A stretch of 64,000 nucleotides of DNA from Desulfovibrio sp. GTDB taxonomy: Bacteria > Desulfobacterota > Desulfovibrionia > Desulfovibrionales > Desulfovibrionaceae. Below, piece by piece: positions 1 to 64,000 of this stretch; position 1 is the stretch's first letter, and every line of letters starts with the position of its first letter. The stretch spans positions 262,701 to 326,700 of the forward strand of contig JAQYWK010000004.1 in the NCBI GenBank assembly GCA_030145055.1, read 5' to 3'. The notes under the pieces are model-generated. The model searched no databases and was not told the DNA's origin. It saw only the letters and a list, made by a program, of their open reading frames with translations. A program made the position numbers and the translations under genes.

Positions 1-117
1 TATAATTCTTCTGCTTTGCATTGGGATTTAGTAAATACTCTTGATAAAACAGTATATGCTACTCTTAAAGATGGCCGCGAAGTAGTTATTTATGCTGGTG
101 GAGAATTTAAGTATTAA
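1..117 (+). CDS. C-terminal end of a probable M29-family aminopeptidase (partial)
   Basis: Frame 1 is open from the window edge and reads 38 residues to a TAA at 115-117. The piece contains NSSALHWDL followed by a short Asp/Gly-rich end (DGREVVIYAGGEF). M29 metallo-aminopeptidases end in a similar way, with an H-x-D metal-binding pair close to the C-terminus, and HWD here could be that pair. The start and the other metal ligands lie outside the window, so the family call is tentative. The gene converges on the outer-membrane protein gene and shares a hairpin terminator with it. Confidence 0.45.
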   Translation, partial: YNSSALHWDLVNTLDKTVYATLKDGREVVIYAGGEFKY

Positions 118-142
118 TAGAGTCTTAGATTGAATTTGTACT

Positions 143-182
143 AAAAAGCCTCGTAAGGATAAAACCTTGTGAGGCTTTTTTT
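143..182. terminator. Bidirectional terminator between convergent genes
   Basis: Arms AAAAAGCCTCGTAAGG (143-158) and CCTTGTGAGGCTTTTT pair along their length, with G-T tolerance, around a short loop. A T-run follows on the plus strand and an A-run precedes the hairpin, so it can end transcripts from both sides. The TAA stop of the minus-strand barrel gene lies at the edge of the T-run. Confidence 0.8.
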
Positions 183-996
183 AAAACTTCACGTATAATC
201 TAATTCCTGACATATAGAATTTGTTTTTCGGCTCAACAACATTGGCTATCGTCCCACCGTACAGTACTGTGTCTGTTTCAGATTTTGCAAACTGCCAATA
301 ACGGAAATATGGTTCAAAGCCGACGGCGCAATAATCTAAGTCATATTCAAGGAACATGGAAAGCCTTCCGCCTCCACCTTTCATGAATTCCTGCGTGTTC
401 TTGGCGTCTTCGTATCCTGATCCCGCTTGAGACAGTTTACTTTTTACTTCTCCTCCGAGGAATAAATCTCCCTCTAGAGTTCCGCCTATTGACCAGTTGT
501 CATCCATATTTGCTTTTACATTTAGGCCGATAGGGACATAGAATTGTTTAATTTCTCTTTCGTATCCGCCAGTAGTTTTAATCTTGTCGTACCAGTATCT
601 CGCTGCAATTCCTGTATATGGAGTAAGGCCAACGTCTCCGAAGTCGAATCCCTTACCTACGATTGTTCTTGCGCTGACAAAGTAGTCATCCGTGTCACAT
701 TTTAAAGACGTGCCGTCACTATATTGCCCGGTGTATTTAAGTGATCCGACAACTCCTTCGGCTTCTACTCCGACCATAATATTATGTTCAGTAAAGTAAC
801 CTGTCCATGATCCGAATCCACCGTTCATGATTCCTTTTTCTTTCATGATATCGGGTTCTTCATAGTTCATGTACATTCCCTGATATCCGAGTTTGAATTC
901 ACTGGACGGGAATAATTCCTTGTTCTCGCAATAAGCAGAGGAGGCAACAAGCATCACTAACAATGTGAAAATAAATATTAATTTTTGCATAAGCAT
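181..996 (-). CDS. Outer-membrane beta-barrel protein
   Basis: A 271-residue exported protein. The N-terminus is a clear signal peptide (hydrophobic FIFTLLVMLVASSA, cleavage near Ala-Tyr-Cys). The rest is rich in Gly, Tyr and alternating polar/apolar stretches, and it ends in RLYVKF, the terminal Phe expected for a BAM-assembled barrel. Repeated GxxPYTGIAARYWY-like and FEPYFRYWQF-like strands recall omptin-fold or OmpW-size barrels, but I see no protease motif I can defend. The ATG lies inside the end of the upstream TetR gene (19-base overlap), so translation is probably coupled to it. An in-frame ATG two codons later (MQKL) is an equally good start. The substrate is unknown. Confidence 0.7.
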   Translation of the reverse strand: MLMQKLIFIFTLLVMLVASSAYCENKELFPSSEFKLGYQGMYMNYEEPDIMKEKGIMNGGFGSWTGYFTEHNIMVGVEAEGVVGSLKYTGQYSDGTSLKCDTDDYFVSARTIVGKGFDFGDVGLTPYTGIAARYWYDKIKTTGGYEREIKQFYVPIGLNVKANMDDNWSIGGTLEGDLFLGGEVKSKLSQAGSGYEDAKNTQEFMKGGGGRLSMFLEYDLDYCAVGFEPYFRYWQFAKSETDTVLYGGTIANVVEPKNKFYMSGIRLYVKF

Positions 997-1595
997 GTAT
1001 GTAAGAACATATTGATGAATGAGTCAATTTCTTTGTTGATGTCGAGCTCCTGTTCGAAAAAAAGAGAATATTGCGCTAGTCCGAAAAGGGTAGAGTAGTA
1101 GAACGCGGAAGCTACAGACGGTGTTAGGTCTTTACGGAAGACTCCTTGTTCAATTCCTTTCGAAAAAATAGATTCAACCATTTTGATGAATTTGAGTTCT
1201 TCGTCCTTGTACTTAAGCTTGAAAGGCATCAGTTCATCTGACCATTCAGTTTTATTGAAAATGATTTCAAATGCTGTGCGAAAATTAACGTCAGAAGTAA
1301 CGTGATGGAGCCATATTTTCATGAGGCTTACAAGAAGTTCTTGCGGAGAATCATCTTCTTTAATCTTAGAAAAAATTATTTGTTGTACAGGCATAAATGC
1401 ATGATCCAATAACTTTTCAAAGAGGTCAGTTTTATTTTTAAAGTGCCAATAAACAGCACCTCTAGTCACATTTGAATCTGTGGCGATGTCTTGTAAAGTT
1501 GTTCTTGCATATCCTTTCGTACTAAATACTTTAAAGGCGGAGGCAAGTAAGGCTTGTCTCGTTTTTTCTGCTTCTTGTTTAGTTTTTCTTGCCAT
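978..1595 (-). CDS. TetR/AcrR-family transcriptional regulator
   Basis: A 205-residue one-component repressor. The N-terminal helix-turn-helix is typical (AFKVFSTKGYARTTL, then IATDSNVTRGAVYWHFKNKTDLF, residues about 17-60). The C-terminal half resembles the AcrR/TtgR ligand-binding domain (bulky hydrophobics, FYYSTLFGLAQYSLFF). AcrR relatives usually control efflux genes; here the only coupled gene is an outer-membrane barrel overlapping the 3' end, which is an odd partner. The start follows GGGAATAATC. It is probably autoregulated, but I found no convincing palindrome upstream. Confidence 0.85.
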   Translation of the reverse strand: MARKTKQEAEKTRQALLASAFKVFSTKGYARTTLQDIATDSNVTRGAVYWHFKNKTDLFEKLLDHAFMPVQQIIFSKIKEDDSPQELLVSLMKIWLHHVTSDVNFRTAFEIIFNKTEWSDELMPFKLKYKDEELKFIKMVESIFSKGIEQGVFRKDLTPSVASAFYYSTLFGLAQYSLFFEQELDINKEIDSFINMFLHTCLCKN

Positions 1596-1681
1596 GATTA
1601 TTCCCGTTTGTGAGTCTGTAAGGATAGCACTGCTTTATGTGTTATTACTAATTAAACAGAGATTTGTCATCTTGAACGAAG

Positions 1682-1713
1682 AAAGCCCACACGGGTAAAT
1701 CCGTGTGGGCTTT
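1682..1713. terminator. Terminator of the translation operon (downstream of pheT)
   Basis: Perfect 13-bp inverted repeat AAAGCCCACACGG / CCGTGTGGGCTTT around a 6-base loop, between the end of pheT and the start of the TetR gene, both on the minus strand. The T-run is only the closing TTT of the stem, so part of its strength rests on stem stability. Confidence 0.75.
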
Positions 1714-1735
1714 AATTGATACATGGTCAGCAATT

Positions 1736-4135
1736 CTACAGGCGAACTGGAAGTGCTTTTTCGAGTGCAGCAAGAACTTTGTTGTGTTCTTTGTCCACTT
1801 CTTTGTCTTTAAGAGTCTTCTTGCCGTGACGGTAGGTCAGGCGGAAAGACAGGTTGCGCTCGTCTTCTTGGTCTTCAGGAACGAAGAGGTTAACCAGTTC
1901 GACAGATTCAAGTAGCGGTAGCTTAAGGCCTAATATTGCCTGCTTAATAGTCTCAGCCGGAAGAGATATTGATGCCATTACGGTCACGTCTCTTCTGGAA
2001 GGAGGGAATACAGGCAGTGGAGCAAATTTGATCTTATGGCTCATAACCTTGTCGCGAAGAAGATCTGCATTCAGGTCTGCCATCCAAACTTCTTTTTTGG
2101 CGTGGTATTTATCAGCAATCTCTGGCTTGATCATGCCCATGATACCGACTTCATCGTCGCCGCATACAATTTTGATACACGGTTCAAGGTATGAATGATC
2201 TTCGACCAGTGAAACTTCGGAAAGATCCAGTTTCAGGTCGCAAAGTAAATTCTCAACAAGCCCCTTAACGTCAAGGTAATCTGCATCACCATGCTCGTGT
2301 GGCCATTCTGATGAATTTCTAGATCCAGTTAGCATCATACCTATTCTTGTCTGCTCAGTAGTGTTTGTGTCAGATGTTTCATCTATTTCAAACTGCTTAG
2401 CAATTTCGAAGATACGGATATGTGTGTTGCCCTGTGCAAGGTTATGGCGGACAGTGTTTAGCATCCCGGGAGCAATGGCAGTACGCATTACGTTCTGGTC
2501 TTCGCTTAGAGGATTCGCTATTTTGACTCTTCCTTCTTGCGGAAGGCCGAGAAGGTCAAGATCGTCATCGCCTACGAAGCTGTAATTGATTGCTTCGTGA
2601 AGACCTGTGCCGCAACCCCAATTTTTGAGTCTGCGATAAAAGCCGTACGGTGTATCGGCAAGTATTTTAGAATCAAAAGTTTTATCAGTACGGGGAAGTA
2701 TTGATGGAATTTTATCCATGCCGAAATAGCGTGCAACTTCTTCGTAAAGATCGGCTTCGCGTTCGAGGTCGAGTCTGAATGAAGGGGTTGTGACTTTCCA
2801 GCTATCAGCGTCAGCATCGTTTACTTCAAGCCCCATAAGGGTGAAAGCGTTTTTACTGAACTCAGGCTCTAGGTTAAGACCAAGCCATGAGTTGCAGCGA
2901 GCGTGACGATATTCGTGAGTACGAATCTGCCAAGGAGTGGGTTCGCTTTTTGCGACTCCTGAAATTACCTTTGCGCCTGAAAGTTCGCTCATAAGCTGAG
3001 CAGCCCTGTTCATTGCAAACGTATTCATCTTCTGGTCTACACCGCGTTCAAATCTATATGAAGCCTCAGATGGTAGAGACAGTCTGCGGGCTGTTTTACG
3101 AATAGTACCTGGTCTGAAAACGGCGCTTTCAAGAACAACATTCTTAGAATCGTTGTTAATCTCAGAATTCATGCCGCCCATAACACCAGCAAGAGCAACG
3201 GGGCGCTCTGCATCCCAGATAAGGAGATCGGAGTTTTTAAGGGTGCGTTCCTGCTCATCTAGGGTTGAAAATTTAAGACCTTCGGATGCATGACCGACTC
3301 TAATGGAGTCTCCTTTCAGGAGATCGCGATCAAATGCATGCAGGGGCTGGCCCAGCTCGAAAAGAATGTAGTTTGTTACATCGACGATGTTGCTGATTGG
3401 GCGAACTCCGACTGATAGGAGACGGTGACGCATCCAGTTAGGAGATGGCTTAATTGTAGCACCTTCAAGAATTCTTGCTTGATAAAGGGGACAGAATTCA
3501 GGGTCGTCAATATTGATTTTAAGCATGTCTGCTGCATTGCCGCCGGATTCAACCAAGTTCAGAGCGGGCATTGTCAGTGGCAAGTTAAAAGCAAGTGCAG
3601 CTTCGCGTGCGATTCCGAGCATGGAAAGGCAGTCAGCTCTATTAGGGGTTACCCCGAGGTCAAGAATTGTGGTTTCGAGGTTCATAGCTTCAACGAAATT
3701 CTGACCGGGCTTAAGGCCTTCAGGTAGAACCATGATGCCATCATGCTCGTCTGAAAGTTCCAGCTCCCGTTCTGAGCAGATCATGCCGAAAGATTTTATT
3801 CCACGAAGTTTAGCCTTTTTAATTTTAAGGCCACCGGGAATAGTTGTTCCGACTTTTGCAACAGGAACGTTTAGTCCTTGCGCAATGTTCGGTGCTCCGC
3901 AGACGATCTCAAGCAGTTCGCTGTCGCCAACGTCTACTTTACATACTGAGAGTTTTTCTGCTTCAGGGTGGCGTCCACATTCTACAACGTGACCGACAAC
4001 AATTGGAGCTATTGCTTCAAAAGGATTGTAAATTTCTTCTAGCTCAAGACCGAGCATAGTCAGCCTGTCGCCAAGCTCCTGAGTTTCGCCTTCGTAAGGT
4101 ACGAAATCTCGCAGCCATTGCATGCTTAAAAGCAT
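1736..4135 (-). CDS. pheT: Phenylalanyl-tRNA synthetase beta subunit
   Basis: A 799-residue beta subunit of the (alpha-beta)2 PheRS that charges tRNA-Phe. The order is the usual one for the family: N-terminal tRNA-binding (EMAP-II-like) domain (VGHVVECGRHPEAEKLSVCKVD, residues about 45-70), the B3/B4 editing region (PNRADCLSMLGIARE, then ISNIVDVTNYILFELGQPLHAFD), B5, the catalytic-like core, and a C-terminal anticodon-binding FDX domain (PVFPPSRRDVTV). A longer open frame begins seven codons upstream, but GGAGG sits six bases before the ATG at 4135, giving MLLSMQWLRDF, the family N-terminus. A terminator-like hairpin separates it from pheS. Confidence 0.97.
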   Translation of the reverse strand: MLLSMQWLRDFVPYEGETQELGDRLTMLGLELEEIYNPFEAIAPIVVGHVVECGRHPEAEKLSVCKVDVGDSELLEIVCGAPNIAQGLNVPVAKVGTTIPGGLKIKKAKLRGIKSFGMICSERELELSDEHDGIMVLPEGLKPGQNFVEAMNLETTILDLGVTPNRADCLSMLGIAREAALAFNLPLTMPALNLVESGGNAADMLKINIDDPEFCPLYQARILEGATIKPSPNWMRHRLLSVGVRPISNIVDVTNYILFELGQPLHAFDRDLLKGDSIRVGHASEGLKFSTLDEQERTLKNSDLLIWDAERPVALAGVMGGMNSEINNDSKNVVLESAVFRPGTIRKTARRLSLPSEASYRFERGVDQKMNTFAMNRAAQLMSELSGAKVISGVAKSEPTPWQIRTHEYRHARCNSWLGLNLEPEFSKNAFTLMGLEVNDADADSWKVTTPSFRLDLEREADLYEEVARYFGMDKIPSILPRTDKTFDSKILADTPYGFYRRLKNWGCGTGLHEAINYSFVGDDDLDLLGLPQEGRVKIANPLSEDQNVMRTAIAPGMLNTVRHNLAQGNTHIRIFEIAKQFEIDETSDTNTTEQTRIGMMLTGSRNSSEWPHEHGDADYLDVKGLVENLLCDLKLDLSEVSLVEDHSYLEPCIKIVCGDDEVGIMGMIKPEIADKYHAKKEVWMADLNADLLRDKVMSHKIKFAPLPVFPPSRRDVTVMASISLPAETIKQAILGLKLPLLESVELVNLFVPEDQEDERNLSFRLTYRHGKKTLKDKEVDKEHNKVLAALEKALPVRL

Positions 4136-4220
4136 TGGGGGCCTCCGGCGGTCCAATTAGTCTCCGTAAGGAGTTCAGACCTGAAAACTTTTATGAATAT
4201 GTTGGTGTCAGGGCAGCAGT

Positions 4221-4265
4221 TTATAAAAAAATAAATAACAGGACGAGACTTTAGTCCCGTCCTGT
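4221..4265 (-). terminator. Terminator-like hairpin between pheS and pheT
   Basis: Read on the minus strand, ACAGGACGGGAC pairs with GTCTCGTCCTGT (12 bp, one G-U) around TAAA, followed by TATTTATTTTTTTATAA. This has all the marks of an intrinsic terminator, yet it lies inside an operon, 86 bases before pheT. It could be an attenuator or partial terminator setting the PheS:PheT transcript ratio. A separate perfect palindrome, CCTTCTATAGAAGG (4269-4282), touches the pheS stop codon. Confidence 0.7.
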
Positions 4266-4282
4266 AAACCTTCTATAGAAGG

Positions 4283-5332
4283 CTAGGAAAACTGCTGTAG
4301 AAATCGGATATCGTTTTCGAAAAACATACGCAGATCGCCAATGCCATATTTTAGCATAGCAACTCGCTCGATACCTACACCGAATGCAAATCCGGAATAA
4401 ATTTCAGTATCGTAATTAACCGCTTTCATTACATTGGGGTCCAACATTCCGCAGCCGAGGATTTCGACCCAACCGGTCTGTTTACATACTCGGCACGCTT
4501 TGCCATCAATTGATCCTGTGCCACCGCACATAACGCAGGAAATGTCGACTTCCGCGCCTGGTTCGGTGAAAGGAAAAAAGCTTGGACGGAAGCGAACTTC
4601 TGTTTCAGGTCCGAAAAGCTGATGAATGAATGCTGTTATTGTGCCTCGTAGATTTGCCATACTGATATCTTTACCAACCAGAAATCCTTCGATCTGGTGA
4701 AACATCGGTGTATGGGTAATATCTGAATCCCGGCGATACACTTTGCCCGGAGCGATAGCGGCCAATGGTGGAGTTCTTTCCATCATGGTGCGGATCTGCA
4801 AAGGGGAAGTGTGTGTGCGTAACAGAATTGAATCTGAAATATATAGAGTGTCCTGCATGTCGCGTGCAGGGTGCTCGGGCGGGATGTTCAAGGCTTCGAA
4901 ATTATACCAGTCGTTTTCGACTTCTGGTCCTGTCGCCACCTCGAAACCGAGACCAATCAGAACATCACAAATTTCATCCATCACTAAAGTGACCGGGTGA
5001 AGTGATCCCTGATGTGGAGTGCGACCGGGCATGGTCGGGTCGAAACGGGACAAGCTTTCGGTAATGGCGGCTCTTTCAAGCTGGGACTGTCTTCCCTCGA
5101 TCAGATCTGTGAGAGCTGTCTTGACTTCGTTGGCTTTTTTACCTGCGATAGGTTTGTCTTCTTTGGAAAGAGCAGGGAGGCCTGACATGATCTTCGCCAG
5201 ACGGCCTTTACGACCTAGAAAGTCGACCCTTAATTCTTCCATGTCAGACAAAGAAGAAGCCTGGTCCAGACGAGCATTACACTCCGGGACCAGGCCTTCC
5301 AGTTCCTGTAGCAGGGACTTTGCGTCCGACAT
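4283..5332 (-). CDS. pheS: Phenylalanyl-tRNA synthetase alpha subunit
   Basis: A 349-residue catalytic alpha subunit. It has the N-terminal coiled-coil region (residues about 1-90) and then the class II core, with [18 protein letters not shown] and [10 protein letters not shown] (about 135-170), [14 protein letters not shown] and FHQIEGFLV. The [17 protein letters not shown] stretch and the C-terminal [18 protein letters not shown] motif 3 are intact. Its ATG (5330-5332) directly abuts the rplT stop codon with no spacer, so translation is probably coupled. Confidence 0.97.
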
Positions 5333-5686
5333 TTAGCTTACCTGAGCTTTTGCTTTCTCAGCGATCATAGCGAATGCAACTGTATCAGTTACTGCTAGAT
5401 CAGCCAAAACCTTGCGGTTAAGCTCGATACCGGCCAAAGATAGGCCGTTAATTAGACGGCTGTAAGACAGACCGTTTAGGCGAGCTGCTGCGTTGATGCG
5501 CTGAATCCAGAGCTTACGCATTTCGCGTTTACGAACTTTACGTCCGACATAAGCCATGCAAAGTGAACGTTCTACACGTTCTCTAGCGGTACGGTAAAGG
5601 GTACTACCGGACCCGCGAAAGCCTTTGGCCATCTTCAAAAACTTTTTGTGACGCTTCTTCGCGGCAATACCACGTTTAACTCTCAT
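5333..5686 (-). CDS. rplT: 50S ribosomal protein L20
   Basis: A 117-residue basic protein beginning [15 protein letters not shown] and containing the family core ([50 protein letters not shown]). L20 binds 23S rRNA early in 50S assembly. The open frame extends 12 codons upstream, but the family N-terminus and GGAGG eight bases before 5686 fix the start. A hairpin with a U8 tract sits just before that Shine-Dalgarno. L20 is a known autoregulator of the infC-rpmI-rplT operon in other bacteria. Confidence 0.97.
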
Positions 5687-5704
5687 TTTAAATCCTCCGA
5701 AGTG

Positions 5705-5741
5705 AAAAAAAACCACCCGCAAGCAACTAATGCCGCGGGCA
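5705..5741 (-). terminator. Attenuator-like hairpin upstream of rplT
   Basis: On the minus strand CCCGCGGCA pairs with TTGCTTGCGGG (about nine pairs, one bulge), followed by GG and eight T. It lies between rpmI and rplT, ending seven bases before the rplT GGAGG. Its form is that of an intrinsic terminator, so it could reduce read-through into rplT-pheS or act as an L20-controlled switch. The control role is inference. Confidence 0.6.
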
Positions 5742-5768
5742 GTATTTATATTAAATTAAATAAAGAGA

Positions 5769-5966
5769 TTATGCGTAGGGAAGCATACGTTTGACCTGAC
5801 CAATATTGGCACTGTCAACTGTAGTACTCTTACCCAATCTGCTTTTGCGCTTGGAACTTTTCTTTGTCAGGATATGACGAAGACCTTGTCTACGGCGCTT
5901 GAATTTTCCGCTACCAGTTTTAGTAAAACGCTTTGCAGCGCCTTTTCTAGTTTTCATTTTTGGCAT
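5769..5966 (-). CDS. rpmI: 50S ribosomal protein L35
   Basis: A 65-residue basic protein, [14 protein letters not shown] at the N-terminus with [22 protein letters not shown] in the middle, matching the L35 length and pattern exactly. It is preceded by AAGGAGGATAG and follows infC by 46 bases. It belongs to the large ribosomal subunit and sits in the conserved infC-rpmI-rplT order. Confidence 0.97.
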
Positions 5967-6012
5967 TTTCTATCCTCCTTGGGATATAACCGACTCGTGG
6001 CCGGACAAAACC

Positions 6013-6561
6013 TTATTTTTTAATAGGAGCTAACATCATGTTCATGGTGCGTCCTTCCGATCTTGGCGCCTGATCCATCTTGGCGATATCCAAAGTATCT
6101 TCTTTGACTCGTTCCAGAACTATTAAGCCTCTGTCCTTATGGACGATTTCTCGTCCTCGGAAAAATATAGTAACCTTACATCTGTCGCCACCATCAAGGA
6201 AGCGGCGGATGTGTTTGAGCTTTGTTTGGTAATCGTGCTCATCGGTTTTTGGTCGAAATTTTACTTCTTTAATCTGGATTACAGTTTGCTTCTTTTTGGC
6301 TTCCTGCTTGCGCTTCTGCTGTTGATACTTGAACTTACCATAGTCCATTATCTTACATACAGGTGGATCTTCCTTTTCAGCAACTTCTACCAGATCAAGA
6401 CCTCTACTCTGAGCTAATTCAAGGGCATCGGCTGTGGAGATAACTCCAAGCTGTTCACCTTGATCATCAATAACTCTAACCTGAGGAACTCGAATACGTT
6501 CGTTTCGTCGGGCGCCGTCATCCCTGCGATAGGGGCGCCTGCCGTCTCTATGAAAAGCTAT
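6013..6561 (-). CDS. infC: Translation initiation factor IF-3, initiated at an ATA codon
   Basis: ATG-based calling would give only 111 residues (from MDYGKFKYQQQKRK). The frame continues upstream through the complete IF-3 N-domain (RRNERIRVPQVRVID, ALELAQSRGLDLVEVA, PPVCKIMDYGKFK) to a TGA at 6567-6565. No ATG, GTG or TTG occurs in that extension. An ATA codon at 6561-6559, eight bases after GGAGG, gives a 182-residue protein of normal IF-3 length. Non-canonical initiation (AUU or AUA) is the known basis of IF-3 autoregulation. The start overlaps the last 14 bases of thrS in another frame. Confidence 0.9.
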   Translation of the reverse strand: MAFHRDGRRPYRRDDGARRNERIRVPQVRVIDDQGEQLGVISTADALELAQSRGLDLVEVAEKEDPPVCKIMDYGKFKYQQQKRKQEAKKKQTVIQIKEVKFRPKTDEHDYQTKLKHIRRFLDGGDRCKVTIFFRGREIVHKDRGLIVLERVKEDTLDIAKMDQAPRSEGRTMNMMLAPIKK

Positions 6562-8476
6562 AGCTCATGCCTCCGCGTTTGAATGGTTCGTTGATCGCGA
6601 TCGAAATAAGCTCTGCCGCTTCGTCAAGAGACTTGAGTCCCGGGTCTTCCCCGTCGCGGGCCCTTACATTGACCGATTCCGCTGCGACTTCATTGTCGCC
6701 GATTATCAACATGTACGGGATCTTTTCTAATTGAGCTTCCCGTACCTTGTAGCCCAATTTCTCATTGCGTATATCAATCTCAGCACGAATGCCCTTTTCT
6801 TGCAGAAATCGCAAGACTTTTTCGGCGAATTCGTTCTGAGAGTCCGTGACAGTAAGTATTTTTGCCTGAACAGGAGCAATCCAGGCGGGCAAAGCGCCAC
6901 CTGTGTGTTCGAGCAGGACTCCAATGAATCTTTCTATAGATCCGAGGATGACTCTGTGCAACATTACTGGTCTGTGTTTTGCACCGTCATCGCCCACATA
7001 TACCAAGTCGAACCTGTCTGGCAAGGTAAAATCACACTGAATAGTAGCACATTGCCAACTACGGTCAAGAGCATCTTTAATGATTATGTCGATTTTGGGG
7101 CCGTAAAAAGCTCCATCACCTTCATTAATTGTGTACTCCATGCCCATTGTATCGAGTGCATCGGTCAGTGCAAAAGTTGCTTTATCCCAGTCTTCATCGG
7201 ATCCGATAGCTTTTTCAGGCTTAGTGCTGATTTGCGCTTCGTAGTCGAATCCGAATAGGCTCATGATATCACCGACGAATTTTGCAACGCCGATAATTTC
7301 ATCTCTGAGTTGATCCTGACGGCAAAGAATATGTGCATCATCCTGTGTGAATGAGCGAACTCTTAGTAATCCGTGCAGAACACCAGATTTTTCGTGGCGG
7401 TGAACAACTCCCAGCTCAAAGTAGCGCTGAGGAAGGTCACGGTAGCTGCGAATTCTGGATTTGAAAACAAGCATATGTGCCAAACAGTTCATAGGCTTAA
7501 TGCCGTAGGACTGATCGTCAATTTCTGTGAAATACATATTTTCGCGGTAATTTTCGTAATGTCCTGAGCGTTCCCATAGTTCTTTTTTAAGAATCAGTGG
7601 TCCCTGAACAAAACTGTATCCGCGTTTCAAATGCTCTTTGCGCTCGAAGTCTTCAAGGATAGCTCTAATGAGTGCTCCTTTTGGATGCCAGATGATCATG
7701 CCTGCGCCGACTTCGTTGTTCACTGAAAATAGATCCAGCTGAGTTCCGAGTTTGCGATGGTCACGTTTTTTGGCTTCTTCAAGCTGGAAAAGGTGTTTTT
7801 TCAGAGCCTTAGGATCTGCAAAAGCTGTCCCATATATGCGCTGAAGCTGAGCTCTTTTTTCATCTCCGCGCCAGTAAGCTCCTGCTACGGAGAGTAATTT
7901 GAATGCCTTAAGCATTCCTGTGCGTGCAACGTGAGGTCCACGACAAAGGTCGCAGAATTCGCCGTTTGAATAGATGGAGACATTGTCCGCGCCGAGATCA
8001 TCAATAAGCTCGACCTTATAGTCTTCGCCCATCTTGTCGAATTTATCTCTTGCTTCTGCGCTGGTCATCTCTTCGCGAGAAAATTCTTCATTAGCTCCCA
8101 CGCGCTTAACCATTTCAGCTTCGATAGTTTCGAGGTCTTCAGGTGTGAAGGGACGCTCGTACTCGAAATCGTAGTAGAAACCATTTGAAATTGATGGCCC
8201 GATGGTTACTTTTGCTGTGGGGAAAAGTTTTTTTACAGCTTCAGCCATAAGGTGAGCTGTGGAATGACGAATTACTTCCAACCCTTCGTCTGTCGCGGCC
8301 ATTACTGGCTCAAGAGTTGTGCAGTCAGACGGTATTCTGGTTGAGAGGTCAATGAAATCCTCGCCGCATTTTGCAACGACAAGATTCTTGAACTGTTTTT
8401 TTGATAAGGCTTCTTTGAGCACATCGCCGACTATGGCGCCTTGCTCTACCTCAATCTCATTTCCTGCAACTAGCAT
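6548..8476 (-). CDS. thrS: Threonyl-tRNA synthetase
   Basis: A 642-residue class II synthetase of standard bacterial length. Domains in order: TGS (residues 1-60), editing domain with the HSTAHLMAEA HxxxH motif (about 73-82) and the C-x-x-x-H-like FCDLCRGPHV site, the catalytic core (RYFELGVVHRHEKSGVLHGLLRVRSF is motif 2, and MNC, DDAH and the C-terminal MLHR supply the zinc Cys/His/His), and the anticodon-binding domain (PVQAKILTVTD to the end). It is the promoter-proximal gene of the translation operon. GAGAGA lies upstream of the ATG. Confidence 0.97.
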   Translation of the reverse strand: MLVAGNEIEVEQGAIVGDVLKEALSKKQFKNLVVAKCGEDFIDLSTRIPSDCTTLEPVMAATDEGLEVIRHSTAHLMAEAVKKLFPTAKVTIGPSISNGFYYDFEYERPFTPEDLETIEAEMVKRVGANEEFSREEMTSAEARDKFDKMGEDYKVELIDDLGADNVSIYSNGEFCDLCRGPHVARTGMLKAFKLLSVAGAYWRGDEKRAQLQRIYGTAFADPKALKKHLFQLEEAKKRDHRKLGTQLDLFSVNNEVGAGMIIWHPKGALIRAILEDFERKEHLKRGYSFVQGPLILKKELWERSGHYENYRENMYFTEIDDQSYGIKPMNCLAHMLVFKSRIRSYRDLPQRYFELGVVHRHEKSGVLHGLLRVRSFTQDDAHILCRQDQLRDEIIGVAKFVGDIMSLFGFDYEAQISTKPEKAIGSDEDWDKATFALTDALDTMGMEYTINEGDGAFYGPKIDIIIKDALDRSWQCATIQCDFTLPDRFDLVYVGDDGAKHRPVMLHRVILGSIERFIGVLLEHTGGALPAWIAPVQAKILTVTDSQNEFAEKVLRFLQEKGIRAEIDIRNEKLGYKVREAQLEKIPYMLIIGDNEVAAESVNVRARDGEDPGLKSLDEAAELISIAINEPFKRGGMSYSFS

Positions 8477-8683
8477 AAAAATTATCTCTCTACGGAAGAC
8501 GTTTATATTATCCCCTTTATTAAATCAGGGGCAAAAGCTCAAATCATTAAACTCGAAGCAAGAAAAATGTACCGCTGATGCAACACACCGTATTACTTAA
8601 ACTCAAAGTTTTAAATATTTTCTAAAAGATCAGCTTTGAGCTGAAAAATGTCAATATTTGTATGACATGGAAGGCGGTATTTT

Positions 8684-8702
8684 TATCGAATAATATTCGA
8701 TA
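8684..8702. promoter_or_regulatory. Inverted repeat upstream of thrS
   Basis: TATCGAATA-A-TATTCGATA, nine-base perfect arms about one central base, in the 257-base gap between the thioesterase stop and thrS. It lies about 210 bases before the thrS ATG, in the region that must carry the thrS operon promoter. It has no T-run, so a protein-binding site is more likely than a terminator. The binding factor is unknown. Confidence 0.4.
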
Positions 8703-8733
8703 AGTCAAGCTGTATGGGGCGCTGGATGAGCTT

Positions 8734-9459
8734 TCATTTTACTTGAAGGGCGAAAGCTGCTTTATTTTCCGTTTCGTTCAGTCCTACCAGTTCAGAACCG
8801 GTCTGTTCTGACTCACAATCCATTATTTTAAGTGTATTGCCCTCAAAAACTTCTGATAAGTACGCAATCCTTATTGAACTTATTTTTTGCTCTTCTAACC
8901 CGTTTGCCCGCAAAGCATCCATACCCCAGCGCAAATACTCTGTATTATTAACGTGTCCGCTGGCATCAAGTGAGCTGTATTGAACTTTGTGTGAGTGTAG
9001 CTCTTTTACAGGAGTACTGGGGCGAATCCGTTTAAGATCATTGCCAAATACAGAGTCTTCTTTGGGAAGAAGGTCTATACCAAATGAACCTATATTGACT
9101 GGTTTGCCTGTTTCTGAATCCAGTATCATCCATTCCGAACTGGCGCGGATTATTTCTTTTCCATTCTCGTCACAGCCGGAAAAGTCGCGAAAAGCTCTAA
9201 GTCTTTTAGCGCCCTTTGACCAAGTGGTGAGCGTGAACGATTTCTCGCGCACGGGGAGTTCATCAATCTCAATGCGCATGGATGTCAGTATCCAGAAACA
9301 ACCTTTTTCGTTTAAATTAGTTGTTCCAAAGCCTTCTCTATCTGCATGCGCTGTCGCCGCTTCTTGTAGGTGGCACATGAGCCAATGGTAATGCATTTTA
9401 TTGTCCGGCCCAGTTTCGTAGGCTGGAACAGTAGAGTTTATAACTAAAGTATCATTCAT
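8734..9459 (-). CDS. Acyl-ACP thioesterase (hotdog fold)
   Basis: A 241-residue protein of the plant FatA/FatB-like bacterial acyl-ACP thioesterase family, which releases free fatty acids from acyl carrier protein. It has two hotdog halves. The second contains SLDASGHVNNTEYLRWGMD (residues about 155-175), the D-x-N/S-x-H-x-N active-site region. The first carries the hydrophobic helix CHLQEAATAHADREG. It is the last gene of a TetR-shc-thioesterase unit with 12 bases between it and shc, so it may tune membrane lipids together with hopanoids. Confidence 0.85.
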   Translation of the reverse strand: MNDTLVINSTVPAYETGPDNKMHYHWLMCHLQEAATAHADREGFGTTNLNEKGCFWILTSMRIEIDELPVREKSFTLTTWSKGAKRLRAFRDFSGCDENGKEIIRASSEWMILDSETGKPVNIGSFGIDLLPKEDSVFGNDLKRIRPSTPVKELHSHKVQYSSLDASGHVNNTEYLRWGMDALRANGLEEQKISSIRIAYLSEVFEGNTLKIMDCESEQTGSELVGLNETENKAAFALQVK

Positions 9460-9471
9460 AAATATGTGCGC

Positions 9472-11613
9472 TTACCACTTCTTACCAAGATCCAAAGGGG
9501 AGGGCAGGCGCATCAAGATCTGTTTAGAGTCTTCACCTGCTGAGAATCGCTCATATACACCGAGTGCCCACATGGGGAAATATTGGCTGTAGCCGTGATA
9601 GCGGAGGTAGAATACTTTTGGAAAGCCTGTTCCTGTGAAGTATTTTTCGTTCCAGCTTCCATCTTCTTTTTGAGTATCCAGAAGGTAGCGGACACCTTTA
9701 CTTACAGCTTTACTGTTTACCCTTCCAGCAGCCATGAGTCCGAGTAGAGCCCATGATGTCTGCGATGGAGTGGATTCTCCTTTTCCTGCATAATATTGGT
9801 CATTGTAGCTGAGGCAAGATTCGCCCCATCCACCGTCTTTATTCTGATGTGCTTCAAACCATTCAACAGCCTTGCATACATATGAAGAGTTCATATCTTC
9901 GCCAGCCTGACGGAGTCCGCACAGGACTGACCATGTTCCATATATATAGTTGACGCCCCAGCGTCCGAACCATGATCCGTCGTCTTCCTGTTCCTCTTTA
10001 AGGAAAGCAATACCTTCTTTGATCGGGCGGAAGCTCTTATTATAGCCGATGACTCCGAGAAGCTCGACTACGCGCGCGGTTAGATCCGATGTTGGAGGAT
10101 CAAGCAGTGCTCCGTGATCGGCAAACGGAATGTCATTAAGGTAGAGAGCGTCGTTATCAATATCAAAGGCCGCGTATCCGCCACCAGTGCATTGCATGCC
10201 GATGAGCCAGTTAACACCCTTGATAAAGTTTTCGCGATGCTCTTCCATTTCAAGAACGCCCGCACGTGCCATGGCCATTAGCACCATCGCGGTGTCATCT
10301 AAGTCTGGGTAGAATGTGTTTTCAAACTGGAATGCCCAGCCGCCACCTTCAAGGTTTTGAGCTTTTGAAGTCCAATCCCCTTTGTAGAAAATTTGTTGCT
10401 CAAATAACCATTTGATCGAGTTTTGAATTGTGGCGCTGTTCTGGTCTTCACCCGCCTCCATCATCGCTGACAGGGCTAAACATGTGTCCCATATAGGTGA
10501 ATTACATGGCTGACACATGCACTGGTTAAGATTCTGAGCTGTCCCTGTGTCTGGAGAAATATCAAGTTCAAGAGCTGCAGACAGTTCACGTCCGCCAGTT
10601 ACAACAGTGTGCTCCCATGGAGACTTCTCTGGTACATTAAATCTATCAACTATGAGGTTGTCAACAGCTTGCATACCTCTTGCAAAATCAGGATCTGATT
10701 CATCATAACCGAGAAGTTTTAAAGCATTTACCGCGTTTGCCATTGCAGGGAAAATAGCTCCAATTCCGCCGCGTCCAGCCATATGTGCGCGTGTCCATTT
10801 TTCGGCATAATTCAGGGCTTTATTATGAATGGACTTTGGAATCAGATGCATTGTTCTCTTCAGTATTCTATCAAGTAGAATGAAGAGATTTTTGCGAAAT
10901 GCTTTGTCTCTGTATCTATCAATGTATACCAATTCTTCTTGGTTTTTACAGAAAAGCTCAGGGATGGATTCATCAATACGTAAGCTGCAAACCGGTTTTT
11001 TGGCGTACATAATTAAAAGTGGAAATATAACTGATCTTGACCAGTATGAAACTTTATCAAGATGAAAGAAAAACCATTTAGGCAATAGTACAATTTCGAT
11101 GGGCATAGCCGGAGGGCAGTGCCAAGGAATTTGCCCAAACGTAGCAAGGCAGATGCGTGTAAAAACGTTAGCTGATTCAGCTCCGCCTTTTGCAAGGATT
11201 ACCTGACGCGCGCGCACCATGTGTTCTGCATCTTTGTCGTCACCGAGCATTTTGAGGGCCATATACGCTTTTACGGACGCGCTGATATTTACCGGGCCGT
11301 CTAAATCATGCAGAGGCCATCCGCCGTCTTTCATTTGCTTTGCACGGATGTAGTTGCCGAGTCTTTCTGCCACATTAGGGTCCAGTTCGCGGCCCTGAAA
11401 TCTGTAAAACATTATATATTCAGAAGGTATTGTAACGTCAGCTTCCAGAGCGAACACCCAGTATCCGTCAGGGCTTTGTAGCGAACGGAAACGTTTAATA
11501 ACGCGCTTTAGAGCTTCTCTCGGTTGTAAAAGGGCCACAACCTGCTTATGCATTTTATTATTGCTTCTGGCTTTCTTGGTGTTGTTATTTTCTGGTCTTT
11601 TATTTTTGTTCAT
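9472..11613 (-). CDS. shc: Squalene-hopene cyclase
   Basis: A 713-residue triterpene cyclase that folds squalene to hopene/hopanol for hopanoid synthesis, membrane-associated. The catalytic acid motif is present as YPDLDDTA (about residue 437), and several QW repeats are visible (QSPDGYWVF, QMKDGGWPL, QEDDGSWFGRW, QNKDGGWGES, QKEDGSWNE). It is longer than the usual roughly 640 residues, partly through a basic Asn/Lys-rich N-terminal tail (about 25 residues). The start has AAGGA upstream. It is transcribed after a TetR regulator and before an acyl-ACP thioesterase. Confidence 0.95.
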   Translation of the reverse strand: MNKNKRPENNNTKKARSNNKMHKQVVALLQPREALKRVIKRFRSLQSPDGYWVFALEADVTIPSEYIMFYRFQGRELDPNVAERLGNYIRAKQMKDGGWPLHDLDGPVNISASVKAYMALKMLGDDKDAEHMVRARQVILAKGGAESANVFTRICLATFGQIPWHCPPAMPIEIVLLPKWFFFHLDKVSYWSRSVIFPLLIMYAKKPVCSLRIDESIPELFCKNQEELVYIDRYRDKAFRKNLFILLDRILKRTMHLIPKSIHNKALNYAEKWTRAHMAGRGGIGAIFPAMANAVNALKLLGYDESDPDFARGMQAVDNLIVDRFNVPEKSPWEHTVVTGGRELSAALELDISPDTGTAQNLNQCMCQPCNSPIWDTCLALSAMMEAGEDQNSATIQNSIKWLFEQQIFYKGDWTSKAQNLEGGGWAFQFENTFYPDLDDTAMVLMAMARAGVLEMEEHRENFIKGVNWLIGMQCTGGGYAAFDIDNDALYLNDIPFADHGALLDPPTSDLTARVVELLGVIGYNKSFRPIKEGIAFLKEEQEDDGSWFGRWGVNYIYGTWSVLCGLRQAGEDMNSSYVCKAVEWFEAHQNKDGGWGESCLSYNDQYYAGKGESTPSQTSWALLGLMAAGRVNSKAVSKGVRYLLDTQKEDGSWNEKYFTGTGFPKVFYLRYHGYSQYFPMWALGVYERFSAGEDSKQILMRLPSPLDLGKKW

Positions 11614-11681
11614 TTATAAATCCTTTTATTCTCTTCCGGGGGATGCCCCGTGAAATTTTCAGTTCGGGCCTGTCGGTATTT

Positions 11682-12290
11682 TTAGACTATGCTGTCTACG
11701 GCAGAATCAATGACCTGCTTTTTAAGTTTATGTACGGGGCCCCATTCAAAATTCGGGTATGTTACCAGCAGAGCGGTTAATCCGTGCGTCGCAGCTATGA
11801 TGGAGTTTGATGTGACTAAAATATCTTCATCCGTAGAACCGGGCAACATGCATTTTTTAACGCATGAGTTGATGCGGTCATACATGGTTTTACCGAGCGG
11901 ATTGTGCTCAAATTGTGAGTCACGAACTTTCCATAAGTCCGTTTCCATCATAAACCCGACACGATAAGCATTAGGGTTTTCAAGGCCCATGGTGACGAAT
12001 GTGTGTAAAATATTTTTCAGCGCATCTCTGGGAGACTTCGACACGGACAGTATCTCATTGATTGCGTGCAGAAAATCTCTATATGTTTCTTCTGTTAGGC
12101 AAAGGAATAATTCCTTTTTGTCCTTGAAGTGATGATATATAGTAGTAGGCGAATAGCCAATGGTGGTGGCGAGTTTGCGCATTGAAACCTGCGCATAGCC
12201 GTGCTCGGCAAAAAGTTTTCGCGCAGCATCAAGTATCAGCATCTTTAGTGGAAGCTGAGAGCTGTCTATGATAGTAGTTTGTGTGCTCAT
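11682..12290 (-). CDS. TetR-family regulator of the shc operon
   Basis: A 202-residue TetR repressor. The N-terminal HTH is intact (ARKLFAEHGYAQVSM, then TIGYSPTTIYHHFKDKKELF, residues about 20-62). The C-terminal ligand domain resembles TetR_C_33-like regulators. GAGGATATAACTT precedes the ATG. A 17-base perfect palindrome 14 bases upstream of the ATG is a strong candidate autoregulatory operator. shc follows after 68 bases. A lipid or isoprenoid ligand is likely from context, but this is inference. Confidence 0.88.
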   Translation of the reverse strand: MSTQTTIIDSSQLPLKMLILDAARKLFAEHGYAQVSMRKLATTIGYSPTTIYHHFKDKKELFLCLTEETYRDFLHAINEILSVSKSPRDALKNILHTFVTMGLENPNAYRVGFMMETDLWKVRDSQFEHNPLGKTMYDRINSCVKKCMLPGSTDEDILVTSNSIIAATHGLTALLVTYPNFEWGPVHKLKKQVIDSAVDSIV

Positions 12291-12303
12291 AAGTTATATC
12301 CTC

Positions 12304-12320
12304 GCTTAACAGTGTTAAGC
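12304..12320. promoter_or_regulatory. Palindromic TetR operator candidate
   Basis: GCTTAACA-G-TGTTAAGC, an eight-base perfect inverted repeat about a single base, 14 bases upstream of the TetR start. On the minus strand a perfect -35 box TTGACA (12351-12356) lies upstream, with a weak -10 (AAAACA) next to the palindrome. Binding here would block the promoter. This arrangement is typical of autoregulated TetR genes. Confidence 0.65.
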
Positions 12321-12469
12321 TGGGGATTGTTTTGCATGAAAGGGGTGGGGTGTCAACAAAATGTAACATGTAAAAAAAATTTTCTGGATAGGGAACTAAG
12401 TGTTAGTAAAAGAATTTCAGGTTGGTACTGATCTCGGCTGGATGTTTTTATTATTGTATCAGAAAAATC

Positions 12470-12498
12470 TTGCAATAGAAAACCGACTTGTATATAAG
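12470..12498 (+). promoter_or_regulatory. Sigma-70-type promoter of tRNA-Arg
   Basis: TTGCAA (12470-12475), a 17-base spacer and TATAAG (12493-12498), then a G+C-rich discriminator (CTCGCCTCGGGCGG), about 50 bases before the mature tRNA 5' end. A GC-rich discriminator is typical of stable-RNA promoters. Confidence 0.55.
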
Positions 12499-12548
12499 TT
12501 CTCGCCTCGGGCGGATAATTATTTATTCAGCCTGTTTTTATATAAAGT

Positions 12549-12625
12549 GGCCCCGTAGCTCAGTCGGATAGAGCGCAAGATTCCTAATCTTGGTGCCGTA
12601 GGTTCGATTCCTACCGGGGTCACCA
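12549..12625 (+). tRNA. tRNA-Arg (anticodon CCT)
   Basis: A 77-base tRNA. Acceptor arms GGCCCCG / CGGGGTC (one G-U) are followed by A73 and an encoded CCA. The D-arm is GCTCAGTCGGATAGAGC. The anticodon stem CAAGA/TCTTG encloses TTCCTAA, giving CCT, which reads AGG. The T-arm is CGTAGG TTCGATT CCTACC-like. The 3' half recurs, decayed, at 47,882-47,933, which marks this gene as the probable integration site of the 35-kb segment to its right. Confidence 0.97.
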
Positions 12626-12632
12626 TATAAAT
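12581..12632 (+). repeat. Left copy of a tRNA-derived direct repeat (att-like)
   Basis: The anticodon loop through the 3' end of tRNA-Arg plus seven bases beyond the CCA (ATATAAAT context). It matches 47,882-47,933 at 48 of 52 positions. Identity stops abruptly on both sides. The pattern is that of attL/attR copies left by integration into a tRNA 3' end. Confidence 0.75.
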
Positions 12633-12638
12633 AGAAAA

Positions 12639-12669
12639 GCTTACATCATTTATGGTGTAAGTTTTTTTT
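12639..12669 (+). terminator. tRNA-Arg terminator
   Basis: CTTACA TCATTTATGG TGTAAG followed by TTTTTTTT directly downstream of the tRNA. The right half (TATGGTGTAAG plus T-run) is repeated at 14,502-14,521, after the selO gene. Confidence 0.7.
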
Positions 12670-12699
12670 GTTATATTATATTGACTATTGTGCGCAGAT

Positions 12700-12723
12700 A
12701 CTCCCCATGGGAGTCTTTTTTTT
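12700..12723 (+). terminator. Second terminator before selO
   Basis: ACTCCC-CAT-GGGAGT followed by C and eight or more T. It lies 80 bases before the selO start and would insulate selO from tRNA read-through. No selO promoter is evident in what remains. Confidence 0.6.
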
Positions 12724-12803
12724 GAGGTGAGGGGTGTATTTCCAAGAAGAGACCTTATATATTATAGAAGATGCTTGTTGATTGAATACCAAACGGAGTC
12801 CTC

Positions 12804-14249
12804 ATGGATTTTATTAATAGCTATGCGCATTTGCCCGAAAAATTCTATCAGCGGATCAATCCTGTGGCCGTGGAAAATCCAGAGTTAATTCGCGTAAATC
12901 ATTCCTTGGCTACAGAGCTTGCATTGGATTTGCCAGAAGACGACAATGAGTTGGCTGCTCTTTTTTCCGGTAACACCTTAATAGAAGGGATGGAGCCTGT
13001 GGCAATGGCGTATGCCGGGCATCAGTTCGGAGGATTTGTTCCGCAGCTTGGTGATGGACGGGCAACCCTGCTGGGCGAAGTGATCAGCAATTCCGGCAAG
13101 CGGTTCGACATCCAATTGAAGGGCTCAGGGCAGACTCGATTCTCACGTAATGGGGATGGTAGATCTGCTTTAGGACCGGTTATCCGGGAGTATATTGTTA
13201 GCGAAGCCATGCACGCTTTGGGCGTTCCTACGTCTCGCGCCTTGGCCATGGTGACAACGGGAGAACGAGTCATCCGGGAGGTTCCGGTTCCGGGCGGCAT
13301 CTTCACGCGCGTGGCATCCGGCTTAGTCCGTGTTGGCACTTTTGAATATTTCGCAGCCCGAAATGACGCTGAAGCGGTCAGGCAGTTGGCCGATTACGTC
13401 ATCGATCGTCACTATCCCGAAGCAAAAAGCGCGGCCAATCCATATATCGATTTCTTCCGCCTAGTTTGTGAAGCCACAGCTAAGCTTATTGCCAGCTGGA
13501 TGGAAGTGGGTTTCATCCACGGCGTCATGAATACGGACAATACGTCCATTTGCGGCGAAACCATTGATTATGGACCCTGTGCTTTCATGGACACCTATGT
13601 CCCGGACAAGGTTTTCAGTTCCATTGATCATGCCGGGCGGTATGCCTATAACAACCAGCCCACCATAGGCCAATGGAACATGGCTGCCCTCGGCGGTTGC
13701 CTGCTTGGATTGTTCGATGATGATGCTGAGACTGCACGCGCTATTGGGGAAGAGGTACTTGAAACCTTTATACCCGCGTTCAAGACACACTATATGGACA
13801 GGATGTGCCGCAAGATCGGGCTGAATAGCGCAGATGAGCGGGGCTTTAAACTCGTCCGTAATTTGATGCAGCTCATGCACCAAAACCACGTTGACTTTAC
13901 CATCGCCTTCCGGGAAATTTCGGAGGATATGAATCGTTTTACAGCGCTTTTCTCCAAGGCAGCCACCATTGAATCATGGGCGGCTGAATGGTCTGAACTC
14001 ATCGTAGAACAAGGAGAGAGTATCGCGCTGGTTCAGGATAGAATGTGCGCGACCAATCCAGTTTATATTCCTAGAAATCACCAAATTGAAAGGGCAATTA
14101 GGGCTGCCGAAGATCAGAATGATTTTTCCCTGACACACGAACTCATAAATATACTGAAGACCCCATATATAGTGCAGTCAGGCAGTGAGAAATATATGGC
14201 ACCTCCTAAACCGGAGGAAGTAGTGAGGCAGACATTTTGCGGAACATGA
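12804..14249 (+). CDS. selO: SelO/YdiU-family protein adenylyltransferase (pseudokinase)
   Basis: A 481-residue SelO protein; this family transfers AMP from ATP to Ser/Thr/Tyr of target proteins using an inverted ATP orientation. Family motifs: AYAGHQFGGFVPQLGDGRA (about 70-90), QLKGSGQTRFSRNGDGRS (about 104-122), HGVMNTDN (about 238) and DYGPCAFMD (about 253). It ends FCGT, with Cys third from the C-terminus where animal SelO has selenocysteine. A 120-base sample (13,021-13,140) is 67/120 G+C by eye, against 37/120 in a sample of the next gene. This and the duplicated terminator half either side suggest a separate acquisition. GGAG precedes the ATG. Confidence 0.95.
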   Translation: MDFINSYAHLPEKFYQRINPVAVENPELIRVNHSLATELALDLPEDDNELAALFSGNTLIEGMEPVAMAYAGHQFGGFVPQLGDGRATLLGEVISNSGKRFDIQLKGSGQTRFSRNGDGRSALGPVIREYIVSEAMHALGVPTSRALAMVTTGERVIREVPVPGGIFTRVASGLVRVGTFEYFAARNDAEAVRQLADYVIDRHYPEAKSAANPYIDFFRLVCEATAKLIASWMEVGFIHGVMNTDNTSICGETIDYGPCAFMDTYVPDKVFSSIDHAGRYAYNNQPTIGQWNMAALGGCLLGLFDDDAETARAIGEEVLETFIPAFKTHYMDRMCRKIGLNSADERGFKLVRNLMQLMHQNHVDFTIAFREISEDMNRFTALFSKAATIESWAAEWSELIVEQGESIALVQDRMCATNPVYIPRNHQIERAIRAAEDQNDFSLTHELINILKTPYIVQSGSEKYMAPPKPEEVVRQTFCGT

Positions 14250-14560
14250 TCCGGTTTTTGTGAGTAGAGCCTATTCTTGAACGGTTGCCCTCAGGGATGA
14301 TCGTTTTTCATTTTTTCCATTTTCTCGCCAAAGAGACTTTTCCTTATCTACTCTAGATTGTCCTTTGTGACTGGTATTCACTTTCCAAGTTCAGAAAAGA
14401 TCGTCACTTTAGACGGGGACGGCCTTATGTGAAGCTAGGAAAATCTGCTCCGCATAAATTGTTGCAGCTTAAAGACCCTAAACAAAGTGTGCAGGATCTT
14501 GTATGGTGTAAGCTTTTTTTGTTTTTAAAAGGCGCATACGGATGAAGCTGTTTTGACTGT

Positions 14561-14604
14561 TTTTGCGTGATTTATTTTGTGGATTCTAAATCTTTTGCGC
14601 GATT
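14561..14604 (+). promoter_or_regulatory. Paired activator boxes upstream of the MCP promoter
   Basis: TTTTGCGTGATT at 14,561-14,572 and TTTTGCGCGATT at 14,593-14,604, starts 32 bases apart (three helical turns). The same box occurs twice, 31 bases apart, upstream of the first large operon (22,180 and 22,211). Position about 40-80 bases before a -24/-12 promoter fits enhancer sites for a sigma-54 activator. Confidence 0.65.
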
Positions 14605-14641
14605 GTATGTATTAATACCCTTTAATATTTGAATAAATAAT

Positions 14642-14657
14642 AGGTATGCTCTTTGCA
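14642..14657 (+). promoter_or_regulatory. Sigma-54 promoter of the MCP gene
   Basis: AGGTATGCTCTTTGCA: GG and GC are separated by exactly ten bases, as in the TGGCAC-N5-TTGC consensus. The ATG follows 47 bases later. Confidence 0.75.
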
Positions 14658-14704
14658 AAAAGGCTTGATGGTTATAGTTATGCAAAAAAAGCAGGAGAGT
14701 TATT

Positions 14705-16693
14705 ATGAGTATTAAGGGTAAACTATTATTGGTCTTTGTGTTCGTTTTATTAGGGCTGTTCAGTATTTTTGGAGTGAATTATTACGGCGGAATATTGATA
14801 GAGCAAACTAGAAAAATTGAATTACTCGCGAATCAAGGCGCGACTGATTTGCTTCAGGCTAGGAGGCAGGAGAAAAATTTTATTTTGCGCAGAGATGAAT
14901 CATATGCTGAGAAAACTCAAAAATATGCGCAACGCGCTAGAGAAACACTTCAAAAAATAGGTTCAATGCAGCCTGAAATGACCAAGCGGTGTAGTGATGC
15001 TCTATATCTTTTAGCTAACTATGAAACATCAATGTCGAAGGTCGTTAATTTATATAAGCAGATTGGGTTTACGATGAATGATGGGTTGAGATGGCAGTTT
15101 ATTTTAAATGCGCGAAATATGGAAAAAGTATTCAATGAGAATGAACAGACTTCCAGTTTTGTAGTGCTTTTGCTGCAAATGCGTCGGCACGAAAAGAATT
15201 ATATCATTCGAGGTGAAGATAAATATTTGAAGCGAGTTGATGAAACTGCGTTGAGGCTTCGTGACCTTGTCAATGATCACTACCTTGGCGAGAAAAGAAA
15301 TGCTCAACTTACTGCGCTAGATCAGTATTTGAATACATTTCATGAATATGCAAAGTCAGAGAAAGCTGTAGCTGAACAAACAGCAGGTCTTATCAATGCA
15401 GCTCGAGCGCTTGAACCTGTCTATGCTGGTATTGCCGCGGAGAGTTCAGCTCAATCGCAGCATGACGCAATGTTTACTAAATATTTAGTAATTGGAATTG
15501 AAGTTTTTGTGGGACTGTCAATTCTCGGTTTGCTGTTATGGGTAATGGTTTCTGTAACCGCACCACTTAAGCGTTTAAATGCTTTTGCTAAGGGCGTTGC
15601 TGCAGGTAATTTAGATGAAGAGCCTCAGGGAAGCTTTAGTGCAGAGTTGAATGAATTGCGAAAAGTAATGGTGGGTATGGTTTCTAATCTTAAATCGCTT
15701 ATCGATGAAGCTAAAGCAATGGAGTGCGGAGCTATTCTTCAGACCAAGGCCGCCGAAGTATCTCGAGATGAAGCTTTAGAACAGAAAAAGTATGTTCAGT
15801 CGCTTGTGGGGAAGATGGGAGAAGCCGCAGTTATAGCTGATGGTGTAGTTCGTGAACTGATAAATGCTTCTCAAGAATTACAGTCACGAACAGAAGTTAT
15901 TACCAAGGGAGCAGCTGTTCAGCAGGCTCGGATGGCTGAATCTGCAACAGCCATGGAAGAAATGAACGCTACAGTTATTGAGGTTGCTCGTAATGCAGGC
16001 AATTCTTCAGAGGCTGCTTGCGAGGCTAAAGGTGAAGCTGGAGAAGGGATAACTGTAGTACAACGAGCTGAGCAATCGATGTTAAAGGTTGCTGCAAATG
16101 TGTCTATTTTGGAAGAGGATATGTCCAAGTTGGGATCGGATACAAACTCTATCGGCAATGTTATCGGGGTTATTAATGAGATTGCTGATCAGACCAATTT
16201 GCTGGCTTTGAACGCTGCAATTGAGGCTGCCCGCGCCGGAGAGGCTGGGAAGGGGTTTGCTGTGGTCGCCGACGAAGTTCGAAAACTTGCGGAGAAGACA
16301 ATGCAAGCCACCAAAGAGGTTGAAGCTCGAATTGTCACTATTCAAGATGCAGCGCTTCGAAATGTTAATGGAGTTAAGCAAACGTTGGCTTTTGTTGATT
16401 CAGCTAGTCAGGAAGTGGCTAACTCTGTAAAAGTTTTCCAAAAAATTCAGGCTTATTCGGATGATGTTGCAGGACGTATTGAAGGAATTGCTGCATCAAC
16501 CCAGCAACAGTCAATAGCATCAGAGCAAATCAGTAGTGCTGTTATTGAGGTGACTGAGCTTGCATCCAATTCTGCTACTGCGGTTAATGAATCCGCGCAG
16601 GCCATTTCTGGGCTGACTGATTTAGCTGAGCAATTGTCTGTGGTAATTGGCGACCTTCGCAGTGAAGGAAATGAAACATCTTTAAGTATATGA
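14705..16693 (+). CDS. Methyl-accepting chemotaxis protein with HBM-type sensor
   Basis: A 662-residue transmembrane chemoreceptor. TM1 is at about 8-28. The periplasmic helical sensor (about 35-255) carries two copies of an [10 protein letters not shown] / [12 protein letters not shown] motif, characteristic of the helical bimodular (HBM) domain, whose known members bind organic acids. TM2 is at about 259-282, followed by HAMP and the cytoplasmic signalling hairpin with its invariant tip ([26 protein letters not shown], about 492-517). It lacks an obvious C-terminal CheR-tether pentapeptide. AGGAGAG precedes the ATG. A sigma-54 promoter and paired boxes shared with the first large operon link it to the signalling island. 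Confidence 0.93.
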
Positions 16694-16842
16694 AAGTTTA
16701 ATATTAAGACATAAATTATTTTTATCTTGCCAAATTACGCCATTGTTTTACTTGCAATATTCTGCATTTATTATTGTGATTAATACACTGTAATTAAAGC
16801 TTAATTTAGATGTGTTCTGGTGTTTGTGATAAATATTACGAG

Positions 16843-16858
16843 TGGCATAGTCTATGCA
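16843..16858 (+). promoter_or_regulatory. Sigma-54 promoter
   Basis: TGGCATAGTCTATGCA with ten bases between GG and GC. It sits 56 bases before the ATG of the 206-residue protein of unknown function. Confidence 0.7.
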
Positions 16859-16913
16859 AAATATAGATCTATCCCGAAGTGGGACTATAACAAATTATCA
16901 GGAGGCATTTATA

Positions 16914-17534
16914 ATGGAACTTGTTTTTTCTACGCATGGTCGCTCTTGTGATCTTGCATTACATCCAGTGTCAGCAAAAACTGTTCAGACAATTAATCAA
17001 TACGGATCTAAAGTATATTCTATGAAGCCTATGGATTGGTGGCGCAAGGGCAATACCACCACATGGGGAATGCGTATTGATAATGAATGTGTCATTCAAA
17101 CTTTTCTGGACGGTAAAAGTTGTGAATTTGAGCGGAGTTTAATTACAACTGCTCCCGTAAAGATCAGACGCAGAATGTACTTGGACAGCAAGGCTAAATA
17201 TCTCTGTGTTCTCGGGTATGATAATGAAATGTGCAAGTTCTCATGGAAGTGGGATAATATCAGTGAATTTGATCCAGGTAAGTTTGAATTTATGGTGCAT
17301 CAATGGGATCGGATTATGGGTGAAGATAATTATTTTATTCTTGATGAGGTCAGATATGATGGACAGTTTGCGACCAATCACGACTGGTGTGAAGCTTCTG
17401 GTTTTACGCTTGTCCCACCGAAGGTGATAGATCTGGAAGAGGTCAGGCAAGAGCTTTCACAGGGGTCGTTAGAACATAGGGGAGAGTCTTTCCCTTCTCC
17501 GAGGGTGGTAGTTGACTCTGTACAATGGATATAA
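16914..17534 (+). CDS. Protein of unknown function, sigma-54 driven
   Basis: A 206-residue soluble protein starting MELVFSTHGR. The frame is open for 20 more codons upstream, but that part overlaps the sigma-54 promoter, and AGGAGG stands before 16,914. I recognise no family. It has no signal peptide or membrane segment. It is rich in aromatics (WWRKGNTTTWGMR, CKFSWKWDNISEF, HQWDRIMGEDNYF), contains six or seven Cys and ends with an acidic, proline-containing tail. The aromatic beta-rich pattern recalls small ligand-binding or PilZ-like beta domains, without a defendable motif. It stands alone between the chemoreceptor and a bidirectional terminator. Confidence 0.7.
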   Translation: MELVFSTHGRSCDLALHPVSAKTVQTINQYGSKVYSMKPMDWWRKGNTTTWGMRIDNECVIQTFLDGKSCEFERSLITTAPVKIRRRMYLDSKAKYLCVLGYDNEMCKFSWKWDNISEFDPGKFEFMVHQWDRIMGEDNYFILDEVRYDGQFATNHDWCEASGFTLVPPKVIDLEEVRQELSQGSLEHRGESFPSPRVVVDSVQWI

Positions 17535-17545
17535 GATTAATTCTT

Positions 17546-17593
17546 TTAAATAAATAAATCCCGCACGGCAACGCGCGGGATTTATTTATTTAA
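17546..17593. terminator. Bidirectional terminator
   Basis: A 19-bp perfect stem TTAAATAAATAAATCCCGC against its complement, loop ACGGCAACGC. The A/T-rich outer stem provides a T-run on both strands. It separates the convergent unknown gene and the sigma-54 activator gene, whose TAA lies within the right arm. Confidence 0.85.
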
Positions 17594-20129
17594 CCGAGAT
17601 TACATATCTAGTCGATGGACCACGTCCTTGCTTAGTGAGCATTCCTCGTCGGACAAAATCTTGTAGATCATATATGGCTGTGCGCGTTGGAAGACGCCCG
17701 CCCACTATGTCTTGATATTCTTTTCGGGTAATTGTCTTTTTAATTCGGATCTTAGTCCATGCCATGCTTTGTCTTTCATTTAAAGGAGATGTCTCGACAG
17801 TTGCTTCAACAAGCTTGTTTTTATCGTTGTTTTGGCTTTCAAAAGGGTTTTCATTTACAGGACTGATGATTTCTTCTGATTTTGAAAAAGAAGCAGCCTC
17901 ATCATCGGAAGATGATAATTTTGCTTCGACTTCACCCTCAAGCCGTATTTCCTCTGGTTGAATGATTTTTCCTTCAGCCATGACAGTTGCTCTTGTTATG
18001 CAGTTTAGCAACTCGCGGACGTTCCCCGGCCACTGATAGGATATTAGCTTGCTGAGAGCTCCTTTACTGATGCCCATATCAGTGCGGGATGTTAATTGTT
18101 CGGCTTGCTTAAGATAATAAATGATTAACATAGGGATGTTTTCTGGGTGACTTCGTAGTGCAGGTGTCGCAATTGAGATGACTTTTAGTCTATAATACAA
18201 ATCTTCTCTGAATACTTTCTGTTCAATTAGAGAAGGTAGATCAACGTTAGTTGCGGCAATGATTCTTACATTGAACTCGATTTCCTTGTCACTACCGAGA
18301 GGTTTAATTTTTCTCGACGCAATCGCTCTGAGTAGTGATTGCTGAACTTTCGGCGATGCTGATTGGATTTCATCCAGAAATAATGTTCCCGCGTTCGCTT
18401 CATTGAAGGCTCCGCTGCGGTCTGTTTTTGCATCGGAGAAAGCTCCTTTAACGTGTCCGAATAATGCGTCCAGTAAAAGATTTTCATCAAGTGCTCCGCA
18501 ATTTATCGATACAAAGGACATTTTTTTACGGTTACTCTGATTATGGATAGCTTCCGCTACAAGCTGTTTACCTGTACCTGTTTCTCCGGAAATAAGAACA
18601 TCTACATCAACATGAGCGGCTTTTAGTATATCTGATTTCAGACTCGAAATTATCGGACCGTGTCCAATTATTTCAGGGATAAGACTTAGTTCTACATCCA
18701 CTAGAGCTTCTAACTCTCGTTTAAGATCTGCAGGTTCACGTTTGTTCACATTGAAAATAGCTTCATCTTTAGCCTGTAGCTCAGTAACTTGCTGTTTAAC
18801 TCGCCTGATAATGTTGTTGATCGAATGTTGAAGCATCTCTACATCAAAACCGCAGTATGGAAGATTAATTTCTTCTAATGTTTCCAGTGAACTCAACTCG
18901 TTCATCCTTGTTGCTAGTTTGAGGACCGGAGTTGTTAGAATTTTTCCGATGCAAAGTATAAGGAAAGATATAACTGCAATTGTGCCGATTGTGACCATAA
19001 GCATTACATCAAAGTGTTTATACCCTGCAATGATCGGGAGCTGGCTTCTATCGATAAATATAACTCCTCCGTATACTTTGGGAGGGCTATTTACAGCTGT
19101 CTTGAATTTAACAGGAGCGTATGAAAAATAATAAGAATTAACACTTGAATTGGTTTCATCTGTTTCAGCGATTTCTAGCAAACCATTTTCATTATTTTTA
19201 ATTTTCTCGAGAGCTTGCCAGTATTTTGCGTGATTTTTGTTTGGTCTGAAAGCAGAGGCGTGCCCCTGTTTTCCTAATGTTCCTTCGAAGCTTTCTCTTG
19301 CAAGAAATGTTGCGAGTTCTTTGTCCTTGTCTTGAATAGAAGCCGATTGGAAAAGAATCCAGCCTTCAGTATTTAAAAGGTAGCTGAAGCGTAATTCTTG
19401 ACTTCTGGGGAACGCCCATAAGGGGGATTTCTCTGAATTATACAGCGAAAGAATATTACGTATCTGCGATGCTTCGATTGAAAGAAATATAATTCCGGGA
19501 GGATTCTCATTGTCGCCTGGAAAGTAGGTATAAAAACGAATGACATGTGTGCGGATATGTAGATTGGAAGCTTTTGCATCAGGAAGAGGATAAACAACTT
19601 CTATTACTTGTGAAGGGTGAACTTCACCTTGCTTTAATGAGTTCAGCCTTCCGAGTTCCAACAGAGGATTCGGCGATATCCGGGATTCTTCGGTTAAGTT
19701 AATCTCGTTAATTATTCCATTTCGCTGCACAAGGACTACAGGTTCTCCTCCCGATGCAGGAAGATAAGCAAGCTCAAAATACTTGTTACCTCCGGCACGC
19801 AATTTTTTTTCCATCATGTCTCGAAGTGGTTTAGCTTGCATATCGCCTTGCGCAAAAAACAGCAGATCTGTTCTGCAGGCATCCATATATTGCTCGACTT
19901 CATGAACAATTGCCAAGGTTTGAACTTTAACAGTTCGAGTCAATGCAATGTCAACATACTCGTCCGCTACTCGGTAAGATGTATATCCTGTAAATAGTAA
20001 AATTGCTAAAATGGAGGGAAGGAGAGTGAGTAATAACTTGCCTCTGAGCCCCATTTTTCGAGATATTTTGTTTACGATGTTTCGTAAACCTTCCTTGTTG
20101 GAATTTTTATCTGATGAGGATTCAGTCAT
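17586..20129 (-). CDS. Membrane-bound sigma-54 activator with Cache-type sensor and winged-helix C-terminus
   Basis: An 847-residue protein. TM1 is at about 31-51, a periplasmic Cache-like sensor at about 55-370, TM2 at about 372-397, then a HAMP-like linker and an AAA+ sigma-54 domain: Walker A GETGTGKQ (about 518) and Walker B TLFLDEIQ (about 581). The sigma-54 contact loop reads GAFSDA instead of GAFTGA (about 561). The C-terminus (about 790-847) is not Fis-type but a winged-helix segment (KEYQDIVGGRLPTRTAIYDL, then GRGPSTRYVI). The frame opens nine codons upstream, but AAGGAG eight bases before 20,129 fixes MTESSS. That Shine-Dalgarno lies in a CCAAGG-AGA-CCTTGG hairpin. It is likely the direct sensor-activator of the island promoters. 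Confidence 0.85.
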   Translation of the reverse strand: MTESSSDKNSNKEGLRNIVNKISRKMGLRGKLLLTLLPSILAILLFTGYTSYRVADEYVDIALTRTVKVQTLAIVHEVEQYMDACRTDLLFFAQGDMQAKPLRDMMEKKLRAGGNKYFELAYLPASGGEPVVLVQRNGIINEINLTEESRISPNPLLELGRLNSLKQGEVHPSQVIEVVYPLPDAKASNLHIRTHVIRFYTYFPGDNENPPGIIFLSIEASQIRNILSLYNSEKSPLWAFPRSQELRFSYLLNTEGWILFQSASIQDKDKELATFLARESFEGTLGKQGHASAFRPNKNHAKYWQALEKIKNNENGLLEIAETDETNSSVNSYYFSYAPVKFKTAVNSPPKVYGGVIFIDRSQLPIIAGYKHFDVMLMVTIGTIAVISFLILCIGKILTTPVLKLATRMNELSSLETLEEINLPYCGFDVEMLQHSINNIIRRVKQQVTELQAKDEAIFNVNKREPADLKRELEALVDVELSLIPEIIGHGPIISSLKSDILKAAHVDVDVLISGETGTGKQLVAEAIHNQSNRKKMSFVSINCGALDENLLLDALFGHVKGAFSDAKTDRSGAFNEANAGTLFLDEIQSASPKVQQSLLRAIASRKIKPLGSDKEIEFNVRIIAATNVDLPSLIEQKVFREDLYYRLKVISIATPALRSHPENIPMLIIYYLKQAEQLTSRTDMGISKGALSKLISYQWPGNVRELLNCITRATVMAEGKIIQPEEIRLEGEVEAKLSSSDDEAASFSKSEEIISPVNENPFESQNNDKNKLVEATVETSPLNERQSMAWTKIRIKKTITRKEYQDIVGGRLPTRTAIYDLQDFVRRGMLTKQGRGPSTRYVISVK

Positions 20130-20229
20130 GCCAAGGTCTCCTTGGGGATAGATCATTTTTACTGTCGATAGTTCAAAATTTCACTATCTTTTGCGATATG
20201 CCTCTTCGCTGTGTATTGTCAATAGCTTT

Positions 20230-20245
20230 TGGCATACGCCTTGCT
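20230..20245 (+). promoter_or_regulatory. Sigma-54 promoter of the free histidine kinase
   Basis: TGGCATACGCCTTGCT, ten bases between GG and GC. A single TTTTGCGATATG, resembling the activator box, lies 42 bases upstream (20,189). The kinase ATG is about 115 bases downstream. Confidence 0.6.
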
Positions 20246-20357
20246 TAATAAATATATTAAGTGTTAATTTTTGATCATGGTTTTTGCTAGATAATATAAT
20301 GACTTGTAATGGTTGGGTAATATTAATTAATGTGGCAATTTCGTGCAAAAGGATTTC

Positions 20358-22034
20358 ATGATGAAAAGAAAGTTGTATCGCGGAGTTCATAAACTCCTTC
20401 TTGTTTCAATGATTGTTGTGCCCGCCTTACCACTCCTTTTGGCGGTGACTATCGGTTATTATTCCTATTCAAAAACAACGGAAAAATTGGTTGTAAGTGC
20501 TATTCGTCAATCTGCTATAGATCATAGGGACATAATTTCGGTATTTCTTAAAGAGAGACAGTCAGATTTGCAGGAATATTTGAATTTAATACCCCCTGAG
20601 CATTTGAAGGGAGGGGGGGAGCATGAAGAGATTGCTTTGATGTATAAATATGCCGGTGGTGTATTTCAGGATTTAGGCTTGATTGCACCGGGGGGAGTTC
20701 AGGTTTCATATGCAGGGGCGTATGAACTAGCTGAAATGAAATATCTTGACGCTCCATGGTATCAGGGAGCTGTTAAAAAAGGTTATTATGTTAGCGATGT
20801 TTATTTAGGATATCGTAATGTTCCACATTTTGTTGTGGCAGTCATGAGGCGCATAGATGGTAAGCCGTGGGTGCTACGAGGTACTATTAATCCTGATATA
20901 TTTAGAAAACTTGTTGATGGAGTTAAACTTGGGGACACTGGTGAAGCTTATATTGTAAGTCAGGATGGCAAGTTTCAGACTGCGCGCAGATCCGGTGGAA
21001 GACTTCTCGAAAACGATTTGTTTAATTATCCTTCTCAGAAAAAAAATATAATGACGTTTCTTGGAAATGATGACGGTGCTGATTATTTGCTTGCGTCTGC
21101 TCTTATGAATGATGGTAAATGGCGGCTTATTGTCCGGCAAAAGAGAAGTGATGCCTTCCGGTCAACTACCAATTCCGGATATACAATTCTCATTATCCTT
21201 CTTTGTGGTGGGGCTTTTATTGTTGTTCTGGCTTTTTTTGCCAGTCGCAAAATTTATGAAACACTTGAACATCAAGCCAATGATGTCTGTGTACTTGAAA
21301 ATCAGCTTATGCGGGCAGTTCGTCTTGCTGAACTCGGAGAAATGTCGGCGGGCTTTGCTCATGAAATAAATAATCCATTGCAAATAATGAAAAGTGATCT
21401 CGCATTGTTGGAAATGGTCCTTAAAGATGCACTGTCAAGCGATTGTGATCCGGTAATACGCGATGAGGTTTATGAGATTGCAGCACAGTTCAAGTTGCAA
21501 ATCGATCGTTGCGCTGGGATTACACGTGAAATCCTTAATTTCGGACGAAGCAGTAAGCCTGAGTTGCAGAATATTAATCTTGCAGTTTATTTACCTGGAG
21601 TGGGAAATCTGGTTGAAAAAAATGCCAATGTTCATGGCATACAACTGAGCTGTGTAATCAGTCCTGACACACCTTTCGTTGAGGTAGACCCCGGGCAGTT
21701 GCAGCAAGTTATGGTCAATCTGCTTAATAATGCGATTCATGCAGTTATTGACCGTTATGGTTCTGAAGGTGGAAAAGTCCTTGTTACTGCTGAACGTAGA
21801 ACGGATGGAAGCGCTGTTATTAAGGTCAGCGATAACGGAACAGGTATCAGCCCGGATAATATGACAAAGGTTTTTGTTCCTTTTTTTTCAACCAAGGCTC
21901 CGGGAAAGGGAACGGGCCTTGGTCTGTCAGTGTGTCACACAATAATAAGCTCTCTCGGAGGTACTCTCATTGTTGAGAGTGTTATGAATGAGGGCACAGT
22001 TTTTACGATAACTTTACCTGGAATTAGTAACTAG
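20358..22034 (+). CDS. Cache-domain sensor histidine kinase (HK1)
   Basis: A 558-residue membrane kinase. TM1 is at about 12-34, dCache periplasmic sensor at about 40-270 ([20 protein letters not shown]), TM2 at about 275-297. HisKA has [13 protein letters not shown] (His about 335). HATPase has [17 protein letters not shown] and [10 protein letters not shown]. The frame opens at a GTG five codons earlier, but AAGGA before the ATG pair at 20,358/20,361 favours that start. It is monocistronic: a terminator follows and a new sigma-54 operon begins beyond. The same sensor type recurs in HK2 and HK6. The ligand is unknown. Confidence 0.92.
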
Positions 22035-22114
22035 TTTTGAATTATTGAATTCTTTTTAACAGTGTATGTGATTAAGCTTTATAACTTGTAGCGAATTCTA
22101 ATATTAATACTTTT

Positions 22115-22168
22115 AAAAATCCTTTTTGACTCGGCATAAATTTGCTGGGCAAGAAGGATTTTTTTTTG
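22115..22168 (+). terminator. Terminator of HK1
   Basis: AAAAATCCTTTTTG pairs with CAAGAAGGATTTTT (one mismatch), followed by further T. It lies 80 bases after the kinase stop and just before the activator boxes of the next operon. Confidence 0.7.
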
Positions 22169-22179
22169 GAAAATTATTA

Positions 22180-22222
22180 TTTTGCGTGATTTGTAAATTT
22201 TATAACAAGGTTTTGCGTGATT
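22180..22222 (+). promoter_or_regulatory. Paired activator boxes of operon 1
   Basis: TTTTGCGTGATT occurs exactly twice, at 22,180-22,191 and 22,211-22,222 (31 bases apart), ending 29 bases before the -24/-12 promoter. The same box pair precedes the MCP gene at 14,561. It probably binds a sigma-54 activator, either the membrane-bound one at 17,586 or the NtrC-type one at 36,024. Confidence 0.7.
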
Positions 22223-22250
22223 AAAATCTGTGAATTCAATTGTTTACGCT

Positions 22251-22266
22251 TGGCACGTTGGTTGCA
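22251..22266 (+). promoter_or_regulatory. Sigma-54 promoter of operon 1
   Basis: TGGCACGTTGGTTGCA, a full match to the TGGCACG-N4-TTGCA consensus with correct GG-GC spacing. It drives a run of same-strand genes to 37,442. A longer open frame beginning at 22,240 would cover this promoter, so the first gene must start later. Confidence 0.9.
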
Positions 22267-22341
22267 AAAGTAGGCGTTAGATATTCGTATAAAACAAATG
22301 GGAATAATGCCCAAAGAAGTCAGACACAATGTGAGACAGCT

Positions 22342-22764
22342 ATGGAACAGATGAAAATCATGCTTGTAGATGATGAAGAGCGTCTGCTCAGCACAACAAA
22401 AAAACTTTTCGAGAAGATGGGGATTGATGTTTTTACGTCAACGTCCGGAAAGGATGCTCTCGAACAGCTTGCGACTGAAGACGTACATGTAATCTTCCTG
22501 GATATAAAGATGCCTGGAATGGATGGCATGGAGACTTTGCAGCGTATCAAGAAAGATTATCCGCTTATCGAAGTGATCATTCTTACTGGACACGCAACGA
22601 TGGAGTCCGCAGTGGAAGGCCTTAAGCTGGGTGCGATGGATTTCCTGATTAAGCCTGTGAGTATGAAAGATATTCTTGGGAAGGTTGAGGAGGCTTTTGA
22701 AAAAGTTTCACGCCATAAGCAAAAAATTCTTTCTGCCTGGATGGCTGATGTTTCCGAAAGGTAG
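22342..22764 (+). CDS. Stand-alone receiver protein (RR1)
   Basis: A 140-residue CheY-like receiver starting MEQMKIMLVDDEERLL. It has the acidic pair, phospho-Asp in FLDIKMPGMDG, Thr in LTGHA and Lys in IKPV. It has no output domain; after the receiver only a short helical tail remains. The start is chosen after the promoter; M at 22,351 is an alternative, and neither has a strong Shine-Dalgarno. It is the first gene of operon 1, followed by a CBS-fused receiver. Confidence 0.9.
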   Translation: MEQMKIMLVDDEERLLSTTKKLFEKMGIDVFTSTSGKDALEQLATEDVHVIFLDIKMPGMDGMETLQRIKKDYPLIEVIILTGHATMESAVEGLKLGAMDFLIKPVSMKDILGKVEEAFEKVSRHKQKILSAWMADVSER

Positions 22765-22800
22765 AAAGTAAAAACCGATAGAACTTCAAGGAGGTTGATA

Positions 22801-23700
22801 ATGAGTAAAATTAAGGTCCTCATGGTCGACGATGAGGAACGCTTCCGCAACACGACAGCGAAGATACTGTCCCGCAAAGGATTTCAAACTATTCTAGCTG
22901 CGAGTGGCGAAGAAGCCTTGGAAAAACTAGGGGGAAATCCGGATGTAGTTATTCTGGATGTGAAGATGAGTGGAATGGACGGGCATCAGACATTAGAGAA
23001 GATTAAAGCGATTATGCCCGATCTTCCGATTATCATGCTTACAGGTCATGGAGATCTTTCCGGTGCCAGAAAAGCTTACAAAACCGGCGCATTCGATTTT
23101 CTTGCTAAGCCATGTGACATTGATCTTTTAGCTGATAAAATCCATGACGCTTACATTTCTGCCTCCAAAAAACCGTATCAGGAGAAGTTGGCAGAGGAAA
23201 TAATGATTCCTCTGGATGACTATACCCTGATTTCGGATAACAGCACCGTACGTGATGCAATCGCAGCACTGAAAAAGGCCATGAGCGAATTTGTGGCTAC
23301 GAATAAGTTGATGGACACAGGACATCGTTCGGTTGTTGTCACTAACTCAAACGGCAGCGTTGCTGGTATACTTAATCCCCTAAATCTTATCAACGCAATT
23401 AGGCCCGATTATCTGACAGCCCCTAAGCCTTCTATGGCAGACAGTCTGCAGTATTCAGCCATGTTCTGGGAAGGGCTTTTCACTTCCCGCGTTAAAGAAA
23501 TTATGAACAGACCTGTGCGTGAACTGATGTCTGAAATCCTTCCGATCATTAGCTTTGACGCAAACCTGATGGATGTTGCCAATAACATGGTGACCATGCC
23601 TGCACGGCGCATGGTTGTTCAGAAGGAAGGCAGGGATATAGGCATCGTCCGGGAGCAGGAAATCTTTTATGAGATCGCCCGGATAATATCATCTAATTAA
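22801..23700 (+). CDS. Response regulator with a CBS-domain pair (RR2)
   Basis: A 299-residue protein: receiver at about 1-125 (VDDEERF, ILDVKMSGMDG, LTGHGD, AKPCD), then two CBS motifs (IMIPLDDYTLISDNSTVRDAI and HRSVVVTNSNGSVAGIL; VRELMSEILPIISFDANLMDVA and RRMVVQKEGRDIGIV). CBS pairs usually sense adenosyl nucleotides and often regulate transporters. A DASS-type anion transporter follows by 31 bases, so this may couple phosphorylation and energy state to it. AGGAGG precedes the ATG at 22,801 (a TTG six bases earlier is not needed). Confidence 0.9.
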   Translation: MSKIKVLMVDDEERFRNTTAKILSRKGFQTILAASGEEALEKLGGNPDVVILDVKMSGMDGHQTLEKIKAIMPDLPIIMLTGHGDLSGARKAYKTGAFDFLAKPCDIDLLADKIHDAYISASKKPYQEKLAEEIMIPLDDYTLISDNSTVRDAIAALKKAMSEFVATNKLMDTGHRSVVVTNSNGSVAGILNPLNLINAIRPDYLTAPKPSMADSLQYSAMFWEGLFTSRVKEIMNRPVRELMSEILPIISFDANLMDVANNMVTMPARRMVVQKEGRDIGIVREQEIFYEIARIISSN

Positions 23701-23731
23701 TTATACTGAAGTAAAGCGATAGAGGTGAAAC

Positions 23732-25582
23732 ATGGCACAAGCAGAAAAAAGGGCGACAGGTTACGATAAGTTCGTCAACTGGAAGTTGCTGATAATTCCA
23801 GTAGTAATATTCATGGTGCTCCTTATTCTTCCTGCAACACAGGGAATGAAAAAGGTGGGAATGCAGTATTCCGTTGGCCCGAAGATTGTAACTAATTATA
23901 TTTGTGAACAACTTTTTAACACTAAAAGTTACAAAGTTGAGCAGTGGCAGGTGTTGACTGCCCAGATGATGGAACAAAATATGCGCATGGGAGCTTTATC
24001 CAAGGCTCGTTTTATGAAGCGTGATGCTAAGTGGTTGAAGAAATACAAGATTCAAGCTGATTCAGCTAATTTGAAAAAGGCTCTTAATTACGTAGACATT
24101 AAACTTACAGATAAAGCTTATATCACGGTAATGAAGAGCGCGTTTGAGCTTCGGAATAAGAATCTTTCGTATGAGGATTTATCCTCTTCAGAAAAGAAGA
24201 GTGCTGATAAGGGAGCATGGAAAATTCAGGTTGCCATCGCGATGGTTGTCTTTGTTGTCTTTTGCTTCATGACAGAATGTATGCCACTTCCCGGTGTCGC
24301 ATTTTGTATAGGTCTAATTCTTGTCTTTACTGGAGTCGTTTCACGAAGTGAGGTTGCAAGTCTTTATTGGTCTGATGCCTGCTGGTTTATCATGGGCTCG
24401 CTGATGTTCGCGGCCGCTTTCGTCAAGACTGGAGTGGATAAGAGAATGTGTCTGCTCATGTTTAAAAAACTGGCAGTTCCTAATGTGCGCTGGATTACGT
24501 TGATATTCTTCCTCGTAATTAGCCCGCTCGCCGCGTTTATTTCAGACCATGCACTGGCAGCAATGTTTCTGCCTATCGGTATGTTGCTTTATCAGAACAG
24601 TCTCACTGACGAGATTCCTGAAGATAAGGAACTTGCCAAGATGCTGATGATCGCAATTGCTATGGCTTGTAACATCGGTGGTCCAGGTGCTCCTTCCGGT
24701 GGTGCACGAAACGTTATTATGATGACTTATTTGTCAGACATGTTCGGCATGGACATTGGTTATGCCCAGTGGATCATGTATTGTATGCCGTTTGTCATCG
24801 TGATGATTCCTTTCACATGGATTGTAACCAATACCGTGTTTAAGCCGAAAATTCGTTCTTTAGCTCCAGCTATGCGTCACCTCGAAGGTGAAATAATAAA
24901 GATGGGCAAGTGGAACAAGAACCAGATCTGGGCAATGATCATTTTTGTTTTTATGGTCTTCGGTTGGTTTACCGAGAAGGCTTTCTTCAACATGGGAATC
25001 TATCCTATCCGCTTGGGCATCGGTGTAATAGCCGTTGCCGGAGCTGTGGCTTACCTGTTGACTGGTGTTGTTAACTGGCGAGATTATCAGGAGAAGGTCG
25101 ATTGGGGTGTAGTCTGGCTTTATGCGGGTGCAATCATCTTTGGTCGTACATTGGACAAGACCGGTGCTGCATATTGGTTAGCTCAGTCTGTTATCGATAC
25201 TCTTGCTCCGCTTGGTATGGATAAGGGTATTCCACTCATGTTGACCTCGAATGGTTTGACAGCTGTACTGACAAACTTAATGGCGGATGGTCCGGCCGCG
25301 GCCGCAGTTGGTCCTATAACTTTGAATATGGCTAGTATTGTCCATCCGGGAACAACGTTCCTGCCGTTTATGGCAATGGCTACAGCTATTTCATCTTCCT
25401 TTGCTTACTGCCTCATTATCGGAACTCCCCCTAACGCAATTGTATACGCTTCAGGATATCTTGAGCCTAAGGATTACCTTAGAGTCGGGGTGCCTATGTG
25501 GTTTATCGCGAACATTATGATCGTTATTCTCACATCACTATACTGGTGTGGAATTGGATTTGGTGGGTTACCGGGGTTTTAA
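23732..25582 (+). CDS. DASS/SLC13-family anion transporter
   Basis: A 616-residue Na+- or H+-coupled anion permease (sulfate, phosphate or dicarboxylate type). TM1 is at about 15-34. An unusual roughly 130-residue soluble segment (about 35-160) separates it from the conventional DASS core. The core has both hairpin signatures, FISDHALAAMFLPIGMLL (about 270-290) and the C-terminal SNGLTAVLTNLMADGP with GTPPNAIVYASGYL (about 505-580). In a sulfate reducer sulfate is an attractive substrate, but family members vary. GAGGTG precedes the ATG. A roughly 50-residue membrane peptide and a Yip1-type protein follow. Confidence 0.88.
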   Translation: MAQAEKRATGYDKFVNWKLLIIPVVIFMVLLILPATQGMKKVGMQYSVGPKIVTNYICEQLFNTKSYKVEQWQVLTAQMMEQNMRMGALSKARFMKRDAKWLKKYKIQADSANLKKALNYVDIKLTDKAYITVMKSAFELRNKNLSYEDLSSSEKKSADKGAWKIQVAIAMVVFVVFCFMTECMPLPGVAFCIGLILVFTGVVSRSEVASLYWSDACWFIMGSLMFAAAFVKTGVDKRMCLLMFKKLAVPNVRWITLIFFLVISPLAAFISDHALAAMFLPIGMLLYQNSLTDEIPEDKELAKMLMIAIAMACNIGGPGAPSGGARNVIMMTYLSDMFGMDIGYAQWIMYCMPFVIVMIPFTWIVTNTVFKPKIRSLAPAMRHLEGEIIKMGKWNKNQIWAMIIFVFMVFGWFTEKAFFNMGIYPIRLGIGVIAVAGAVAYLLTGVVNWRDYQEKVDWGVVWLYAGAIIFGRTLDKTGAAYWLAQSVIDTLAPLGMDKGIPLMLTSNGLTAVLTNLMADGPAAAAVGPITLNMASIVHPGTTFLPFMAMATAISSSFAYCLIIGTPPNAIVYASGYLEPKDYLRVGVPMWFIANIMIVILTSLYWCGIGFGGLPGF

Positions 25583-25655
25583 TAAACGATAATCAGGCTT
25601 ATATACCCCAGCGGTTTCCCTTTCGAGGGGGCCGCCGGGCCATGAGGGTAATATT

Positions 25656-25808
25656 ATGAAAAGTAGTGAAAAAAAAGAACAACTCTTTGTTTATAAAAAT
25701 GGCACCACTTATTTTACAAAGCAAACCGAGCGGAGATTTCTTTTTATTCTCACGCTTATCATGCTCGGCTGGGGCATGGTTGAAGGTTTTAATAGATTCA
25801 TAGGCTAG
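25656..25808 (+). CDS. Small single-pass membrane protein (50 aa)
   Basis: A short open frame: charged N-terminus MKSSEKKEQLF, KNGTTYFTKQTERRF, then one hydrophobic helix FLFILTLIMLGWGMV (about 29-43) and FNRFIG. GAGGG lies seven to eight bases upstream, and the next gene starts 11 bases after its stop, so the spacing is operonic. A hairpin (GCGG...CCGC, 25,611-25,635) precedes it. Possibly an accessory subunit of the adjacent DASS transporter; no family recognised. Confidence 0.65.
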   Translation: MKSSEKKEQLFVYKNGTTYFTKQTERRFLFILTLIMLGWGMVEGFNRFIG

Positions 25809-25818
25809 GAGGAATATT

Positions 25819-26367
25819 ATGGAAGCTTCATGCACGCATGCTGAAAAGATGGGAGTAAGGGAGTATATGGATACTCTTTTCGCGATTATGCGTTCTCCGG
25901 TTAAATATTTTGAAAGTGTTGCAGATGAGAGTGGATCTAGACGCGCACTTTTCTTTTTAATGATTTCGGGAATTTTTTATTGCTCGGTAAGCATGACATA
26001 TTTTTTTGAAAATTCCTTCACCATGGGCGTTATTATGATGATTAACGCCATTTTTATGCCTGCGCTTGGAGCTGCTTTTTCCTTTTGCATGATCAGTATG
26101 TCGACCCGGAGCAGAGTGCCATACGGTAAAATATTTAATGTATATGCTTATGCCGGTGGTGCTCTCATGGTCATTTCGTGGATTCCCGGTCTTGCAATGG
26201 TTTTGGAGCCTGTTCGCGCCGTGCTTGTAGGAATAGGTCTGGTAAAAGCGTGCGGTTTAGGAAAGATGCAGGCGGTATTTTTAGTTATAATAACTGCTGT
26301 TTTATTATTGATATTTTTTTGGACAGCCGCTCCGTTGGTTTTGGAATTGCGTTCAGTGTTCGGGTAG
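25819..26367 (+). CDS. YIP1-family membrane protein
   Basis: A 182-residue integral membrane protein with about five hydrophobic segments. YMDTLFAIMRSPVKYFESV at the N-terminus and NVYAYAGGALMVISWIPG (about 110-128) are typical of the prokaryotic Yip1 domain. The function of bacterial members is not established. It sits between the small membrane protein and a stand-alone receiver, with AGGAGG upstream. Confidence 0.8.
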   Translation: MEASCTHAEKMGVREYMDTLFAIMRSPVKYFESVADESGSRRALFFLMISGIFYCSVSMTYFFENSFTMGVIMMINAIFMPALGAAFSFCMISMSTRSRVPYGKIFNVYAYAGGALMVISWIPGLAMVLEPVRAVLVGIGLVKACGLGKMQAVFLVIITAVLLLIFFWTAAPLVLELRSVFG

Positions 26368-26434
26368 CGGTTAAGCAATAACGATTTTTATCTGTACGCA
26401 AAATGATCTGCTCTCACCCCCCCCTCACACGACT

Positions 26435-26461
26435 GGACCGGGGACACATAGTCCTCGGTCC
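26435..26461 (+). other. Intercistronic hairpin
   Basis: GGACCGGGGAC / GTCCTCGGTCC (one G-U) around ACATA, 34 bases before the RR3 start. No T-run follows, so it is more likely an mRNA processing or stability element than a terminator. Confidence 0.5.
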
Positions 26462-26494
26462 CAATGGTAAGAAACTTATTGAGGAGTATCAGAC

Positions 26495-26872
26495 ATGAAG
26501 AAAATTAGGCTGCTGCTGGTAGATGACGAAAATGATTTTCTTAACGCTTATGTACGAAGGCTTGTTCGTCGTAATGTTGATGTAAGTGTGGCATGCAGCG
26601 GGCGGGATGCCATTGAGGCAATTAAAGCCGCGGACTTTGATGTCGTTGTTTTAGATGTAATGATGCCCGGAATGAACGGTCTTGAAACTCTTAGGCAGAT
26701 TAAAGATTTTTCACCTGCTCTTCCTGTCATCATTTTAACGGGGCATGCGAAATCTGAAGCTCTGATCGAGGGAATGGATTGTGGTGCTTTTGATTATCTG
26801 CTGAAGCCTATCGGAACCGATGATTTATATTACAAAATGTTAGATGCGATTCGGTCCCGGACTCTCTATTAA
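26495..26872 (+). CDS. Stand-alone receiver protein (RR3)
   Basis: A 125-residue single-domain receiver with all key residues (LVDDEND, VLDVMMPGMNG, LTGHA, LKPIG) and no output domain. GAGGAG precedes the ATG. It is 24 bases upstream of the first PEP-synthase-like gene, suggesting a functional pair. A second such pairing (RR11) exists in operon 2. Confidence 0.92.
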   Translation: MKKIRLLLVDDENDFLNAYVRRLVRRNVDVSVACSGRDAIEAIKAADFDVVVLDVMMPGMNGLETLRQIKDFSPALPVIILTGHAKSEALIEGMDCGAFDYLLKPIGTDDLYYKMLDAIRSRTLY

Positions 26873-26896
26873 GTTTGATCAGCCGGAGAGATAATT

Positions 26897-29503
26897 ATGC
26901 GTTCCATCTTTGAGATTATATCAAGAGTTGTACTTCATCCTTCAACCGCGAAGGATGATGAATCAATACAGTTTCTTGCGCGGTGCGAAAATTTTAGATT
27001 GTTGCTTGCTGCGAACAATAAGGCTTTGAAAATTATGGCGGAGATGAGCGAAGAAGCCCGTTCAAATGACCTTTTTGGAATGTCTCATGTCAGATCTCAA
27101 AGTCTTAAGGTTTCAGCAAATGTTCGCCAAATGATTGAACGTCTATGCCGCATGAGCCCTGGTAAGTATGATACTTTAAAAGATGTTTTCAATGTAATTG
27201 TTATGGATATGGAAAAAGCTTTGGAAAGTAGCACTGGGCAATGCTGTGGATCTTTGATTTTAAGTATGGATCAAATCAGTGCAGATTCTATTTCTGAAAC
27301 AGGATCTAAAATGGCCATGCTTGGAGAAATTCGTTCCAAGCTGGGTATCCGAGTTCCTGAAGGGTTTTCCATAACAGCTTCAGCCTTTTTATCCTTTATG
27401 GAAAATTCTGGTTTGGATGACGAAATTAATCGTTTGATTCAAATAGCTGACAGTAATGATTTAAACGATCTTCTTGTGCTGGAAGAAAATATAAAACATG
27501 CAATAGATCTTGCAGCCATGCCGACTGAACTTGAAGATGCCATCGAAAAATATTGCGCAGATCTTTTGGCGGGCGTACCAGATTTACGGTTGGCGATACG
27601 CAGCAGCGCACTCGGAGAAGATTCAGGAGAAGCAAGTTTTGCAGGGCAATTTATTTCTGTTTTGGGAGTTTTACCCGAGAACATAATTGATTCTTATCGG
27701 GCTGTTGTTGCAAGCATGTATTCTGCGACCGCCATGACTTATCTATTGAATAAGGGACTTCGGGAAGATGAGCTTATCATGTGTGTAGGTTGTCTTGAAA
27801 TGATTGAAGCCGTGGCGGGAGGAGTAATATATACTTCTGATCCTATTGGTAAAAACAAGAATGCGTTGATAATAAGCGGAGTCCCGGGGCACCCTAGTTC
27901 GATTGTTGATGGCAGTGCGCTTGCGGATACATGGGTTATGGATCGTACTGATCGTACCCTTCGTGATGTGTTTATCGCAGACAAAGAATGGCAATGTCTA
28001 AGTTCGGAAAATGGTGAAATTTATAGAGTTAAAATGTGTGAAAATAGACGTAGTGCTCCTTCAATTCCTTATTCCGCAATTACTGAACTTGTTGAAATTG
28101 CGCTCAGAATTGAAAAGCATTTCAATTGCCCGCAGGATATTGAATGGGTTAAATCTTCGGACGGTCAGATTTATATACTGCAATGTCGTCCCCTGTCCGT
28201 TACTGATTCCCAGAGAAATGTCGAACAAATCCCAAAAAAAGATGAACATGAATCTCACGTTATTTTAAGAAATTGTATCCCTGCCAGTCACGGCTTTGCT
28301 TGCGGTGAAGTCGTCATGGTTGAAACAGATGATGATATGTTTAATTTTCCTGACGGCGCAGTTTTGCTTACTTATAACGCGAAACCTCGCTTGGCTGTGA
28401 TCTTGCCGAGGGCTGCAGCTCTTATTTCGGAACATGGAAGCGCAACCGGACATCTTGCGAATGTTGCTAGAGAATTTGGAATTCCCGCTTTTATCGGAGT
28501 TAAGGGGGCTGTGAAGAATTTGTCCGAAGCTAGAGTTGTTACTGTAAATACGGCTACTGGTAAAATTTATAAAGGTTGCTTCGAAGATCAAAATCCTATT
28601 CGGGAGAAGAAGCCTGTTCTGCCGCAGAATAACCCCGTAACAACAGCCTTACGGAATACTCTGCCTTTTATTGTTCCGCTTTCGTTGACGGTCCCGGATT
28701 CATCTGAGTTTAGACCGTCTAATTGTACATCTCTGCACGATATTACCAGATATTGTCACGAAAAGGCTGTAGCGGAAATGTTTCGTAAAAATGCTATGTC
28801 CGCAGCAAATGCCAAGAGATTGAAGGGAGAACGTTTACTTCAATATTGGTTGATCGATCTCGGAGGTGGAACTTCTTCTTCGGTTGATGATAAATATGTA
28901 AGTCTCTCCGATATTAGCTCAAATACTATGAAATCGTTGTGGATAGGTATGACGAAAATTCCCTGGGATGGTCCGCCTCCGGTTCAGGCCTCCGGGCTGA
29001 TATCTGTTATATCTGAAGCAGCTTGTAATCCGGCACTGGCTCCGGGAATGTCCAATGATCTGGGCGATCGGAACTATTTCATAGTGTCCAGAAATTATTG
29101 CAATCTACAATCCCGCTTCGGTTTCCATTTTTGCACGGTGGAAGGGTATGCCGGGGATGATCCTGATGAAAATTATGCTTTTTTCCAATTTACAGGCGGT
29201 GGAGCAGACAAATCGCGCCGTATGATTCGTTCATGGTTGATAGCGGGAATTCTTGAAAAACAGGGATTTATTGTTGACGTGAAGGAAGATTCGCTTTTTG
29301 CCAGAATTGAAGGTGTTGCGGCGGAAGTTGTTGAGCAGGCACTTGCTGTTGCCGGATACTTGCTGGTTCATACCAGACAAATTGACATGGTTATGTCGGA
29401 TTCTAATGCATACCGGAACTATCAGGTTAAATTCGAACAGGGTATAGAAGCTGTTTTATCAAGTTATAGTAGCCAAAATTCCGAGCATGGTAGGTCTTTA
29501 TGA
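26897..29503 (+). CDS. PEP-synthase-like phosphotransferase with novel C-terminal domain (PPS-A)
   Basis: An 868-residue protein. Residues about 1-115 are a helical domain. Residues about 125-430 form a PEP-synthase-type ATP-grasp domain (KMAMLGEIRSKLGIRVPEGF, RSSALGEDSGEASFAGQF, DIEWVKSSDGQIYILQCRPL). Residues about 460-565 are the swivelling phosphohistidine domain with ATGHLANVAREFGIPA, His about 519. The TIM-barrel PEP/pyruvate domain is absent. Instead residues about 575-868 form a domain (LHDITRYCHEKAV, IPWDGPPPV, SRFGFHFCTVE) shared with PPS-B at 43,145. Probably ATP phosphorylates the His and an unknown acceptor receives it. Its stop overlaps HK2 by ATGA. Confidence 0.85.
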   Translation: MRSIFEIISRVVLHPSTAKDDESIQFLARCENFRLLLAANNKALKIMAEMSEEARSNDLFGMSHVRSQSLKVSANVRQMIERLCRMSPGKYDTLKDVFNVIVMDMEKALESSTGQCCGSLILSMDQISADSISETGSKMAMLGEIRSKLGIRVPEGFSITASAFLSFMENSGLDDEINRLIQIADSNDLNDLLVLEENIKHAIDLAAMPTELEDAIEKYCADLLAGVPDLRLAIRSSALGEDSGEASFAGQFISVLGVLPENIIDSYRAVVASMYSATAMTYLLNKGLREDELIMCVGCLEMIEAVAGGVIYTSDPIGKNKNALIISGVPGHPSSIVDGSALADTWVMDRTDRTLRDVFIADKEWQCLSSENGEIYRVKMCENRRSAPSIPYSAITELVEIALRIEKHFNCPQDIEWVKSSDGQIYILQCRPLSVTDSQRNVEQIPKKDEHESHVILRNCIPASHGFACGEVVMVETDDDMFNFPDGAVLLTYNAKPRLAVILPRAAALISEHGSATGHLANVAREFGIPAFIGVKGAVKNLSEARVVTVNTATGKIYKGCFEDQNPIREKKPVLPQNNPVTTALRNTLPFIVPLSLTVPDSSEFRPSNCTSLHDITRYCHEKAVAEMFRKNAMSAANAKRLKGERLLQYWLIDLGGGTSSSVDDKYVSLSDISSNTMKSLWIGMTKIPWDGPPPVQASGLISVISEAACNPALAPGMSNDLGDRNYFIVSRNYCNLQSRFGFHFCTVEGYAGDDPDENYAFFQFTGGGADKSRRMIRSWLIAGILEKQGFIVDVKEDSLFARIEGVAAEVVEQALAVAGYLLVHTRQIDMVMSDSNAYRNYQVKFEQGIEAVLSSYSSQNSEHGRSL

Positions 29504-31161
29504 CTGCCACTTCTTACACGAAGCTGAGATGGAAGCTGATTGCCATAACTTTATGCTTTTCGCTCATACCACTTTTTGTCTTGGGCTACGTTATTCATGA
29601 TCAGTTCAGTAAATCTTATGAAGAAAAATTGACCAGTAATCTGGTGCTCGTTGTTAATAGCAAGCGGGATACCATTGACATGTTTTTAAATGAACGAGTG
29701 GTGCAATTACAGAATCTTGCCAACACGCACACGCTTGCGCAGATGACAAACCAAACATATCTGAATTCTCTTTTCGACATAATTCATAATACATCACGGT
29801 CATTTATTGATCTTGGGGTTATAGGGCAGGACGGAAGCCATGAGGCTTATAGTGGCCCGTTTGATCTCAGGGACGTTAATTATAAAGATGAAGCTTGGTT
29901 TAATCAGGTAATGCTAAAAGGGGTTTATGTAAGTGATGTTTTTATGGGGTTTAGAAATTATCCACATTTCATCATTGCAGTGAAAAGGCGAGAAGCCGGC
30001 AAGACTTGGATATTAAGGGCTACCATTGACTCTGATGTCTTTACTACTCTTGTTAGAAATGTGCGGAGCGGCAAGCTCGGTGATGCCTATCTGGTCAATC
30101 GCAATTGGGAGCTTCAAACTCCTTCAAGATTCGGCGGTAAGGTTTTATCTCGAGCACATCTTCCTGAATATTCCGGTGGTAGCTCTGTGGACATTTGTGA
30201 TTGGAGTGAAAACGGAACGATGTATGTTGCGGGCATCACGTCTTTGTCACTTACTGATTGGAAACTTGTAGTGACTGAAAGCCCTGGAGAGGCTCTTTCT
30301 CCACTGTTGCGGGTTCAATCCATGGTTTATCTTTTGTTTCTGATTTGTGCATGTATGATTTTTGCTGGCACGTATCTGACGGTGGCGTCTGTGGTCGGGA
30401 AATTAAAGGCGGCGAATGATGAAAGAGCCGCGCTGGATGCGACGATCATGCAATCAAGCAAAATGGCTTCGCTCGGCAAGATGGCGGCAGGAGTTGCGCA
30501 TGAAATTAATAATCCTTTGTCTATCATAAGAGAAAGTGCCGGATGGATTCGCGATCTCATCAACGACGGAGAACTGGACGGATTCGAAGCTTTGGATGAT
30601 CTCAATGAAGCTGTCAGCGACATTGACCGTCATGTTGAAAGAGCGCGGACAGTCACTCATAGAATGTTGGGTTTTGCCCGTAGAATGGAGCCAGCTCAGG
30701 AAGATGTTGATCTTAATATTCTGGCTAAACAGACCGTTGCTTTTCTGGAAAATGAAATCAAGTATCGCAATATTGAAGTCGTTTTTGATCTTGACTCAAA
30801 CCTTCCGTTAATAACTACAGATTCTAATCAGGTACAGCAGATAATTCTTAATTTGCTGGAAAATTCAATTGATGCTGTTGCCGAGAATGGACGTATCACA
30901 TTGGAAAGTCGTGTCGATGGTCCCTTCATTGCTATGGGGGTTAAGGATACGGGGGCAGGTATTCCGTCAAATCAGCTTTCAAAGGTTTTCGATCCTTTTT
31001 TTACCACAAAGCCAGCAGGAGAGGGCACTGGTTTGGGGCTATCTATCATATACAGCACACTGAATAAACTGGGTGGTAAAATTATAGTTCAAAGTGAACA
31101 TGGGCAGGGGGCTGTATTTACTTTTTTTCTACCGCTATCAGGCGCTGTCCGCGATAGCTAG
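29500..31161 (+). CDS. Cache-domain sensor histidine kinase (HK2)
   Basis: A 553-residue kinase: TM1 about 15-35, dCache sensor about 40-270 (EAWFNQ, VYVSDVFMGFRNYPHF), TM2 about 272-295, HisKA with [13 protein letters not shown] (His about 334), HATPase with NLLENSIDAV and GEGTGLGLSI. The ATG overlaps the PPS-A stop by four bases, so the two are probably translated together. RR4 follows by eight bases and is the likely cognate receiver. Confidence 0.92.
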   Translation: MTATSYTKLRWKLIAITLCFSLIPLFVLGYVIHDQFSKSYEEKLTSNLVLVVNSKRDTIDMFLNERVVQLQNLANTHTLAQMTNQTYLNSLFDIIHNTSRSFIDLGVIGQDGSHEAYSGPFDLRDVNYKDEAWFNQVMLKGVYVSDVFMGFRNYPHFIIAVKRREAGKTWILRATIDSDVFTTLVRNVRSGKLGDAYLVNRNWELQTPSRFGGKVLSRAHLPEYSGGSSVDICDWSENGTMYVAGITSLSLTDWKLVVTESPGEALSPLLRVQSMVYLLFLICACMIFAGTYLTVASVVGKLKAANDERAALDATIMQSSKMASLGKMAAGVAHEINNPLSIIRESAGWIRDLINDGELDGFEALDDLNEAVSDIDRHVERARTVTHRMLGFARRMEPAQEDVDLNILAKQTVAFLENEIKYRNIEVVFDLDSNLPLITTDSNQVQQIILNLLENSIDAVAENGRITLESRVDGPFIAMGVKDTGAGIPSNQLSKVFDPFFTTKPAGEGTGLGLSIIYSTLNKLGGKIIVQSEHGQGAVFTFFLPLSGAVRDS

Positions 31162-31169
31162 GAGGGACC

Positions 31170-31568
31170 ATGTCCAGAATAAGAGTGCTTGTGGTTGATG
31201 ATGAACCAGATTTTTTAAAGTTGATAGGCCGTAGGCTTGAGAGGAGAAATGTGGATGTGGATGTTGTAAACAATGGACAGGAAGCTCTTGAGTTTTTGTC
31301 GAAGACTTTCGTTAATGTGGTTATTCTGGACGTCAGAATGCCTGGGCTTAGTGGGATTGAGACACTTAAGGAAATCCGGCGTCGTTATAGAAATACTGAG
31401 GTGATCATGCTTACAGGGCATGGCTCCGTGGAGTCGGGGATCGAAGGAATCAGTCATGGCGCATATGATTATATCCTCAAGCCATTTTTGATTGATGACT
31501 TGCTTGAGAGAATACGCGCAGCCAACGAGCATGCGACGCTTAAGCAAAAGGTCAGGGGGGGGGCATGA
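31170..31568 (+). CDS. Stand-alone receiver protein (RR4)
   Basis: A 132-residue single-domain receiver (VDDEPDF, ILDVRMPGLSG, LTGHGS, LKPFL) with a short tail. AGGAGGG precedes the ATG. The last codons contain a run of nine G (31,555-31,563) and the stop overlaps the ATG of HK3. A one-G insertion would read straight into HK3 in frame. Confidence 0.92.
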   Translation: MSRIRVLVVDDEPDFLKLIGRRLERRNVDVDVVNNGQEALEFLSKTFVNVVILDVRMPGLSGIETLKEIRRRYRNTEVIMLTGHGSVESGIEGISHGAYDYILKPFLIDDLLERIRAANEHATLKQKVRGGA

Positions 31569-32464
31569 ATCTGTTTCGCACCAAGAGAATTATTCAATTC
31601 GGACAATATGCGTATCCTTTGTCATATCTGGCGATACTGTTTGTGGCATATAAATGGCCTGTACCCGGAAGTATTGCTGCGGTTGTACTCTCCGCTGGAT
31701 TATGGCTGCTCCTCAAATCCTCTTTTTGCTGGCTTAGTAAAGTATGTGATGAACAGACGGATCTTAAAAATCAGCTTATGCAATCCCAAAAAATTTCTGC
31801 TCTCGGTGAAATATCGACCGGCATTGCTCATGAAATTAACAATCCTTTGAATATTATCATGCAGGAAACCGAGTTGATGCGGGTGGCTCTTCATGAAGAT
31901 TCTACTCAAGAAGAACTCTACGAGCTTCGAGAAAGTCTGGATGTTGTTTTTCAACAGGTGGAGCGTTGTTCGGATATTACTCATAAATTGCTGGATTTTT
32001 CTCGAAAGAGGCACCCTGTTACCCAGACTGCGGATATTAATCGGTTGTTGTTGGATATGCTGATCTTAGTTCAATCTGAGACCGAGTCTAAAAATATCCG
32101 GATAGTAAAAAGATTTAGCACTGATATTCCGAATATAAAAACGGATCCACCTTTGTTACGGCAGGTTTTTCTTAACCTGCTCAATAACGCCGTTCAGGCT
32201 GTGGATAGGGATGATGATATATTTGTAACTACTTGGAGTCATGACGATATGGTTTTTGCAGAGATTCGCGACTCAGGTCCGGGTATTTCTGAAAACGAAA
32301 TAAAGCAAATATTTAATCCCTTTTATACGACCAAGCCTCCCGGGAAAGGTACAGGCCTAGGACTGTCCGTCAGTCTTCGGATTGTAAATCAGTTGGGAGG
32401 TTATATTACTGTAGACTCGGAGTTGGGAAAGGGCGCTGCTTTTACAGTTCATGTTCCTATTTAA
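31565..32464 (+). CDS. Short membrane histidine kinase without periplasmic sensor (HK3)
   Basis: A 299-residue kinase. Two closely spaced hydrophobic stretches (about 13-50) leave no room for a periplasmic domain. A coiled linker, then HisKA with [14 protein letters not shown] (His about 90) and HATPase with NLLNNAVQAV and [10 protein letters not shown]. The signal must come from the membrane, from partners or from RR4, which overlaps it by ATGA. Confidence 0.9.
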   Translation: MNLFRTKRIIQFGQYAYPLSYLAILFVAYKWPVPGSIAAVVLSAGLWLLLKSSFCWLSKVCDEQTDLKNQLMQSQKISALGEISTGIAHEINNPLNIIMQETELMRVALHEDSTQEELYELRESLDVVFQQVERCSDITHKLLDFSRKRHPVTQTADINRLLLDMLILVQSETESKNIRIVKRFSTDIPNIKTDPPLLRQVFLNLLNNAVQAVDRDDDIFVTTWSHDDMVFAEIRDSGPGISENEIKQIFNPFYTTKPPGKGTGLGLSVSLRIVNQLGGYITVDSELGKGAAFTVHVPI

Positions 32465-32487
32465 TGACAGAATATCAGGAGTATAAG

Positions 32488-32922
32488 ATGGGAAAATCGT
32501 CAAAGGAGCTTGTTAAGGTTTTAGTTGTGGATGACGAAGAACGTTTTCGGAAAACGACTGTCCGTATGCTTAAAGATAAAGGCTTAGCAGTAGACGAGGC
32601 TGCTGACGGATCTGTTGCTCTTGAAAAACTGGCGAAAGGTGATTTCGATGTTGTTTTGCTTGATATTAAAATGCCCGGACTTTCCGGAGAGGATACCTTT
32701 CATAGAATTCAGCAGAATTGTTATGATGTAGAGACTGTTTTTCTTTCCGGACATGTTTCTCTTAACCGGGCTGTAGATTTAATTCAGCATGGAGCGTTTG
32801 ACTATATTCTTAAACCTTCTTCATTTCAGGATATATTTAAAAAAATACAGAAAGCATATGGTCAGAAAATGCTTCGCAATGGCAAAATAGATATCCACGA
32901 TTTGTTGTGTAATCCTGAATAA
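32488..32922 (+). CDS. Stand-alone receiver protein (RR5)
   Basis: A 144-residue receiver (VVDDEERF, LLDIKMPGLSG, LKPSS), with Ser instead of Thr in the LSGHV switch position. An earlier in-frame ATG at 32,464 overlaps the HK3 stop, but AGGAG six bases before 32,488 marks MGKSSKELV as the start. A C-terminal tail of about 20 residues follows the receiver. No output domain. Confidence 0.88.
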   Translation: MGKSSKELVKVLVVDDEERFRKTTVRMLKDKGLAVDEAADGSVALEKLAKGDFDVVLLDIKMPGLSGEDTFHRIQQNCYDVETVFLSGHVSLNRAVDLIQHGAFDYILKPSSFQDIFKKIQKAYGQKMLRNGKIDIHDLLCNPE

Positions 32923-32947
32923 TCATGCGTAATAATGGAGACATATC

Positions 32948-34444
32948 ATGACTGAATTTTCACAAGATAATATGAGACTTTGCTATTGGAATGGCTCAAT
33001 TAATCCCTTTATTATAGGGATTGTAGGAGTTGGGCCTGAGCTTAAAGTCCTTTTAGATATCATTAACAATGATGTTTTCAGGGAGTTTATTCCTGAGATG
33101 AAGTTGGTTGCAATAAGTGACGTTCATCAAAAGAAAGACACCCGAGCACTTTGTGAGCTTGGTATCCCTTCATACAAAACCTATGTTGAGATGCTTGAAG
33201 TTCATTCTGAAATTAATCTGGTAATCGAAATGACTGGTAGCGTTGATATGTTTTCTAGTCTCAGAAAATATCTTCCTGAGTCTGTTTCTTTGATGGATCA
33301 TCGTGAAATTGTGTTCTTCTGTGGTCTGCATGACATGGCCCTTGTGAAGGGGAATTATAAAAATAATCTAGCTCATCAACAGGTTCTAATTCAATCGATT
33401 ATAGACGAGATCCGGGAAGATATTTTTCTTATGGATAAGAATGGATGTGTTGTGGATATAAACAGTGTTGTATGGCGGAGAGCTGAAATTCCAAAAAGCG
33501 AATTGATAGGTAAAACCTGCTGGAACGCAGCACGGTTGCGTGACGGATCCATTTTTTGTGATCAGTTTGATTCTGAATGTCCGTTTCATAAGACTCTCAA
33601 GAGTGGAAAAAAAGAAGAATCCCTTGTCACAAAGGTTAACCGGGATGGTCTTCTGCAATATTACAGACTTTATGCTTATCCAATTTTCGACATGAGGGGT
33701 AAAATGTCTCATATAATGGTCATGCATCGGGATATTACTGAACGAACTCATCGTGAAAAGCACCAGAATCAAAGAGACAAGCTTGCTGTTATCGGTGAAA
33801 TGTCGACGTATCTGGCTCATGAAATACGCAATCCGCTCTTTGCAATAGGCGGCTTCGCCAACTCATTATTTAAGTCTTCAAGCCTTAACGAGAAGGATCG
33901 GGAGAAGGTTCAGATTATTGTTGAAGAAACAAAACGGTTGGATAGATTGCTCACGAATATGCTTAATTTTGTTCGCTCTTCTCATACATCAAGAAAGGAA
34001 TTGGATATCGTTTCGGTCGTTCAAGGTGCGGCTGAATTGATGTCTATCGGTTATGGTCAGCAGGGGTACCGGATAGAGGTTTGTTCTGTTTCACCGCTTC
34101 CAAACGTTCTTGGAGACGAAGACGCTTTGAAGCAATGTGTTGTTAATCTTATTAAAAATGCAGTTGAAGCTATGCCTGATGGTGGAGATATTACACTTAG
34201 TCTCGATTTGAATGATGGCGATGTTGTTTTGCAGGTAACTGATACCGGAGTAGGTATGAATGAGCATGAACAGGATCGTGTTTTTAATCCTTTTTATTCT
34301 ACCAAGGAAGATGGCAGCGGGCTTGGATTGGCAATGATCAAGAAAATTGTTGAAGAGCTTGGTGGGCGGGTGAAACTCGCGAGTAAGACAGGTCAGGGAA
34401 CAACTGTTTCGTTATTTTTACCTTCGGCCCTTGATGTGACATGA
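32948..34444 (+). CDS. Soluble histidine kinase with Rossmann-like N-domain and PAS (HK4)
   Basis: A 498-residue cytoplasmic kinase without membrane segments. Residues about 20-130 look like a dinucleotide-binding fold of the homoserine-dehydrogenase/oxidoreductase type (IGIVGVGPELKVLLDII, LVAISDVHQ, NLVIEMTGS). A PAS domain follows (about 150-265, with CWNAARLRDGSIFCDQF and Cys-rich ECPFHKTLKSG), then HisKA with YLAHEIRNPLFAI (His about 291) and HATPase (NLIKNAVEAM, DGSGLGLAM). A kinase reading NAD(P)-like ligands or redox state is an attractive inference. Confidence 0.85.
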   Translation: MTEFSQDNMRLCYWNGSINPFIIGIVGVGPELKVLLDIINNDVFREFIPEMKLVAISDVHQKKDTRALCELGIPSYKTYVEMLEVHSEINLVIEMTGSVDMFSSLRKYLPESVSLMDHREIVFFCGLHDMALVKGNYKNNLAHQQVLIQSIIDEIREDIFLMDKNGCVVDINSVVWRRAEIPKSELIGKTCWNAARLRDGSIFCDQFDSECPFHKTLKSGKKEESLVTKVNRDGLLQYYRLYAYPIFDMRGKMSHIMVMHRDITERTHREKHQNQRDKLAVIGEMSTYLAHEIRNPLFAIGGFANSLFKSSSLNEKDREKVQIIVEETKRLDRLLTNMLNFVRSSHTSRKELDIVSVVQGAAELMSIGYGQQGYRIEVCSVSPLPNVLGDEDALKQCVVNLIKNAVEAMPDGGDITLSLDLNDGDVVLQVTDTGVGMNEHEQDRVFNPFYSTKEDGSGLGLAMIKKIVEELGGRVKLASKTGQGTTVSLFLPSALDVT

Positions 34445-34536
34445 CGATTAAAGTTATAGCAGGGTCGTAAGGAGTTTGTGTGCCGACCTTAATCCTTGTA
34501 ATTATGAATAATTAATTGGTTAAATAAACATACGTA

Positions 34537-36039
34537 ATGGTTGATAAAACACACCCTAGTCCTCGCCGTTTTTCATTGCGATTAAAACTATTGTCTTTGC
34601 TGATAGGTCTTGTTGTTGCGACTTTAGCCGTAGCCGGAATGACGTTGTGGTATGTTTATGCAACTCAGAACATTTTCCAGCATATGGAAAAATCAGACAT
34701 CAGCGCGTTGCTTTCCGCGCAAGGGCTAGAAAAAGAGTTAATGGCTCAGCAGGGGCTTACAACTTATTATTCACTGGATCACAACGAGCAGTGGCTAGTT
34801 CGTCTTGAGAAGCATAATATGCAGTTTGAAACTTTGCTAAGTAAAGCCAGAGAAACAAACTATTTGGATCAGGGTCGGACTATTTTAAACAGTATTGAAT
34901 CAGATTATCTGCGTTATATTCATTCCCGAAGTGAAGTTATCGATTTGTACAAGAAGAATCATAATAAAGAAGGCGTTGAACTGCACCGGAAGATTCGTAC
35001 TAGATTTCAGTCAATTTATGATTTGTGCGAGCAATATAAACAATTGCATCAGGAAAGAATTCGCCTAGCTGCAGTCAATTACAAAGAACATGCAAAATTT
35101 TTGACCGTTTTGTCTCTTGCAGCAGTTCCTTTATCTGCGATACTGGCGGTCTGGATAGGTTTTATCTTAATTAAACGTATTCTCGATCCGATTCGCCGCT
35201 TATCTAGACTGGAAGAAAAGGGTGCCCCGGATTTTCTTTCAGGCGAAATGGGTGCATTGTCCGAGCGCATGCAGAATTTGCTTGATGATGTTGAAAATGC
35301 TTACGACATGCTTCAACATAGTCGCGATCAGGTTGAGCAGTCCGAGAAAATGGCCACAGTGGGCAAGCTCGCAGCAGGAATGGCTCATTCTATTCGTAAC
35401 CCTCTGACCTCTGTGAAAATGCGTTTATTTTCACTTGAACGCAGCCTTGATCTTGATTCTGTTCAAAAAGAAGATTTTGAAGTTATTTCCGAGGAAATCA
35501 GACATCTGGACACAATTATAAGAAATTTTCTGGAATTTTCACGCCCTCCTAAACTCCGTCCTCAAGTGGTATCTCCGTCTGATCTTGTTGACAGCACCTT
35601 AGCTTTACTTAGTCATCGACTTGAATCTTGCGGTGTAGTGGTAACTGTCTGCCGCAGGGAGAAGTTGCCCATAGTAAATGCCGATCCTGAACAGTTCAAA
35701 GAAGCGCTCATGAATTTGATTCTTAATTCCTGCGAATCCATGGTTGATGGAGGTAAAATATCCATCACGGAAGATTCTATGACAATTGTTCCGTACGGAA
35801 AAATGGCAACGGTGACGGTTGCAGATAATGGTCCCGGTATTCCTACTTCATTCCGGGATGATGTTTTTAAACCGTTTTATTCTACTAAGGAAGAAGGAAC
35901 CGGGCTGGGCTTATCTATTTCTAACCGCATTATGACCGAACATGGCGGATGGTTACATCTTAAAGACTCGGGGGTGCAGGGAACCTCGTTTGTGATGGCT
36001 TTACCCCTGAAGGAAGCAAGTACATGGCTGAGATCTTAA
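34537..36039 (+). CDS. Sensor histidine kinase with helical periplasmic sensor and HAMP (HK5)
   Basis: A 500-residue kinase: TM1 about 16-38, all-helical periplasmic domain about 40-185 (four-helix-bundle type), TM2 about 188-212, HAMP, HisKA with GMAHSIRNPLTSVK (His about 284; the usual Glu after His is Ser), HATPase with NLILNSCESM, DNGPGIP and EGTGLGLSI. No clear Shine-Dalgarno precedes the ATG and a 92-base gap separates it from HK4. It overlaps the NtrC-type regulator gene by 16 bases, so these form a cognate pair. Confidence 0.9.
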   Translation: MVDKTHPSPRRFSLRLKLLSLLIGLVVATLAVAGMTLWYVYATQNIFQHMEKSDISALLSAQGLEKELMAQQGLTTYYSLDHNEQWLVRLEKHNMQFETLLSKARETNYLDQGRTILNSIESDYLRYIHSRSEVIDLYKKNHNKEGVELHRKIRTRFQSIYDLCEQYKQLHQERIRLAAVNYKEHAKFLTVLSLAAVPLSAILAVWIGFILIKRILDPIRRLSRLEEKGAPDFLSGEMGALSERMQNLLDDVENAYDMLQHSRDQVEQSEKMATVGKLAAGMAHSIRNPLTSVKMRLFSLERSLDLDSVQKEDFEVISEEIRHLDTIIRNFLEFSRPPKLRPQVVSPSDLVDSTLALLSHRLESCGVVVTVCRREKLPIVNADPEQFKEALMNLILNSCESMVDGGKISITEDSMTIVPYGKMATVTVADNGPGIPTSFRDDVFKPFYSTKEEGTGLGLSISNRIMTEHGGWLHLKDSGVQGTSFVMALPLKEASTWLRS

Positions 36040-37442
36040 TTGTAGATGATGACTCGCAATTGCGTCAGAGCTTTGAAAAGCTTTTGAAGCAGGAAGGGCA
36101 TCTCGTGCGTGTGGCCTCGTCTGGCGAAGCGGGGGTGGCTGCAGTTAATCAGTCCATTCCTGATTTGGTTATTATGGATATGCGCATGTCCGGTATTACC
36201 GGCTTGGAAGCTTTTCGGTTGATGCGTGAGAACGCTCCGCGTCTGGCTGTGATAATTATGACCGCTTACGGCACAACTGAAACAGCCATCAAGGCCACGA
36301 AAATGGGAGCCTACGATTATATTTTGAAACCGTTTGATATCCCGGAAATGTTATCTTTGATCCATCAGTCGCTGGAAACGTCCAGACGGAGTAAAGAGCA
36401 TACTGAAACACGGGAACAAGTTTCTTCGGAGACGAATCAATTGCTGGGTAGCAGCCGTGCTATGCAGAAGGTATATAAATCTATAGGTCGTGTTGCAGCA
36501 ACGGATGCGCTAGTACTTATCCGCGGGGAGTCCGGCACAGGTAAAGAGTTAGTGGCTCAAGCTATTTACAAGCACAGTCTGCGGCAGGATAAACCTTTTT
36601 TGGTTATTAACTGTGTCGCCATCCCGGACACTTTACTCGAATCTGAATTATTTGGTTATGAGAAGGGAGCTTTCACCGGAGCGAACCGGAGCCGCGCAGG
36701 ACGGATTGAGCAGGCCGCAGGAGGAACCATTTTTCTTGATGAGATTGGGGATATGCCTCTTAATATTCAGGCAAAAATTCTTAGGTTGTTACAGGAAAAA
36801 CAGTTGGAACGTTTGGGCGGTGGAAATTCAATTCCGGTTGATGTGCGTATTCTGGCAGCAACCAACCGTGATCTTGAGAAAGCTGTAGCGGATGGAGAGT
36901 TTCGCGAGGATTTATATTATCGACTTAACGTGGTTACTGTTAGGCTTCCAAAGCTTTGCGAACGAGATGATGATGTGTTTGAACTTGCCATTCATTTTTT
37001 AGATCATCTGAGTTCTGAAATGGAGATGCACAATCCCGGGCTTTCTATAGATGGTAAAGAGTTTTTGGCAACCCATGAATGGCCTGGTAATGTGCGTGAA
37101 CTTTCAAATGCGATACAGAAAGCACTAATTTTCAACCGCGGTGCACCGATCACGCAGGATGAGCTTACACAGGTTGTCGGGCTCAGTTCTGACAGGCACG
37201 CTTCTTCTGATTTTTCAGATGATGCTTTTAAGGCGGAAATTCGGCAGGTGCTTACAAAGCATGCCGGGGAAAATGGGTTTGAAATGCTCATGGATCACGC
37301 AGGGCGTCTTGTTGTTGGGGAAGCTCTGGAAATAACCGGAGGCAATCGGACCCGTGCAGCAAAATTGCTTGGTATGTCACGGCCTACTTTGAGTGCCAGG
37401 ATTGATAAATATGGGTTGAGAACTCATATTAAAGTGAATTAA
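36024..37442 (+). CDS. NtrC-family sigma-54 response regulator (RR6)
   Basis: A 472-residue regulator: receiver about 1-120 (VDDDSQL, IMDMRMSGITG, MTAYGT, LKPFD), AAA+ domain about 140-375 with Walker A GESGTGKE (about 168), intact GAFTGA loop (about 217) and GGTIFLDEIGDM, and a Fis-type HTH about 430-470 (GGNRTRAAKLLGMSRPTLSARI). It closes operon 1 and is a likely activator of the island's -24/-12 promoters, together with or instead of the membrane-bound activator at 17,586. Confidence 0.95.
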   Translation: MAEILIVDDDSQLRQSFEKLLKQEGHLVRVASSGEAGVAAVNQSIPDLVIMDMRMSGITGLEAFRLMRENAPRLAVIIMTAYGTTETAIKATKMGAYDYILKPFDIPEMLSLIHQSLETSRRSKEHTETREQVSSETNQLLGSSRAMQKVYKSIGRVAATDALVLIRGESGTGKELVAQAIYKHSLRQDKPFLVINCVAIPDTLLESELFGYEKGAFTGANRSRAGRIEQAAGGTIFLDEIGDMPLNIQAKILRLLQEKQLERLGGGNSIPVDVRILAATNRDLEKAVADGEFREDLYYRLNVVTVRLPKLCERDDDVFELAIHFLDHLSSEMEMHNPGLSIDGKEFLATHEWPGNVRELSNAIQKALIFNRGAPITQDELTQVVGLSSDRHASSDFSDDAFKAEIRQVLTKHAGENGFEMLMDHAGRLVVGEALEITGGNRTRAAKLLGMSRPTLSARIDKYGLRTHIKVN

Positions 37443-37468
37443 AAATTACCAATATATCTGCTTAATAG

Positions 37469-37508
37469 AAGCCGTCGTCCATGTCCGTGGGCGACGGCTT
37501 TTTTTTCG
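37469..37508 (+). terminator. Terminator of operon 1
   Basis: AAGCCGTCG ... CGACGGCTT with a partly paired inner stem, followed by eight T, 27 bases after the NtrC-type stop. It separates operons 1 and 2. Confidence 0.85.
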
Positions 37509-37623
37509 TGTTGTAAAGAAAGCGGACAGTTGGAAAGCTGCTTTGATCGTTAAACCTACCTGCGTATATAAAATTATCCTGTTAATTAAGTGTATTGCCT
37601 GTTCTCTTGTTTGTCCTAATTCT

Positions 37624-37639
37624 TGGCACAACTATTGCC
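37624..37639 (+). promoter_or_regulatory. Sigma-54 promoter of operon 2
   Basis: TGGCACAACTATTGCC with ten bases between GG and GC, 37 bases before the first gene. An apparent longer frame from 37,595 runs across it and is rejected as the start. I see no good TTTTGCGTGATT pair upstream, so enhancer recognition may differ from operon 1. Confidence 0.85.
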
Positions 37640-37675
37640 ATTACCATTCCAGAAGTAAACTTGTTGGAGGAATGG

Positions 37676-38092
37676 ATGCAAAGGACTGAAGTTAGAATTC
37701 TCATTGTAGAACGTAACCGCCGTATGCGGGACTTTTTGCGTCGGGAATTTTCAAGGCGAAATTTTATCGTAGAGGACGCAGCTAACGGGAATGAGTTATT
37801 TTCGAAGCTCGATTCAGAAAGCCCGACTCATCTCGTTGTGCTCGCTGTGAACACTCCTGAAGGGTTGGATGGCGGGTTATTACAGCAGCTTGTAACCAAC
37901 TATCCTAATATCCCGGTTATCTTGCATAGCTACCTTGAAGAATTATCAGAAGATCCATTTCTCCAAAAGGTAGCCGCCATGGTTGAGAAAAGTGGCAATC
38001 CTGAAAATTTGACCCGCATGGTTTCTGTCGTGTTGAAGCGATATTATCCTGATTTGATCGAGGATGATAAGCCGGAGAAGAGTTATGTCTAA
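37676..38092 (+). CDS. Degenerate receiver lacking the phospho-Asp (RR7)
   Basis: A 138-residue protein with the receiver fold pattern (VRILIVERNRRMRDFLRREF, VVLAVNTPEG). The acidic pair is reduced to Glu-Arg, the acceptor Asp position reads Ala (VVLAV for VVLDV) and the conserved Lys region is VEKSGN. It cannot be phosphorylated in the usual way, so a protein-binding role is likely. GGAGG lies seven bases before 37,676. It is first in operon 2, and its last eight bases overlap HK6. Confidence 0.82.
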   Translation: MQRTEVRILIVERNRRMRDFLRREFSRRNFIVEDAANGNELFSKLDSESPTHLVVLAVNTPEGLDGGLLQQLVTNYPNIPVILHSYLEELSEDPFLQKVAAMVEKSGNPENLTRMVSVVLKRYYPDLIEDDKPEKSYV

Positions 38093-39812
38093 TCATTACT
38101 ATCATGGTTTGGCCAAGAGTATGATGTTCACGATTATTCTCGTGTCGTTTACCCCGTTGCTTATTATCGCTCTTCTAGCTGGCTATCAATATAGCGTGGC
38201 TTATAAGGGTAAGGTTGTAGCACATTTACGGGAACTTGTTCTCAAGCATGATCAAAATGTTGATTCTTACCTTAAAGAAAAAATAGCTGAAATACAGGTT
38301 CTGGCCGATGTGGAGGGTATAGCCAATTTAAAAAGCGAAGTACGTCTTGAAGCTTTGCATAACTCTTTACTCCGTCATCATAGAGGGGATTTCGTTGATC
38401 TCGGACTGGTGAACAGCAAAGGCATTCAGGTTGCGTATGTGGGACCGTTTAACCTTCGGGGCGCAAATTATGCCGAAGCAGAATGGTTTAAGAATGTACA
38501 GGAACGCCAAGTATACGTCAGCGATGTTTTCCTTGGTCTTCGAGGAGTTCCACATTTTATTATAGCCGTTCTTATCGAGTCGAAAGGTGAAAAGTGGGTG
38601 CTTCGAACTACACTTGATTTTATTATGTTTAACAAGCTGGTGGAAGATATTCGCATTGGTGAAACAGGGCTAGCTTTTATTATTAATCGTAATGGTGAGT
38701 TTCAGACTACGCCGCGTAAAGACATTATAAAAGAAGTTCCTTTTTTGAAGGAATTGGCCGCTGGAAAGAACGAATTTTCAGGTTTTGTGCAGCGCAGAGG
38801 TTCTATCAGTATGGAAACAAATCCTGCGACCGGCCAAGAGACAATTTTTGTGATTAGCCCGATTAAGAACGGAAACTGGTTGATGATCTACCAGCAGGAC
38901 GTAAGTGATGCTTTTTCCGATCTTAATCAGGCCAGAAATATTGCGGCCGTAGTTCTCTTGCTCGGCGGTATAGCCATTATTGCGATGGCTTATCTCATGT
39001 CTAAGCGGATGGCGCGTAAAGTGGAGCTGTCTGATCTTGAAAAGGACATGATGAATGAGCAGGTTATTGAAGCTGGCAAGCTCGCTTCGGTTGGCGAGCT
39101 GGCAGCCGGAATAGCACATGAGATTAATAATCCCGTAGCCATTATGGTTGAAGAGGCCGGGTGGATTCAGGATTTGCTCGAAGAGGGGCTATATGTTGAC
39201 GACAATGAACGCGAAGTCTCGCGGGCTTTGAATCAGATTCGAAGTCAGGGCACGCGTTGTAAGGATATAACTCATAAACTGCTTAGTTTTGCGCATAAGA
39301 TCGATCCGACTATTATACGGGTTTGTTTAAACGATTTGATTCATGAAATGGCTGAATTGTGTGAACAGCGCGCCAAGTATGCCAATGTTAATATTGAAAC
39401 TAGTCTGGCAGATAATTTGCCGGAAGTTGCCGCCAGTCCTTCTGAACTACAACAGGTTCTTCTAAATCTCATTAATAATGCCATCGATTCAATGGACCCC
39501 GGAGGAGGGGAGCTTGATATTGCAACACGCTTTGAAAACGGTGTTGTGTCGGTATCTATTTCCGATACGGGATGCGGTATTGCAAAATCCAATCTTTCTC
39601 GAATCTTCGATCCCTTTTTTACTACAAAGCCTGTGGGCAAGGGGACCGGGCTCGGGTTGTCAATAATATACGGCATTGTCAGTAAAATGAAGGGCGAGAT
39701 CACTGTTAAATCCGCTCTTGAGAAGGGAACGGTTTTCACTCTTAAATTGCCTTTAGCCGGACTCGAATTGGAGCAGGATGAAAAGTCTGCAAATTCGGGA
39801 TGTGTGCTTTGA
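38085..39812 (+). CDS. Cache-domain sensor histidine kinase (HK6)
   Basis: A 575-residue kinase: TM1 about 15-35, dCache about 40-280 (AEWFKN, VYVSDVFLGLRGVPHF), TM2 about 285-305, HisKA with GIAHEINNPVAIM (His about 344), HATPase with NLINNAIDSM, DTGCGI and [10 protein letters not shown]. The start is taken at 38,085 (GGAG upstream, overlap with RR7) rather than seven codons earlier. The sensor is closely similar to those of HK1 and HK2, so the three may read the same ligand class. Confidence 0.92.
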   Translation: MSNHYYHGLAKSMMFTIILVSFTPLLIIALLAGYQYSVAYKGKVVAHLRELVLKHDQNVDSYLKEKIAEIQVLADVEGIANLKSEVRLEALHNSLLRHHRGDFVDLGLVNSKGIQVAYVGPFNLRGANYAEAEWFKNVQERQVYVSDVFLGLRGVPHFIIAVLIESKGEKWVLRTTLDFIMFNKLVEDIRIGETGLAFIINRNGEFQTTPRKDIIKEVPFLKELAAGKNEFSGFVQRRGSISMETNPATGQETIFVISPIKNGNWLMIYQQDVSDAFSDLNQARNIAAVVLLLGGIAIIAMAYLMSKRMARKVELSDLEKDMMNEQVIEAGKLASVGELAAGIAHEINNPVAIMVEEAGWIQDLLEEGLYVDDNEREVSRALNQIRSQGTRCKDITHKLLSFAHKIDPTIIRVCLNDLIHEMAELCEQRAKYANVNIETSLADNLPEVAASPSELQQVLLNLINNAIDSMDPGGGELDIATRFENGVVSVSISDTGCGIAKSNLSRIFDPFFTTKPVGKGTGLGLSIIYGIVSKMKGEITVKSALEKGTVFTLKLPLAGLELEQDEKSANSGCVL

Positions 39813-39860
39813 TAAATGCTCTTTTGTAATTAAAATTGAAATAAAATAGGAGGTTATGTT

Positions 39861-40292
39861 ATGTTGGCTACTATTCTTCTTATCGATGACGAGCATGGAT
39901 TTGTGGACACCATGTCAAAGCGACTCAGCAAGCGAAGTTTGACTGTTCACACCGCGTATAACGGACAGGAGGGGCTTGAGGCTCTTGCAGAGAACAGCGG
40001 CATTGATGCTGTGGTTCTGGATGTAAAAATGCCCGGTATTAATGGAATTGATGTTCTTAAAATAATCAAGACAGAATATCCGTTGGTAGAAGTCATTATG
40101 CTCACCGGACATGCCACTGTTGAAAGCGCCATTGATGGCATGAAAAACGGAGCATTTGATTATATGTTGAAGCCTTGTGAGATGGAAGAGCTTCTCTCAA
40201 AAATCAAAGATGCCTATCTCAAAAAGCAGTCTCAGGAATCTAAGATTTATGAGGCTAGAGCAAGGCATATTGAATTGCGCAGAGGTGACTAA
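39861..40292 (+). CDS. Stand-alone receiver protein (RR8)
   Basis: A 143-residue receiver (LIDDEHGF, VLDVKMPGING, LTGHA, LKPCE) with a Lys/Gln-rich C-terminal helix of about 20 residues. AGGAGG precedes the ATG. It is the first of three tandem receivers between HK6 and the TSUP transporter. Confidence 0.92.
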   Translation: MLATILLIDDEHGFVDTMSKRLSKRSLTVHTAYNGQEGLEALAENSGIDAVVLDVKMPGINGIDVLKIIKTEYPLVEVIMLTGHATVESAIDGMKNGAFDYMLKPCEMEELLSKIKDAYLKKQSQESKIYEARARHIELRRGD

Positions 40293-40303
40293 AGGGAGTT
40301 GCT

Positions 40304-40675
40304 ATGAATACTGAAGTGATCCGGGTTCTGCTTGTAGATGATGAAACGGGGTTTACCGAGGTTTTACAAAAACGTCTTGGGAAACGCGGTTTGGATATTC
40401 TTACTGCAGTCGGTGGCACCGTCGCAATTCAGATTTTAAGGAAGAATGATTTTGATGTCGCGATTCTGGATCTCAAGATGGAAGACATGGATGGCATTGA
40501 GGTGCTCAAGATATTCAGAAAGATGGACCCTGACATGCCTGTAATCATGCTTACAGGGCACGGCTCGGAGAAAGCAGCAAAAGAGGGTGTGTCGCACGGT
40601 GCTTTTGATTATCTTTTAAAACCTTGTGATATTGAAGAGTTAATCGAAAAAATTCATCAGGCTGTTAATCGTTAA
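40304..40675 (+). CDS. Stand-alone receiver protein (RR9)
   Basis: A 123-residue receiver (LVDDETGF, ILDLKMEDMDG, LTGHGS, LKPCD), minimal length with no tail. The usual MPG after the phospho-Asp reads MED. GGGAG precedes the ATG, 12 bases after RR8. Confidence 0.92.
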   Translation: MNTEVIRVLLVDDETGFTEVLQKRLGKRGLDILTAVGGTVAIQILRKNDFDVAILDLKMEDMDGIEVLKIFRKMDPDMPVIMLTGHGSEKAAKEGVSHGAFDYLLKPCDIEELIEKIHQAVNR

Positions 40676-40690
40676 AATGGGGAAACTACA

Positions 40691-41101
40691 ATGTGCTCCA
40701 TCAAGGTGCTTCTTGTTGATGATGAGGGTGACTTCCTACGAACATTGGGCAAGCGGCTGAGTAAGCGCGGTAATGTAGTGGAACTGGCCGGATCCGGTGA
40801 GCAAGCTCTTTGTTTGCTTGAAAGATTTGAGGCGGATGTAGTTTTGCTAGATGTAAAAATGCCCGGGATGGACGGTTTGACACTTCTCAGTTTGATCAAG
40901 CAGAAATGGCCGCTCATTGAAGCCATTATGCTTACGGGGCACGCCAGTGTTGAGGTTGCCATTCGAGGTATGGAACTTGGTGCATTCGATTATATGATGA
41001 AACCTGTAAAATTTGAGAAGCTCTACTACAAATTGGAGGACGCCTTCAGACGCAAAATGCATCAGGAGGAGAGAATAATGGCAATGGTAAAAAATGGGTA
41101 A
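40691..41101 (+). CDS. Stand-alone receiver protein (RR10)
   Basis: A 136-residue receiver (LVDDEGDF, LLDVKMPGMDG, LTGHA, MKPVK) with a short charged tail (RRKMHQEERI). GGGGA precedes the ATG. It is immediately followed by the TSUP transporter gene. Confidence 0.92.
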   Translation: MCSIKVLLVDDEGDFLRTLGKRLSKRGNVVELAGSGEQALCLLERFEADVVLLDVKMPGMDGLTLLSLIKQKWPLIEAIMLTGHASVEVAIRGMELGAFDYMMKPVKFEKLYYKLEDAFRRKMHQEERIMAMVKNG

Positions 41102-41126
41102 GAAAAAATAAAATAAGGATAATCTT

Positions 41127-42386
41127 ATGAATTTAGCACGTAAATTTTATGCAGCGATGCAGGAGGCAGCCATAGCTCATGCAAGATGGGACTTGGAGGT
41201 TTCCACCAGCATTATTAGGGATAAACGCAAGGTGTGGCTTCTTGCCATACTAACCGCGTTGGGGTTGATGGTTTCTCTCGCATTTGCGGATACCATTGAT
41301 TTGCCGTCAATGCTTGGCGGTAAAAAAGCATATACTCCCGCTTTCTATACTACTGGTATTTTTGTGGCATCTATCGCCATCGGGCTGTGTGCAGGTTTGA
41401 TTACCGGTTGTATCGGGGCTGGTGGAGGTTTCATCATTACTCCTGCTTTGATGTCGGCTGGTATCAAAGGGATTCTGGCAGTTGGTACCGATTTGTTCCA
41501 TATCTTTGCAAAGGCAATCATGGGAACGGCTGTACATAAGAAACTTGGTAATGTTTCAGCGAAACTGGCCGTGGCTTTCTTAGTGGGGTCAGGAGCAGGA
41601 GTTCTCGGGGGCGGTCTTTTGAACCGTATGATTTACGAGGCCAATCCTGTTGCATCTGATGCTTTTATTTCAGTTATTTACGTAGTTTTACTAGGATTTC
41701 TTGGAATATATGCAATGTCTGACTTCCTGCGGTTGCGTAAGTCCGGAGGCGGCGGTGACGCTCACGGAGGCGGCGGAGGAACAGGCGGACTTCCTGCGAA
41801 GCTTCAATCTGCGAATATTCCTCCAATGATTTCTTTTGATGAAGATTTGATTCCCGGCGGCAAAAAAATCTCCGGTCTGTTTGTTGCTCTCTGTGGTTTA
41901 GTTGTCGGGTTTATGGCTGCAATTATGGGTGTTGGCGGAGGCTTTCTTACCTTCCCAATGTTTGTATACGTACTTGGTGTAAGTTCTTTTACAACTGTTG
42001 GTACTGATATTTTCCAGATCATTTTTACTGCTGGATTTGCTGCAATAAGTCAGTACGCAATTTACGGTTTCATCTTTTATACTTTGGCAATGGGGATGTT
42101 ACTGGGGTCGTTACTGGGTATCCAGATAGGCGCACTCGTAACCAAGCTTGTTCCCGGATTATATATCCGAGGTTTTTACGCTCTGGCTATTTTGGCTGGT
42201 TTTGTAAACAGGCTGTTTGCTATGCCGGGTAAGTTAAATGATATGAAGTTTATTTCCATAAGTCAGGACTTGTCCGGGTTGCTAGCAAATATAGGTAACT
42301 GGCTGTTCTTCCTGACCATCGGAGTCTTTGCAGTGTGGGTAATAGGTACGTTCCTATCCAAAACCAAGGAACTGAGAGAGGGCTAA
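41127..42386 (+). CDS. TauE/SafE (TSUP) family anion exporter
   Basis: A 419-residue membrane protein with about eight to nine TM segments. Two family repeats are visible: GLITGCIGAGGGFIITPALM (about 90-110) and GFMAAIMGVGGGFLTFPMF (about 253-272), each followed by VGTD(L/I)F. A Gly/His-rich linker (about 205-222) joins the halves, and the N-terminal 45 residues are cytoplasmic. TSUP proteins move sulfite, sulfonates or other small sulfur/carboxylate anions. It is transcribed with receivers and the unknown two-TM protein four bases downstream. Confidence 0.92.
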   Translation: MNLARKFYAAMQEAAIAHARWDLEVSTSIIRDKRKVWLLAILTALGLMVSLAFADTIDLPSMLGGKKAYTPAFYTTGIFVASIAIGLCAGLITGCIGAGGGFIITPALMSAGIKGILAVGTDLFHIFAKAIMGTAVHKKLGNVSAKLAVAFLVGSGAGVLGGGLLNRMIYEANPVASDAFISVIYVVLLGFLGIYAMSDFLRLRKSGGGGDAHGGGGGTGGLPAKLQSANIPPMISFDEDLIPGGKKISGLFVALCGLVVGFMAAIMGVGGGFLTFPMFVYVLGVSSFTTVGTDIFQIIFTAGFAAISQYAIYGFIFYTLAMGMLLGSLLGIQIGALVTKLVPGLYIRGFYALAILAGFVNRLFAMPGKLNDMKFISISQDLSGLLANIGNWLFFLTIGVFAVWVIGTFLSKTKELREG

Positions 42387-42389
42387 GTT

Positions 42390-43100
42390 ATGTTGGTACG
42401 TAATAAAAAAGCATTTTATCAGGGGCTGACTCTTGCTATAGGTTTTCTGGCCGTTCTCTATTATATGTTTACCCCGAGTTTTAATGGCATGAATGCATTT
42501 CATGCTTCAGATGACCTGTTTAATTCAATCTCCAAGGGCTCTACTTATTATATTCCTCAAGTAATGGATGGAATTAAAAAGTTTGATGGGCAAAGTTTTG
42601 AAACAACCATTTTTAAGGATCAGCCGAAGTATATTCCATATGCTACGACTTTGCTGAAAGAAAATGGTTTCAACGTTTCCAAGGCGGAGCAGGGTATAGT
42701 TGTTTCCGGAGATATTGCGAAACTTATGACCAGTGTAACTGAAGATTCAGATGTCATGTTTCATAATAAAGGCCAAGTTCTTGAAGAAAAATATAGAATG
42801 GATGCCAGACAGGCTTTGTTTGTTTGGTGGCACACGATGAAAGAAGTGAAAAGTTCTTTGGATCAACAGAAAGCTTTTCCTCCAGCAACATTCATCGGTA
42901 AGAATGTTATTAACCGTGCCATAGAAGTTGGTTACAACTATTATGGTATTGAAGGGCAACAAGCTTCTGAACGCTGGGGCGTCATTGCTTTCTCACTGAT
43001 TTTCTACGTTGTTTACACCATGTGGTGGGGGTATGCTATATTCTTCATGTTCGAAGGAATAGGTTTGGAAATGACGTCAAGTAGAAAAAAAGAAGCGTAA
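42390..43100 (+). CDS. Unknown protein with two terminal TM helices, paired with TSUP
   Basis: A 236-residue protein with one TM helix near the N-terminus (about 11-29), a roughly 160-residue extracytoplasmic middle (NGMNAFHASDDLFNSIS, then the FVWWHTMKEVKSSL helix) and a second TM near the C-terminus (about 193-220, aromatic-rich YVVYTMWWGYAIFFMF). I do not recognise the family. It begins three bases after the TSUP stop, so it may be a subunit. The design (TM, soluble segment, TM) resembles the odd N-terminal part of the DASS transporter in operon 1. Confidence 0.8.
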   Translation: MLVRNKKAFYQGLTLAIGFLAVLYYMFTPSFNGMNAFHASDDLFNSISKGSTYYIPQVMDGIKKFDGQSFETTIFKDQPKYIPYATTLLKENGFNVSKAEQGIVVSGDIAKLMTSVTEDSDVMFHNKGQVLEEKYRMDARQALFVWWHTMKEVKSSLDQQKAFPPATFIGKNVINRAIEVGYNYYGIEGQQASERWGVIAFSLIFYVVYTMWWGYAIFFMFEGIGLEMTSSRKKEA

Positions 43101-43144
43101 TTTCCATGTTGGATAATAACTAATAATAAGCGGGTTGCGAACAT

Positions 43145-45736
43145 ATGAGCTTCTTTGACTGGCTTCCTTTCAGGAAAAAACAAGCCGAGAAAACACAAGA
43201 AGATCTGGCGGAAATTCGCCGGACGTTCGCGACCCGCTATGATCATTTCAGGTTGCTTATTCAGGCTAACTCCGAAACTCACGAATTGATGGCTGAGCTT
43301 GAAGAGGCTCTTCGTGGATTTCAGCCTTACGGAATGCATTATGTGCGGGCTTTATGTACTCGCATTTCTACATCAATTTTCCAAATGATAAGACATCTGA
43401 ATGAACTTGATCAGGGGTCATATGAAAAACTCTATGATCAGTTTTCAGTTATTCAGGATAAAATTGTACCTCATCTTGAGTCCAGACAACATAACGGAGA
43501 AGGAAAGCTTGTTCTTGCTCTTTCTGAGGTAGGGCGGGATCAGGCTGATCTTTGTGGGCCTAAGATGGCAACCCTCGGCGAAGCTGGAAACAAGCTCGGG
43601 CTTAAAATTCCAGCAGGTTTTGTTGTAACAACAGTTTCCTTTAGCAAATTTATGAAAAAGGAAGGGTTGGAGGAAGAGATCGATCGGTTGATTCAAACTG
43701 CTGATGCAGATGATAGTGAAGCTATGTTTCAGGTTTCATCAAAGATCATGCAACTGATTATTCAGTCTGATCTGCCAGATGATGTCGCGGCGTCTATCTT
43801 GGAGGCATATGATTTTTTATGTGGCAGTCAGGGTGGAGAGGTTAAGGTCGCGGTCCGTTCAAGTGCTTTAGGTGAAGATAGTGAAGGGGCCGCCTTTGCG
43901 GGCCAGTATCGTTCTATTTTAAACGTAGATCGTAGTTCTCTGATTTTAGCGTGTAAAGAAGTCATGGCTTCCAAATATTCTCTGCAGGCGATGGCTTACC
44001 GCATCAATCGGGGCATCCGAGATGAGGATGTTGCAATGAGTGTCGGTTGTATAATGATGATTGAAGCTGCTGCAGGTGGGGTTGCATATTCGCGGAGTCC
44101 TATGAATATCCGCGATGAAAATATTTCAATTTATTCCGTGTGGGGACTGCCGAAGGCTGTTGTTGACGGTTCTGTGGAGGCTGATGAATTTATGGTCGGT
44201 CGAACTGTTCCCATGCAGGTTATCGGTCACCATATAGCAGATAAGGAAGAGAAATATGTCTGTGATACAGGAGAGGGCGTTTGCAGCGTTCAGCAACTTA
44301 CCAGTCGGAGAACTGAGCCTTCGTTAACTGATGAGCAACTCGTAATCATTGCAGAACAGGCTGTTCGCATTGAGGACCATTTCGGCCCTGCTCAGGATAT
44401 TGAATGGGCAATCACGAAAGAGGGTGATCTTTATATTTTGCAATGCAGACCCTTAATGCAGCTTGAAGGGTCTCCTGAAGGGGTGTTGCAAAGTAGCTCG
44501 GTGTCTATTCCAGAGCTTACGGGTGGAAGAACAGCCAGTCCAGGGGTTGGAACCGGACCAATTTTTCATGTGCGTAAGGATGCAGATACTCTTCATTTTC
44601 CGGATGGCGGTGTTTTAGTTATTAAGCAGGCTTTACCTAGTCGTGCGGCTCTTTTGAGTCGATGCAGTGCTGTGATAACTGAGCAGGGCGGTATTGCCGG
44701 ACATTTAGCTAATGTGTCCAGAGAGTTCGGAGTTCCTGCTCTTTTCGGAGTGAAAGGAGCTCTTACCAGTTTTGAAGAAGGGCAAGTGGTAACTGTGGAT
44801 GCGGATGGGCGTGCAATTTATGACGGACGGATTACTGAGTTGCTTAAAGAAAAACCAAGGCACCGTCTTATGCGCGGGAGCTCTGTTCAGGCAACACTCA
44901 GAAAAGCCGCTAGACATATTGTACGGCTGAATCTGATTGATCCTGATTCTCTTAAATTTAAACCTGCCTACTGTAAAACTTTGCATGACATTATGCGTTA
45001 TTGCCATGAAATGGCTGTTCGCGAAATGTTCGAATTCGGTACTAAAAAAGAATTTGTTCAGGCCGCATCCCGCCAACTTATTTGCAATGTTCCGAAACAA
45101 TTTTGGATTCTTAATCTCGGTGACGGCATTGCTCCCGAAGGGAGAAAAAGAGCGGATAGATGTGTTCTTTTGGAACATATAAATTCTGCCCCCATGCAAG
45201 CTTTATGGGAAGGCATGCAGGCTGTCCCCTGGGAAGGTCCTCCGGCGGTGCATACGAAGGGATTATTGTCTGTAATGTTTGAAGCAACTGTTAATCCTGA
45301 TTTGAATACTACTAGCTCTTCTCGTTTTTCTCAGAGAAATTATTTCATGATTTCGGAGAGATATTGTTGTCTGCAATCCCGTTTCGGTTTTCATTTCTGC
45401 GGAGTTGAAGCTCTGCTTGGCGACCGGGTAAGTGAGAATTATGCAAGTTTTCAATTCAAAGGGGGAGCCGCTAATCTGGAGCGTCGTATTCTACGGGCAA
45501 AATTCGTTGGTGAAATTCTCGATGAATTTGATTTCAAAGTGAGGATCAGGGAAGACAATTTGAATGCCCGCCTTGAAGGTCTCGAGCGTTTGAGTATGGA
45601 AAGACGACTTAAAATTTTAGGTTATCTCATTACTCACACACGTCAGCTTGATATGATCATGACCAATAGTTTCGAAGTTGAAAAATATAAAAAGAAGTTT
45701 TTCGAAGATTTCAAGATGTTTCATGCTGTACAATAA
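43145..45736 (+). CDS. PEP-synthase-like phosphotransferase with novel C-terminal domain (PPS-B)
   Basis: An 863-residue paralogue of PPS-A with the same layout: helical N-domain (about 1-115), ATP-grasp (KMATLGEAGNKLGLKIPAGF, RSSALGEDSEGAAFAGQY, DIEWAITKEGDLYILQCRPL), swivelling domain with EQGGIAGHLANVSREFGVPA (His about 520), no TIM-barrel PEP site, and the shared C-terminal domain (LHDIMRYCHEMAV, VPWEGPPAV, SRFGFHFCGVE, LEGLERLS). It lies between the TSUP/unknown pair and a receiver (RR11). The conserved C-domain in both copies suggests it selects the phosphoryl acceptor. Confidence 0.85.
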   Translation: MSFFDWLPFRKKQAEKTQEDLAEIRRTFATRYDHFRLLIQANSETHELMAELEEALRGFQPYGMHYVRALCTRISTSIFQMIRHLNELDQGSYEKLYDQFSVIQDKIVPHLESRQHNGEGKLVLALSEVGRDQADLCGPKMATLGEAGNKLGLKIPAGFVVTTVSFSKFMKKEGLEEEIDRLIQTADADDSEAMFQVSSKIMQLIIQSDLPDDVAASILEAYDFLCGSQGGEVKVAVRSSALGEDSEGAAFAGQYRSILNVDRSSLILACKEVMASKYSLQAMAYRINRGIRDEDVAMSVGCIMMIEAAAGGVAYSRSPMNIRDENISIYSVWGLPKAVVDGSVEADEFMVGRTVPMQVIGHHIADKEEKYVCDTGEGVCSVQQLTSRRTEPSLTDEQLVIIAEQAVRIEDHFGPAQDIEWAITKEGDLYILQCRPLMQLEGSPEGVLQSSSVSIPELTGGRTASPGVGTGPIFHVRKDADTLHFPDGGVLVIKQALPSRAALLSRCSAVITEQGGIAGHLANVSREFGVPALFGVKGALTSFEEGQVVTVDADGRAIYDGRITELLKEKPRHRLMRGSSVQATLRKAARHIVRLNLIDPDSLKFKPAYCKTLHDIMRYCHEMAVREMFEFGTKKEFVQAASRQLICNVPKQFWILNLGDGIAPEGRKRADRCVLLEHINSAPMQALWEGMQAVPWEGPPAVHTKGLLSVMFEATVNPDLNTTSSSRFSQRNYFMISERYCCLQSRFGFHFCGVEALLGDRVSENYASFQFKGGAANLERRILRAKFVGEILDEFDFKVRIREDNLNARLEGLERLSMERRLKILGYLITHTRQLDMIMTNSFEVEKYKKKFFEDFKMFHAVQ

Positions 45737-45774
45737 AATTACGATTAAACTTGTTATACTGAGAGGTTAAGAAA

Positions 45775-46194
45775 ATGTCAGTGAACGTACTTCTGGCCGA
45801 TGATGAAAAAGGTTTTGTCGAGGCTTTAGCCCGGCGTCTGACAAAGCGCGGTTATACTGTGCAACAGGTTAACAGCGGCAGGGCGGCTGTTGATATCCTT
45901 GCAGATGATTCGAGTGTAGATGTCGTTGTGCTTGACGTTCGAATGCCGGAACCTAACGGGTTGGACACTCTCCATCTTATTAAAACGAAGTATCCTGCTG
46001 TGGAAGTTGTTATGCTGAGTGCTTATGGAACTCCTTTATGTACGATGGAAAGTATCCGATGGGGAGCATTTAAATTTCTGAACAAACCCGTTGAGTTGAA
46101 TGAGTTGATTACAACTATTGATGAAGCCGCCAAAGTTGGGCGTGTTCATCGCCAGAATATTAACGCTAAAGAATTGCAAATGGATCAGGCCTAA
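45775..46194 (+). CDS. Stand-alone receiver protein (RR11)
   Basis: A 139-residue receiver. The acidic pair is ADDEKGF, phospho-Asp is in VLDVRMPEPNG, and Lys in NKPVE. The switch segment is LSAYGT rather than LTGHA, so it differs from its neighbours. GAGAGG precedes the ATG. It follows PPS-B and precedes the SulP transporter by 11 bases. Confidence 0.9.
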   Translation: MSVNVLLADDEKGFVEALARRLTKRGYTVQQVNSGRAAVDILADDSSVDVVVLDVRMPEPNGLDTLHLIKTKYPAVEVVMLSAYGTPLCTMESIRWGAFKFLNKPVELNELITTIDEAAKVGRVHRQNINAKELQMDQA

Positions 46195-46205
46195 GGAGAA
46201 ATGTC

Positions 46206-47873
46206 ATGAAAGGTGGCTTTATGCCTACCGCTTTGCGGGGTGATGTTTTCGGAGGTCTGACTGCGGGTATTATCGCTTTACCCCTTGCTTTGGCTTTTGG
46301 TGTGGCAAGCGGCGCAGGAGCTGCTGCCGGTCTTTATGGGGCAATTATTCTTGGATTTTTCGCGACCATATTAGGTGGTACCCCGACTCAGGTTTCAGGT
46401 CCGACAGGCCCGATGACAGTCGTTACTGCTACAGCCTTAGCTGCTTATTCCGGGGAATTCCAATCTGTCTGTATGGTAATTGTTCTGGCGGGAGTCATTC
46501 AGATTCTTTTCGGCGTGTTCCATTTGGGAGGATTTGTCCGGTTTATCCCTTATCCGGTTATCTCAGGTTTTATGACAGGCATTGGCATAATTATTATTTT
46601 GCTTCAAATTGAGCCTGTGCTGGGCTGTGCAGGGGCTGGTTCTCCGTTAATGGCTATCGCGCAAATGCCGGAAGCTCTGGCGAATGTGTCTCTTCCAAGT
46701 CTTTCTCTGGCTGTTGCAACCATGATTATTGTGTTTATGATTCCTCCACGCATCACGAGGGTTGTTCCGTCTCCTCTTATTGCTCTGGTGGGTATGACTG
46801 CTGTTGCATGGACTTTTCATCTGCCTGTTCCCACTATCGGAGAAATACCTTCGGGTTTGCCTGAATTTCATTTACCCTCCATCAATTTATCCCAATGGAG
46901 CAGCATTGCCGGAACAGCGTTAGCTCTGGCTTTGTTAGGAACAATCGATTCTTTGTTGACTTCTATAGTGGCGGACTCTGTAACAAAGGATCATCACGAT
47001 TCAAACAGAGAGCTTATCGGGCAAGGTGTAGGTAATGCCTTATGCGGTTTTATGGGAGGTCTTCCCGGCGCAGGGGCAACCATGCGAACTGTCGTCAACA
47101 TCAAGGCTGGGGGTCGGACCAGATTATCCGGTGTTATTCATTCTCTGGTACTTTTGGTGATACTTCTAGGAGCGGGCCCGTTGGCTGCACATATTCCACT
47201 TGCTGTGCTGGCGGGTATTTTAGTCAAAGTAGGTGTTGATATTCTTGACTATAGGCTGCTCCGTCTCGTTCGTAAAATTCCGCGTGAGGATTTAATGGTA
47301 ATGGTTACAGTGTTCGGAGTTACAGTCTTCGTTGACTTGATTGTTGCGGTGGCTCTCGGAGTAACGCTTGCAGCGATTATGACTACGTGGCGCATAGCCA
47401 GTCAGACCCGCATAAGTATTCTGGGTGCGGGAAAGTGTAAGGATAAGTCTTTTTCTGATCGCGAGATTCAGGAGGGCAGTAATTTTCGTATTCGTGTCGT
47501 CACCATAAATGGTCCGTTCTTTTTTGGCACAACCTCTCAGATGACGGATAAAGTAGAAAGTTTGCTTGGTACGCGTATTGTGGTTGTGGATTGTATGGAA
47601 GTTCCCTTTATTGATATTTCCGCAGTTTTCGCTTTAAGCGAAATGGTTGAAAAACTTCGCGATGTAAACATTCGGGTTGTTCTTGCACTGGGGGATGACA
47701 TGTGTCAGCGCATGAAAGAACTTGGACTCATCAAAATTGTAGGCGAAGAGAACATTTTCAAAAGTCATGGCAGTGCCTTGCAAATGGCGCAGATGCTTTT
47801 AGATGAAGACGATGAAATGTTGCTAATTCCTGAAGGAATGGAGGACTCTGTAAAAAAGTCATGTAATGTTTGA
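46206..47873 (+). CDS. SulP-family anion transporter with STAS domain
   Basis: A 555-residue transporter with about 11-14 membrane segments (DVFGGLTAGIIALPLALAFGVASGAG at the N-terminus, QVSGPTGPMTVVT about 60-75) and a cytoplasmic C-terminal STAS domain (about 425-530, FFFGTTSQM, VVDCMEVPFIDISAVFAL). SulP members carry sulfate, bicarbonate or dicarboxylates. In sulfate reducers they are candidate sulfate importers. AAGGAGA precedes the ATG. It is the last gene of operon 2, and its stop lies ten bases before the tRNA-Arg remnant. Confidence 0.93.
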   Translation: MKGGFMPTALRGDVFGGLTAGIIALPLALAFGVASGAGAAAGLYGAIILGFFATILGGTPTQVSGPTGPMTVVTATALAAYSGEFQSVCMVIVLAGVIQILFGVFHLGGFVRFIPYPVISGFMTGIGIIIILLQIEPVLGCAGAGSPLMAIAQMPEALANVSLPSLSLAVATMIIVFMIPPRITRVVPSPLIALVGMTAVAWTFHLPVPTIGEIPSGLPEFHLPSINLSQWSSIAGTALALALLGTIDSLLTSIVADSVTKDHHDSNRELIGQGVGNALCGFMGGLPGAGATMRTVVNIKAGGRTRLSGVIHSLVLLVILLGAGPLAAHIPLAVLAGILVKVGVDILDYRLLRLVRKIPREDLMVMVTVFGVTVFVDLIVAVALGVTLAAIMTTWRIASQTRISILGAGKCKDKSFSDREIQEGSNFRIRVVTINGPFFFGTTSQMTDKVESLLGTRIVVVDCMEVPFIDISAVFALSEMVEKLRDVNIRVVLALGDDMCQRMKELGLIKIVGEENIFKSHGSALQMAQMLLDEDDEMLLIPEGMEDSVKKSCNV

Positions 47874-47881
47874 ACATAATC

Positions 47882-47933
47882 TTCCTAATATTGGTGCCGT
47901 AGGTCCGATTCCTCTCGGGGTCACCATATAAAT
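47882..47933 (+). pseudogene. Decayed 3' half of tRNA-Arg(CCT): right att-like repeat
   Basis: Matches 12,581-12,632 at 48 of 52 positions, from the anticodon loop to seven bases past the CCA. The 5' half is missing, and the T-loop TTCGATT has become TCCGATT with two more changes in the T-stem/acceptor boundary, so it is not a working tRNA. It marks the right boundary of the 35-kb island. Confidence 0.8.
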
Positions 47934-47934
47934 C

Positions 47935-47968
47935 AAGGGTCAACTCATCGTATGAGTTGACCTTTTTT
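47935..47968 (+). terminator. Terminator of operon 2 / island edge
   Basis: GGTCAACTCAT-CGT-ATGAGTTGACC, an 11-bp perfect stem followed by six T. It lies directly after the tRNA remnant and so also ends the SulP transcript. Confidence 0.85.
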
Positions 47969-48159
47969 GCGTCCAACGGTTTTTACATCTAGAATGAAAT
48001 TGATCACATCAAGTGTGTCTATTCTAATATTTTTCCAGTGAGAGGAAGCAAGTAAGGACGTCGCTAAACTCGGGTTTTTGTTTGACATCAAATGGCCTCA
48101 ATGCCATATTTTAGTAAATAATGTTTATATTTTTTGAATCTATCGCAACGGGAAGGCTA

Positions 48160-48666
48160 ATGTTTTTCTTCGATAAAAATATCTGCAAAGAACCTCTTGA
48201 AGACCCTCTGGTTAAACGGCTGTGGTTTCTTATCCGAATTTCCGTTAGATTCCTGGCTATTTTGATGACTCTAGTCATTGTTTGGGGGACTCTGGATGTC
48301 GTGTGGGTTCTTTATCAGCGAATGATGACTCCTCCTGTTTTTCTACTCAATATCAATGATATTCTGGCTACCTTCGGCGCCTTTATGGCTGTCCTAATAG
48401 CAATAGAGATATTTGCTAATATAGTGATTTATTTAGAATACCGCATGATCCATCTTAAACTTGTGGTCGCAACTGCGCTGATGGCTGCAGCTCGAAAAGT
48501 TATCGTTTTAGATTTCAAGGCTCATGATTCTGGGATGGTTTTTTCCCTAGCGGCAATCATAATTTCTCTTGGAGCTTGCTACTGGCTAATAGGGCGCCAT
48601 GAACAACGTGATGAGAGCTCACTAGATCCCTGTAATGTTGATTTTAATGAAGCCGATGATGTTTAG
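48160..48666 (+). CDS. PsiE-like (phosphate-starvation-inducible) membrane protein
   Basis: A 168-residue integral membrane protein with four hydrophobic segments and a short polar tail. The segments WFLIRISVRFLAILMTLVIV, then NINDILATFGAFMAVLIAIEIFANIVIYL and LVVATALMAAARKVIVLDF match the PsiE family pattern, whose biochemical role is unknown. An ATG 13 codons earlier (48,121) is possible but has no Shine-Dalgarno; GGAAGG stands just before 48,160. It lies outside the island repeat and 28 bases before the Usp gene, probably co-transcribed with it. Confidence 0.75.
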   Translation: MFFFDKNICKEPLEDPLVKRLWFLIRISVRFLAILMTLVIVWGTLDVVWVLYQRMMTPPVFLLNINDILATFGAFMAVLIAIEIFANIVIYLEYRMIHLKLVVATALMAAARKVIVLDFKAHDSGMVFSLAAIIISLGACYWLIGRHEQRDESSLDPCNVDFNEADDV

Positions 48667-48694
48667 TGTTGTTTAAATTTTATTTGGAGAAGCC

Positions 48695-49603
48695 ATGTTT
48701 AAAAATGTACTATTAGATTTAGGTTCAAGAGCTGATGGGCAACTAATTGCTCATGTTGCGTCTTTTTGCGAACGCGCAAACGCAAATCTCACAGTTTTAA
48801 ATGTGTTTGAAGAGCCTTCCAAATCCGTATCGACATACTTTTCCACTCACCATAAAGATCTCCAGAAGATCATTGTTGAAAGCTATGACAATAAAGTTTC
48901 CGAGGAAGTGATAAAGATTGGTTTTGACCTATCTAAAATCAAGAAAGAAATTCGGTGGGGAAAAGACTTTATTGAGACGATCAAGCTCGCAAAAGAGGGT
49001 GAATATGATCTTGTGATCTCAGCTTCTCAAGCTCTTTCAGGGACTCCAGACAGTACAGCCATGCATCTGATGCGCAAATGTCCATGTCCTGTTTGGATTC
49101 ATCGCGGGGATCTTTGGCGCGGAGCTGTACGTATTCTAGCAGCAATAAACACTTCGGATATTTCAGAAGAAAACCGGAAGTTGAACCAGAAAATTATTGA
49201 TCACAGTATTAAGTTAATTGAGATCCTCCGAGGTCACTTGCATGTCGTCACATGCTGGTCCGGCTATATGGAATCTGTTTTAACTAGCCCCCGATTTAGT
49301 GAAGCTGAAACGAATAAATATTTAGAGTATGAACAGCAGCAAGCTGAGAAAGAATTTGAGTTACTTCTTGCCAATTCTGACTCAAAGGATTTTGTGAAGG
49401 GAAAAATAATACATGGCAACCCTGCAACCATTATTCCTCAATATGCAGCGAAGCAAAAAATGGATATTGTTGTAATGGGGAGTGTCGCTCGGGCTGGCAT
49501 CCCCGGCTTGCTTGTTGGGAATACTGCAGAAAGAATCGTTTCTAGTCTTGAAAATTCTATTCTTGCAATCAAGCCTGATGGTTTTGTGTCTCCTGTTAAG
49601 TAG
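48695..49603 (+). CDS. Tandem universal stress protein (UspE-like)
   Basis: A 302-residue cytoplasmic protein with two Usp folds (about 1-145 and 150-302). The first shows KNVLLDLGSRADGQLIAHV and DLVISAS. The second ends in the nucleotide-loop motif MDIVVMGSVARAGIPGLLVGNTAERI. It probably binds ATP and modulates stress responses. TTTGGAGAAG precedes the ATG. It forms a likely unit with PsiE-like upstream and hemerythrin downstream. Confidence 0.9.
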   Translation: MFKNVLLDLGSRADGQLIAHVASFCERANANLTVLNVFEEPSKSVSTYFSTHHKDLQKIIVESYDNKVSEEVIKIGFDLSKIKKEIRWGKDFIETIKLAKEGEYDLVISASQALSGTPDSTAMHLMRKCPCPVWIHRGDLWRGAVRILAAINTSDISEENRKLNQKIIDHSIKLIEILRGHLHVVTCWSGYMESVLTSPRFSEAETNKYLEYEQQQAEKEFELLLANSDSKDFVKGKIIHGNPATIIPQYAAKQKMDIVVMGSVARAGIPGLLVGNTAERIVSSLENSILAIKPDGFVSPVK

Positions 49604-49648
49604 TTACGATGTCAGTATAAATGTTAACTAGAGTGGGAGAGTTCACAT

Positions 49649-50116
49649 ATGGATAATTTATGGAAGCAGGAATATTTACTCGATCTTGATAGTATTGATG
49701 ATCAGCATAAAAAGTTTTTCGAGATGACGGCGGGGATTGTTCAGCTTGCTGAAGGCATTGAGAATGATAGAGCTATCGGGCAAATAATTAAGGCTATTGG
49801 TGGGCTCAGAGCGTATGCTTTTCTTCATTTTAAAACTGAAGAAGAACTTCTTTTAAAGTATGCATTCCCCGGCTATTTGCATCATACTACTTTTCATAAT
49901 TTCTATTTAGAAAATATGATCAACTTTGAAACAGAATTCAAAGAGTTGATTAAAAGGAAAAATGATGGAGATGATATAAATGTTGCTATGGTCGAATACT
50001 TAACTCAGATGGCTGATTATGTTGCCGGTTGGTGGGCGGAGCATATTGTAAAACAGGACACCATTTACGCTAAGTATATAATTGAGCAGCGCAAAAAATT
50101 TGGAAAGAGTGAATAG
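49649..50116 (+). CDS. Bacteriohemerythrin
   Basis: A 155-residue four-helix di-iron O2-binding protein. Ligand motifs are all visible: DDQHKKFFEM (about 17-26), FLHFKTEEELL (HxxxE, about 57-67), LHHTTFHNF (about 76-84) and WWAEHIVKQDTIYA (HxxxxD, about 131-144). No signal peptide, so cytoplasmic. It is likely involved in oxygen sensing, storage or delivery in an oxygen-sensitive organism. Confidence 0.93.
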   Translation: MDNLWKQEYLLDLDSIDDQHKKFFEMTAGIVQLAEGIENDRAIGQIIKAIGGLRAYAFLHFKTEEELLLKYAFPGYLHHTTFHNFYLENMINFETEFKELIKRKNDGDDINVAMVEYLTQMADYVAGWWAEHIVKQDTIYAKYIIEQRKKFGKSE

Positions 50117-50127
50117 GTATCTGCTTT

Positions 50128-50421
50128 TTAAATATTTTCTTTAAGCCTCGTTAATTCTTCTATCATCATTGTTGGTAGAAATTGTGTCACTTCGTATTCT
50201 GCAACTCCGTTTATATGAAAGGGGTCTTCACTAATAATTTTATTAAGTTCTTCAAGACTGACATTTCTTGCTAAAATTATTCCACCAGTTCGTGGAACTT
50301 TCCTGCCTGACATTACAAAAATGCCTGCTTCGTATTGTTTTTTTAGAAATTCAATATGCTCATTTATGTATTTATCAACCTCTTCAAGAGGTGTGTTATA
50401 ATTTAAGCTTAAAATATACAT
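50128..50421 (-). CDS. YciI-family protein
   Basis: A 97-residue ferredoxin-fold protein starting MYILSLNYNTPLEEV, with HIEFLKKQYEAGIFVMSGR and GGIILARNVSLEELNKIISEDPFHINGVAEYEV. The His/Asp pair near DPFH is typical of YciI. Family members include a dehydrochlorinase-like enzyme, but most have no known role. The open frame extends 14 codons further, but the family N-terminus and GGAG upstream favour 50,421. It is a single gene on the minus strand between the hemerythrin and STAS genes. Confidence 0.85.
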   Translation of the reverse strand: MYILSLNYNTPLEEVDKYINEHIEFLKKQYEAGIFVMSGRKVPRTGGIILARNVSLEELNKIISEDPFHINGVAEYEVTQFLPTMMIEELTRLKENI

Positions 50422-50564
50422 TGTGTGTTGATCTCCGTGTTTAGGCGTGATACATCTTATCATCTTTGTTTGTCTAGAGTTTTTCTAATGTTTGCTTGTA
50501 TTAATTTAAAGTGTTGTTTTATAAGCTTAAAGTTATGTTAGTGGCTTGCTATTCAGGAGGGGTT

Positions 50565-50894
50565 ATGAATTTATCTCAGGAAAGGTCAGGGGATTATTTA
50601 GTAGTTGAGATTAATGAGCCGAGGGTCGATTCTACTAATTTTGCAATACTTGAATCTTCACTCTGTGAGATTATAGAGGGAGGGGAAAAGAATTTGATAA
50701 TTAATCTTTCTCAGGTTTCTTTCATGGATTCAAGTGGCATTGCAGGTTTGCTTCCTAGCGTTAAATCTCTGGCAGAAGACGGCAATCTTTTTCTAGTGGG
50801 GCTTAGCAGCAAAGTCTTACAGCTTTTTAATCTTGGCAAATTAGACACAATTTTTAATATATATCCTTCGGTTGAAGAGGTATTACAGAACTAA
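50565..50894 (+). CDS. STAS-domain anti-anti-sigma factor-like protein
   Basis: A 109-residue protein starting MNLSQERSGDYLVVEI, with NLIINLSQVSFMDSSGIAGLLPSVK. The DSSG motif supplies the phosphorylatable Ser of SpoIIAA/RsbV-type antagonists. AGGAGG before 50,565 overrides an open frame that begins 18 codons earlier. No cognate anti-sigma kinase is adjacent, so the partner lies elsewhere. Confidence 0.9.
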   Translation: MNLSQERSGDYLVVEINEPRVDSTNFAILESSLCEIIEGGEKNLIINLSQVSFMDSSGIAGLLPSVKSLAEDGNLFLVGLSSKVLQLFNLGKLDTIFNIYPSVEEVLQN

Positions 50895-50948
50895 ATTTAC
50901 TGCTGAGAGCTTTACAATTTCAGTTTTATTTTTACTTGAAGTGAAAAT

Positions 50949-50989
50949 AAAAAAGACCCAGAACAGTTTATCTGCTCTGGGTCTTTTTT
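50949..50989. terminator. Bidirectional terminator
   Basis: AAAAAGACCCAGA with ACAG, and CTGC with TCTGGGTCTTTTT, around TTTAT; T-runs on both strands. It separates the STAS gene (plus) from the cytochrome cluster (minus). Confidence 0.85.
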
Positions 50990-51015
50990 ATTTAGTGCGT
51001 TGTTTACTTTGGGAA

Positions 51016-51819
51016 CTACCAAGGAATCAGGTGGGCGTTCATAAGTCCGCCGATAACCAGATATACTCCTAGTATTACTCCTCCAAGACCTATGAGATAG
51101 GAAAAGGTTGTCAGTACAGGAGATGAATCCTTTACGATGAGCCCATCAAGTTTACCTGTGTTTTCCAATCTTTCGATCCATTCGGGACGTTCTAGTTTTA
51201 CAGTTTTATAGTCGGCATCTTTGCCCCACATAGCTTGATCCATAGGGAAGCTGTGCTTACGCAAGACTATTACGCTGAAGTGGACAAGGAATATGTACCC
51301 CATGGCAAGACCTGCCTCCAGTCTATGCATCCACAGAGCTATGTTGAGTTCCGAGCCATCCATATATCTGGCTGTTTGTACTGGATCAAACAGCAATAGC
51401 CCTGTTCGTCCTAGTAAGACCATTCCCCAGAATACAGCCCAGTAATCGAACTTTTCCCAATATGCCCATCTCTCGAATCTGGGCAACTTTCCGCCCATCA
51501 TCCAACGCAAGTGACCAAAGAATTCTTTGATATCACGTAGCTTCGGAAGCAGAGAATCATGGCTTTGCACTTTACCAGCAAGCACTAGAATCACGGCATA
51601 GATTATGTGACATACAAAGAGCAGGAGCATTGCTACTCCCACGACTTTATGGATGGCTAGACAATTAACGTATCCTCCGAAAGGGGCTCCTAATGCTTTG
51701 CCGAACAGTGTTGATTCGTACATTCTTGCCATGCCTGTTACAGCCTGGGTCATGAATGTTATTATCAAGAGCAAGTGGAAGGTTTTTTGAATTGGAGTGA
51801 ATCTTCTAATCCTCATCAT
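51016..51819 (-). CDS. Cytochrome b subunit (NarI/FdhI-like, Ohc-type)
   Basis: A 267-residue di-heme b-type membrane protein with about five TM helices. Candidate heme His residues are in TPIQKTFHLLLIITFMTQ (about 10-25), LAIHKVVGVAMLLLFVCHIIY (about 53-75) and WMHRLEAGLAMGYIFLVHFSV (about 160-180). It probably takes electrons from or to menaquinone and passes them to the neighbouring c-type hemes. It overlaps the triheme gene by 14 bases. In SRB comparative genomics, octaheme plus cytochrome b sets have been called Ohc complexes; assignment here is by arrangement. Confidence 0.85.
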   Translation of the reverse strand: MMRIRRFTPIQKTFHLLLIITFMTQAVTGMARMYESTLFGKALGAPFGGYVNCLAIHKVVGVAMLLLFVCHIIYAVILVLAGKVQSHDSLLPKLRDIKEFFGHLRWMMGGKLPRFERWAYWEKFDYWAVFWGMVLLGRTGLLLFDPVQTARYMDGSELNIALWMHRLEAGLAMGYIFLVHFSVIVLRKHSFPMDQAMWGKDADYKTVKLERPEWIERLENTGKLDGLIVKDSSPVLTTFSYLIGLGGVILGVYLVIGGLMNAHLIPW

Positions 51820-52489
51820 CCACCCCCCTTTCTGGCTTTCTGGTGAACAGGTCGCGTATTACCCAAATTCCTGTATGTGACAGGAAGAATCCCAGTGTGA
51901 CTATAACTAGCAAAAGCATTGCCCATGCTGAGTAATAGAACTTCGGAAAATCCGTAAGCGTTGCCTTAACAAAGGGATTAGGTTCGTGCACCAGATATCT
52001 TGCAAATGATGCGCTGGCACCTTGATGACACTTGGCGCAAACGTACGCATGTCTTCGTATGGGATTTAACTGCGAGTAATAATAATTTATTCCCGAAATC
52101 GGTTCCCCACCATGGCATTGACGACAAGCGATATCTGCCCGAGTCACGTGACGGTTATTTTTGGCCTCTTCTACATGGCAATCGCCGCACCTTTTGAACC
52201 TGTAGTTTGCTATTCCAGCATGTGCATCAGCCTTGAAGCTTATGTTTCCAGGTCTATTTACATTCACATTGCCTTGAGAATAGCCGATGACGTCTTTAGG
52301 TATTGTATTCCACTGGAGGAACGGTGTTCCCCGTCCCGGCCTTACTTCATATTTATCATATTCACCCGTGCTGGATTCCCGATCTTTGTACCGGTATGAA
52401 CCCGAGGTAACTTCCTCCTGCGCCCATGAAGGCGCAGCGAGGAAAATTCCCATCAGGAGCAGGGCATATAGTATCAGTTTACGTTGCAT
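51806..52489 (-). CDS. Membrane-anchored triheme cytochrome c
   Basis: A 227-residue exported protein: signal peptide (LILYALLLMGIFLAAPSWA), three heme sites CGDCH, CRQCH and CAKCH (about 95-160) and a C-terminal TM helix (AWAMLLLVIVTLGFFL, about 185-205). A GTG two codons upstream is possible, but AAGGGG before the ATG at 52,489 is preferred. It is placed between the octaheme cytochrome and the cytochrome b gene, so it likely bridges the two. Confidence 0.9.
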   Translation of the reverse strand: MQRKLILYALLLMGIFLAAPSWAQEEVTSGSYRYKDRESSTGEYDKYEVRPGRGTPFLQWNTIPKDVIGYSQGNVNVNRPGNISFKADAHAGIANYRFKRCGDCHVEEAKNNRHVTRADIACRQCHGGEPISGINYYYSQLNPIRRHAYVCAKCHQGASASFARYLVHEPNPFVKATLTDFPKFYYSAWAMLLLVIVTLGFFLSHTGIWVIRDLFTRKPERGVDDED

Positions 52490-52498
52490 GATCACCCC

Positions 52499-53785
52499 TT
52501 ATTTGTAGGCGTTCATGGGCTCCACGACTTTGCCTTGAGGACTAGGCACTGAAGACAGAATCTTGAATCGTTTCTGAAGTTCAGCTAAATCATCATCCTT
52601 GTGGCGATGACAATTCTGACATGAGTTCGGGATATCCTTGTTCGCAAGTGTTCCGGAAGGCAGCAGAGTTTTGAATACATGACTATGAATGTCCTTCGAT
52701 TCAGCACTCTTTGCAATTCTCGGCATATGACAACCGATGCAATTCGCGAATGAGTGAATGGAATGAGCCATGTTCTGGTTCGCAGGCTTATGACAGGATA
52801 GACAAGAGGAAGATCCCTGTCCCTTCGTCTGGAAGCGAGTTGAAGGCATGCCGAGCTGATGAACGAAATGACATGAAGTACAGGTTACGCCTTCACGTCT
52901 ATGTTCAGACTTTAGCCAGTCAATGTACTGTTGATGATGTCCCTTTGAGAATTCATTCGGGTACATATGCTTCTTGTCGCCGGCAGCAAATGAAGTAGAT
53001 TCGTAGTAAGTTTCAAGAGCCTTGCCTGGAGTGTAACCAACAGGCCAGCCAGCGCCTTTTTCCATGGTGGACTTACCACGGTTATGACAGCTACCACAAA
53101 TCTGAACGGCTACGCCGCGTGGAAGTTTCGCTGGATTGATGATGGTGTCACGCTTTTCAAATACTGCAGTTTTAGGTAGCGCGGTATGCCATGAACCAGC
53201 TCCGTGACAGGCTTCACAACCAACGCCTGGCTCTGTGAATGAGCTTTTTGACATGTCATTTGAATCAAGCTTTGTTCCGGTGGTATGACAACCACCACAC
53301 TTGAGCAGCCATGGGCGTTTGTTCCAATCATTCTCGTGGTAGTTTACCCAACGGCCTGTTTCCGTATTAAACTGGATAGGAGAAATGTATAGAATACCAT
53401 CCTTTTTAACGATGTAACGCTGCTTCCACTCGTTTCCGAGTGTGTACAGAATTTCGTCTTTTGTAGGGAAATAAATTTGATCGACAGGAAGTTTGAGCTT
53501 GCCAGCATCGGCTAATTTCTGGAAGTCGGCCTTGATAGCTTTGTCATTGATATCAACGATGAATGCATCCTCGTTAAGTTTAGCATTCTGGGCCATGCGA
53601 CTATGATTTGTAGCTTTCCACGAGTCATAATGTTCTAGATGACATGTTTTACAAGTTTCTGATCCAACAAATTCTTTTGGTTGTGAAGTTATTTTAGCAA
53701 TATCTACAACAGGCTCTTCTGTTGTGCATCCCCAAAAAGCCATTAATGCCGTTAAGACAATTAACAACGCATACAGTTTTCTCAT
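52499..53785 (-). CDS. Octaheme cytochrome c lipoprotein
   Basis: A 428-residue periplasmic cytochrome. The N-terminus MRKLYALLIVLTALMAFWGC ends in a lipobox-like Cys. Eight CxxCH sites occur: CKTCH, CGGCH, CEACH, CGSCH, CTSCH, CLSCH, CIGCH, CQNCH. The spacing resembles the cytochrome c-554/octaheme family. It is first in a three-gene minus-strand unit ending in a cytochrome b, suggesting a quinone-linked periplasmic electron-transfer complex; the direction and acceptor are unknown. AGGAG before 53,785 fixes the start; the frame opens 14 codons earlier. Confidence 0.92.
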   Translation of the reverse strand: MRKLYALLIVLTALMAFWGCTTEEPVVDIAKITSQPKEFVGSETCKTCHLEHYDSWKATNHSRMAQNAKLNEDAFIVDINDKAIKADFQKLADAGKLKLPVDQIYFPTKDEILYTLGNEWKQRYIVKKDGILYISPIQFNTETGRWVNYHENDWNKRPWLLKCGGCHTTGTKLDSNDMSKSSFTEPGVGCEACHGAGSWHTALPKTAVFEKRDTIINPAKLPRGVAVQICGSCHNRGKSTMEKGAGWPVGYTPGKALETYYESTSFAAGDKKHMYPNEFSKGHHQQYIDWLKSEHRREGVTCTSCHFVHQLGMPSTRFQTKGQGSSSCLSCHKPANQNMAHSIHSFANCIGCHMPRIAKSAESKDIHSHVFKTLLPSGTLANKDIPNSCQNCHRHKDDDLAELQKRFKILSSVPSPQGKVVEPMNAYK

Positions 53786-54080
53786 TTGCCCCACTCCTGC
53801 ATAGGTTAAAAAATATATACCTATCATCTACATATCACAAATTTGTAATTATAGAACCTTTTTATGTTACAAATAAAATCCAGTTAATTTTATAGTATAT
53901 TCGAATGTTATTTTAGTGTCTTACAGTGGGGGGGAGGGGCCGTGGTAATTTTAACATATCTTCTGAATATTTTGGTCGTGTTTTTTCAATGCTTGACTCA
54001 GCTAAATGGAATGGTAAATAACAAAGCTGATTTTGATGAATTATGATGAAGTCTAATTTAATGATATGGAGGATATATTT

Positions 54081-54572
54081 ATGCCGTCTTTTGATATTGT
54101 CAGTGAAGTTGATCAGCAGGAAGTGGACAACGCAGTTAATAATGTTTTGAAAGAGATCGAAACCCGTTATGATTTCCGTGGTGTGCCTACGGAGCTTACT
54201 CTCAGTAAGAAAGATAATACGCTTAGCCTTGTCACTGGTGATGATATGAAGATCAAAGCCGTGCGTGATATGCTTATTACTCATTTTACCAGACGTAAGG
54301 TAGATTCTAGAATTATTGATTTCGGCGAAGTTGAAGGAACCTCAAAGGGGCAGCTTAAGCAGCAAGTTAAGCTTAAAGAGGGTATTGATAAGGATACCGC
54401 GAAAAAACTTGTGAAAATGATCAAAGCTACTAAAATTAAAGTTCAAGCAGCGATTCAGGATGAGCAGGTGCGCGTGACTGGAAAGAAATTAGATGATTTG
54501 CAGGAAGTAATGAATCTTGTCAGGAACTGTGATCTGGATATGCCTTTCCAGTTTACGAATATGAAAAAATAG
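54081..54572 (+). CDS. yajQ: YajQ-family nucleotide-binding protein
   Basis: A 163-residue protein starting [19 protein letters not shown], with [55 protein letters not shown] and the C-terminal [18 protein letters not shown]. Members bind nucleotides or RNA, and some bind cyclic di-GMP. GGAGG eight bases before 54,081 sets the start, although the frame is open five codons earlier. It has its own terminator. Confidence 0.95.
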
Positions 54573-54596
54573 TTTCTATAAAATATTTGTTTTTGA

Positions 54597-54641
54597 ACCC
54601 GCCTGAGAGATACTCTTTAGTAATTCTCAGGCGGGTTTTAT
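54597..54641. terminator. Terminator between yajQ and the CII-like gene
   Basis: ACCCGCCTGAGA ... TCTCAGGCGGGT, a 12-bp perfect stem with a 17-base loop, then TTTATTTTT on the plus strand. Confidence 0.8.
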
Positions 54642-54643
54642 TT

Positions 54644-55117
54644 TTAGTAGTCCTGCTCAGTGCAATGTTGTTCATAGCTAATAACTGTTTCCATTATTTC
54701 CCGGCAAGTCTGCTCTCCCTGTCTGCGGACTATTGCCGGTGATGCGTTGATTGTGATCAATCTGTCGAGTTCAACTTTTTCGGGGTAGTCATCAAGACAT
54801 TCTTCCGCGACAGTCATTTTGTCGGGCACAAATTCAGCAGTTTCCTGTGTACGACAACCTACTGGACCTGCCAGATGGTTTAGCGCCGCAATGACGAGTT
54901 CCCGTTCTCCGGCCTGCTCCAGTTCTGTAAAAAGCAGGTGCAATCTGTCAAAGGGGTTGCGTTGGTGATCTTCATGGATGGGGGTAGAGCAATAGCGGTT
55001 AATCTGGGTCTGGCCGCGTGAAAATATTTTTTGCAGGCAGGTCTGGCCGAGAGATTCTCTGGCGCATTGCATCATTTCCCATGTGTGGGTTGCTGTGTTT
55101 TGTTTTTTGGTCTTCAT
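54644..55117 (-). CDS. Small helical protein resembling phage CII-type regulators
   Basis: A 157-residue protein starting MKTKKQNTATHTWEMMQCARESLGQ. The pattern of a CARESLGQTCLQKIFSRGQTQINRYC helix-turn-helix-like start, NPFDRLHLLFTELEQAGERELVIAALNHLAGPVGC and a Cys-rich helical end recalls the P2-type CII-like family found in many Desulfovibrio genomes. DNA binding is inferred. The frame is open 29 codons further upstream, but GAGAG precedes 55,117 and that extra part looks non-conserved. It is monocistronic. Confidence 0.65.
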   Translation of the reverse strand: MKTKKQNTATHTWEMMQCARESLGQTCLQKIFSRGQTQINRYCSTPIHEDHQRNPFDRLHLLFTELEQAGERELVIAALNHLAGPVGCRTQETAEFVPDKMTVAEECLDDYPEKVELDRLITINASPAIVRRQGEQTCREIMETVISYEQHCTEQDY

Positions 55118-55550
55118 GCGGGTAGACTCTCTATAGCAATTAGTATTTGCGATGCGTGGGGTGGATTGCAGTTTATTTCCCCTCGCTTTTTGATCTTTCA
55201 TCAATCAATGTATAAAATATAAAAAGTTATTAGAAACCTTCTAGCCATAAAGATTATATATTTCAATCCCTAGCTTTATGATTGATTGATGTTTGTTTAT
55301 AAAGTGTCATTAAAGATGATTATTTGGAAGATCTTTTATATGATAAGGTTGCTTAAACAGTGTAATTTAATGTATGTATATGGTCGTATGGGCCGTTTGC
55401 GCGGCAATTTTTTATAATAAAATATATTTTTGATGGACGGTTCTTACTTAATTTGCAGTCCGTCTTTTAAGGTGTTTCAGTTTTTAGGGTTGCCTTGTCT
55501 TGATAGGCTCGGCTGTCCTTAGGAGTAATTTAAAAATTTAGGAGATTTAA
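55118..55550. other. 433-base gap without a supported gene
   Basis: A/T-rich region carrying the promoters of the divergent CII-like and envelope genes. Two short hairpins with T-runs (GCCGT-TTGC-GCGGC then T7 near 55,392-55,413; GACGG...CCGTC then TTTT near 55,437-55,466) could end a small transcript, but I see no convincing RNA gene or reading frame. Confidence 0.4.
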
Positions 55551-56465
55551 ATGAAAAAAACAATTTTACTATTAGTCGCCCTGATTAGTTTTTTTGTAGT
55601 TCCGTCTCTGGCATTGGCCACAGATCTACCCAGGGTTATGATTGTCGGCGAAGATGTAGATAAAGATACCATCCCTCGCGATTCTCGCGTTTTTAAACGG
55701 GTGCTTAATTCAATTTCAAACGAACTGATTAATCGCGGCTTTGATGTTCGTGATGAAACAGCTCTCACTCACCAAACACATGTACAAGGACGCATTAGAC
55801 GTAATGATGCAGAATTGATTCAGATCGCTAAAGATGCCGGAATTGATGTTCTCACAATTTTTAGCATTTACCCAAATGTAAAATCAAATTCAAATAGTGT
55901 TCGCGTTACAGCCCGTGTTGAAGGCCGTTTGCTGTCAGTTAATGATGGCGCAAGAATGGGTAACTTTGAATCTGAGCCGCAGCAGTATCAGTTGGTACCA
56001 TCTCCTTACAGCAGAAATGATGTGCTTGAGGCGGTAGGTAAACTTTCTAAGATTATCGGTGCTGACGTTGGCGCTGTGCTTGGCGATAGACTCGACCAGT
56101 ACCATCCTGACGGAGGATCTTCTGATGGCAGTGGTGGTGGGGTTAGCTCTGCTGGTCGTTTGATTGAGTGGACTCTCATTTTTGATGGATTCAATGATGA
56201 TGATATGCTTGATATTGAAGATTACATCATTATCTATACTGGTTACGATAGTCACAGACCTAAGAGTAATGCTCTTAATACTTCCTCACACCATGAATAT
56301 TGGTACAAGTCTTCAATCGATTCCGCTCACCTGAAGCGTAATATGGTTCGCATGCTCAGAAAGATGAACATGAAAGGCCGTGTATACATTTCAGGCAATG
56401 AACTCAAAATCGTAAAGCAGCATAGTGTCAGACAGCGCACGAAGAAAAGTAATAATGATTGGTAA
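55551..56465 (+). CDS. Exported protein of unknown function
   Basis: A 304-residue protein with signal peptide (MKKTILLLVALISFFVVPSLALA). The N-terminal half (PRVMIVGEDVDKDTI, SISNELINRGFDVRDE, DVLTIFSIYPNV) resembles periplasmic proteins of the FlgT/CsgG-associated type that carry a small alpha/beta domain. A Ser/Gly linker (GGSSDGSGGGVSSAG, about 185-200) joins a second domain (LIEWTLIFDGFNDDDMLDIEDYI). I cannot name a family with certainty. AGGAGA precedes the ATG. It is first of a same-strand envelope gene run reaching the window end. Confidence 0.75.
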   Translation: MKKTILLLVALISFFVVPSLALATDLPRVMIVGEDVDKDTIPRDSRVFKRVLNSISNELINRGFDVRDETALTHQTHVQGRIRRNDAELIQIAKDAGIDVLTIFSIYPNVKSNSNSVRVTARVEGRLLSVNDGARMGNFESEPQQYQLVPSPYSRNDVLEAVGKLSKIIGADVGAVLGDRLDQYHPDGGSSDGSGGGVSSAGRLIEWTLIFDGFNDDDMLDIEDYIIIYTGYDSHRPKSNALNTSSHHEYWYKSSIDSAHLKRNMVRMLRKMNMKGRVYISGNELKIVKQHSVRQRTKKSNNDW

Positions 56466-56496
56466 GTTTACCTTAAAGCAGTAAAGAGGTCTGTTT

Positions 56497-57606
56497 ATGT
56501 CCTTCTTGAAATTATGCTCACAAATGGTGGCATTAACTCTCGCAGTTGTGCTTACAGCGTCAATTGCTCTTGCCGTGCAGGTTACGGGAGAAGGGGTTGA
56601 TCGCCATCAGGCTCTTAATTCCGCATTGCGGACAGCTGTTGAGGTTGAGATTGGTACCGCTATTGATTCTGCGACTCTTGTTGAGTCTGGAGTTTTGGTG
56701 CGGGACGAAATCACCAGCCATGCAAGAGGTTATGTCACATCATATGCAGTGATTAGCGAGGGAGCTACTGCGGAAGATGGTTATACAATAACCATTGATG
56801 CGCAGGTTAACCGCGAATTACTTTTAGAAGATTATACTACAATCAGCATTCTTCAGAAGATGTCTGGTCATCCGCGTGTGTTGATTTTCAGCACTGCTGA
56901 AGGTTTCAATTCGGTTCCAGTAGAATCAATGAAGAAACTGGTCCATTCGGTTGCACAAGTGTTTGGGCAGAAATTCCAATTTGAGATAATCGACTGGCCG
57001 ACTGCTCGCGCAAAGTACAGCTCTATTGAAGGAACTATGGACCTTAAAAAGGCCATTAAACATAGTCGCATACTTAAAGCTGATTATGCTGTAACCGTAG
57101 ATCTTGATCTGCCTCCTAACAAAAAGCCTGTCATGAATATGTCTTGTGTACGTCTTTCCGATCAACTTAAGGTCGGTGAAGTAAGACGGGTTATAAAGAC
57201 TGACGCTGATCTGTCCGGAAAGCCTGCTGTTCGTTATGAAAATGCAGTGGAAGCGGCTCGTTCAGAAGTCTATTGGAGTTCCATTTCTCTCGCAAAGAAT
57301 ATGCTTGAGTACATGGAGACAGAATTGGATAGAGGGGAAGGTTTCCGCTACGCAGTTACTTTCCTTGGATTCCCGGATGTGACAGTTGTGGAAACGGCCG
57401 TACAGGACATTCCCGGTTTTGTGCGTAAGCATGTAAAAAGGCAGAGCACAAAAAATATGGAAATGGTTTATTGGTCCAATCTACGCACTGAGGATCTAAT
57501 GAAAAGATTCAGTACAATGCTTAGAGATCTCGGAGTTGAAAGGTTTAAGAGTAAAAGTGATGGCAGGAATCTAAAATTCCTTTGGGAAAATCCAGAAGGA
57601 TTTTAA
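56497..57606 (+). CDS. Exported FlgT-like protein
   Basis: A 369-residue protein with signal peptide (LCSQMVALTLAVVLTASIALA). Residues about 25-105 (VTGEGVDRHQALNSALRTAVEVEIGTAIDS, ITSHARGYVTSYAVI) match the N-terminal domain of FlgT-like and related periplasmic proteins. The middle (HPRVLIFSTAEGFNSVPVES) repeats the alpha/beta domain seen in the gene upstream, and the C-terminal part (FLGFPDVTVVETAVQDIPGFV) resembles domain 3 of the upstream protein. The two are probably partners. GAGG precedes the ATG. Confidence 0.75.
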   Translation: MSFLKLCSQMVALTLAVVLTASIALAVQVTGEGVDRHQALNSALRTAVEVEIGTAIDSATLVESGVLVRDEITSHARGYVTSYAVISEGATAEDGYTITIDAQVNRELLLEDYTTISILQKMSGHPRVLIFSTAEGFNSVPVESMKKLVHSVAQVFGQKFQFEIIDWPTARAKYSSIEGTMDLKKAIKHSRILKADYAVTVDLDLPPNKKPVMNMSCVRLSDQLKVGEVRRVIKTDADLSGKPAVRYENAVEAARSEVYWSSISLAKNMLEYMETELDRGEGFRYAVTFLGFPDVTVVETAVQDIPGFVRKHVKRQSTKNMEMVYWSNLRTEDLMKRFSTMLRDLGVERFKSKSDGRNLKFLWENPEGF

Positions 57607-57619
57607 TCAACTAAATTAT

Positions 57620-57660
57620 AAGCGAGGGGTGGATGTTAAATCTTTTCCCCTCGCTTGTTT
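57620..57660 (+). terminator. Hairpin between envelope genes
   Basis: AAGCGAGGGG ... CCCCTCGCTT, ten perfect base pairs around a 17-base loop, followed by a short T-rich stretch (GTTTATG). A weak or partial terminator in the middle of the run. Confidence 0.5.
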
Positions 57661-57729
57661 ATGCCTTTGATGTATCTTGCAGGTAAACCATGATTGTTGC
57701 TGAATCTTTTTTGCAGCAAGGAGGACACC

Positions 57730-58935
57730 ATGATGAGAAGATATGCGATATTTTTAGGAGTGTTAATTTTACTCCTCTCCTTTGCGGGATGTGCGAAAAA
57801 AGTTACGCCGCAGCACATTGAGGATAACCCGGCCCATCATTATTTAATGGGGATGGAACTTATTGATCAGGGACAAACCGATAAAGCATTTCTTCGCTTT
57901 GAAAGAGCTGTTGTTCTTGATGATGAATATGCTCCCGCAATTGCTGGTAAAGCCCTAGTTTACGCTATGCGCGCAGCGGTAGAGACTGACAACGGATATA
58001 AATCCGCTGATTCTGAAAGAGCTATCGATCAGTTCGATAAAGCTGTCTCCGAAGCAGGTGATAAAGCTGCTAAATTTAGTGTCTATGTTACCGGAATAAG
58101 AGTCTATACTCACTTGGCTTCCAGAGGGTGGCTGAGCAGAGCAGAGGACCTTCATCACGATGCAAAGCTAATGGCTAAAAATGTTCAGGAAGATGACCTT
58201 ATCTATTACCGGAACACTGAAGCTGTGGATTATTTCATGGCAGAAGCTTTCTTTAAGGGGGGAGAATTCCGCAAGTCCGAAGAGCTTTTAGGCGTTGTTT
58301 TAGGAGCGGCTCCCGGCAAGTGGCATGACAAAGCAAATGCTTTGTATGAGCGCGTGCAGAAAATTGTAAGAGCAATGCGTAACTATACTTTGACAGATGT
58401 TGCGAAAAAAATTGCTGTTAAGGATTCTGTAGATAGAGCTGATGTTGCCGCTCTTCTCGTTGATGAGCTTCATCTTGATAGATTATTTGCAGGTCGCATT
58501 CCAGCTCCTAACAGCGGAATGAAAGCTGAATTCACACCTGCTGATGTTGTAAATCACATGTTTGAACCAGAAATCATGACTGTAATTAAGTGGAAGGTTC
58601 GTGGTCTTCAGCCAATGTTTGACCAGAAAACACATGCTTTCTTATTTTACCCAGCAGATCCTATGACTCGTAAAGAGCTGGCATTTGTATTGGAAGATGT
58701 TTTGATCAAGCTTACCGGAGACGAGTCTATGTCTTCGCAGCATTTGGGGCAGAGTAGATCCCTTTACCCGGATGTGACTGCTACCGATGCTTGGTACAAT
58801 GCGATTGTCACAGTGGTTAATAGAAACTTGATGGAGACTGAGCTTTCGGGAGCATTTCGCCCGGATGCCAATATGGATGGGGCGGACCTCATTCTCTCGC
58901 TTATGCGTCTTCGTAACGTTATGAATGTTTACTAG
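57730..58935 (+). CDS. TPR lipoprotein with SLH-like C-terminus
   Basis: A 401-residue lipoprotein: MMRRYAIFLGVLILLLSFAGC with lipobox SFAGC, TPR-like repeats (YLMGMELIDQGQTDKAFLRFERAVVLD, about 40-75; a further helical array to about 230) and a C-terminal S-layer-homology-like region (MTRKELAFVLEDV, SLYPDVTATDAWYNAIVTVVNRNLM, FRPDANMDGADLILSLMRL). It is probably anchored in the outer membrane and binds the cell wall or assembly partners. AAGGAGG before 57,730 sets the start. Confidence 0.82.
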   Translation: MMRRYAIFLGVLILLLSFAGCAKKVTPQHIEDNPAHHYLMGMELIDQGQTDKAFLRFERAVVLDDEYAPAIAGKALVYAMRAAVETDNGYKSADSERAIDQFDKAVSEAGDKAAKFSVYVTGIRVYTHLASRGWLSRAEDLHHDAKLMAKNVQEDDLIYYRNTEAVDYFMAEAFFKGGEFRKSEELLGVVLGAAPGKWHDKANALYERVQKIVRAMRNYTLTDVAKKIAVKDSVDRADVAALLVDELHLDRLFAGRIPAPNSGMKAEFTPADVVNHMFEPEIMTVIKWKVRGLQPMFDQKTHAFLFYPADPMTRKELAFVLEDVLIKLTGDESMSSQHLGQSRSLYPDVTATDAWYNAIVTVVNRNLMETELSGAFRPDANMDGADLILSLMRLRNVMNVY

Positions 58936-58948
58936 CGCGGAGGAAATT

Positions 58949-59887
58949 ATGAAAAAAACTATACTTACTATATTAGCATTTTGCATGCTTGCAGGTACTG
59001 CTCTAGCTCAAGATCGAATCGTTGAGGTTGTCAGGCCTGATCAAATCTTTGAAAAAGGATACATTCAGGTTATCGGTGAATCAGAAGCTGGGCAGAGCCG
59101 CTACAGAGCGAAACGTGCGGCTGAAGTTGTTGCACAGAAAAGGCTCCTTGAAATATTTCAAGGGCTCAGGCTGACGGGTAAAACGACTGTCCGTGACGGT
59201 ATGCTTTCTAGTGAAGTAATCAGAACTAAAGTTCAGGGAACACTTCGCGGAGCAGCTCCTTGTGGTGAAGATTTTGACAAAACAGAAGGGTATGCCCGTG
59301 TTTGTTTAAGATTAAATCTGCATGGAAATGATTCTGTATATAGTGCTTTTCAAGATATGATTATTAAGAGTCCAAATGAACTTAGCGTTCGCGAAATGAC
59401 AAGCTTTGAGTCAAAGATTGCTCTTGACGATATAAAGGTAGTTCCCGGTCCGACAGCTGACACCGTAGCTCCTGCTCCAGTTCCAGCAAAAGAGGGCATT
59501 CAGACTACAGCTCCTGCTGCTGATAAAATTGAAGCTGCTGTCGCCGTTCCTGTTGATGGAATAATCGTGGATGTCCGCGATTTCGATTTCAAGCCGGCTC
59601 TAGTTAATCGGATTCTAACCGAGAAAAATGAAGTGCTGTTTGACCCATCCAAGGTTCTTAATCAGGTTCTTATAGAAAGAGGTTGCGGCGGTTACACCAC
59701 CGATTTGCAGAAGGCGAAGGCTTTGCTTGAATCATGGGGAAGTAAGTCTCCTATGATCTTAAAGGGGCAGAGTGTTCAGAATGTTACTGACGCGGTTGTG
59801 AGTGCAACTGACGCTTCTGCAGTTTTTGCTTATGATCAGAAGTACAACATTCTTGCAAATGCTAAGGTTGTTTTCGTACTCAAGTAG
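58949..59887 (+). CDS. Exported LPP20-like protein
   Basis: A 312-residue protein with signal peptide (MKKTILTILAFCMLAGTALA). Residues about 30-135 (YIQVIGESEAGQSRYRAKRAAEVVAQKRLLEIFQGLRL, then GYARVCLRLNL) match the LPP20/FlgT-N-like fold. A Pro/Ala-rich linker (about 170-200) and a C-terminal domain (VDVRDFDFKPALVNRIL) follow. GGAGG precedes 58,949; the frame is open eight codons earlier, across the previous gene's end. Confidence 0.75.
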   Translation: MKKTILTILAFCMLAGTALAQDRIVEVVRPDQIFEKGYIQVIGESEAGQSRYRAKRAAEVVAQKRLLEIFQGLRLTGKTTVRDGMLSSEVIRTKVQGTLRGAAPCGEDFDKTEGYARVCLRLNLHGNDSVYSAFQDMIIKSPNELSVREMTSFESKIALDDIKVVPGPTADTVAPAPVPAKEGIQTTAPAADKIEAAVAVPVDGIIVDVRDFDFKPALVNRILTEKNEVLFDPSKVLNQVLIERGCGGYTTDLQKAKALLESWGSKSPMILKGQSVQNVTDAVVSATDASAVFAYDQKYNILANAKVVFVLK

Positions 59888-59909
59888 AAAAACATAAGGT
59901 GGTATTGCA

Positions 59910-62075
59910 GTGTTGAAGAAGAAAGGTTTTCTTATTGCCGGGCTGGTTACAGTTCTAGTTTTAACTGGTTCTATTGTGCTTGTAAGAGCCTACTTCGTTG
60001 ATGCTGCCGAAGATTTGCTTTCTGAAATGACCGAAATGGGGATTGTAATGGAGGATATAGAACTTCATTACAATCCCTTACCTTATATTCAGGTGAAAAA
60101 TTTGGAAATTAAGCGCGGGACTGATTTGATTCAGGTTCCGATGCTTGAAGTTTACCCTGATATTGCAAGTTTATTGACCGGAAATGTAAAACTTCGTCAT
60201 GTAATTTTGCAAGACCCCGATGTGCAGACTGCGGCGCATGGTAGCGGTTCGGAATCTTCTGGACTTGAGCTTCCAGCTATGTTTCCTGAAAGGCTTGATG
60301 TTGTTTCGGGCAAGCTGCGTTTGACAAATGGTGTTCAGGGTGAACCACTTACCGTTTCTGGCAGCATGGAAAAGGAGAGTGGCGGGTTCGCTTTTAATGT
60401 TAGAAGCGCGTCCATCGCTGAACTCGGTTTTAAATTTTCAGGTAAGTTGGATATGCAGTCCACTTCGCCGCTTAAGCTTAACTTGCAAGCTTCAGAATGT
60501 TCCATAGATCCTTCCGCATTCCTCGGGTTTCTTACTGGTTTTGGATATATGAGTAATAGCTCTATTCCAGAACTTGCTGAGGCAGGTAAGTTCGAGACCC
60601 GTGATCTTGATTTCAGCATAGATAGCGCCATTAGCGCAATGAATTTCAAGGCTGGCGATTTGGTTTTAGATGCTAGCAATGGCAAGAATTTGTCAGTTGT
60701 AATCGGGCAGGGGGGCTCATACCAAATTTCATTGGAAGAACTCCAAATTGATGCCGAAGAATTGTATTATATGGCTCAGAAGAGTGAGCGTGGGCGTAAT
60801 GCTACCCTAGCTCTTTGTGAATCTGCAAAGCTGAAATCAATCAAACCGAAGGGTAAGTTAATTTTAAAAAATGTTCAGCTTGCCACGCCACCTTCATCCA
60901 TTACTGGTAATAAATCCGGTTCGTCCAGTTTATCTGGGAAAATGACAGTGTCTGCTAAAGGGTTGGCACTAATTCTTGAGTCTACCGATGGAAAAATTCA
61001 AGAGTTAAATGTTTCTGATATTGATGCCGACATAGAAATAAAGGATGGCAAACCGATTGTTTCAGTTAGAACTTTTAATGTTGCATCTGCCACTGGTGGA
61101 AACCTTAGTTTGCAGGCTGCGCTCGCTTTCCCGCTTGAAATGAGGAAGGCTCGTTTCAAGGCTGAAGCTCAAGAATTTTCTCTTTTTGATTATATGATTA
61201 CAGGTGATGCTGAAAAAAAAACTCCTTTAAAAACTCAGTTTGATACTCAACTGGAAAATAAAGGGACTAAGATTTCCGCTTCTGGTTACTTTAATTCTCT
61301 ATATTCTAAACGTTCTGGTCTTGAAGCAGTTTTATCTTCTTTAAGTATTCGCAGTCCCGCCAAAGATGTGACCACTTCCGAGCATGAGAAATTCGATTTC
61401 AGCTCAATGCTAGGAGGTAATATAAACGGTAAGGCCACAATTAGCCGTTTTTACTATAATGATTGGCCTTTTAAGGATGTTGCTATTTACCTTGAAAGTG
61501 GAAAGACCAGAGGGCTTTTAAAATCTAGTGGTAAGCTTTTTAATCTCAGCCTTAATGCGGACGTGGTTTTTACAAAAGAACAAGTTGCGGCTCAGTGTAG
61601 TGTGAAAGGCAGAGGAACAAGTCTGGCGAATTTAATAGCTTGTTTTGCCGAGGACCTTTCAGTTTCACTTCGCGGCAAAGTGTTCTTGAATGCAAATGTC
61701 TTTGTTCAGGGGGATAATGCTGGAGCTTTAGCTAAGTCTACGCAGGGTGATGGGACCTTTAAAGTCGATAATCTACAAATTTTGAATATAGCGAATATTG
61801 ATCCGAGACTTGGTTTTTTTATTGACATGCTTGAGGCCGTATCAAGCGGAACAGAAGCTAATGATGCTTTGAATTTCAGGACCAGCAGAGTGCGGGCCGC
61901 TATATCAGGTAAAAATGTGCTTATTAAGTCATTTTCATTAGAGGGAAATGCGTTGCAAGCTTGGGGTGATGGTTCTTACTCTTTTGAAGGTAAGCGGCTT
62001 AAGTTGGATGGTAAGGTTAAGTCTATATTCGGCACCGTTAACGCAATTAATATTGATAGAAAGTTGAAGTCGTAG
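59910..62075 (+). CDS. AsmA-like/DUF748-type membrane-anchored protein
   Basis: A 721-residue protein with an N-terminal TM anchor (GFLIAGLVTVLVLTGSIVLV) and a long beta-rich periplasmic body (VKNLEIKRGTDLIQVPMLEVYPDI, LRHVILQDPDV, then repeated GxLxL and FxGxLDMxS strands). The C-terminal third contains the AsmA_2-like region (GDGTFKVDNLQILNIANIDPRLGF, GNALQAWGDGSYSFEGKRLKLDG). AsmA/TamB relatives carry lipids across the periplasm. Translation probably starts at GTG 59,910 after AAGGTGG. Confidence 0.82.
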   Translation: MLKKKGFLIAGLVTVLVLTGSIVLVRAYFVDAAEDLLSEMTEMGIVMEDIELHYNPLPYIQVKNLEIKRGTDLIQVPMLEVYPDIASLLTGNVKLRHVILQDPDVQTAAHGSGSESSGLELPAMFPERLDVVSGKLRLTNGVQGEPLTVSGSMEKESGGFAFNVRSASIAELGFKFSGKLDMQSTSPLKLNLQASECSIDPSAFLGFLTGFGYMSNSSIPELAEAGKFETRDLDFSIDSAISAMNFKAGDLVLDASNGKNLSVVIGQGGSYQISLEELQIDAEELYYMAQKSERGRNATLALCESAKLKSIKPKGKLILKNVQLATPPSSITGNKSGSSSLSGKMTVSAKGLALILESTDGKIQELNVSDIDADIEIKDGKPIVSVRTFNVASATGGNLSLQAALAFPLEMRKARFKAEAQEFSLFDYMITGDAEKKTPLKTQFDTQLENKGTKISASGYFNSLYSKRSGLEAVLSSLSIRSPAKDVTTSEHEKFDFSSMLGGNINGKATISRFYYNDWPFKDVAIYLESGKTRGLLKSSGKLFNLSLNADVVFTKEQVAAQCSVKGRGTSLANLIACFAEDLSVSLRGKVFLNANVFVQGDNAGALAKSTQGDGTFKVDNLQILNIANIDPRLGFFIDMLEAVSSGTEANDALNFRTSRVRAAISGKNVLIKSFSLEGNALQAWGDGSYSFEGKRLKLDGKVKSIFGTVNAINIDRKLKS

Positions 62076-62078
62076 AAG

Positions 62079-64000
62079 ATGATTATGAAAAAAAATAGCT
62101 ATGAATTTATTCCTACGTTTTTACTGATATTGCTTGTTTCAATGTTAGTAAGCGCATGTCTTACAACCAAAAATAAACAACAGCCCGTTCAGTATACCGC
62201 AGAAGAAGCTATTCCATACAGGGTTGCAATTTTACCTGCTCAGTATGTGACTCATGCTGAAAATTCTACGGTGCACAAGTCTGCCTTTGTAGTTGATGAT
62301 GATCGTACTTTTGTCGCTGATATTACAAGAAGTGCAATGTATAATCAGTTGGCTGGTAAGGGTTTTTTACCCTTACAGAAGAGTGTTGTGGACAACATTC
62401 TCGGCGGGTCTGGTAATACTAATGCCTGGAAAAGCATGAGTAATAAAGAGTTATGCACGCTTCTTAAAGCAGATGGAATTGTTAGAATTAATATTTCAAG
62501 CGCGGACATGATTACAGCCGTTGCTTTCGATCTTTTTCAATTAGATGCAGGAGTTGAGATTTTTAATTCAGAAGGGAAACTCGTGGGCAAATGGAGTGAA
62601 AGTGCTTCAAAACGCAGAGTTTCTGTGCCTACTGGACTATTTTCGCTTGCGGGTACAATTTTAGAAGAGGTTCTTTCTGATCCTTCAAGACGGCAGATGC
62701 GTATGGTTATTTACGACTGGGCGTGGACACTTGCCCAAATGCTTCCTGATAGTCCTAAGGGACCTAAGCTTCCCGAAGTTGTTTCAGTAGATACTAATGT
62801 TGATAATAAGCTTTTCGGTGTCGGCAAAAGAATTTCTGTACGCGTGGATGCTGAGCCTGGTTTGAAATGTTCTTTTGATATAGGAAACTTTAAAAAAGAT
62901 ATCCCGCTCGCCCAAACATCTGAAGGTATCTACGAAGGTTTTTATGTAGTGCATGAAGGTGAGAAAGCTGTTGATGAATCTCTCTTAATCAGGATGCGTA
63001 AAGGGAACGGAATTGATCGTTTATGGATCGAAGCCGGTTCGCTTATTACCATTGATGGGGAGTTGCCGCCGAACCCTGAAGGGGTGACCGGACATGCTGG
63101 CAAGAATGGCGTTGAAATTGTTTGGGAAGTTCCATTAGCTAAAGATATTGAAGACTTTATTATAGAAAAGGGAAGTGATCCTGTAGGTGAGTTTGAAGTT
63201 ATAGGCAGAACTCAGAGTCAGTCTTTCAGCGATGCAGAAATGTTGCAGGGTGGGACAGTTTATTACAGAGTTCGTTCAATGGATATGTCAGGCAACCTTT
63301 CTGCGCAAAATGGTGTTCTTAAAATTGTTGTGCCGCAGTTTGATGAGCGGGAACTTTTTGGAGAACTTAGGGGAGTGCTGGTTAAGGGTAACTACATAAT
63401 CACGCTGCCTGTCTCTGTGCCTGAGGGCGCAATATTTACAATTCTGCCAGGTACAAGAATTATATTTCAATCTGGTGCGAAGCTGGATGTATTGGGTCAT
63501 TTAACGTCACTCGGAGAAATACGTGCTCCTATAAAGTTCATATCTGAAAGTCCTAAAGCTGGCGAAGAGATTAAAGGGAGTGAGGGGATTAAAGTTCTGC
63601 CCGGTGGTAGCGCAGTTCTTTCACTTTGCGATTTTACAGGGTTTGATAAGGGAGTCTCCGCTGCTGGTGGGCATGCCGAAATAAGATCTTCCAATTTTGC
63701 GGGTGGTGGGGAATATGGCGTATCCGTCTCTGGTATGGGGCGCTATGCGTTCACCGGTCTTCGAATTTCTGACGTAAAAACAGGCGTAGTGCTTAGTTCT
63801 GGTAACGGTTCCGTAGTGCGTTCAAGTCTCAGTAATTGTACGATTGGAATCAGTTTCTTCGGTGGAAACAGCAATATCACTGAGAACAATATTTTTGATA
63901 ATGAAATTAATATAAATTCAAGCGCAAAGCTTGTTGTTGTGGATAATTATTTTGGGACCGCGTCGTCTGATAAAATGAAAATTACAGGTGATGTTCTTGT
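62079..64000 (+). CDS. Lipoprotein with fibronectin-like and beta-helix regions (partial, runs off the window)
   Basis: An open frame of 640 codons with no stop before the window end. The N-terminus is a lipoprotein signal (FLLILLVSMLVSAC; lipobox LVSAC). Residues about 45-230 (YRVAILPAQYVTHAENS, then LFQLDAGVEIFNSEGKLVG) resemble the DUF799/GNA1162 lipoprotein type. A fibronectin-III-like stretch (VEIVWEVPLAKDIEDFIIEKG) follows, then a right-handed beta-helix region (ALKLD-type repeats; GHAEIRSSNFAGGGEYGVSV, SLSNCTIGISFFGGNSNITENNIFDN) like NosD/CASH proteins. It starts four bases after the AsmA-like stop; an ATG at 62,085 is also possible. Confidence 0.8.
   Translation, partial: MIMKKNSYEFIPTFLLILLVSMLVSACLTTKNKQQPVQYTAEEAIPYRVAILPAQYVTHAENSTVHKSAFVVDDDRTFVADITRSAMYNQLAGKGFLPLQKSVVDNILGGSGNTNAWKSMSNKELCTLLKADGIVRINISSADMITAVAFDLFQLDAGVEIFNSEGKLVGKWSESASKRRVSVPTGLFSLAGTILEEVLSDPSRRQMRMVIYDWAWTLAQMLPDSPKGPKLPEVVSVDTNVDNKLFGVGKRISVRVDAEPGLKCSFDIGNFKKDIPLAQTSEGIYEGFYVVHEGEKAVDESLLIRMRKGNGIDRLWIEAGSLITIDGELPPNPEGVTGHAGKNGVEIVWEVPLAKDIEDFIIEKGSDPVGEFEVIGRTQSQSFSDAEMLQGGTVYYRVRSMDMSGNLSAQNGVLKIVVPQFDERELFGELRGVLVKGNYIITLPVSVPEGAIFTILPGTRIIFQSGAKLDVLGHLTSLGEIRAPIKFISESPKAGEEIKGSEGIKVLPGGSAVLSLCDFTGFDKGVSAAGGHAEIRSSNFAGGGEYGVSVSGMGRYAFTGLRISDVKTGVVLSSGNGSVVRSSLSNCTIGISFFGGNSNITENNIFDNEININSSAKLVVVDNYFGTASSDKMKITGDVL

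Follow-up and report, generated by a model that had tools for sequence, protein, structure and literature searches.

Two gene clusters already in print come closest to the locus described here. The first is the Desulfovibrio "nitrate cluster" (DVU0251-DVU0245 / Dde_0597-Dde_0605), which brings together a TSUP permease, a small protein, a sensor kinase, a stand-alone receiver and a protein with PPDK_N and PEP-utilizer domains (PMC4001038). Transposon mutants in DVU0251 (TSUP), DVU0247 (receiver) and DVU0246 (the PPDK_N/PEP-utilizer protein) were nitrate-resistant, growing equally with and without 100 mM nitrate, and insertions in the three types of gene share one phenotype in a related clade (PMC4001038). 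Insertion in DVU0245 conferred no nitrate protection on D. vulgaris, unlike disruption of its homologue in G20, which gave high fitness in nitrate; for DVU0250, pooled and single mutants were inconsistent (PMC4001038). Judging by the domains, gene order and gene sizes published for it, DVU0246 probably belongs to the family of PEP synthase-like proteins, hereafter PPS, that is the subject of this analysis.

The second is a DASS sulfate-transporter cluster described in 2025 for a total of 26 species, Desulfosarcina variabilis and sulfate reducers related to it, in which a DASS permease tied to sulfate uptake is accompanied by cache kinases, response regulators and CBS proteins (PMC11887813). 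Section 14 of that paper proposes that DASS and SulP are controlled at the level of expression; the paper also proposes WalR-type regulators and suggests that the CBS proteins sense adenylate or APS; PPS is not mentioned in the section, and "phosphoenolpyruvate" has zero matches in the main text. The first-pass annotation of the present locus knew of no described system of this composition, a statement that these two reports do not bear out. A further observation, which may concern PPS, comes from D. desulfuricans, where Ddes_1644, annotated as a pyruvate phosphate dikinase, adjoins a sigma-54-interacting gene; both were lowered by nitric oxide, as was an APS reductase subunit (PMC5701242).

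Within the 64-kb window (the whole stretch of DNA that was analysed), a 25.5-kb span holds two operons whose 24 genes were all confirmed by Pfam and their translations to lie on the + strand in the order first listed; coordinates below refer to that strand unless stated otherwise. Operon 1 is preceded by a perfect match to the -24/-12 sigma-54 promoter pattern (TGGCACGTTGGTTGCA, 22251..22266) and operon 2 by a one-mismatch element (37624..37639), in keeping with the earlier description of both as sigma-54 operons; at two mismatches the pattern is not above chance (31 observed vs 32.6 expected). A hairpin search placed a terminator-like structure between the two (37467..37502). Operon 1 begins with a stand-alone receiver (RR1, 22342..22764), a receiver fused to a CBS region (RR-CBS, 22795..23700) and a DASS anion:Na+ symporter (23732..25582) that exceeds the NCBIfam TIGR00785 cut-off and whose matched domain is preceded by a long N-terminal stretch. 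These are followed by a 50-aa small membrane protein whose homologues adjoin DASS elsewhere (smp, 25656..25808), a Yip1-domain membrane protein (25819..26367), the stand-alone receiver RR2 (26495..26872) and PPS-A (26897..29503). The remainder consists of kinases and receivers: a dCache histidine kinase (HK1, 29500..31161), RR3 (31170..31568), the histidine kinase HK2 (31565..32464), RR4 (32464..32922) and a PAS histidine kinase (HK3, 32948..34444), RR3 and RR4 being stand-alone receivers. Upstream of operon 1 lie another dCache histidine kinase (HK0, 20343..22034), whose position is kept in loci L049 and L051-L053, and a divergent AAA+ sigma-54 activator (PF00158; 17586..20156, - strand) that flanks the operon in some relatives too (L049, L051 and L052).

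Operon 2 comprises a pseudo-receiver with a weak Pfam match (37676..38092), a dCache histidine kinase (HK5, 38064..39812), three stand-alone receivers (RR5, 39861..40292; RR6, 40304..40675; RR7, 40691..41101), a TSUP permease that has the N-terminal extension of TM2-linked TSUPs (41127..42386), a membrane protein without known family that appears to be its partner (TM2, 42390..43100), PPS-B (43145..45736), the stand-alone receiver RR8 (45775..46194) and a SulP permease with a STAS domain (46206..47873). As initially noted, each operon holds one PPS-like enzyme adjoining a stand-alone receiver (RR2/PPS-A and RR8/PPS-B). A 4HB_MCP sensor kinase (HK4, 34537..36039) and an NtrC-type sigma-54 response regulator (36024..37442) had been assigned to operon 1; by synteny this pair (34537-37442) travels with operon 2 where the operons separate. 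Nor do the operons form the one large system first envisaged: they are separable modules adjoining in only some relatives, and among the eight same-genus genomes in which both PPS orthologues were seen, the window genome included, five carry them on different contigs or more than 0.3 Mb apart.

Each operon resembles one of the published clusters. Operon 1 combines, by Pfam, a DASS permease with cache kinases, receivers and a CBS protein, a likeness to the clusters of PMC11887813 that is one of description, not of sequence. Operon 2 unites a TSUP, a kinase, a stand-alone receiver and a PPS, as the nitrate cluster does. The latter differs in its PhnD/PtxB-like binding protein and DSP phosphatase, in having DVU0250 in place of TM2, in a PPS from another clade, and in the absence of DASS, CBS and SulP; conversely, Pfam found no PhnD/PtxB-like protein, DVU0250 or DSP phosphatase among the 24 genes of the window. 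The seven-gene order of the nitrate cluster is complete in 17 of 20 relatives, and the PPS of relatives found by gene order has the same C-terminal domain in all 20 loci, and also in L107. Apparent PtxB-kinase fusions in two loci (L212 and L228) were rejected, PtxB lying in another, overlapping frame.

Ten of the 11 receivers of the span retain the CheY-type acid pair, phospho-acceptor Asp, Thr/Ser and Lys, the exception being the pseudo-receiver of operon 2, which has lost the acid pair, the Asp and the Lys; the H-box, D-x-G-x-G and G-x-G-L-G-L motifs are present in the five kinases of the span and in HK0. Given 127 receiver matches in the 3.9 Mb of the window genome, fewer than one receiver would be expected in 25.5 kb at random density. 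That the stand-alone receivers may act through protein contacts is consistent with the published mutant data.

Among the permeases, SulP is the least conserved (near 5 of 181 PPS genes), and its best NCBIfam match, below cut-off, is the bicarbonate transporter BicA; because it looks nearer to BicA, the notion that DASS, TSUP and SulP are all sulfate transporters was rejected. TM2 (model pLDDT 92.1; nothing similar in the PDB by Foldseek at E<=0.001) is fused to TSUP as one protein in L145, and in 58 of 80 layouts PPS is the very next gene 3' of it. Among TSUPs linked to TM2 and at least 380 aa long, 49 of 67 carry the motif A[RQM]W[DE] in the N-terminal extension, as do none of 28 TSUPs of at least 250 aa without that link; a first, more complex pattern had zero matches. 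The association is not strict. In a phylum sample, and against a partial PPS list, 27 of 75 TM2 places lack a listed PPS to a distance of 20 kb; in seven same-genus loci (L034-L040) the PPS-B orthologue does not immediately follow TSUP-TM2; and the window genome itself holds TSUP-TM2 and REC, CBS and DASS genes without an adjoining PPS, as well as a third PPS, which has a phosphatase-like gene beside it but no permease that was labelled as such.

Both PPS proteins retain the ATP-binding domain (PF01326, PPDK_N) and His swivel (PF00391) of PEP synthase (pyruvate, water dikinase), with which their catalytic His aligns (His520 in PPS-B). They differ from it in an extra N-terminal region of about 120 aa and in lacking, by Pfam, the PEP/pyruvate barrel, in place of which stand about 290 C-terminal residues without any Pfam match. 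This C-terminal domain has no PDB sequence match at E<=1, and its model (pLDDT 85.5) has no Foldseek PDB match at E<=0.001. Arginine-kinase and DesK entries returned for the PPS C-terminal and TM2 models were set aside as noise since query-normalised TM-scores among the 50 matches listed reach just 0.22 and 0.23, respectively. All 181 relatives keep the swivel His, and all keep Asp615 of the C-terminal domain; His621, Arg784 and Asp804 are each present in 180. Rifampicin phosphotransferase and the PigC/RedH ligases likewise consist of dikinase modules in which the acceptor domain has been exchanged, but their domain order is different, and the PPS proteins fall far under their NCBIfam cut-offs (for rifampicin phosphotransferase NF041857, 224.9 and 191.1 vs 999). 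PADLOC returned no match for PPS-A, PPS-B or TM2, and no PPS-receiver fusion occurs among the gene layouts examined.

Within 6 kb on either side of 181 PPS genes from Desulfobacterota, we found a TSUP, DASS or SulP gene in 124 cases, a stand-alone receiver in 138, a kinase in 128, all three kinds in 93 and CBS genes in 32, against a chance expectation in the window genome of about 0.04 TSUP or DASS genes (SulP left out) per such stretch. No labelled transporter lies within this distance of 57 PPS genes; for the 109 with full flanks, the figures are 82 with a transporter, 27 without and 92 with a receiver. The association of transporter, receiver and PPS on which the first-pass annotation had staked its reading is real and conserved across the phylum. 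Among 296 genomes, PPS is present in 110, aprA, a gene of sulfate respiration, in 119 and both in 103 (odds ratio 156; Fisher p about 8e-53, uncorrected, kinship being allowed for only through genus and family counts), so that most sampled sulfate-respiring lineages of the phylum carry PPS; the control gene nifH is far more weakly associated (odds ratio 3.5). All 38 sampled families with PPS, of a total taken as 96, have aprA, and the best 80 of 456 PPS relatives bear Desulfobacterota or Deltaproteobacteria names, L172 being without lineage. This co-occurrence and the two cluster papers (PMC4001038, PMC11887813) support the sulfur-anion role originally suggested.

The best reading of these data, to which we would give an even chance, is that receivers control PPS, a phosphotransferase that would in turn activate the oxyanion permease with which it is paired, its chemistry and acceptor being inferred. 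In favour of it are the linkage to transporters and receivers, the conserved catalytic residues, the co-occurrence with aprA and the mutant phenotypes of the nitrate cluster. Each operon would be a copy of a module recurring in sulfate reducers: a DASS or TSUP permease for oxyanions with its own small membrane partner (smp/Yip1 or TM2), sensor kinases, stand-alone receivers and a PPS. The dCache kinases would sense the external anion and phosphorylate stand-alone receivers, one of which may dock on PPS; the swivel His, phosphorylated from ATP as in PEP synthase, would swing to the new C-terminal domain and there serve an acceptor, presumably either the complex of permease and partner or some small molecule, whereupon uptake would be switched on. 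Transcription of the TSUP module would be governed by HK4-NtrC together with sigma-54. Control in both modules of the window would accordingly take the direction of an on-switch. The literature searched names no phosphoryl acceptor for PPS, which counts against this reading, as do the failure to find a PPS-receiver fusion, the PPS genes with no labelled transporter nearby, the TSUP-TM2, REC, CBS and DASS genes with no PPS adjoining, and, for the nitrate cluster, its different PPS clade and membrane partner and the divergent DVU0250 and DVU0245 results.

PPS might instead be a metabolic enzyme whose C-terminal domain phosphorylates the imported compound or a product of it, trapping or activating it, with the two-component genes setting expression only. 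PEP synthase and rifampicin phosphotransferase, its relatives, act on small molecules, and the near-invariant polar residues D615, H621, R784 and D804 would suit a substrate pocket; yet one domain type serves three transporter families (TSUP, DASS and SulP), and receivers without a DNA-binding domain are the commonest counted neighbours, and we hold this alternative to be unlikely. Decidedly less probable is a PPS working on the adenylate pool, its His~P following ATP, AMP and pyrophosphate and either recycling the last two from sulfate activation or reporting on them to the permease. Sulfate activation yields AMP and pyrophosphate and the aprA reaction releases AMP, so that the co-occurrence with aprA would fit, as would the CBS genes near PPS, given the sensing suggested in PMC11887813; however, 16 of the 119 aprA genomes have no PPS, which is therefore dispensable for disposing of either compound. 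We also consider it improbable that the clusters amount to plain two-component control of transporter expression, with a separate role for PPS. The NtrC protein and sigma-54 elements, and the expression control proposed for DASS and SulP (PMC11887813, section 14), speak for it, but PPS is no transcription factor and its insertion phenocopies that of TSUP in the nitrate cluster (PMC4001038), where it should not be polar on TSUP because relatives have the PPS gene downstream of the permease gene. Finally, the plainly PEP synthase-like ATP-binding and His domains could mark ordinary paralogues stranded by chance in two-component islands, a very remote prospect given the missing PEP-binding barrel (Pfam), the conserved linkage and scores of 327.2 and 298.9 bits against a TIGR01418 cut-off of 739.75.

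Receiver-controlled activation of the permease could be taken further, though we hold the extension to be unlikely as a whole: PPS may represent a previously unrecognised signalling class of receiver-gated, ATP-driven His phosphotransferases that carry an acceptor domain of a new kind, serve dissimilatory sulfate reduction specifically and couple the ATP/AMP/pyrophosphate state of sulfate activation to the activity of permeases for sulfate, thiosulfate and related anions. If true, two-component signalling would be joined to a PTS-like phosphotransfer relay. Control of the uptake of sulfate and its analogues in sulfate reducers is poorly known, and PPS is a little-studied enzyme, resembling one half of PEP synthase joined to a domain without a match in the PDB fold search, that recurs among these bacteria. 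Its repeated presence beside anion transporters and stand-alone receivers suggests a new switch for the uptake of sulfate-like anions, and PPS modules offer a testable cause for sulfate reducers becoming resistant to nitrate, a matter of relevance to the control of souring.

All 24 genes described by the first-pass annotation were found on one strand and in the order it gave. A perfect sigma-54 element lies ~75 bases ahead of the first gene start of operon 1, the DASS and PPS-A module beginning at 22342; a terminator-like hairpin (37467-37502) separates it from operon 2, the TSUP-TM2-PPS-B-SulP module ending at 47873, whose own element (37624) has one mismatch. At two mismatches the pattern occurs at chance level within the window. 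Across 2.64 Mb of related loci the strict pattern was seen 47 times, where a crude model with equal base frequencies predicts ~3.8. A gene on the same strand starts no more than 350 bases downstream of 30 of the 47 matches, and in 16 of these 30 cases that gene is receiver-only. Ten of the eleven receivers are canonical, and the one opening operon 2 (37676) has indeed lost its phospho-acceptor, as its designation as a pseudo-receiver implied. PsiE, Usp, hemerythrin and stand-alone STAS genes follow operon 2 (48121-50894); a Usp-like gene is found near 18 of 181 PPS genes.

Both PEP-synthase-like (PPS) proteins of the window, PPS-A (26897-29503) and PPS-B (43145-45736), carry the PPDK_N and mobile His domains of Pfam, and both score far under the curated cut-offs for PEP synthase, rifampicin phosphotransferase and prodigiosin ligases. 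When a ten-member PPS profile is matched to solved PEP synthases, the catalytic His falls into register and the match covers the ATP and His domains, reaching no further than profile position 615. For the C-terminal stretch of ~290 residues, Pfam gave nothing, no sequence relative was found in the PDB, and the AlphaFold2 model (77 sequences, mean pLDDT 85.5) drew no Foldseek hit at E<=0.001. Labels for all four regions (N-terminal, ATP, His and C-terminal) were assigned in 176 of 181 PPS relatives. Since the swivel His is kept in every one of the 181, and ATP-site residues (K140 in 176, R238 in 178, E244 in 179, D245 in 177) and C-terminal residues (D615 in 181; H621, R784 and D804 in 180 each) are near-invariant, the predicted PPS chemistry is probably intact and the acceptor side new. 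One PPS (L060:13069-15627) has lost several otherwise near-invariant residues of the C-terminal domain and is possibly a decayed or regulatory copy.

PPS-B relatives occur in 54 of the 58 genomes comprising the window's own and those of its genus, family and order, and the 97 order-level PPS genes reduce to 86 at 85% identity. Genes were labelled, with profiles built on the window's own proteins, in loci from these genomes and in the best 80 loci of a GTDB scan that found 456 relatives. The neighbourhood proposed for a search in other genomes proved to be conserved: a receiver, a kinase and a transporter stand together within 6 kb of 93 of the 181 PPS genes. Taken singly, and with loci cut by contig ends included, a TSUP, DASS or SulP permease lies within 6 kb of 124 (TSUP 101, DASS 31, SulP 5), a stand-alone receiver of 138, a kinase of 128 and TM2, the membrane protein partnering TSUP (42390-43100 in the window), of 82; seven have none of the labelled families. 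Where both 6-kb flanks are complete (109 PPS genes), a transporter is present for 82 and a receiver for 92. From the seven TSUP frames and four DASS matches of the window genome, ~0.04 would be expected per stretch of that size.

The most frequent module has a kinase, then one to three receivers, then TSUP, TM2 and PPS; in 58 of 80 layouts PPS comes directly after TM2 and shares its strand. TSUP and TM2 form a single reading frame in L145, and the permease is replaced by DASS in L133 and L137 and by SulP in L144. Two or three PPS genes stand in tandem beside TSUP in L063, L064 and L101. Seven same-genus loci (L034-L040), whose PPS-B orthologues are 64-68% identical, lack a PPS immediately after TSUP-TM2: a kinase-receiver-TSUP-TM2 run lies a few genes away in L037, L039 and L040, is partial at the locus edge in L034, L035 and L038, and is not visible in L036. 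The operon 1 block (receiver, receiver-CBS fusion, DASS, 50-aa membrane protein, Yip1, receiver, PPS, kinase) is found again in the genus as well as in L073, and its run from the fusion to Yip1 is divergent from a PPS in L042. The HK4-NtrC pair (kinase 34537-36039, sigma-54 regulator 36024-37442), previously counted with operon 1, instead stands ahead of operon 2 in L028, L029, L032 and L033, operon 1 not adjoining, and operon 1 in L052 and L053 stops without it. HK4-type kinases occur within 6 kb of 15 of 181 PPS genes (11 of these among 84 in L109-L188), upstream or downstream of TSUP-TM2-PPS. Same-genus genomes with the two operons side by side are the window's own, G001 and G014. The earlier picture of one large system did not hold: the operons are on separate contigs in G005, G006 and G010 and >0.3 Mb apart in G015 and G016. 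Operons 1 and 2 are separable modules.

TM2-linked TSUPs (window 41127-41300 and relatives) share a conserved hydrophilic N-terminal extension. An A-x-W-D/E motif is present in 49 of 67 of them versus 0 of 28 other TSUPs, and the extension is a candidate docking site.

The PPS C-terminal domain was found in 110 of 296 evenly sampled Desulfobacterota genomes, TM2 in 71 and the sulfate-respiration gene aprA, over cut-off, in 119. PPS and aprA occur together in 103 genomes, PPS without aprA in 7 and aprA without PPS in 16 (odds ratio 156, Fisher p ~8e-53, a significance overstated by treating genomes as independent); the control nifH, over cut-off in 78 genomes, gave an odds ratio of 3.5, subject to the same overstatement. 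At family level, aprA is present in 38 of 38 PPS families, and 5 of 43 aprA families are without PPS. PPS is present in 70 of the 71 TM2 genomes; against a partial PPS list, 48 of 75 TM2 places have a member no more than 20 kb away and 27 do not. G261, of genus g32, is without aprA, PPS and TM2; the seven other listed genomes of that genus have all three.

The strongest pointer to post-translational activation comes by analogy with a related clade rather than the window's modules. Korte et al. 2014 (PMC4001038) tested transposon insertions in D. vulgaris DVU0251 (TSUP), DVU0250, DVU0247 (receiver) and DVU0246 (PPDK_N/PEP-utilizer), a putative PPS member by published domains, gene order and gene sizes; growth of these mutants was indistinguishable with or without 100 mM nitrate, which a DVU0245 insertion did not reproduce. 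The authors proposed a leaky thiosulfate transporter as the nitrate entry route, and PMC9723548 repeats nitrate resistance via a putative thiosulfate transporter. Two results argue against a simple reading of the mutants: DVU0250 mutants had low fitness when pooled, and Dde_0605, the D. alaskensis homologue of DVU0245, high fitness (PMC4001038). Of 59 genomes matching a PPS of this clade, 20 were fetched; all 20 proteins have the four PPS regions, and TSUP, DVU0250-like, PtxB-like, kinase, receiver, PPS and phosphatase genes were all labelled in 17. L226 stops ahead of any phosphatase; in L224 and L225 the receiver and PPS are present and TSUP is absent. The receiver has 119 residues in 12 of 20, fitting the published 360 bp of DVU0247 (PMC4001038). 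In these relatives the PPS gene follows TSUP, so the DVU0246 insertion should not silence TSUP, and a working transporter therefore seems to require PPS. The third PPS of the window genome (L048:7042-10636) belongs to this clade; the gene immediately after it (360 aa) is a homologue of the cluster's DSP phosphatase, and no labelled permease is nearby.

We see about an even chance that PPS is a phosphotransferase which, under control of a receiver, would turn on its partner permease. It appears less likely that PPS instead serves metabolism, with the anion taken up as its substrate, and a role in adenylate or PPi metabolism, suggested by co-occurrence with an AMP-producing pathway and by CBS partners, is quite improbable. 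A parallel is found in the window genome: in a SulP cluster (L229:334-7571, contig C5, ~145 kb ahead of the window), and likewise in L144, a Cytidylate_kin2 domain is joined to a receiver, so that a kinase-like domain and a receiver are physically and directly tied within a transporter cluster. The L229 cluster runs TetR-like gene (by eye), SulP-STAS, the fusion (404 aa), dCache kinase, receiver, kinase and receiver, and it resembles a TetR-repressor SulP cluster mentioned in PMC11887813. Cytidylate kinase-like genes also lie beside receivers and DASS in L168 (5335-6168 by PF13189, 1405-2253 by eye). Two further groups of the window genome have no adjoining PPS: TSUP beside a longer TM2 relative of 385 aa (L229:11140-13724), and receiver, CBS and DASS genes (L230:5340-7886).

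The view that no such system had been described needs revision, one clade being known genetically (PMC4001038) and one type having been published as a sulfate-uptake cluster (PMC11887813). The latter paper reports from Desulfosarcina variabilis a 30.5-kb cluster that combines DASS transporters with two-component and CBS genes, related clusters bringing the total to 26 species, and proposes that cache kinases sense sulfate; its main text, as distinct from figures and supplements, does not contain 'phosphoenolpyruvate'. A survey of sulfate transporters in sulfate reducers (PMC5840216) contains none of 'response regulator', 'histidine kinase', 'two-component' or 'phosphoenolpyruvate', and nine sigma-54 operons with TSUP or PSE transporters are reported in D. 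vulgaris (PMC4641369). Among the open-licence papers examined, and in the passages covered, none other than the nitrate-cluster paper (PMC4001038) groups a PEP-synthase-like gene with receivers and a transporter. The component parts are of known kinds. New, as far as our searches reach, is that these clusters share one enzyme family whose C-terminal domain has no match, and 103 of its 110 cases are in genomes with aprA.
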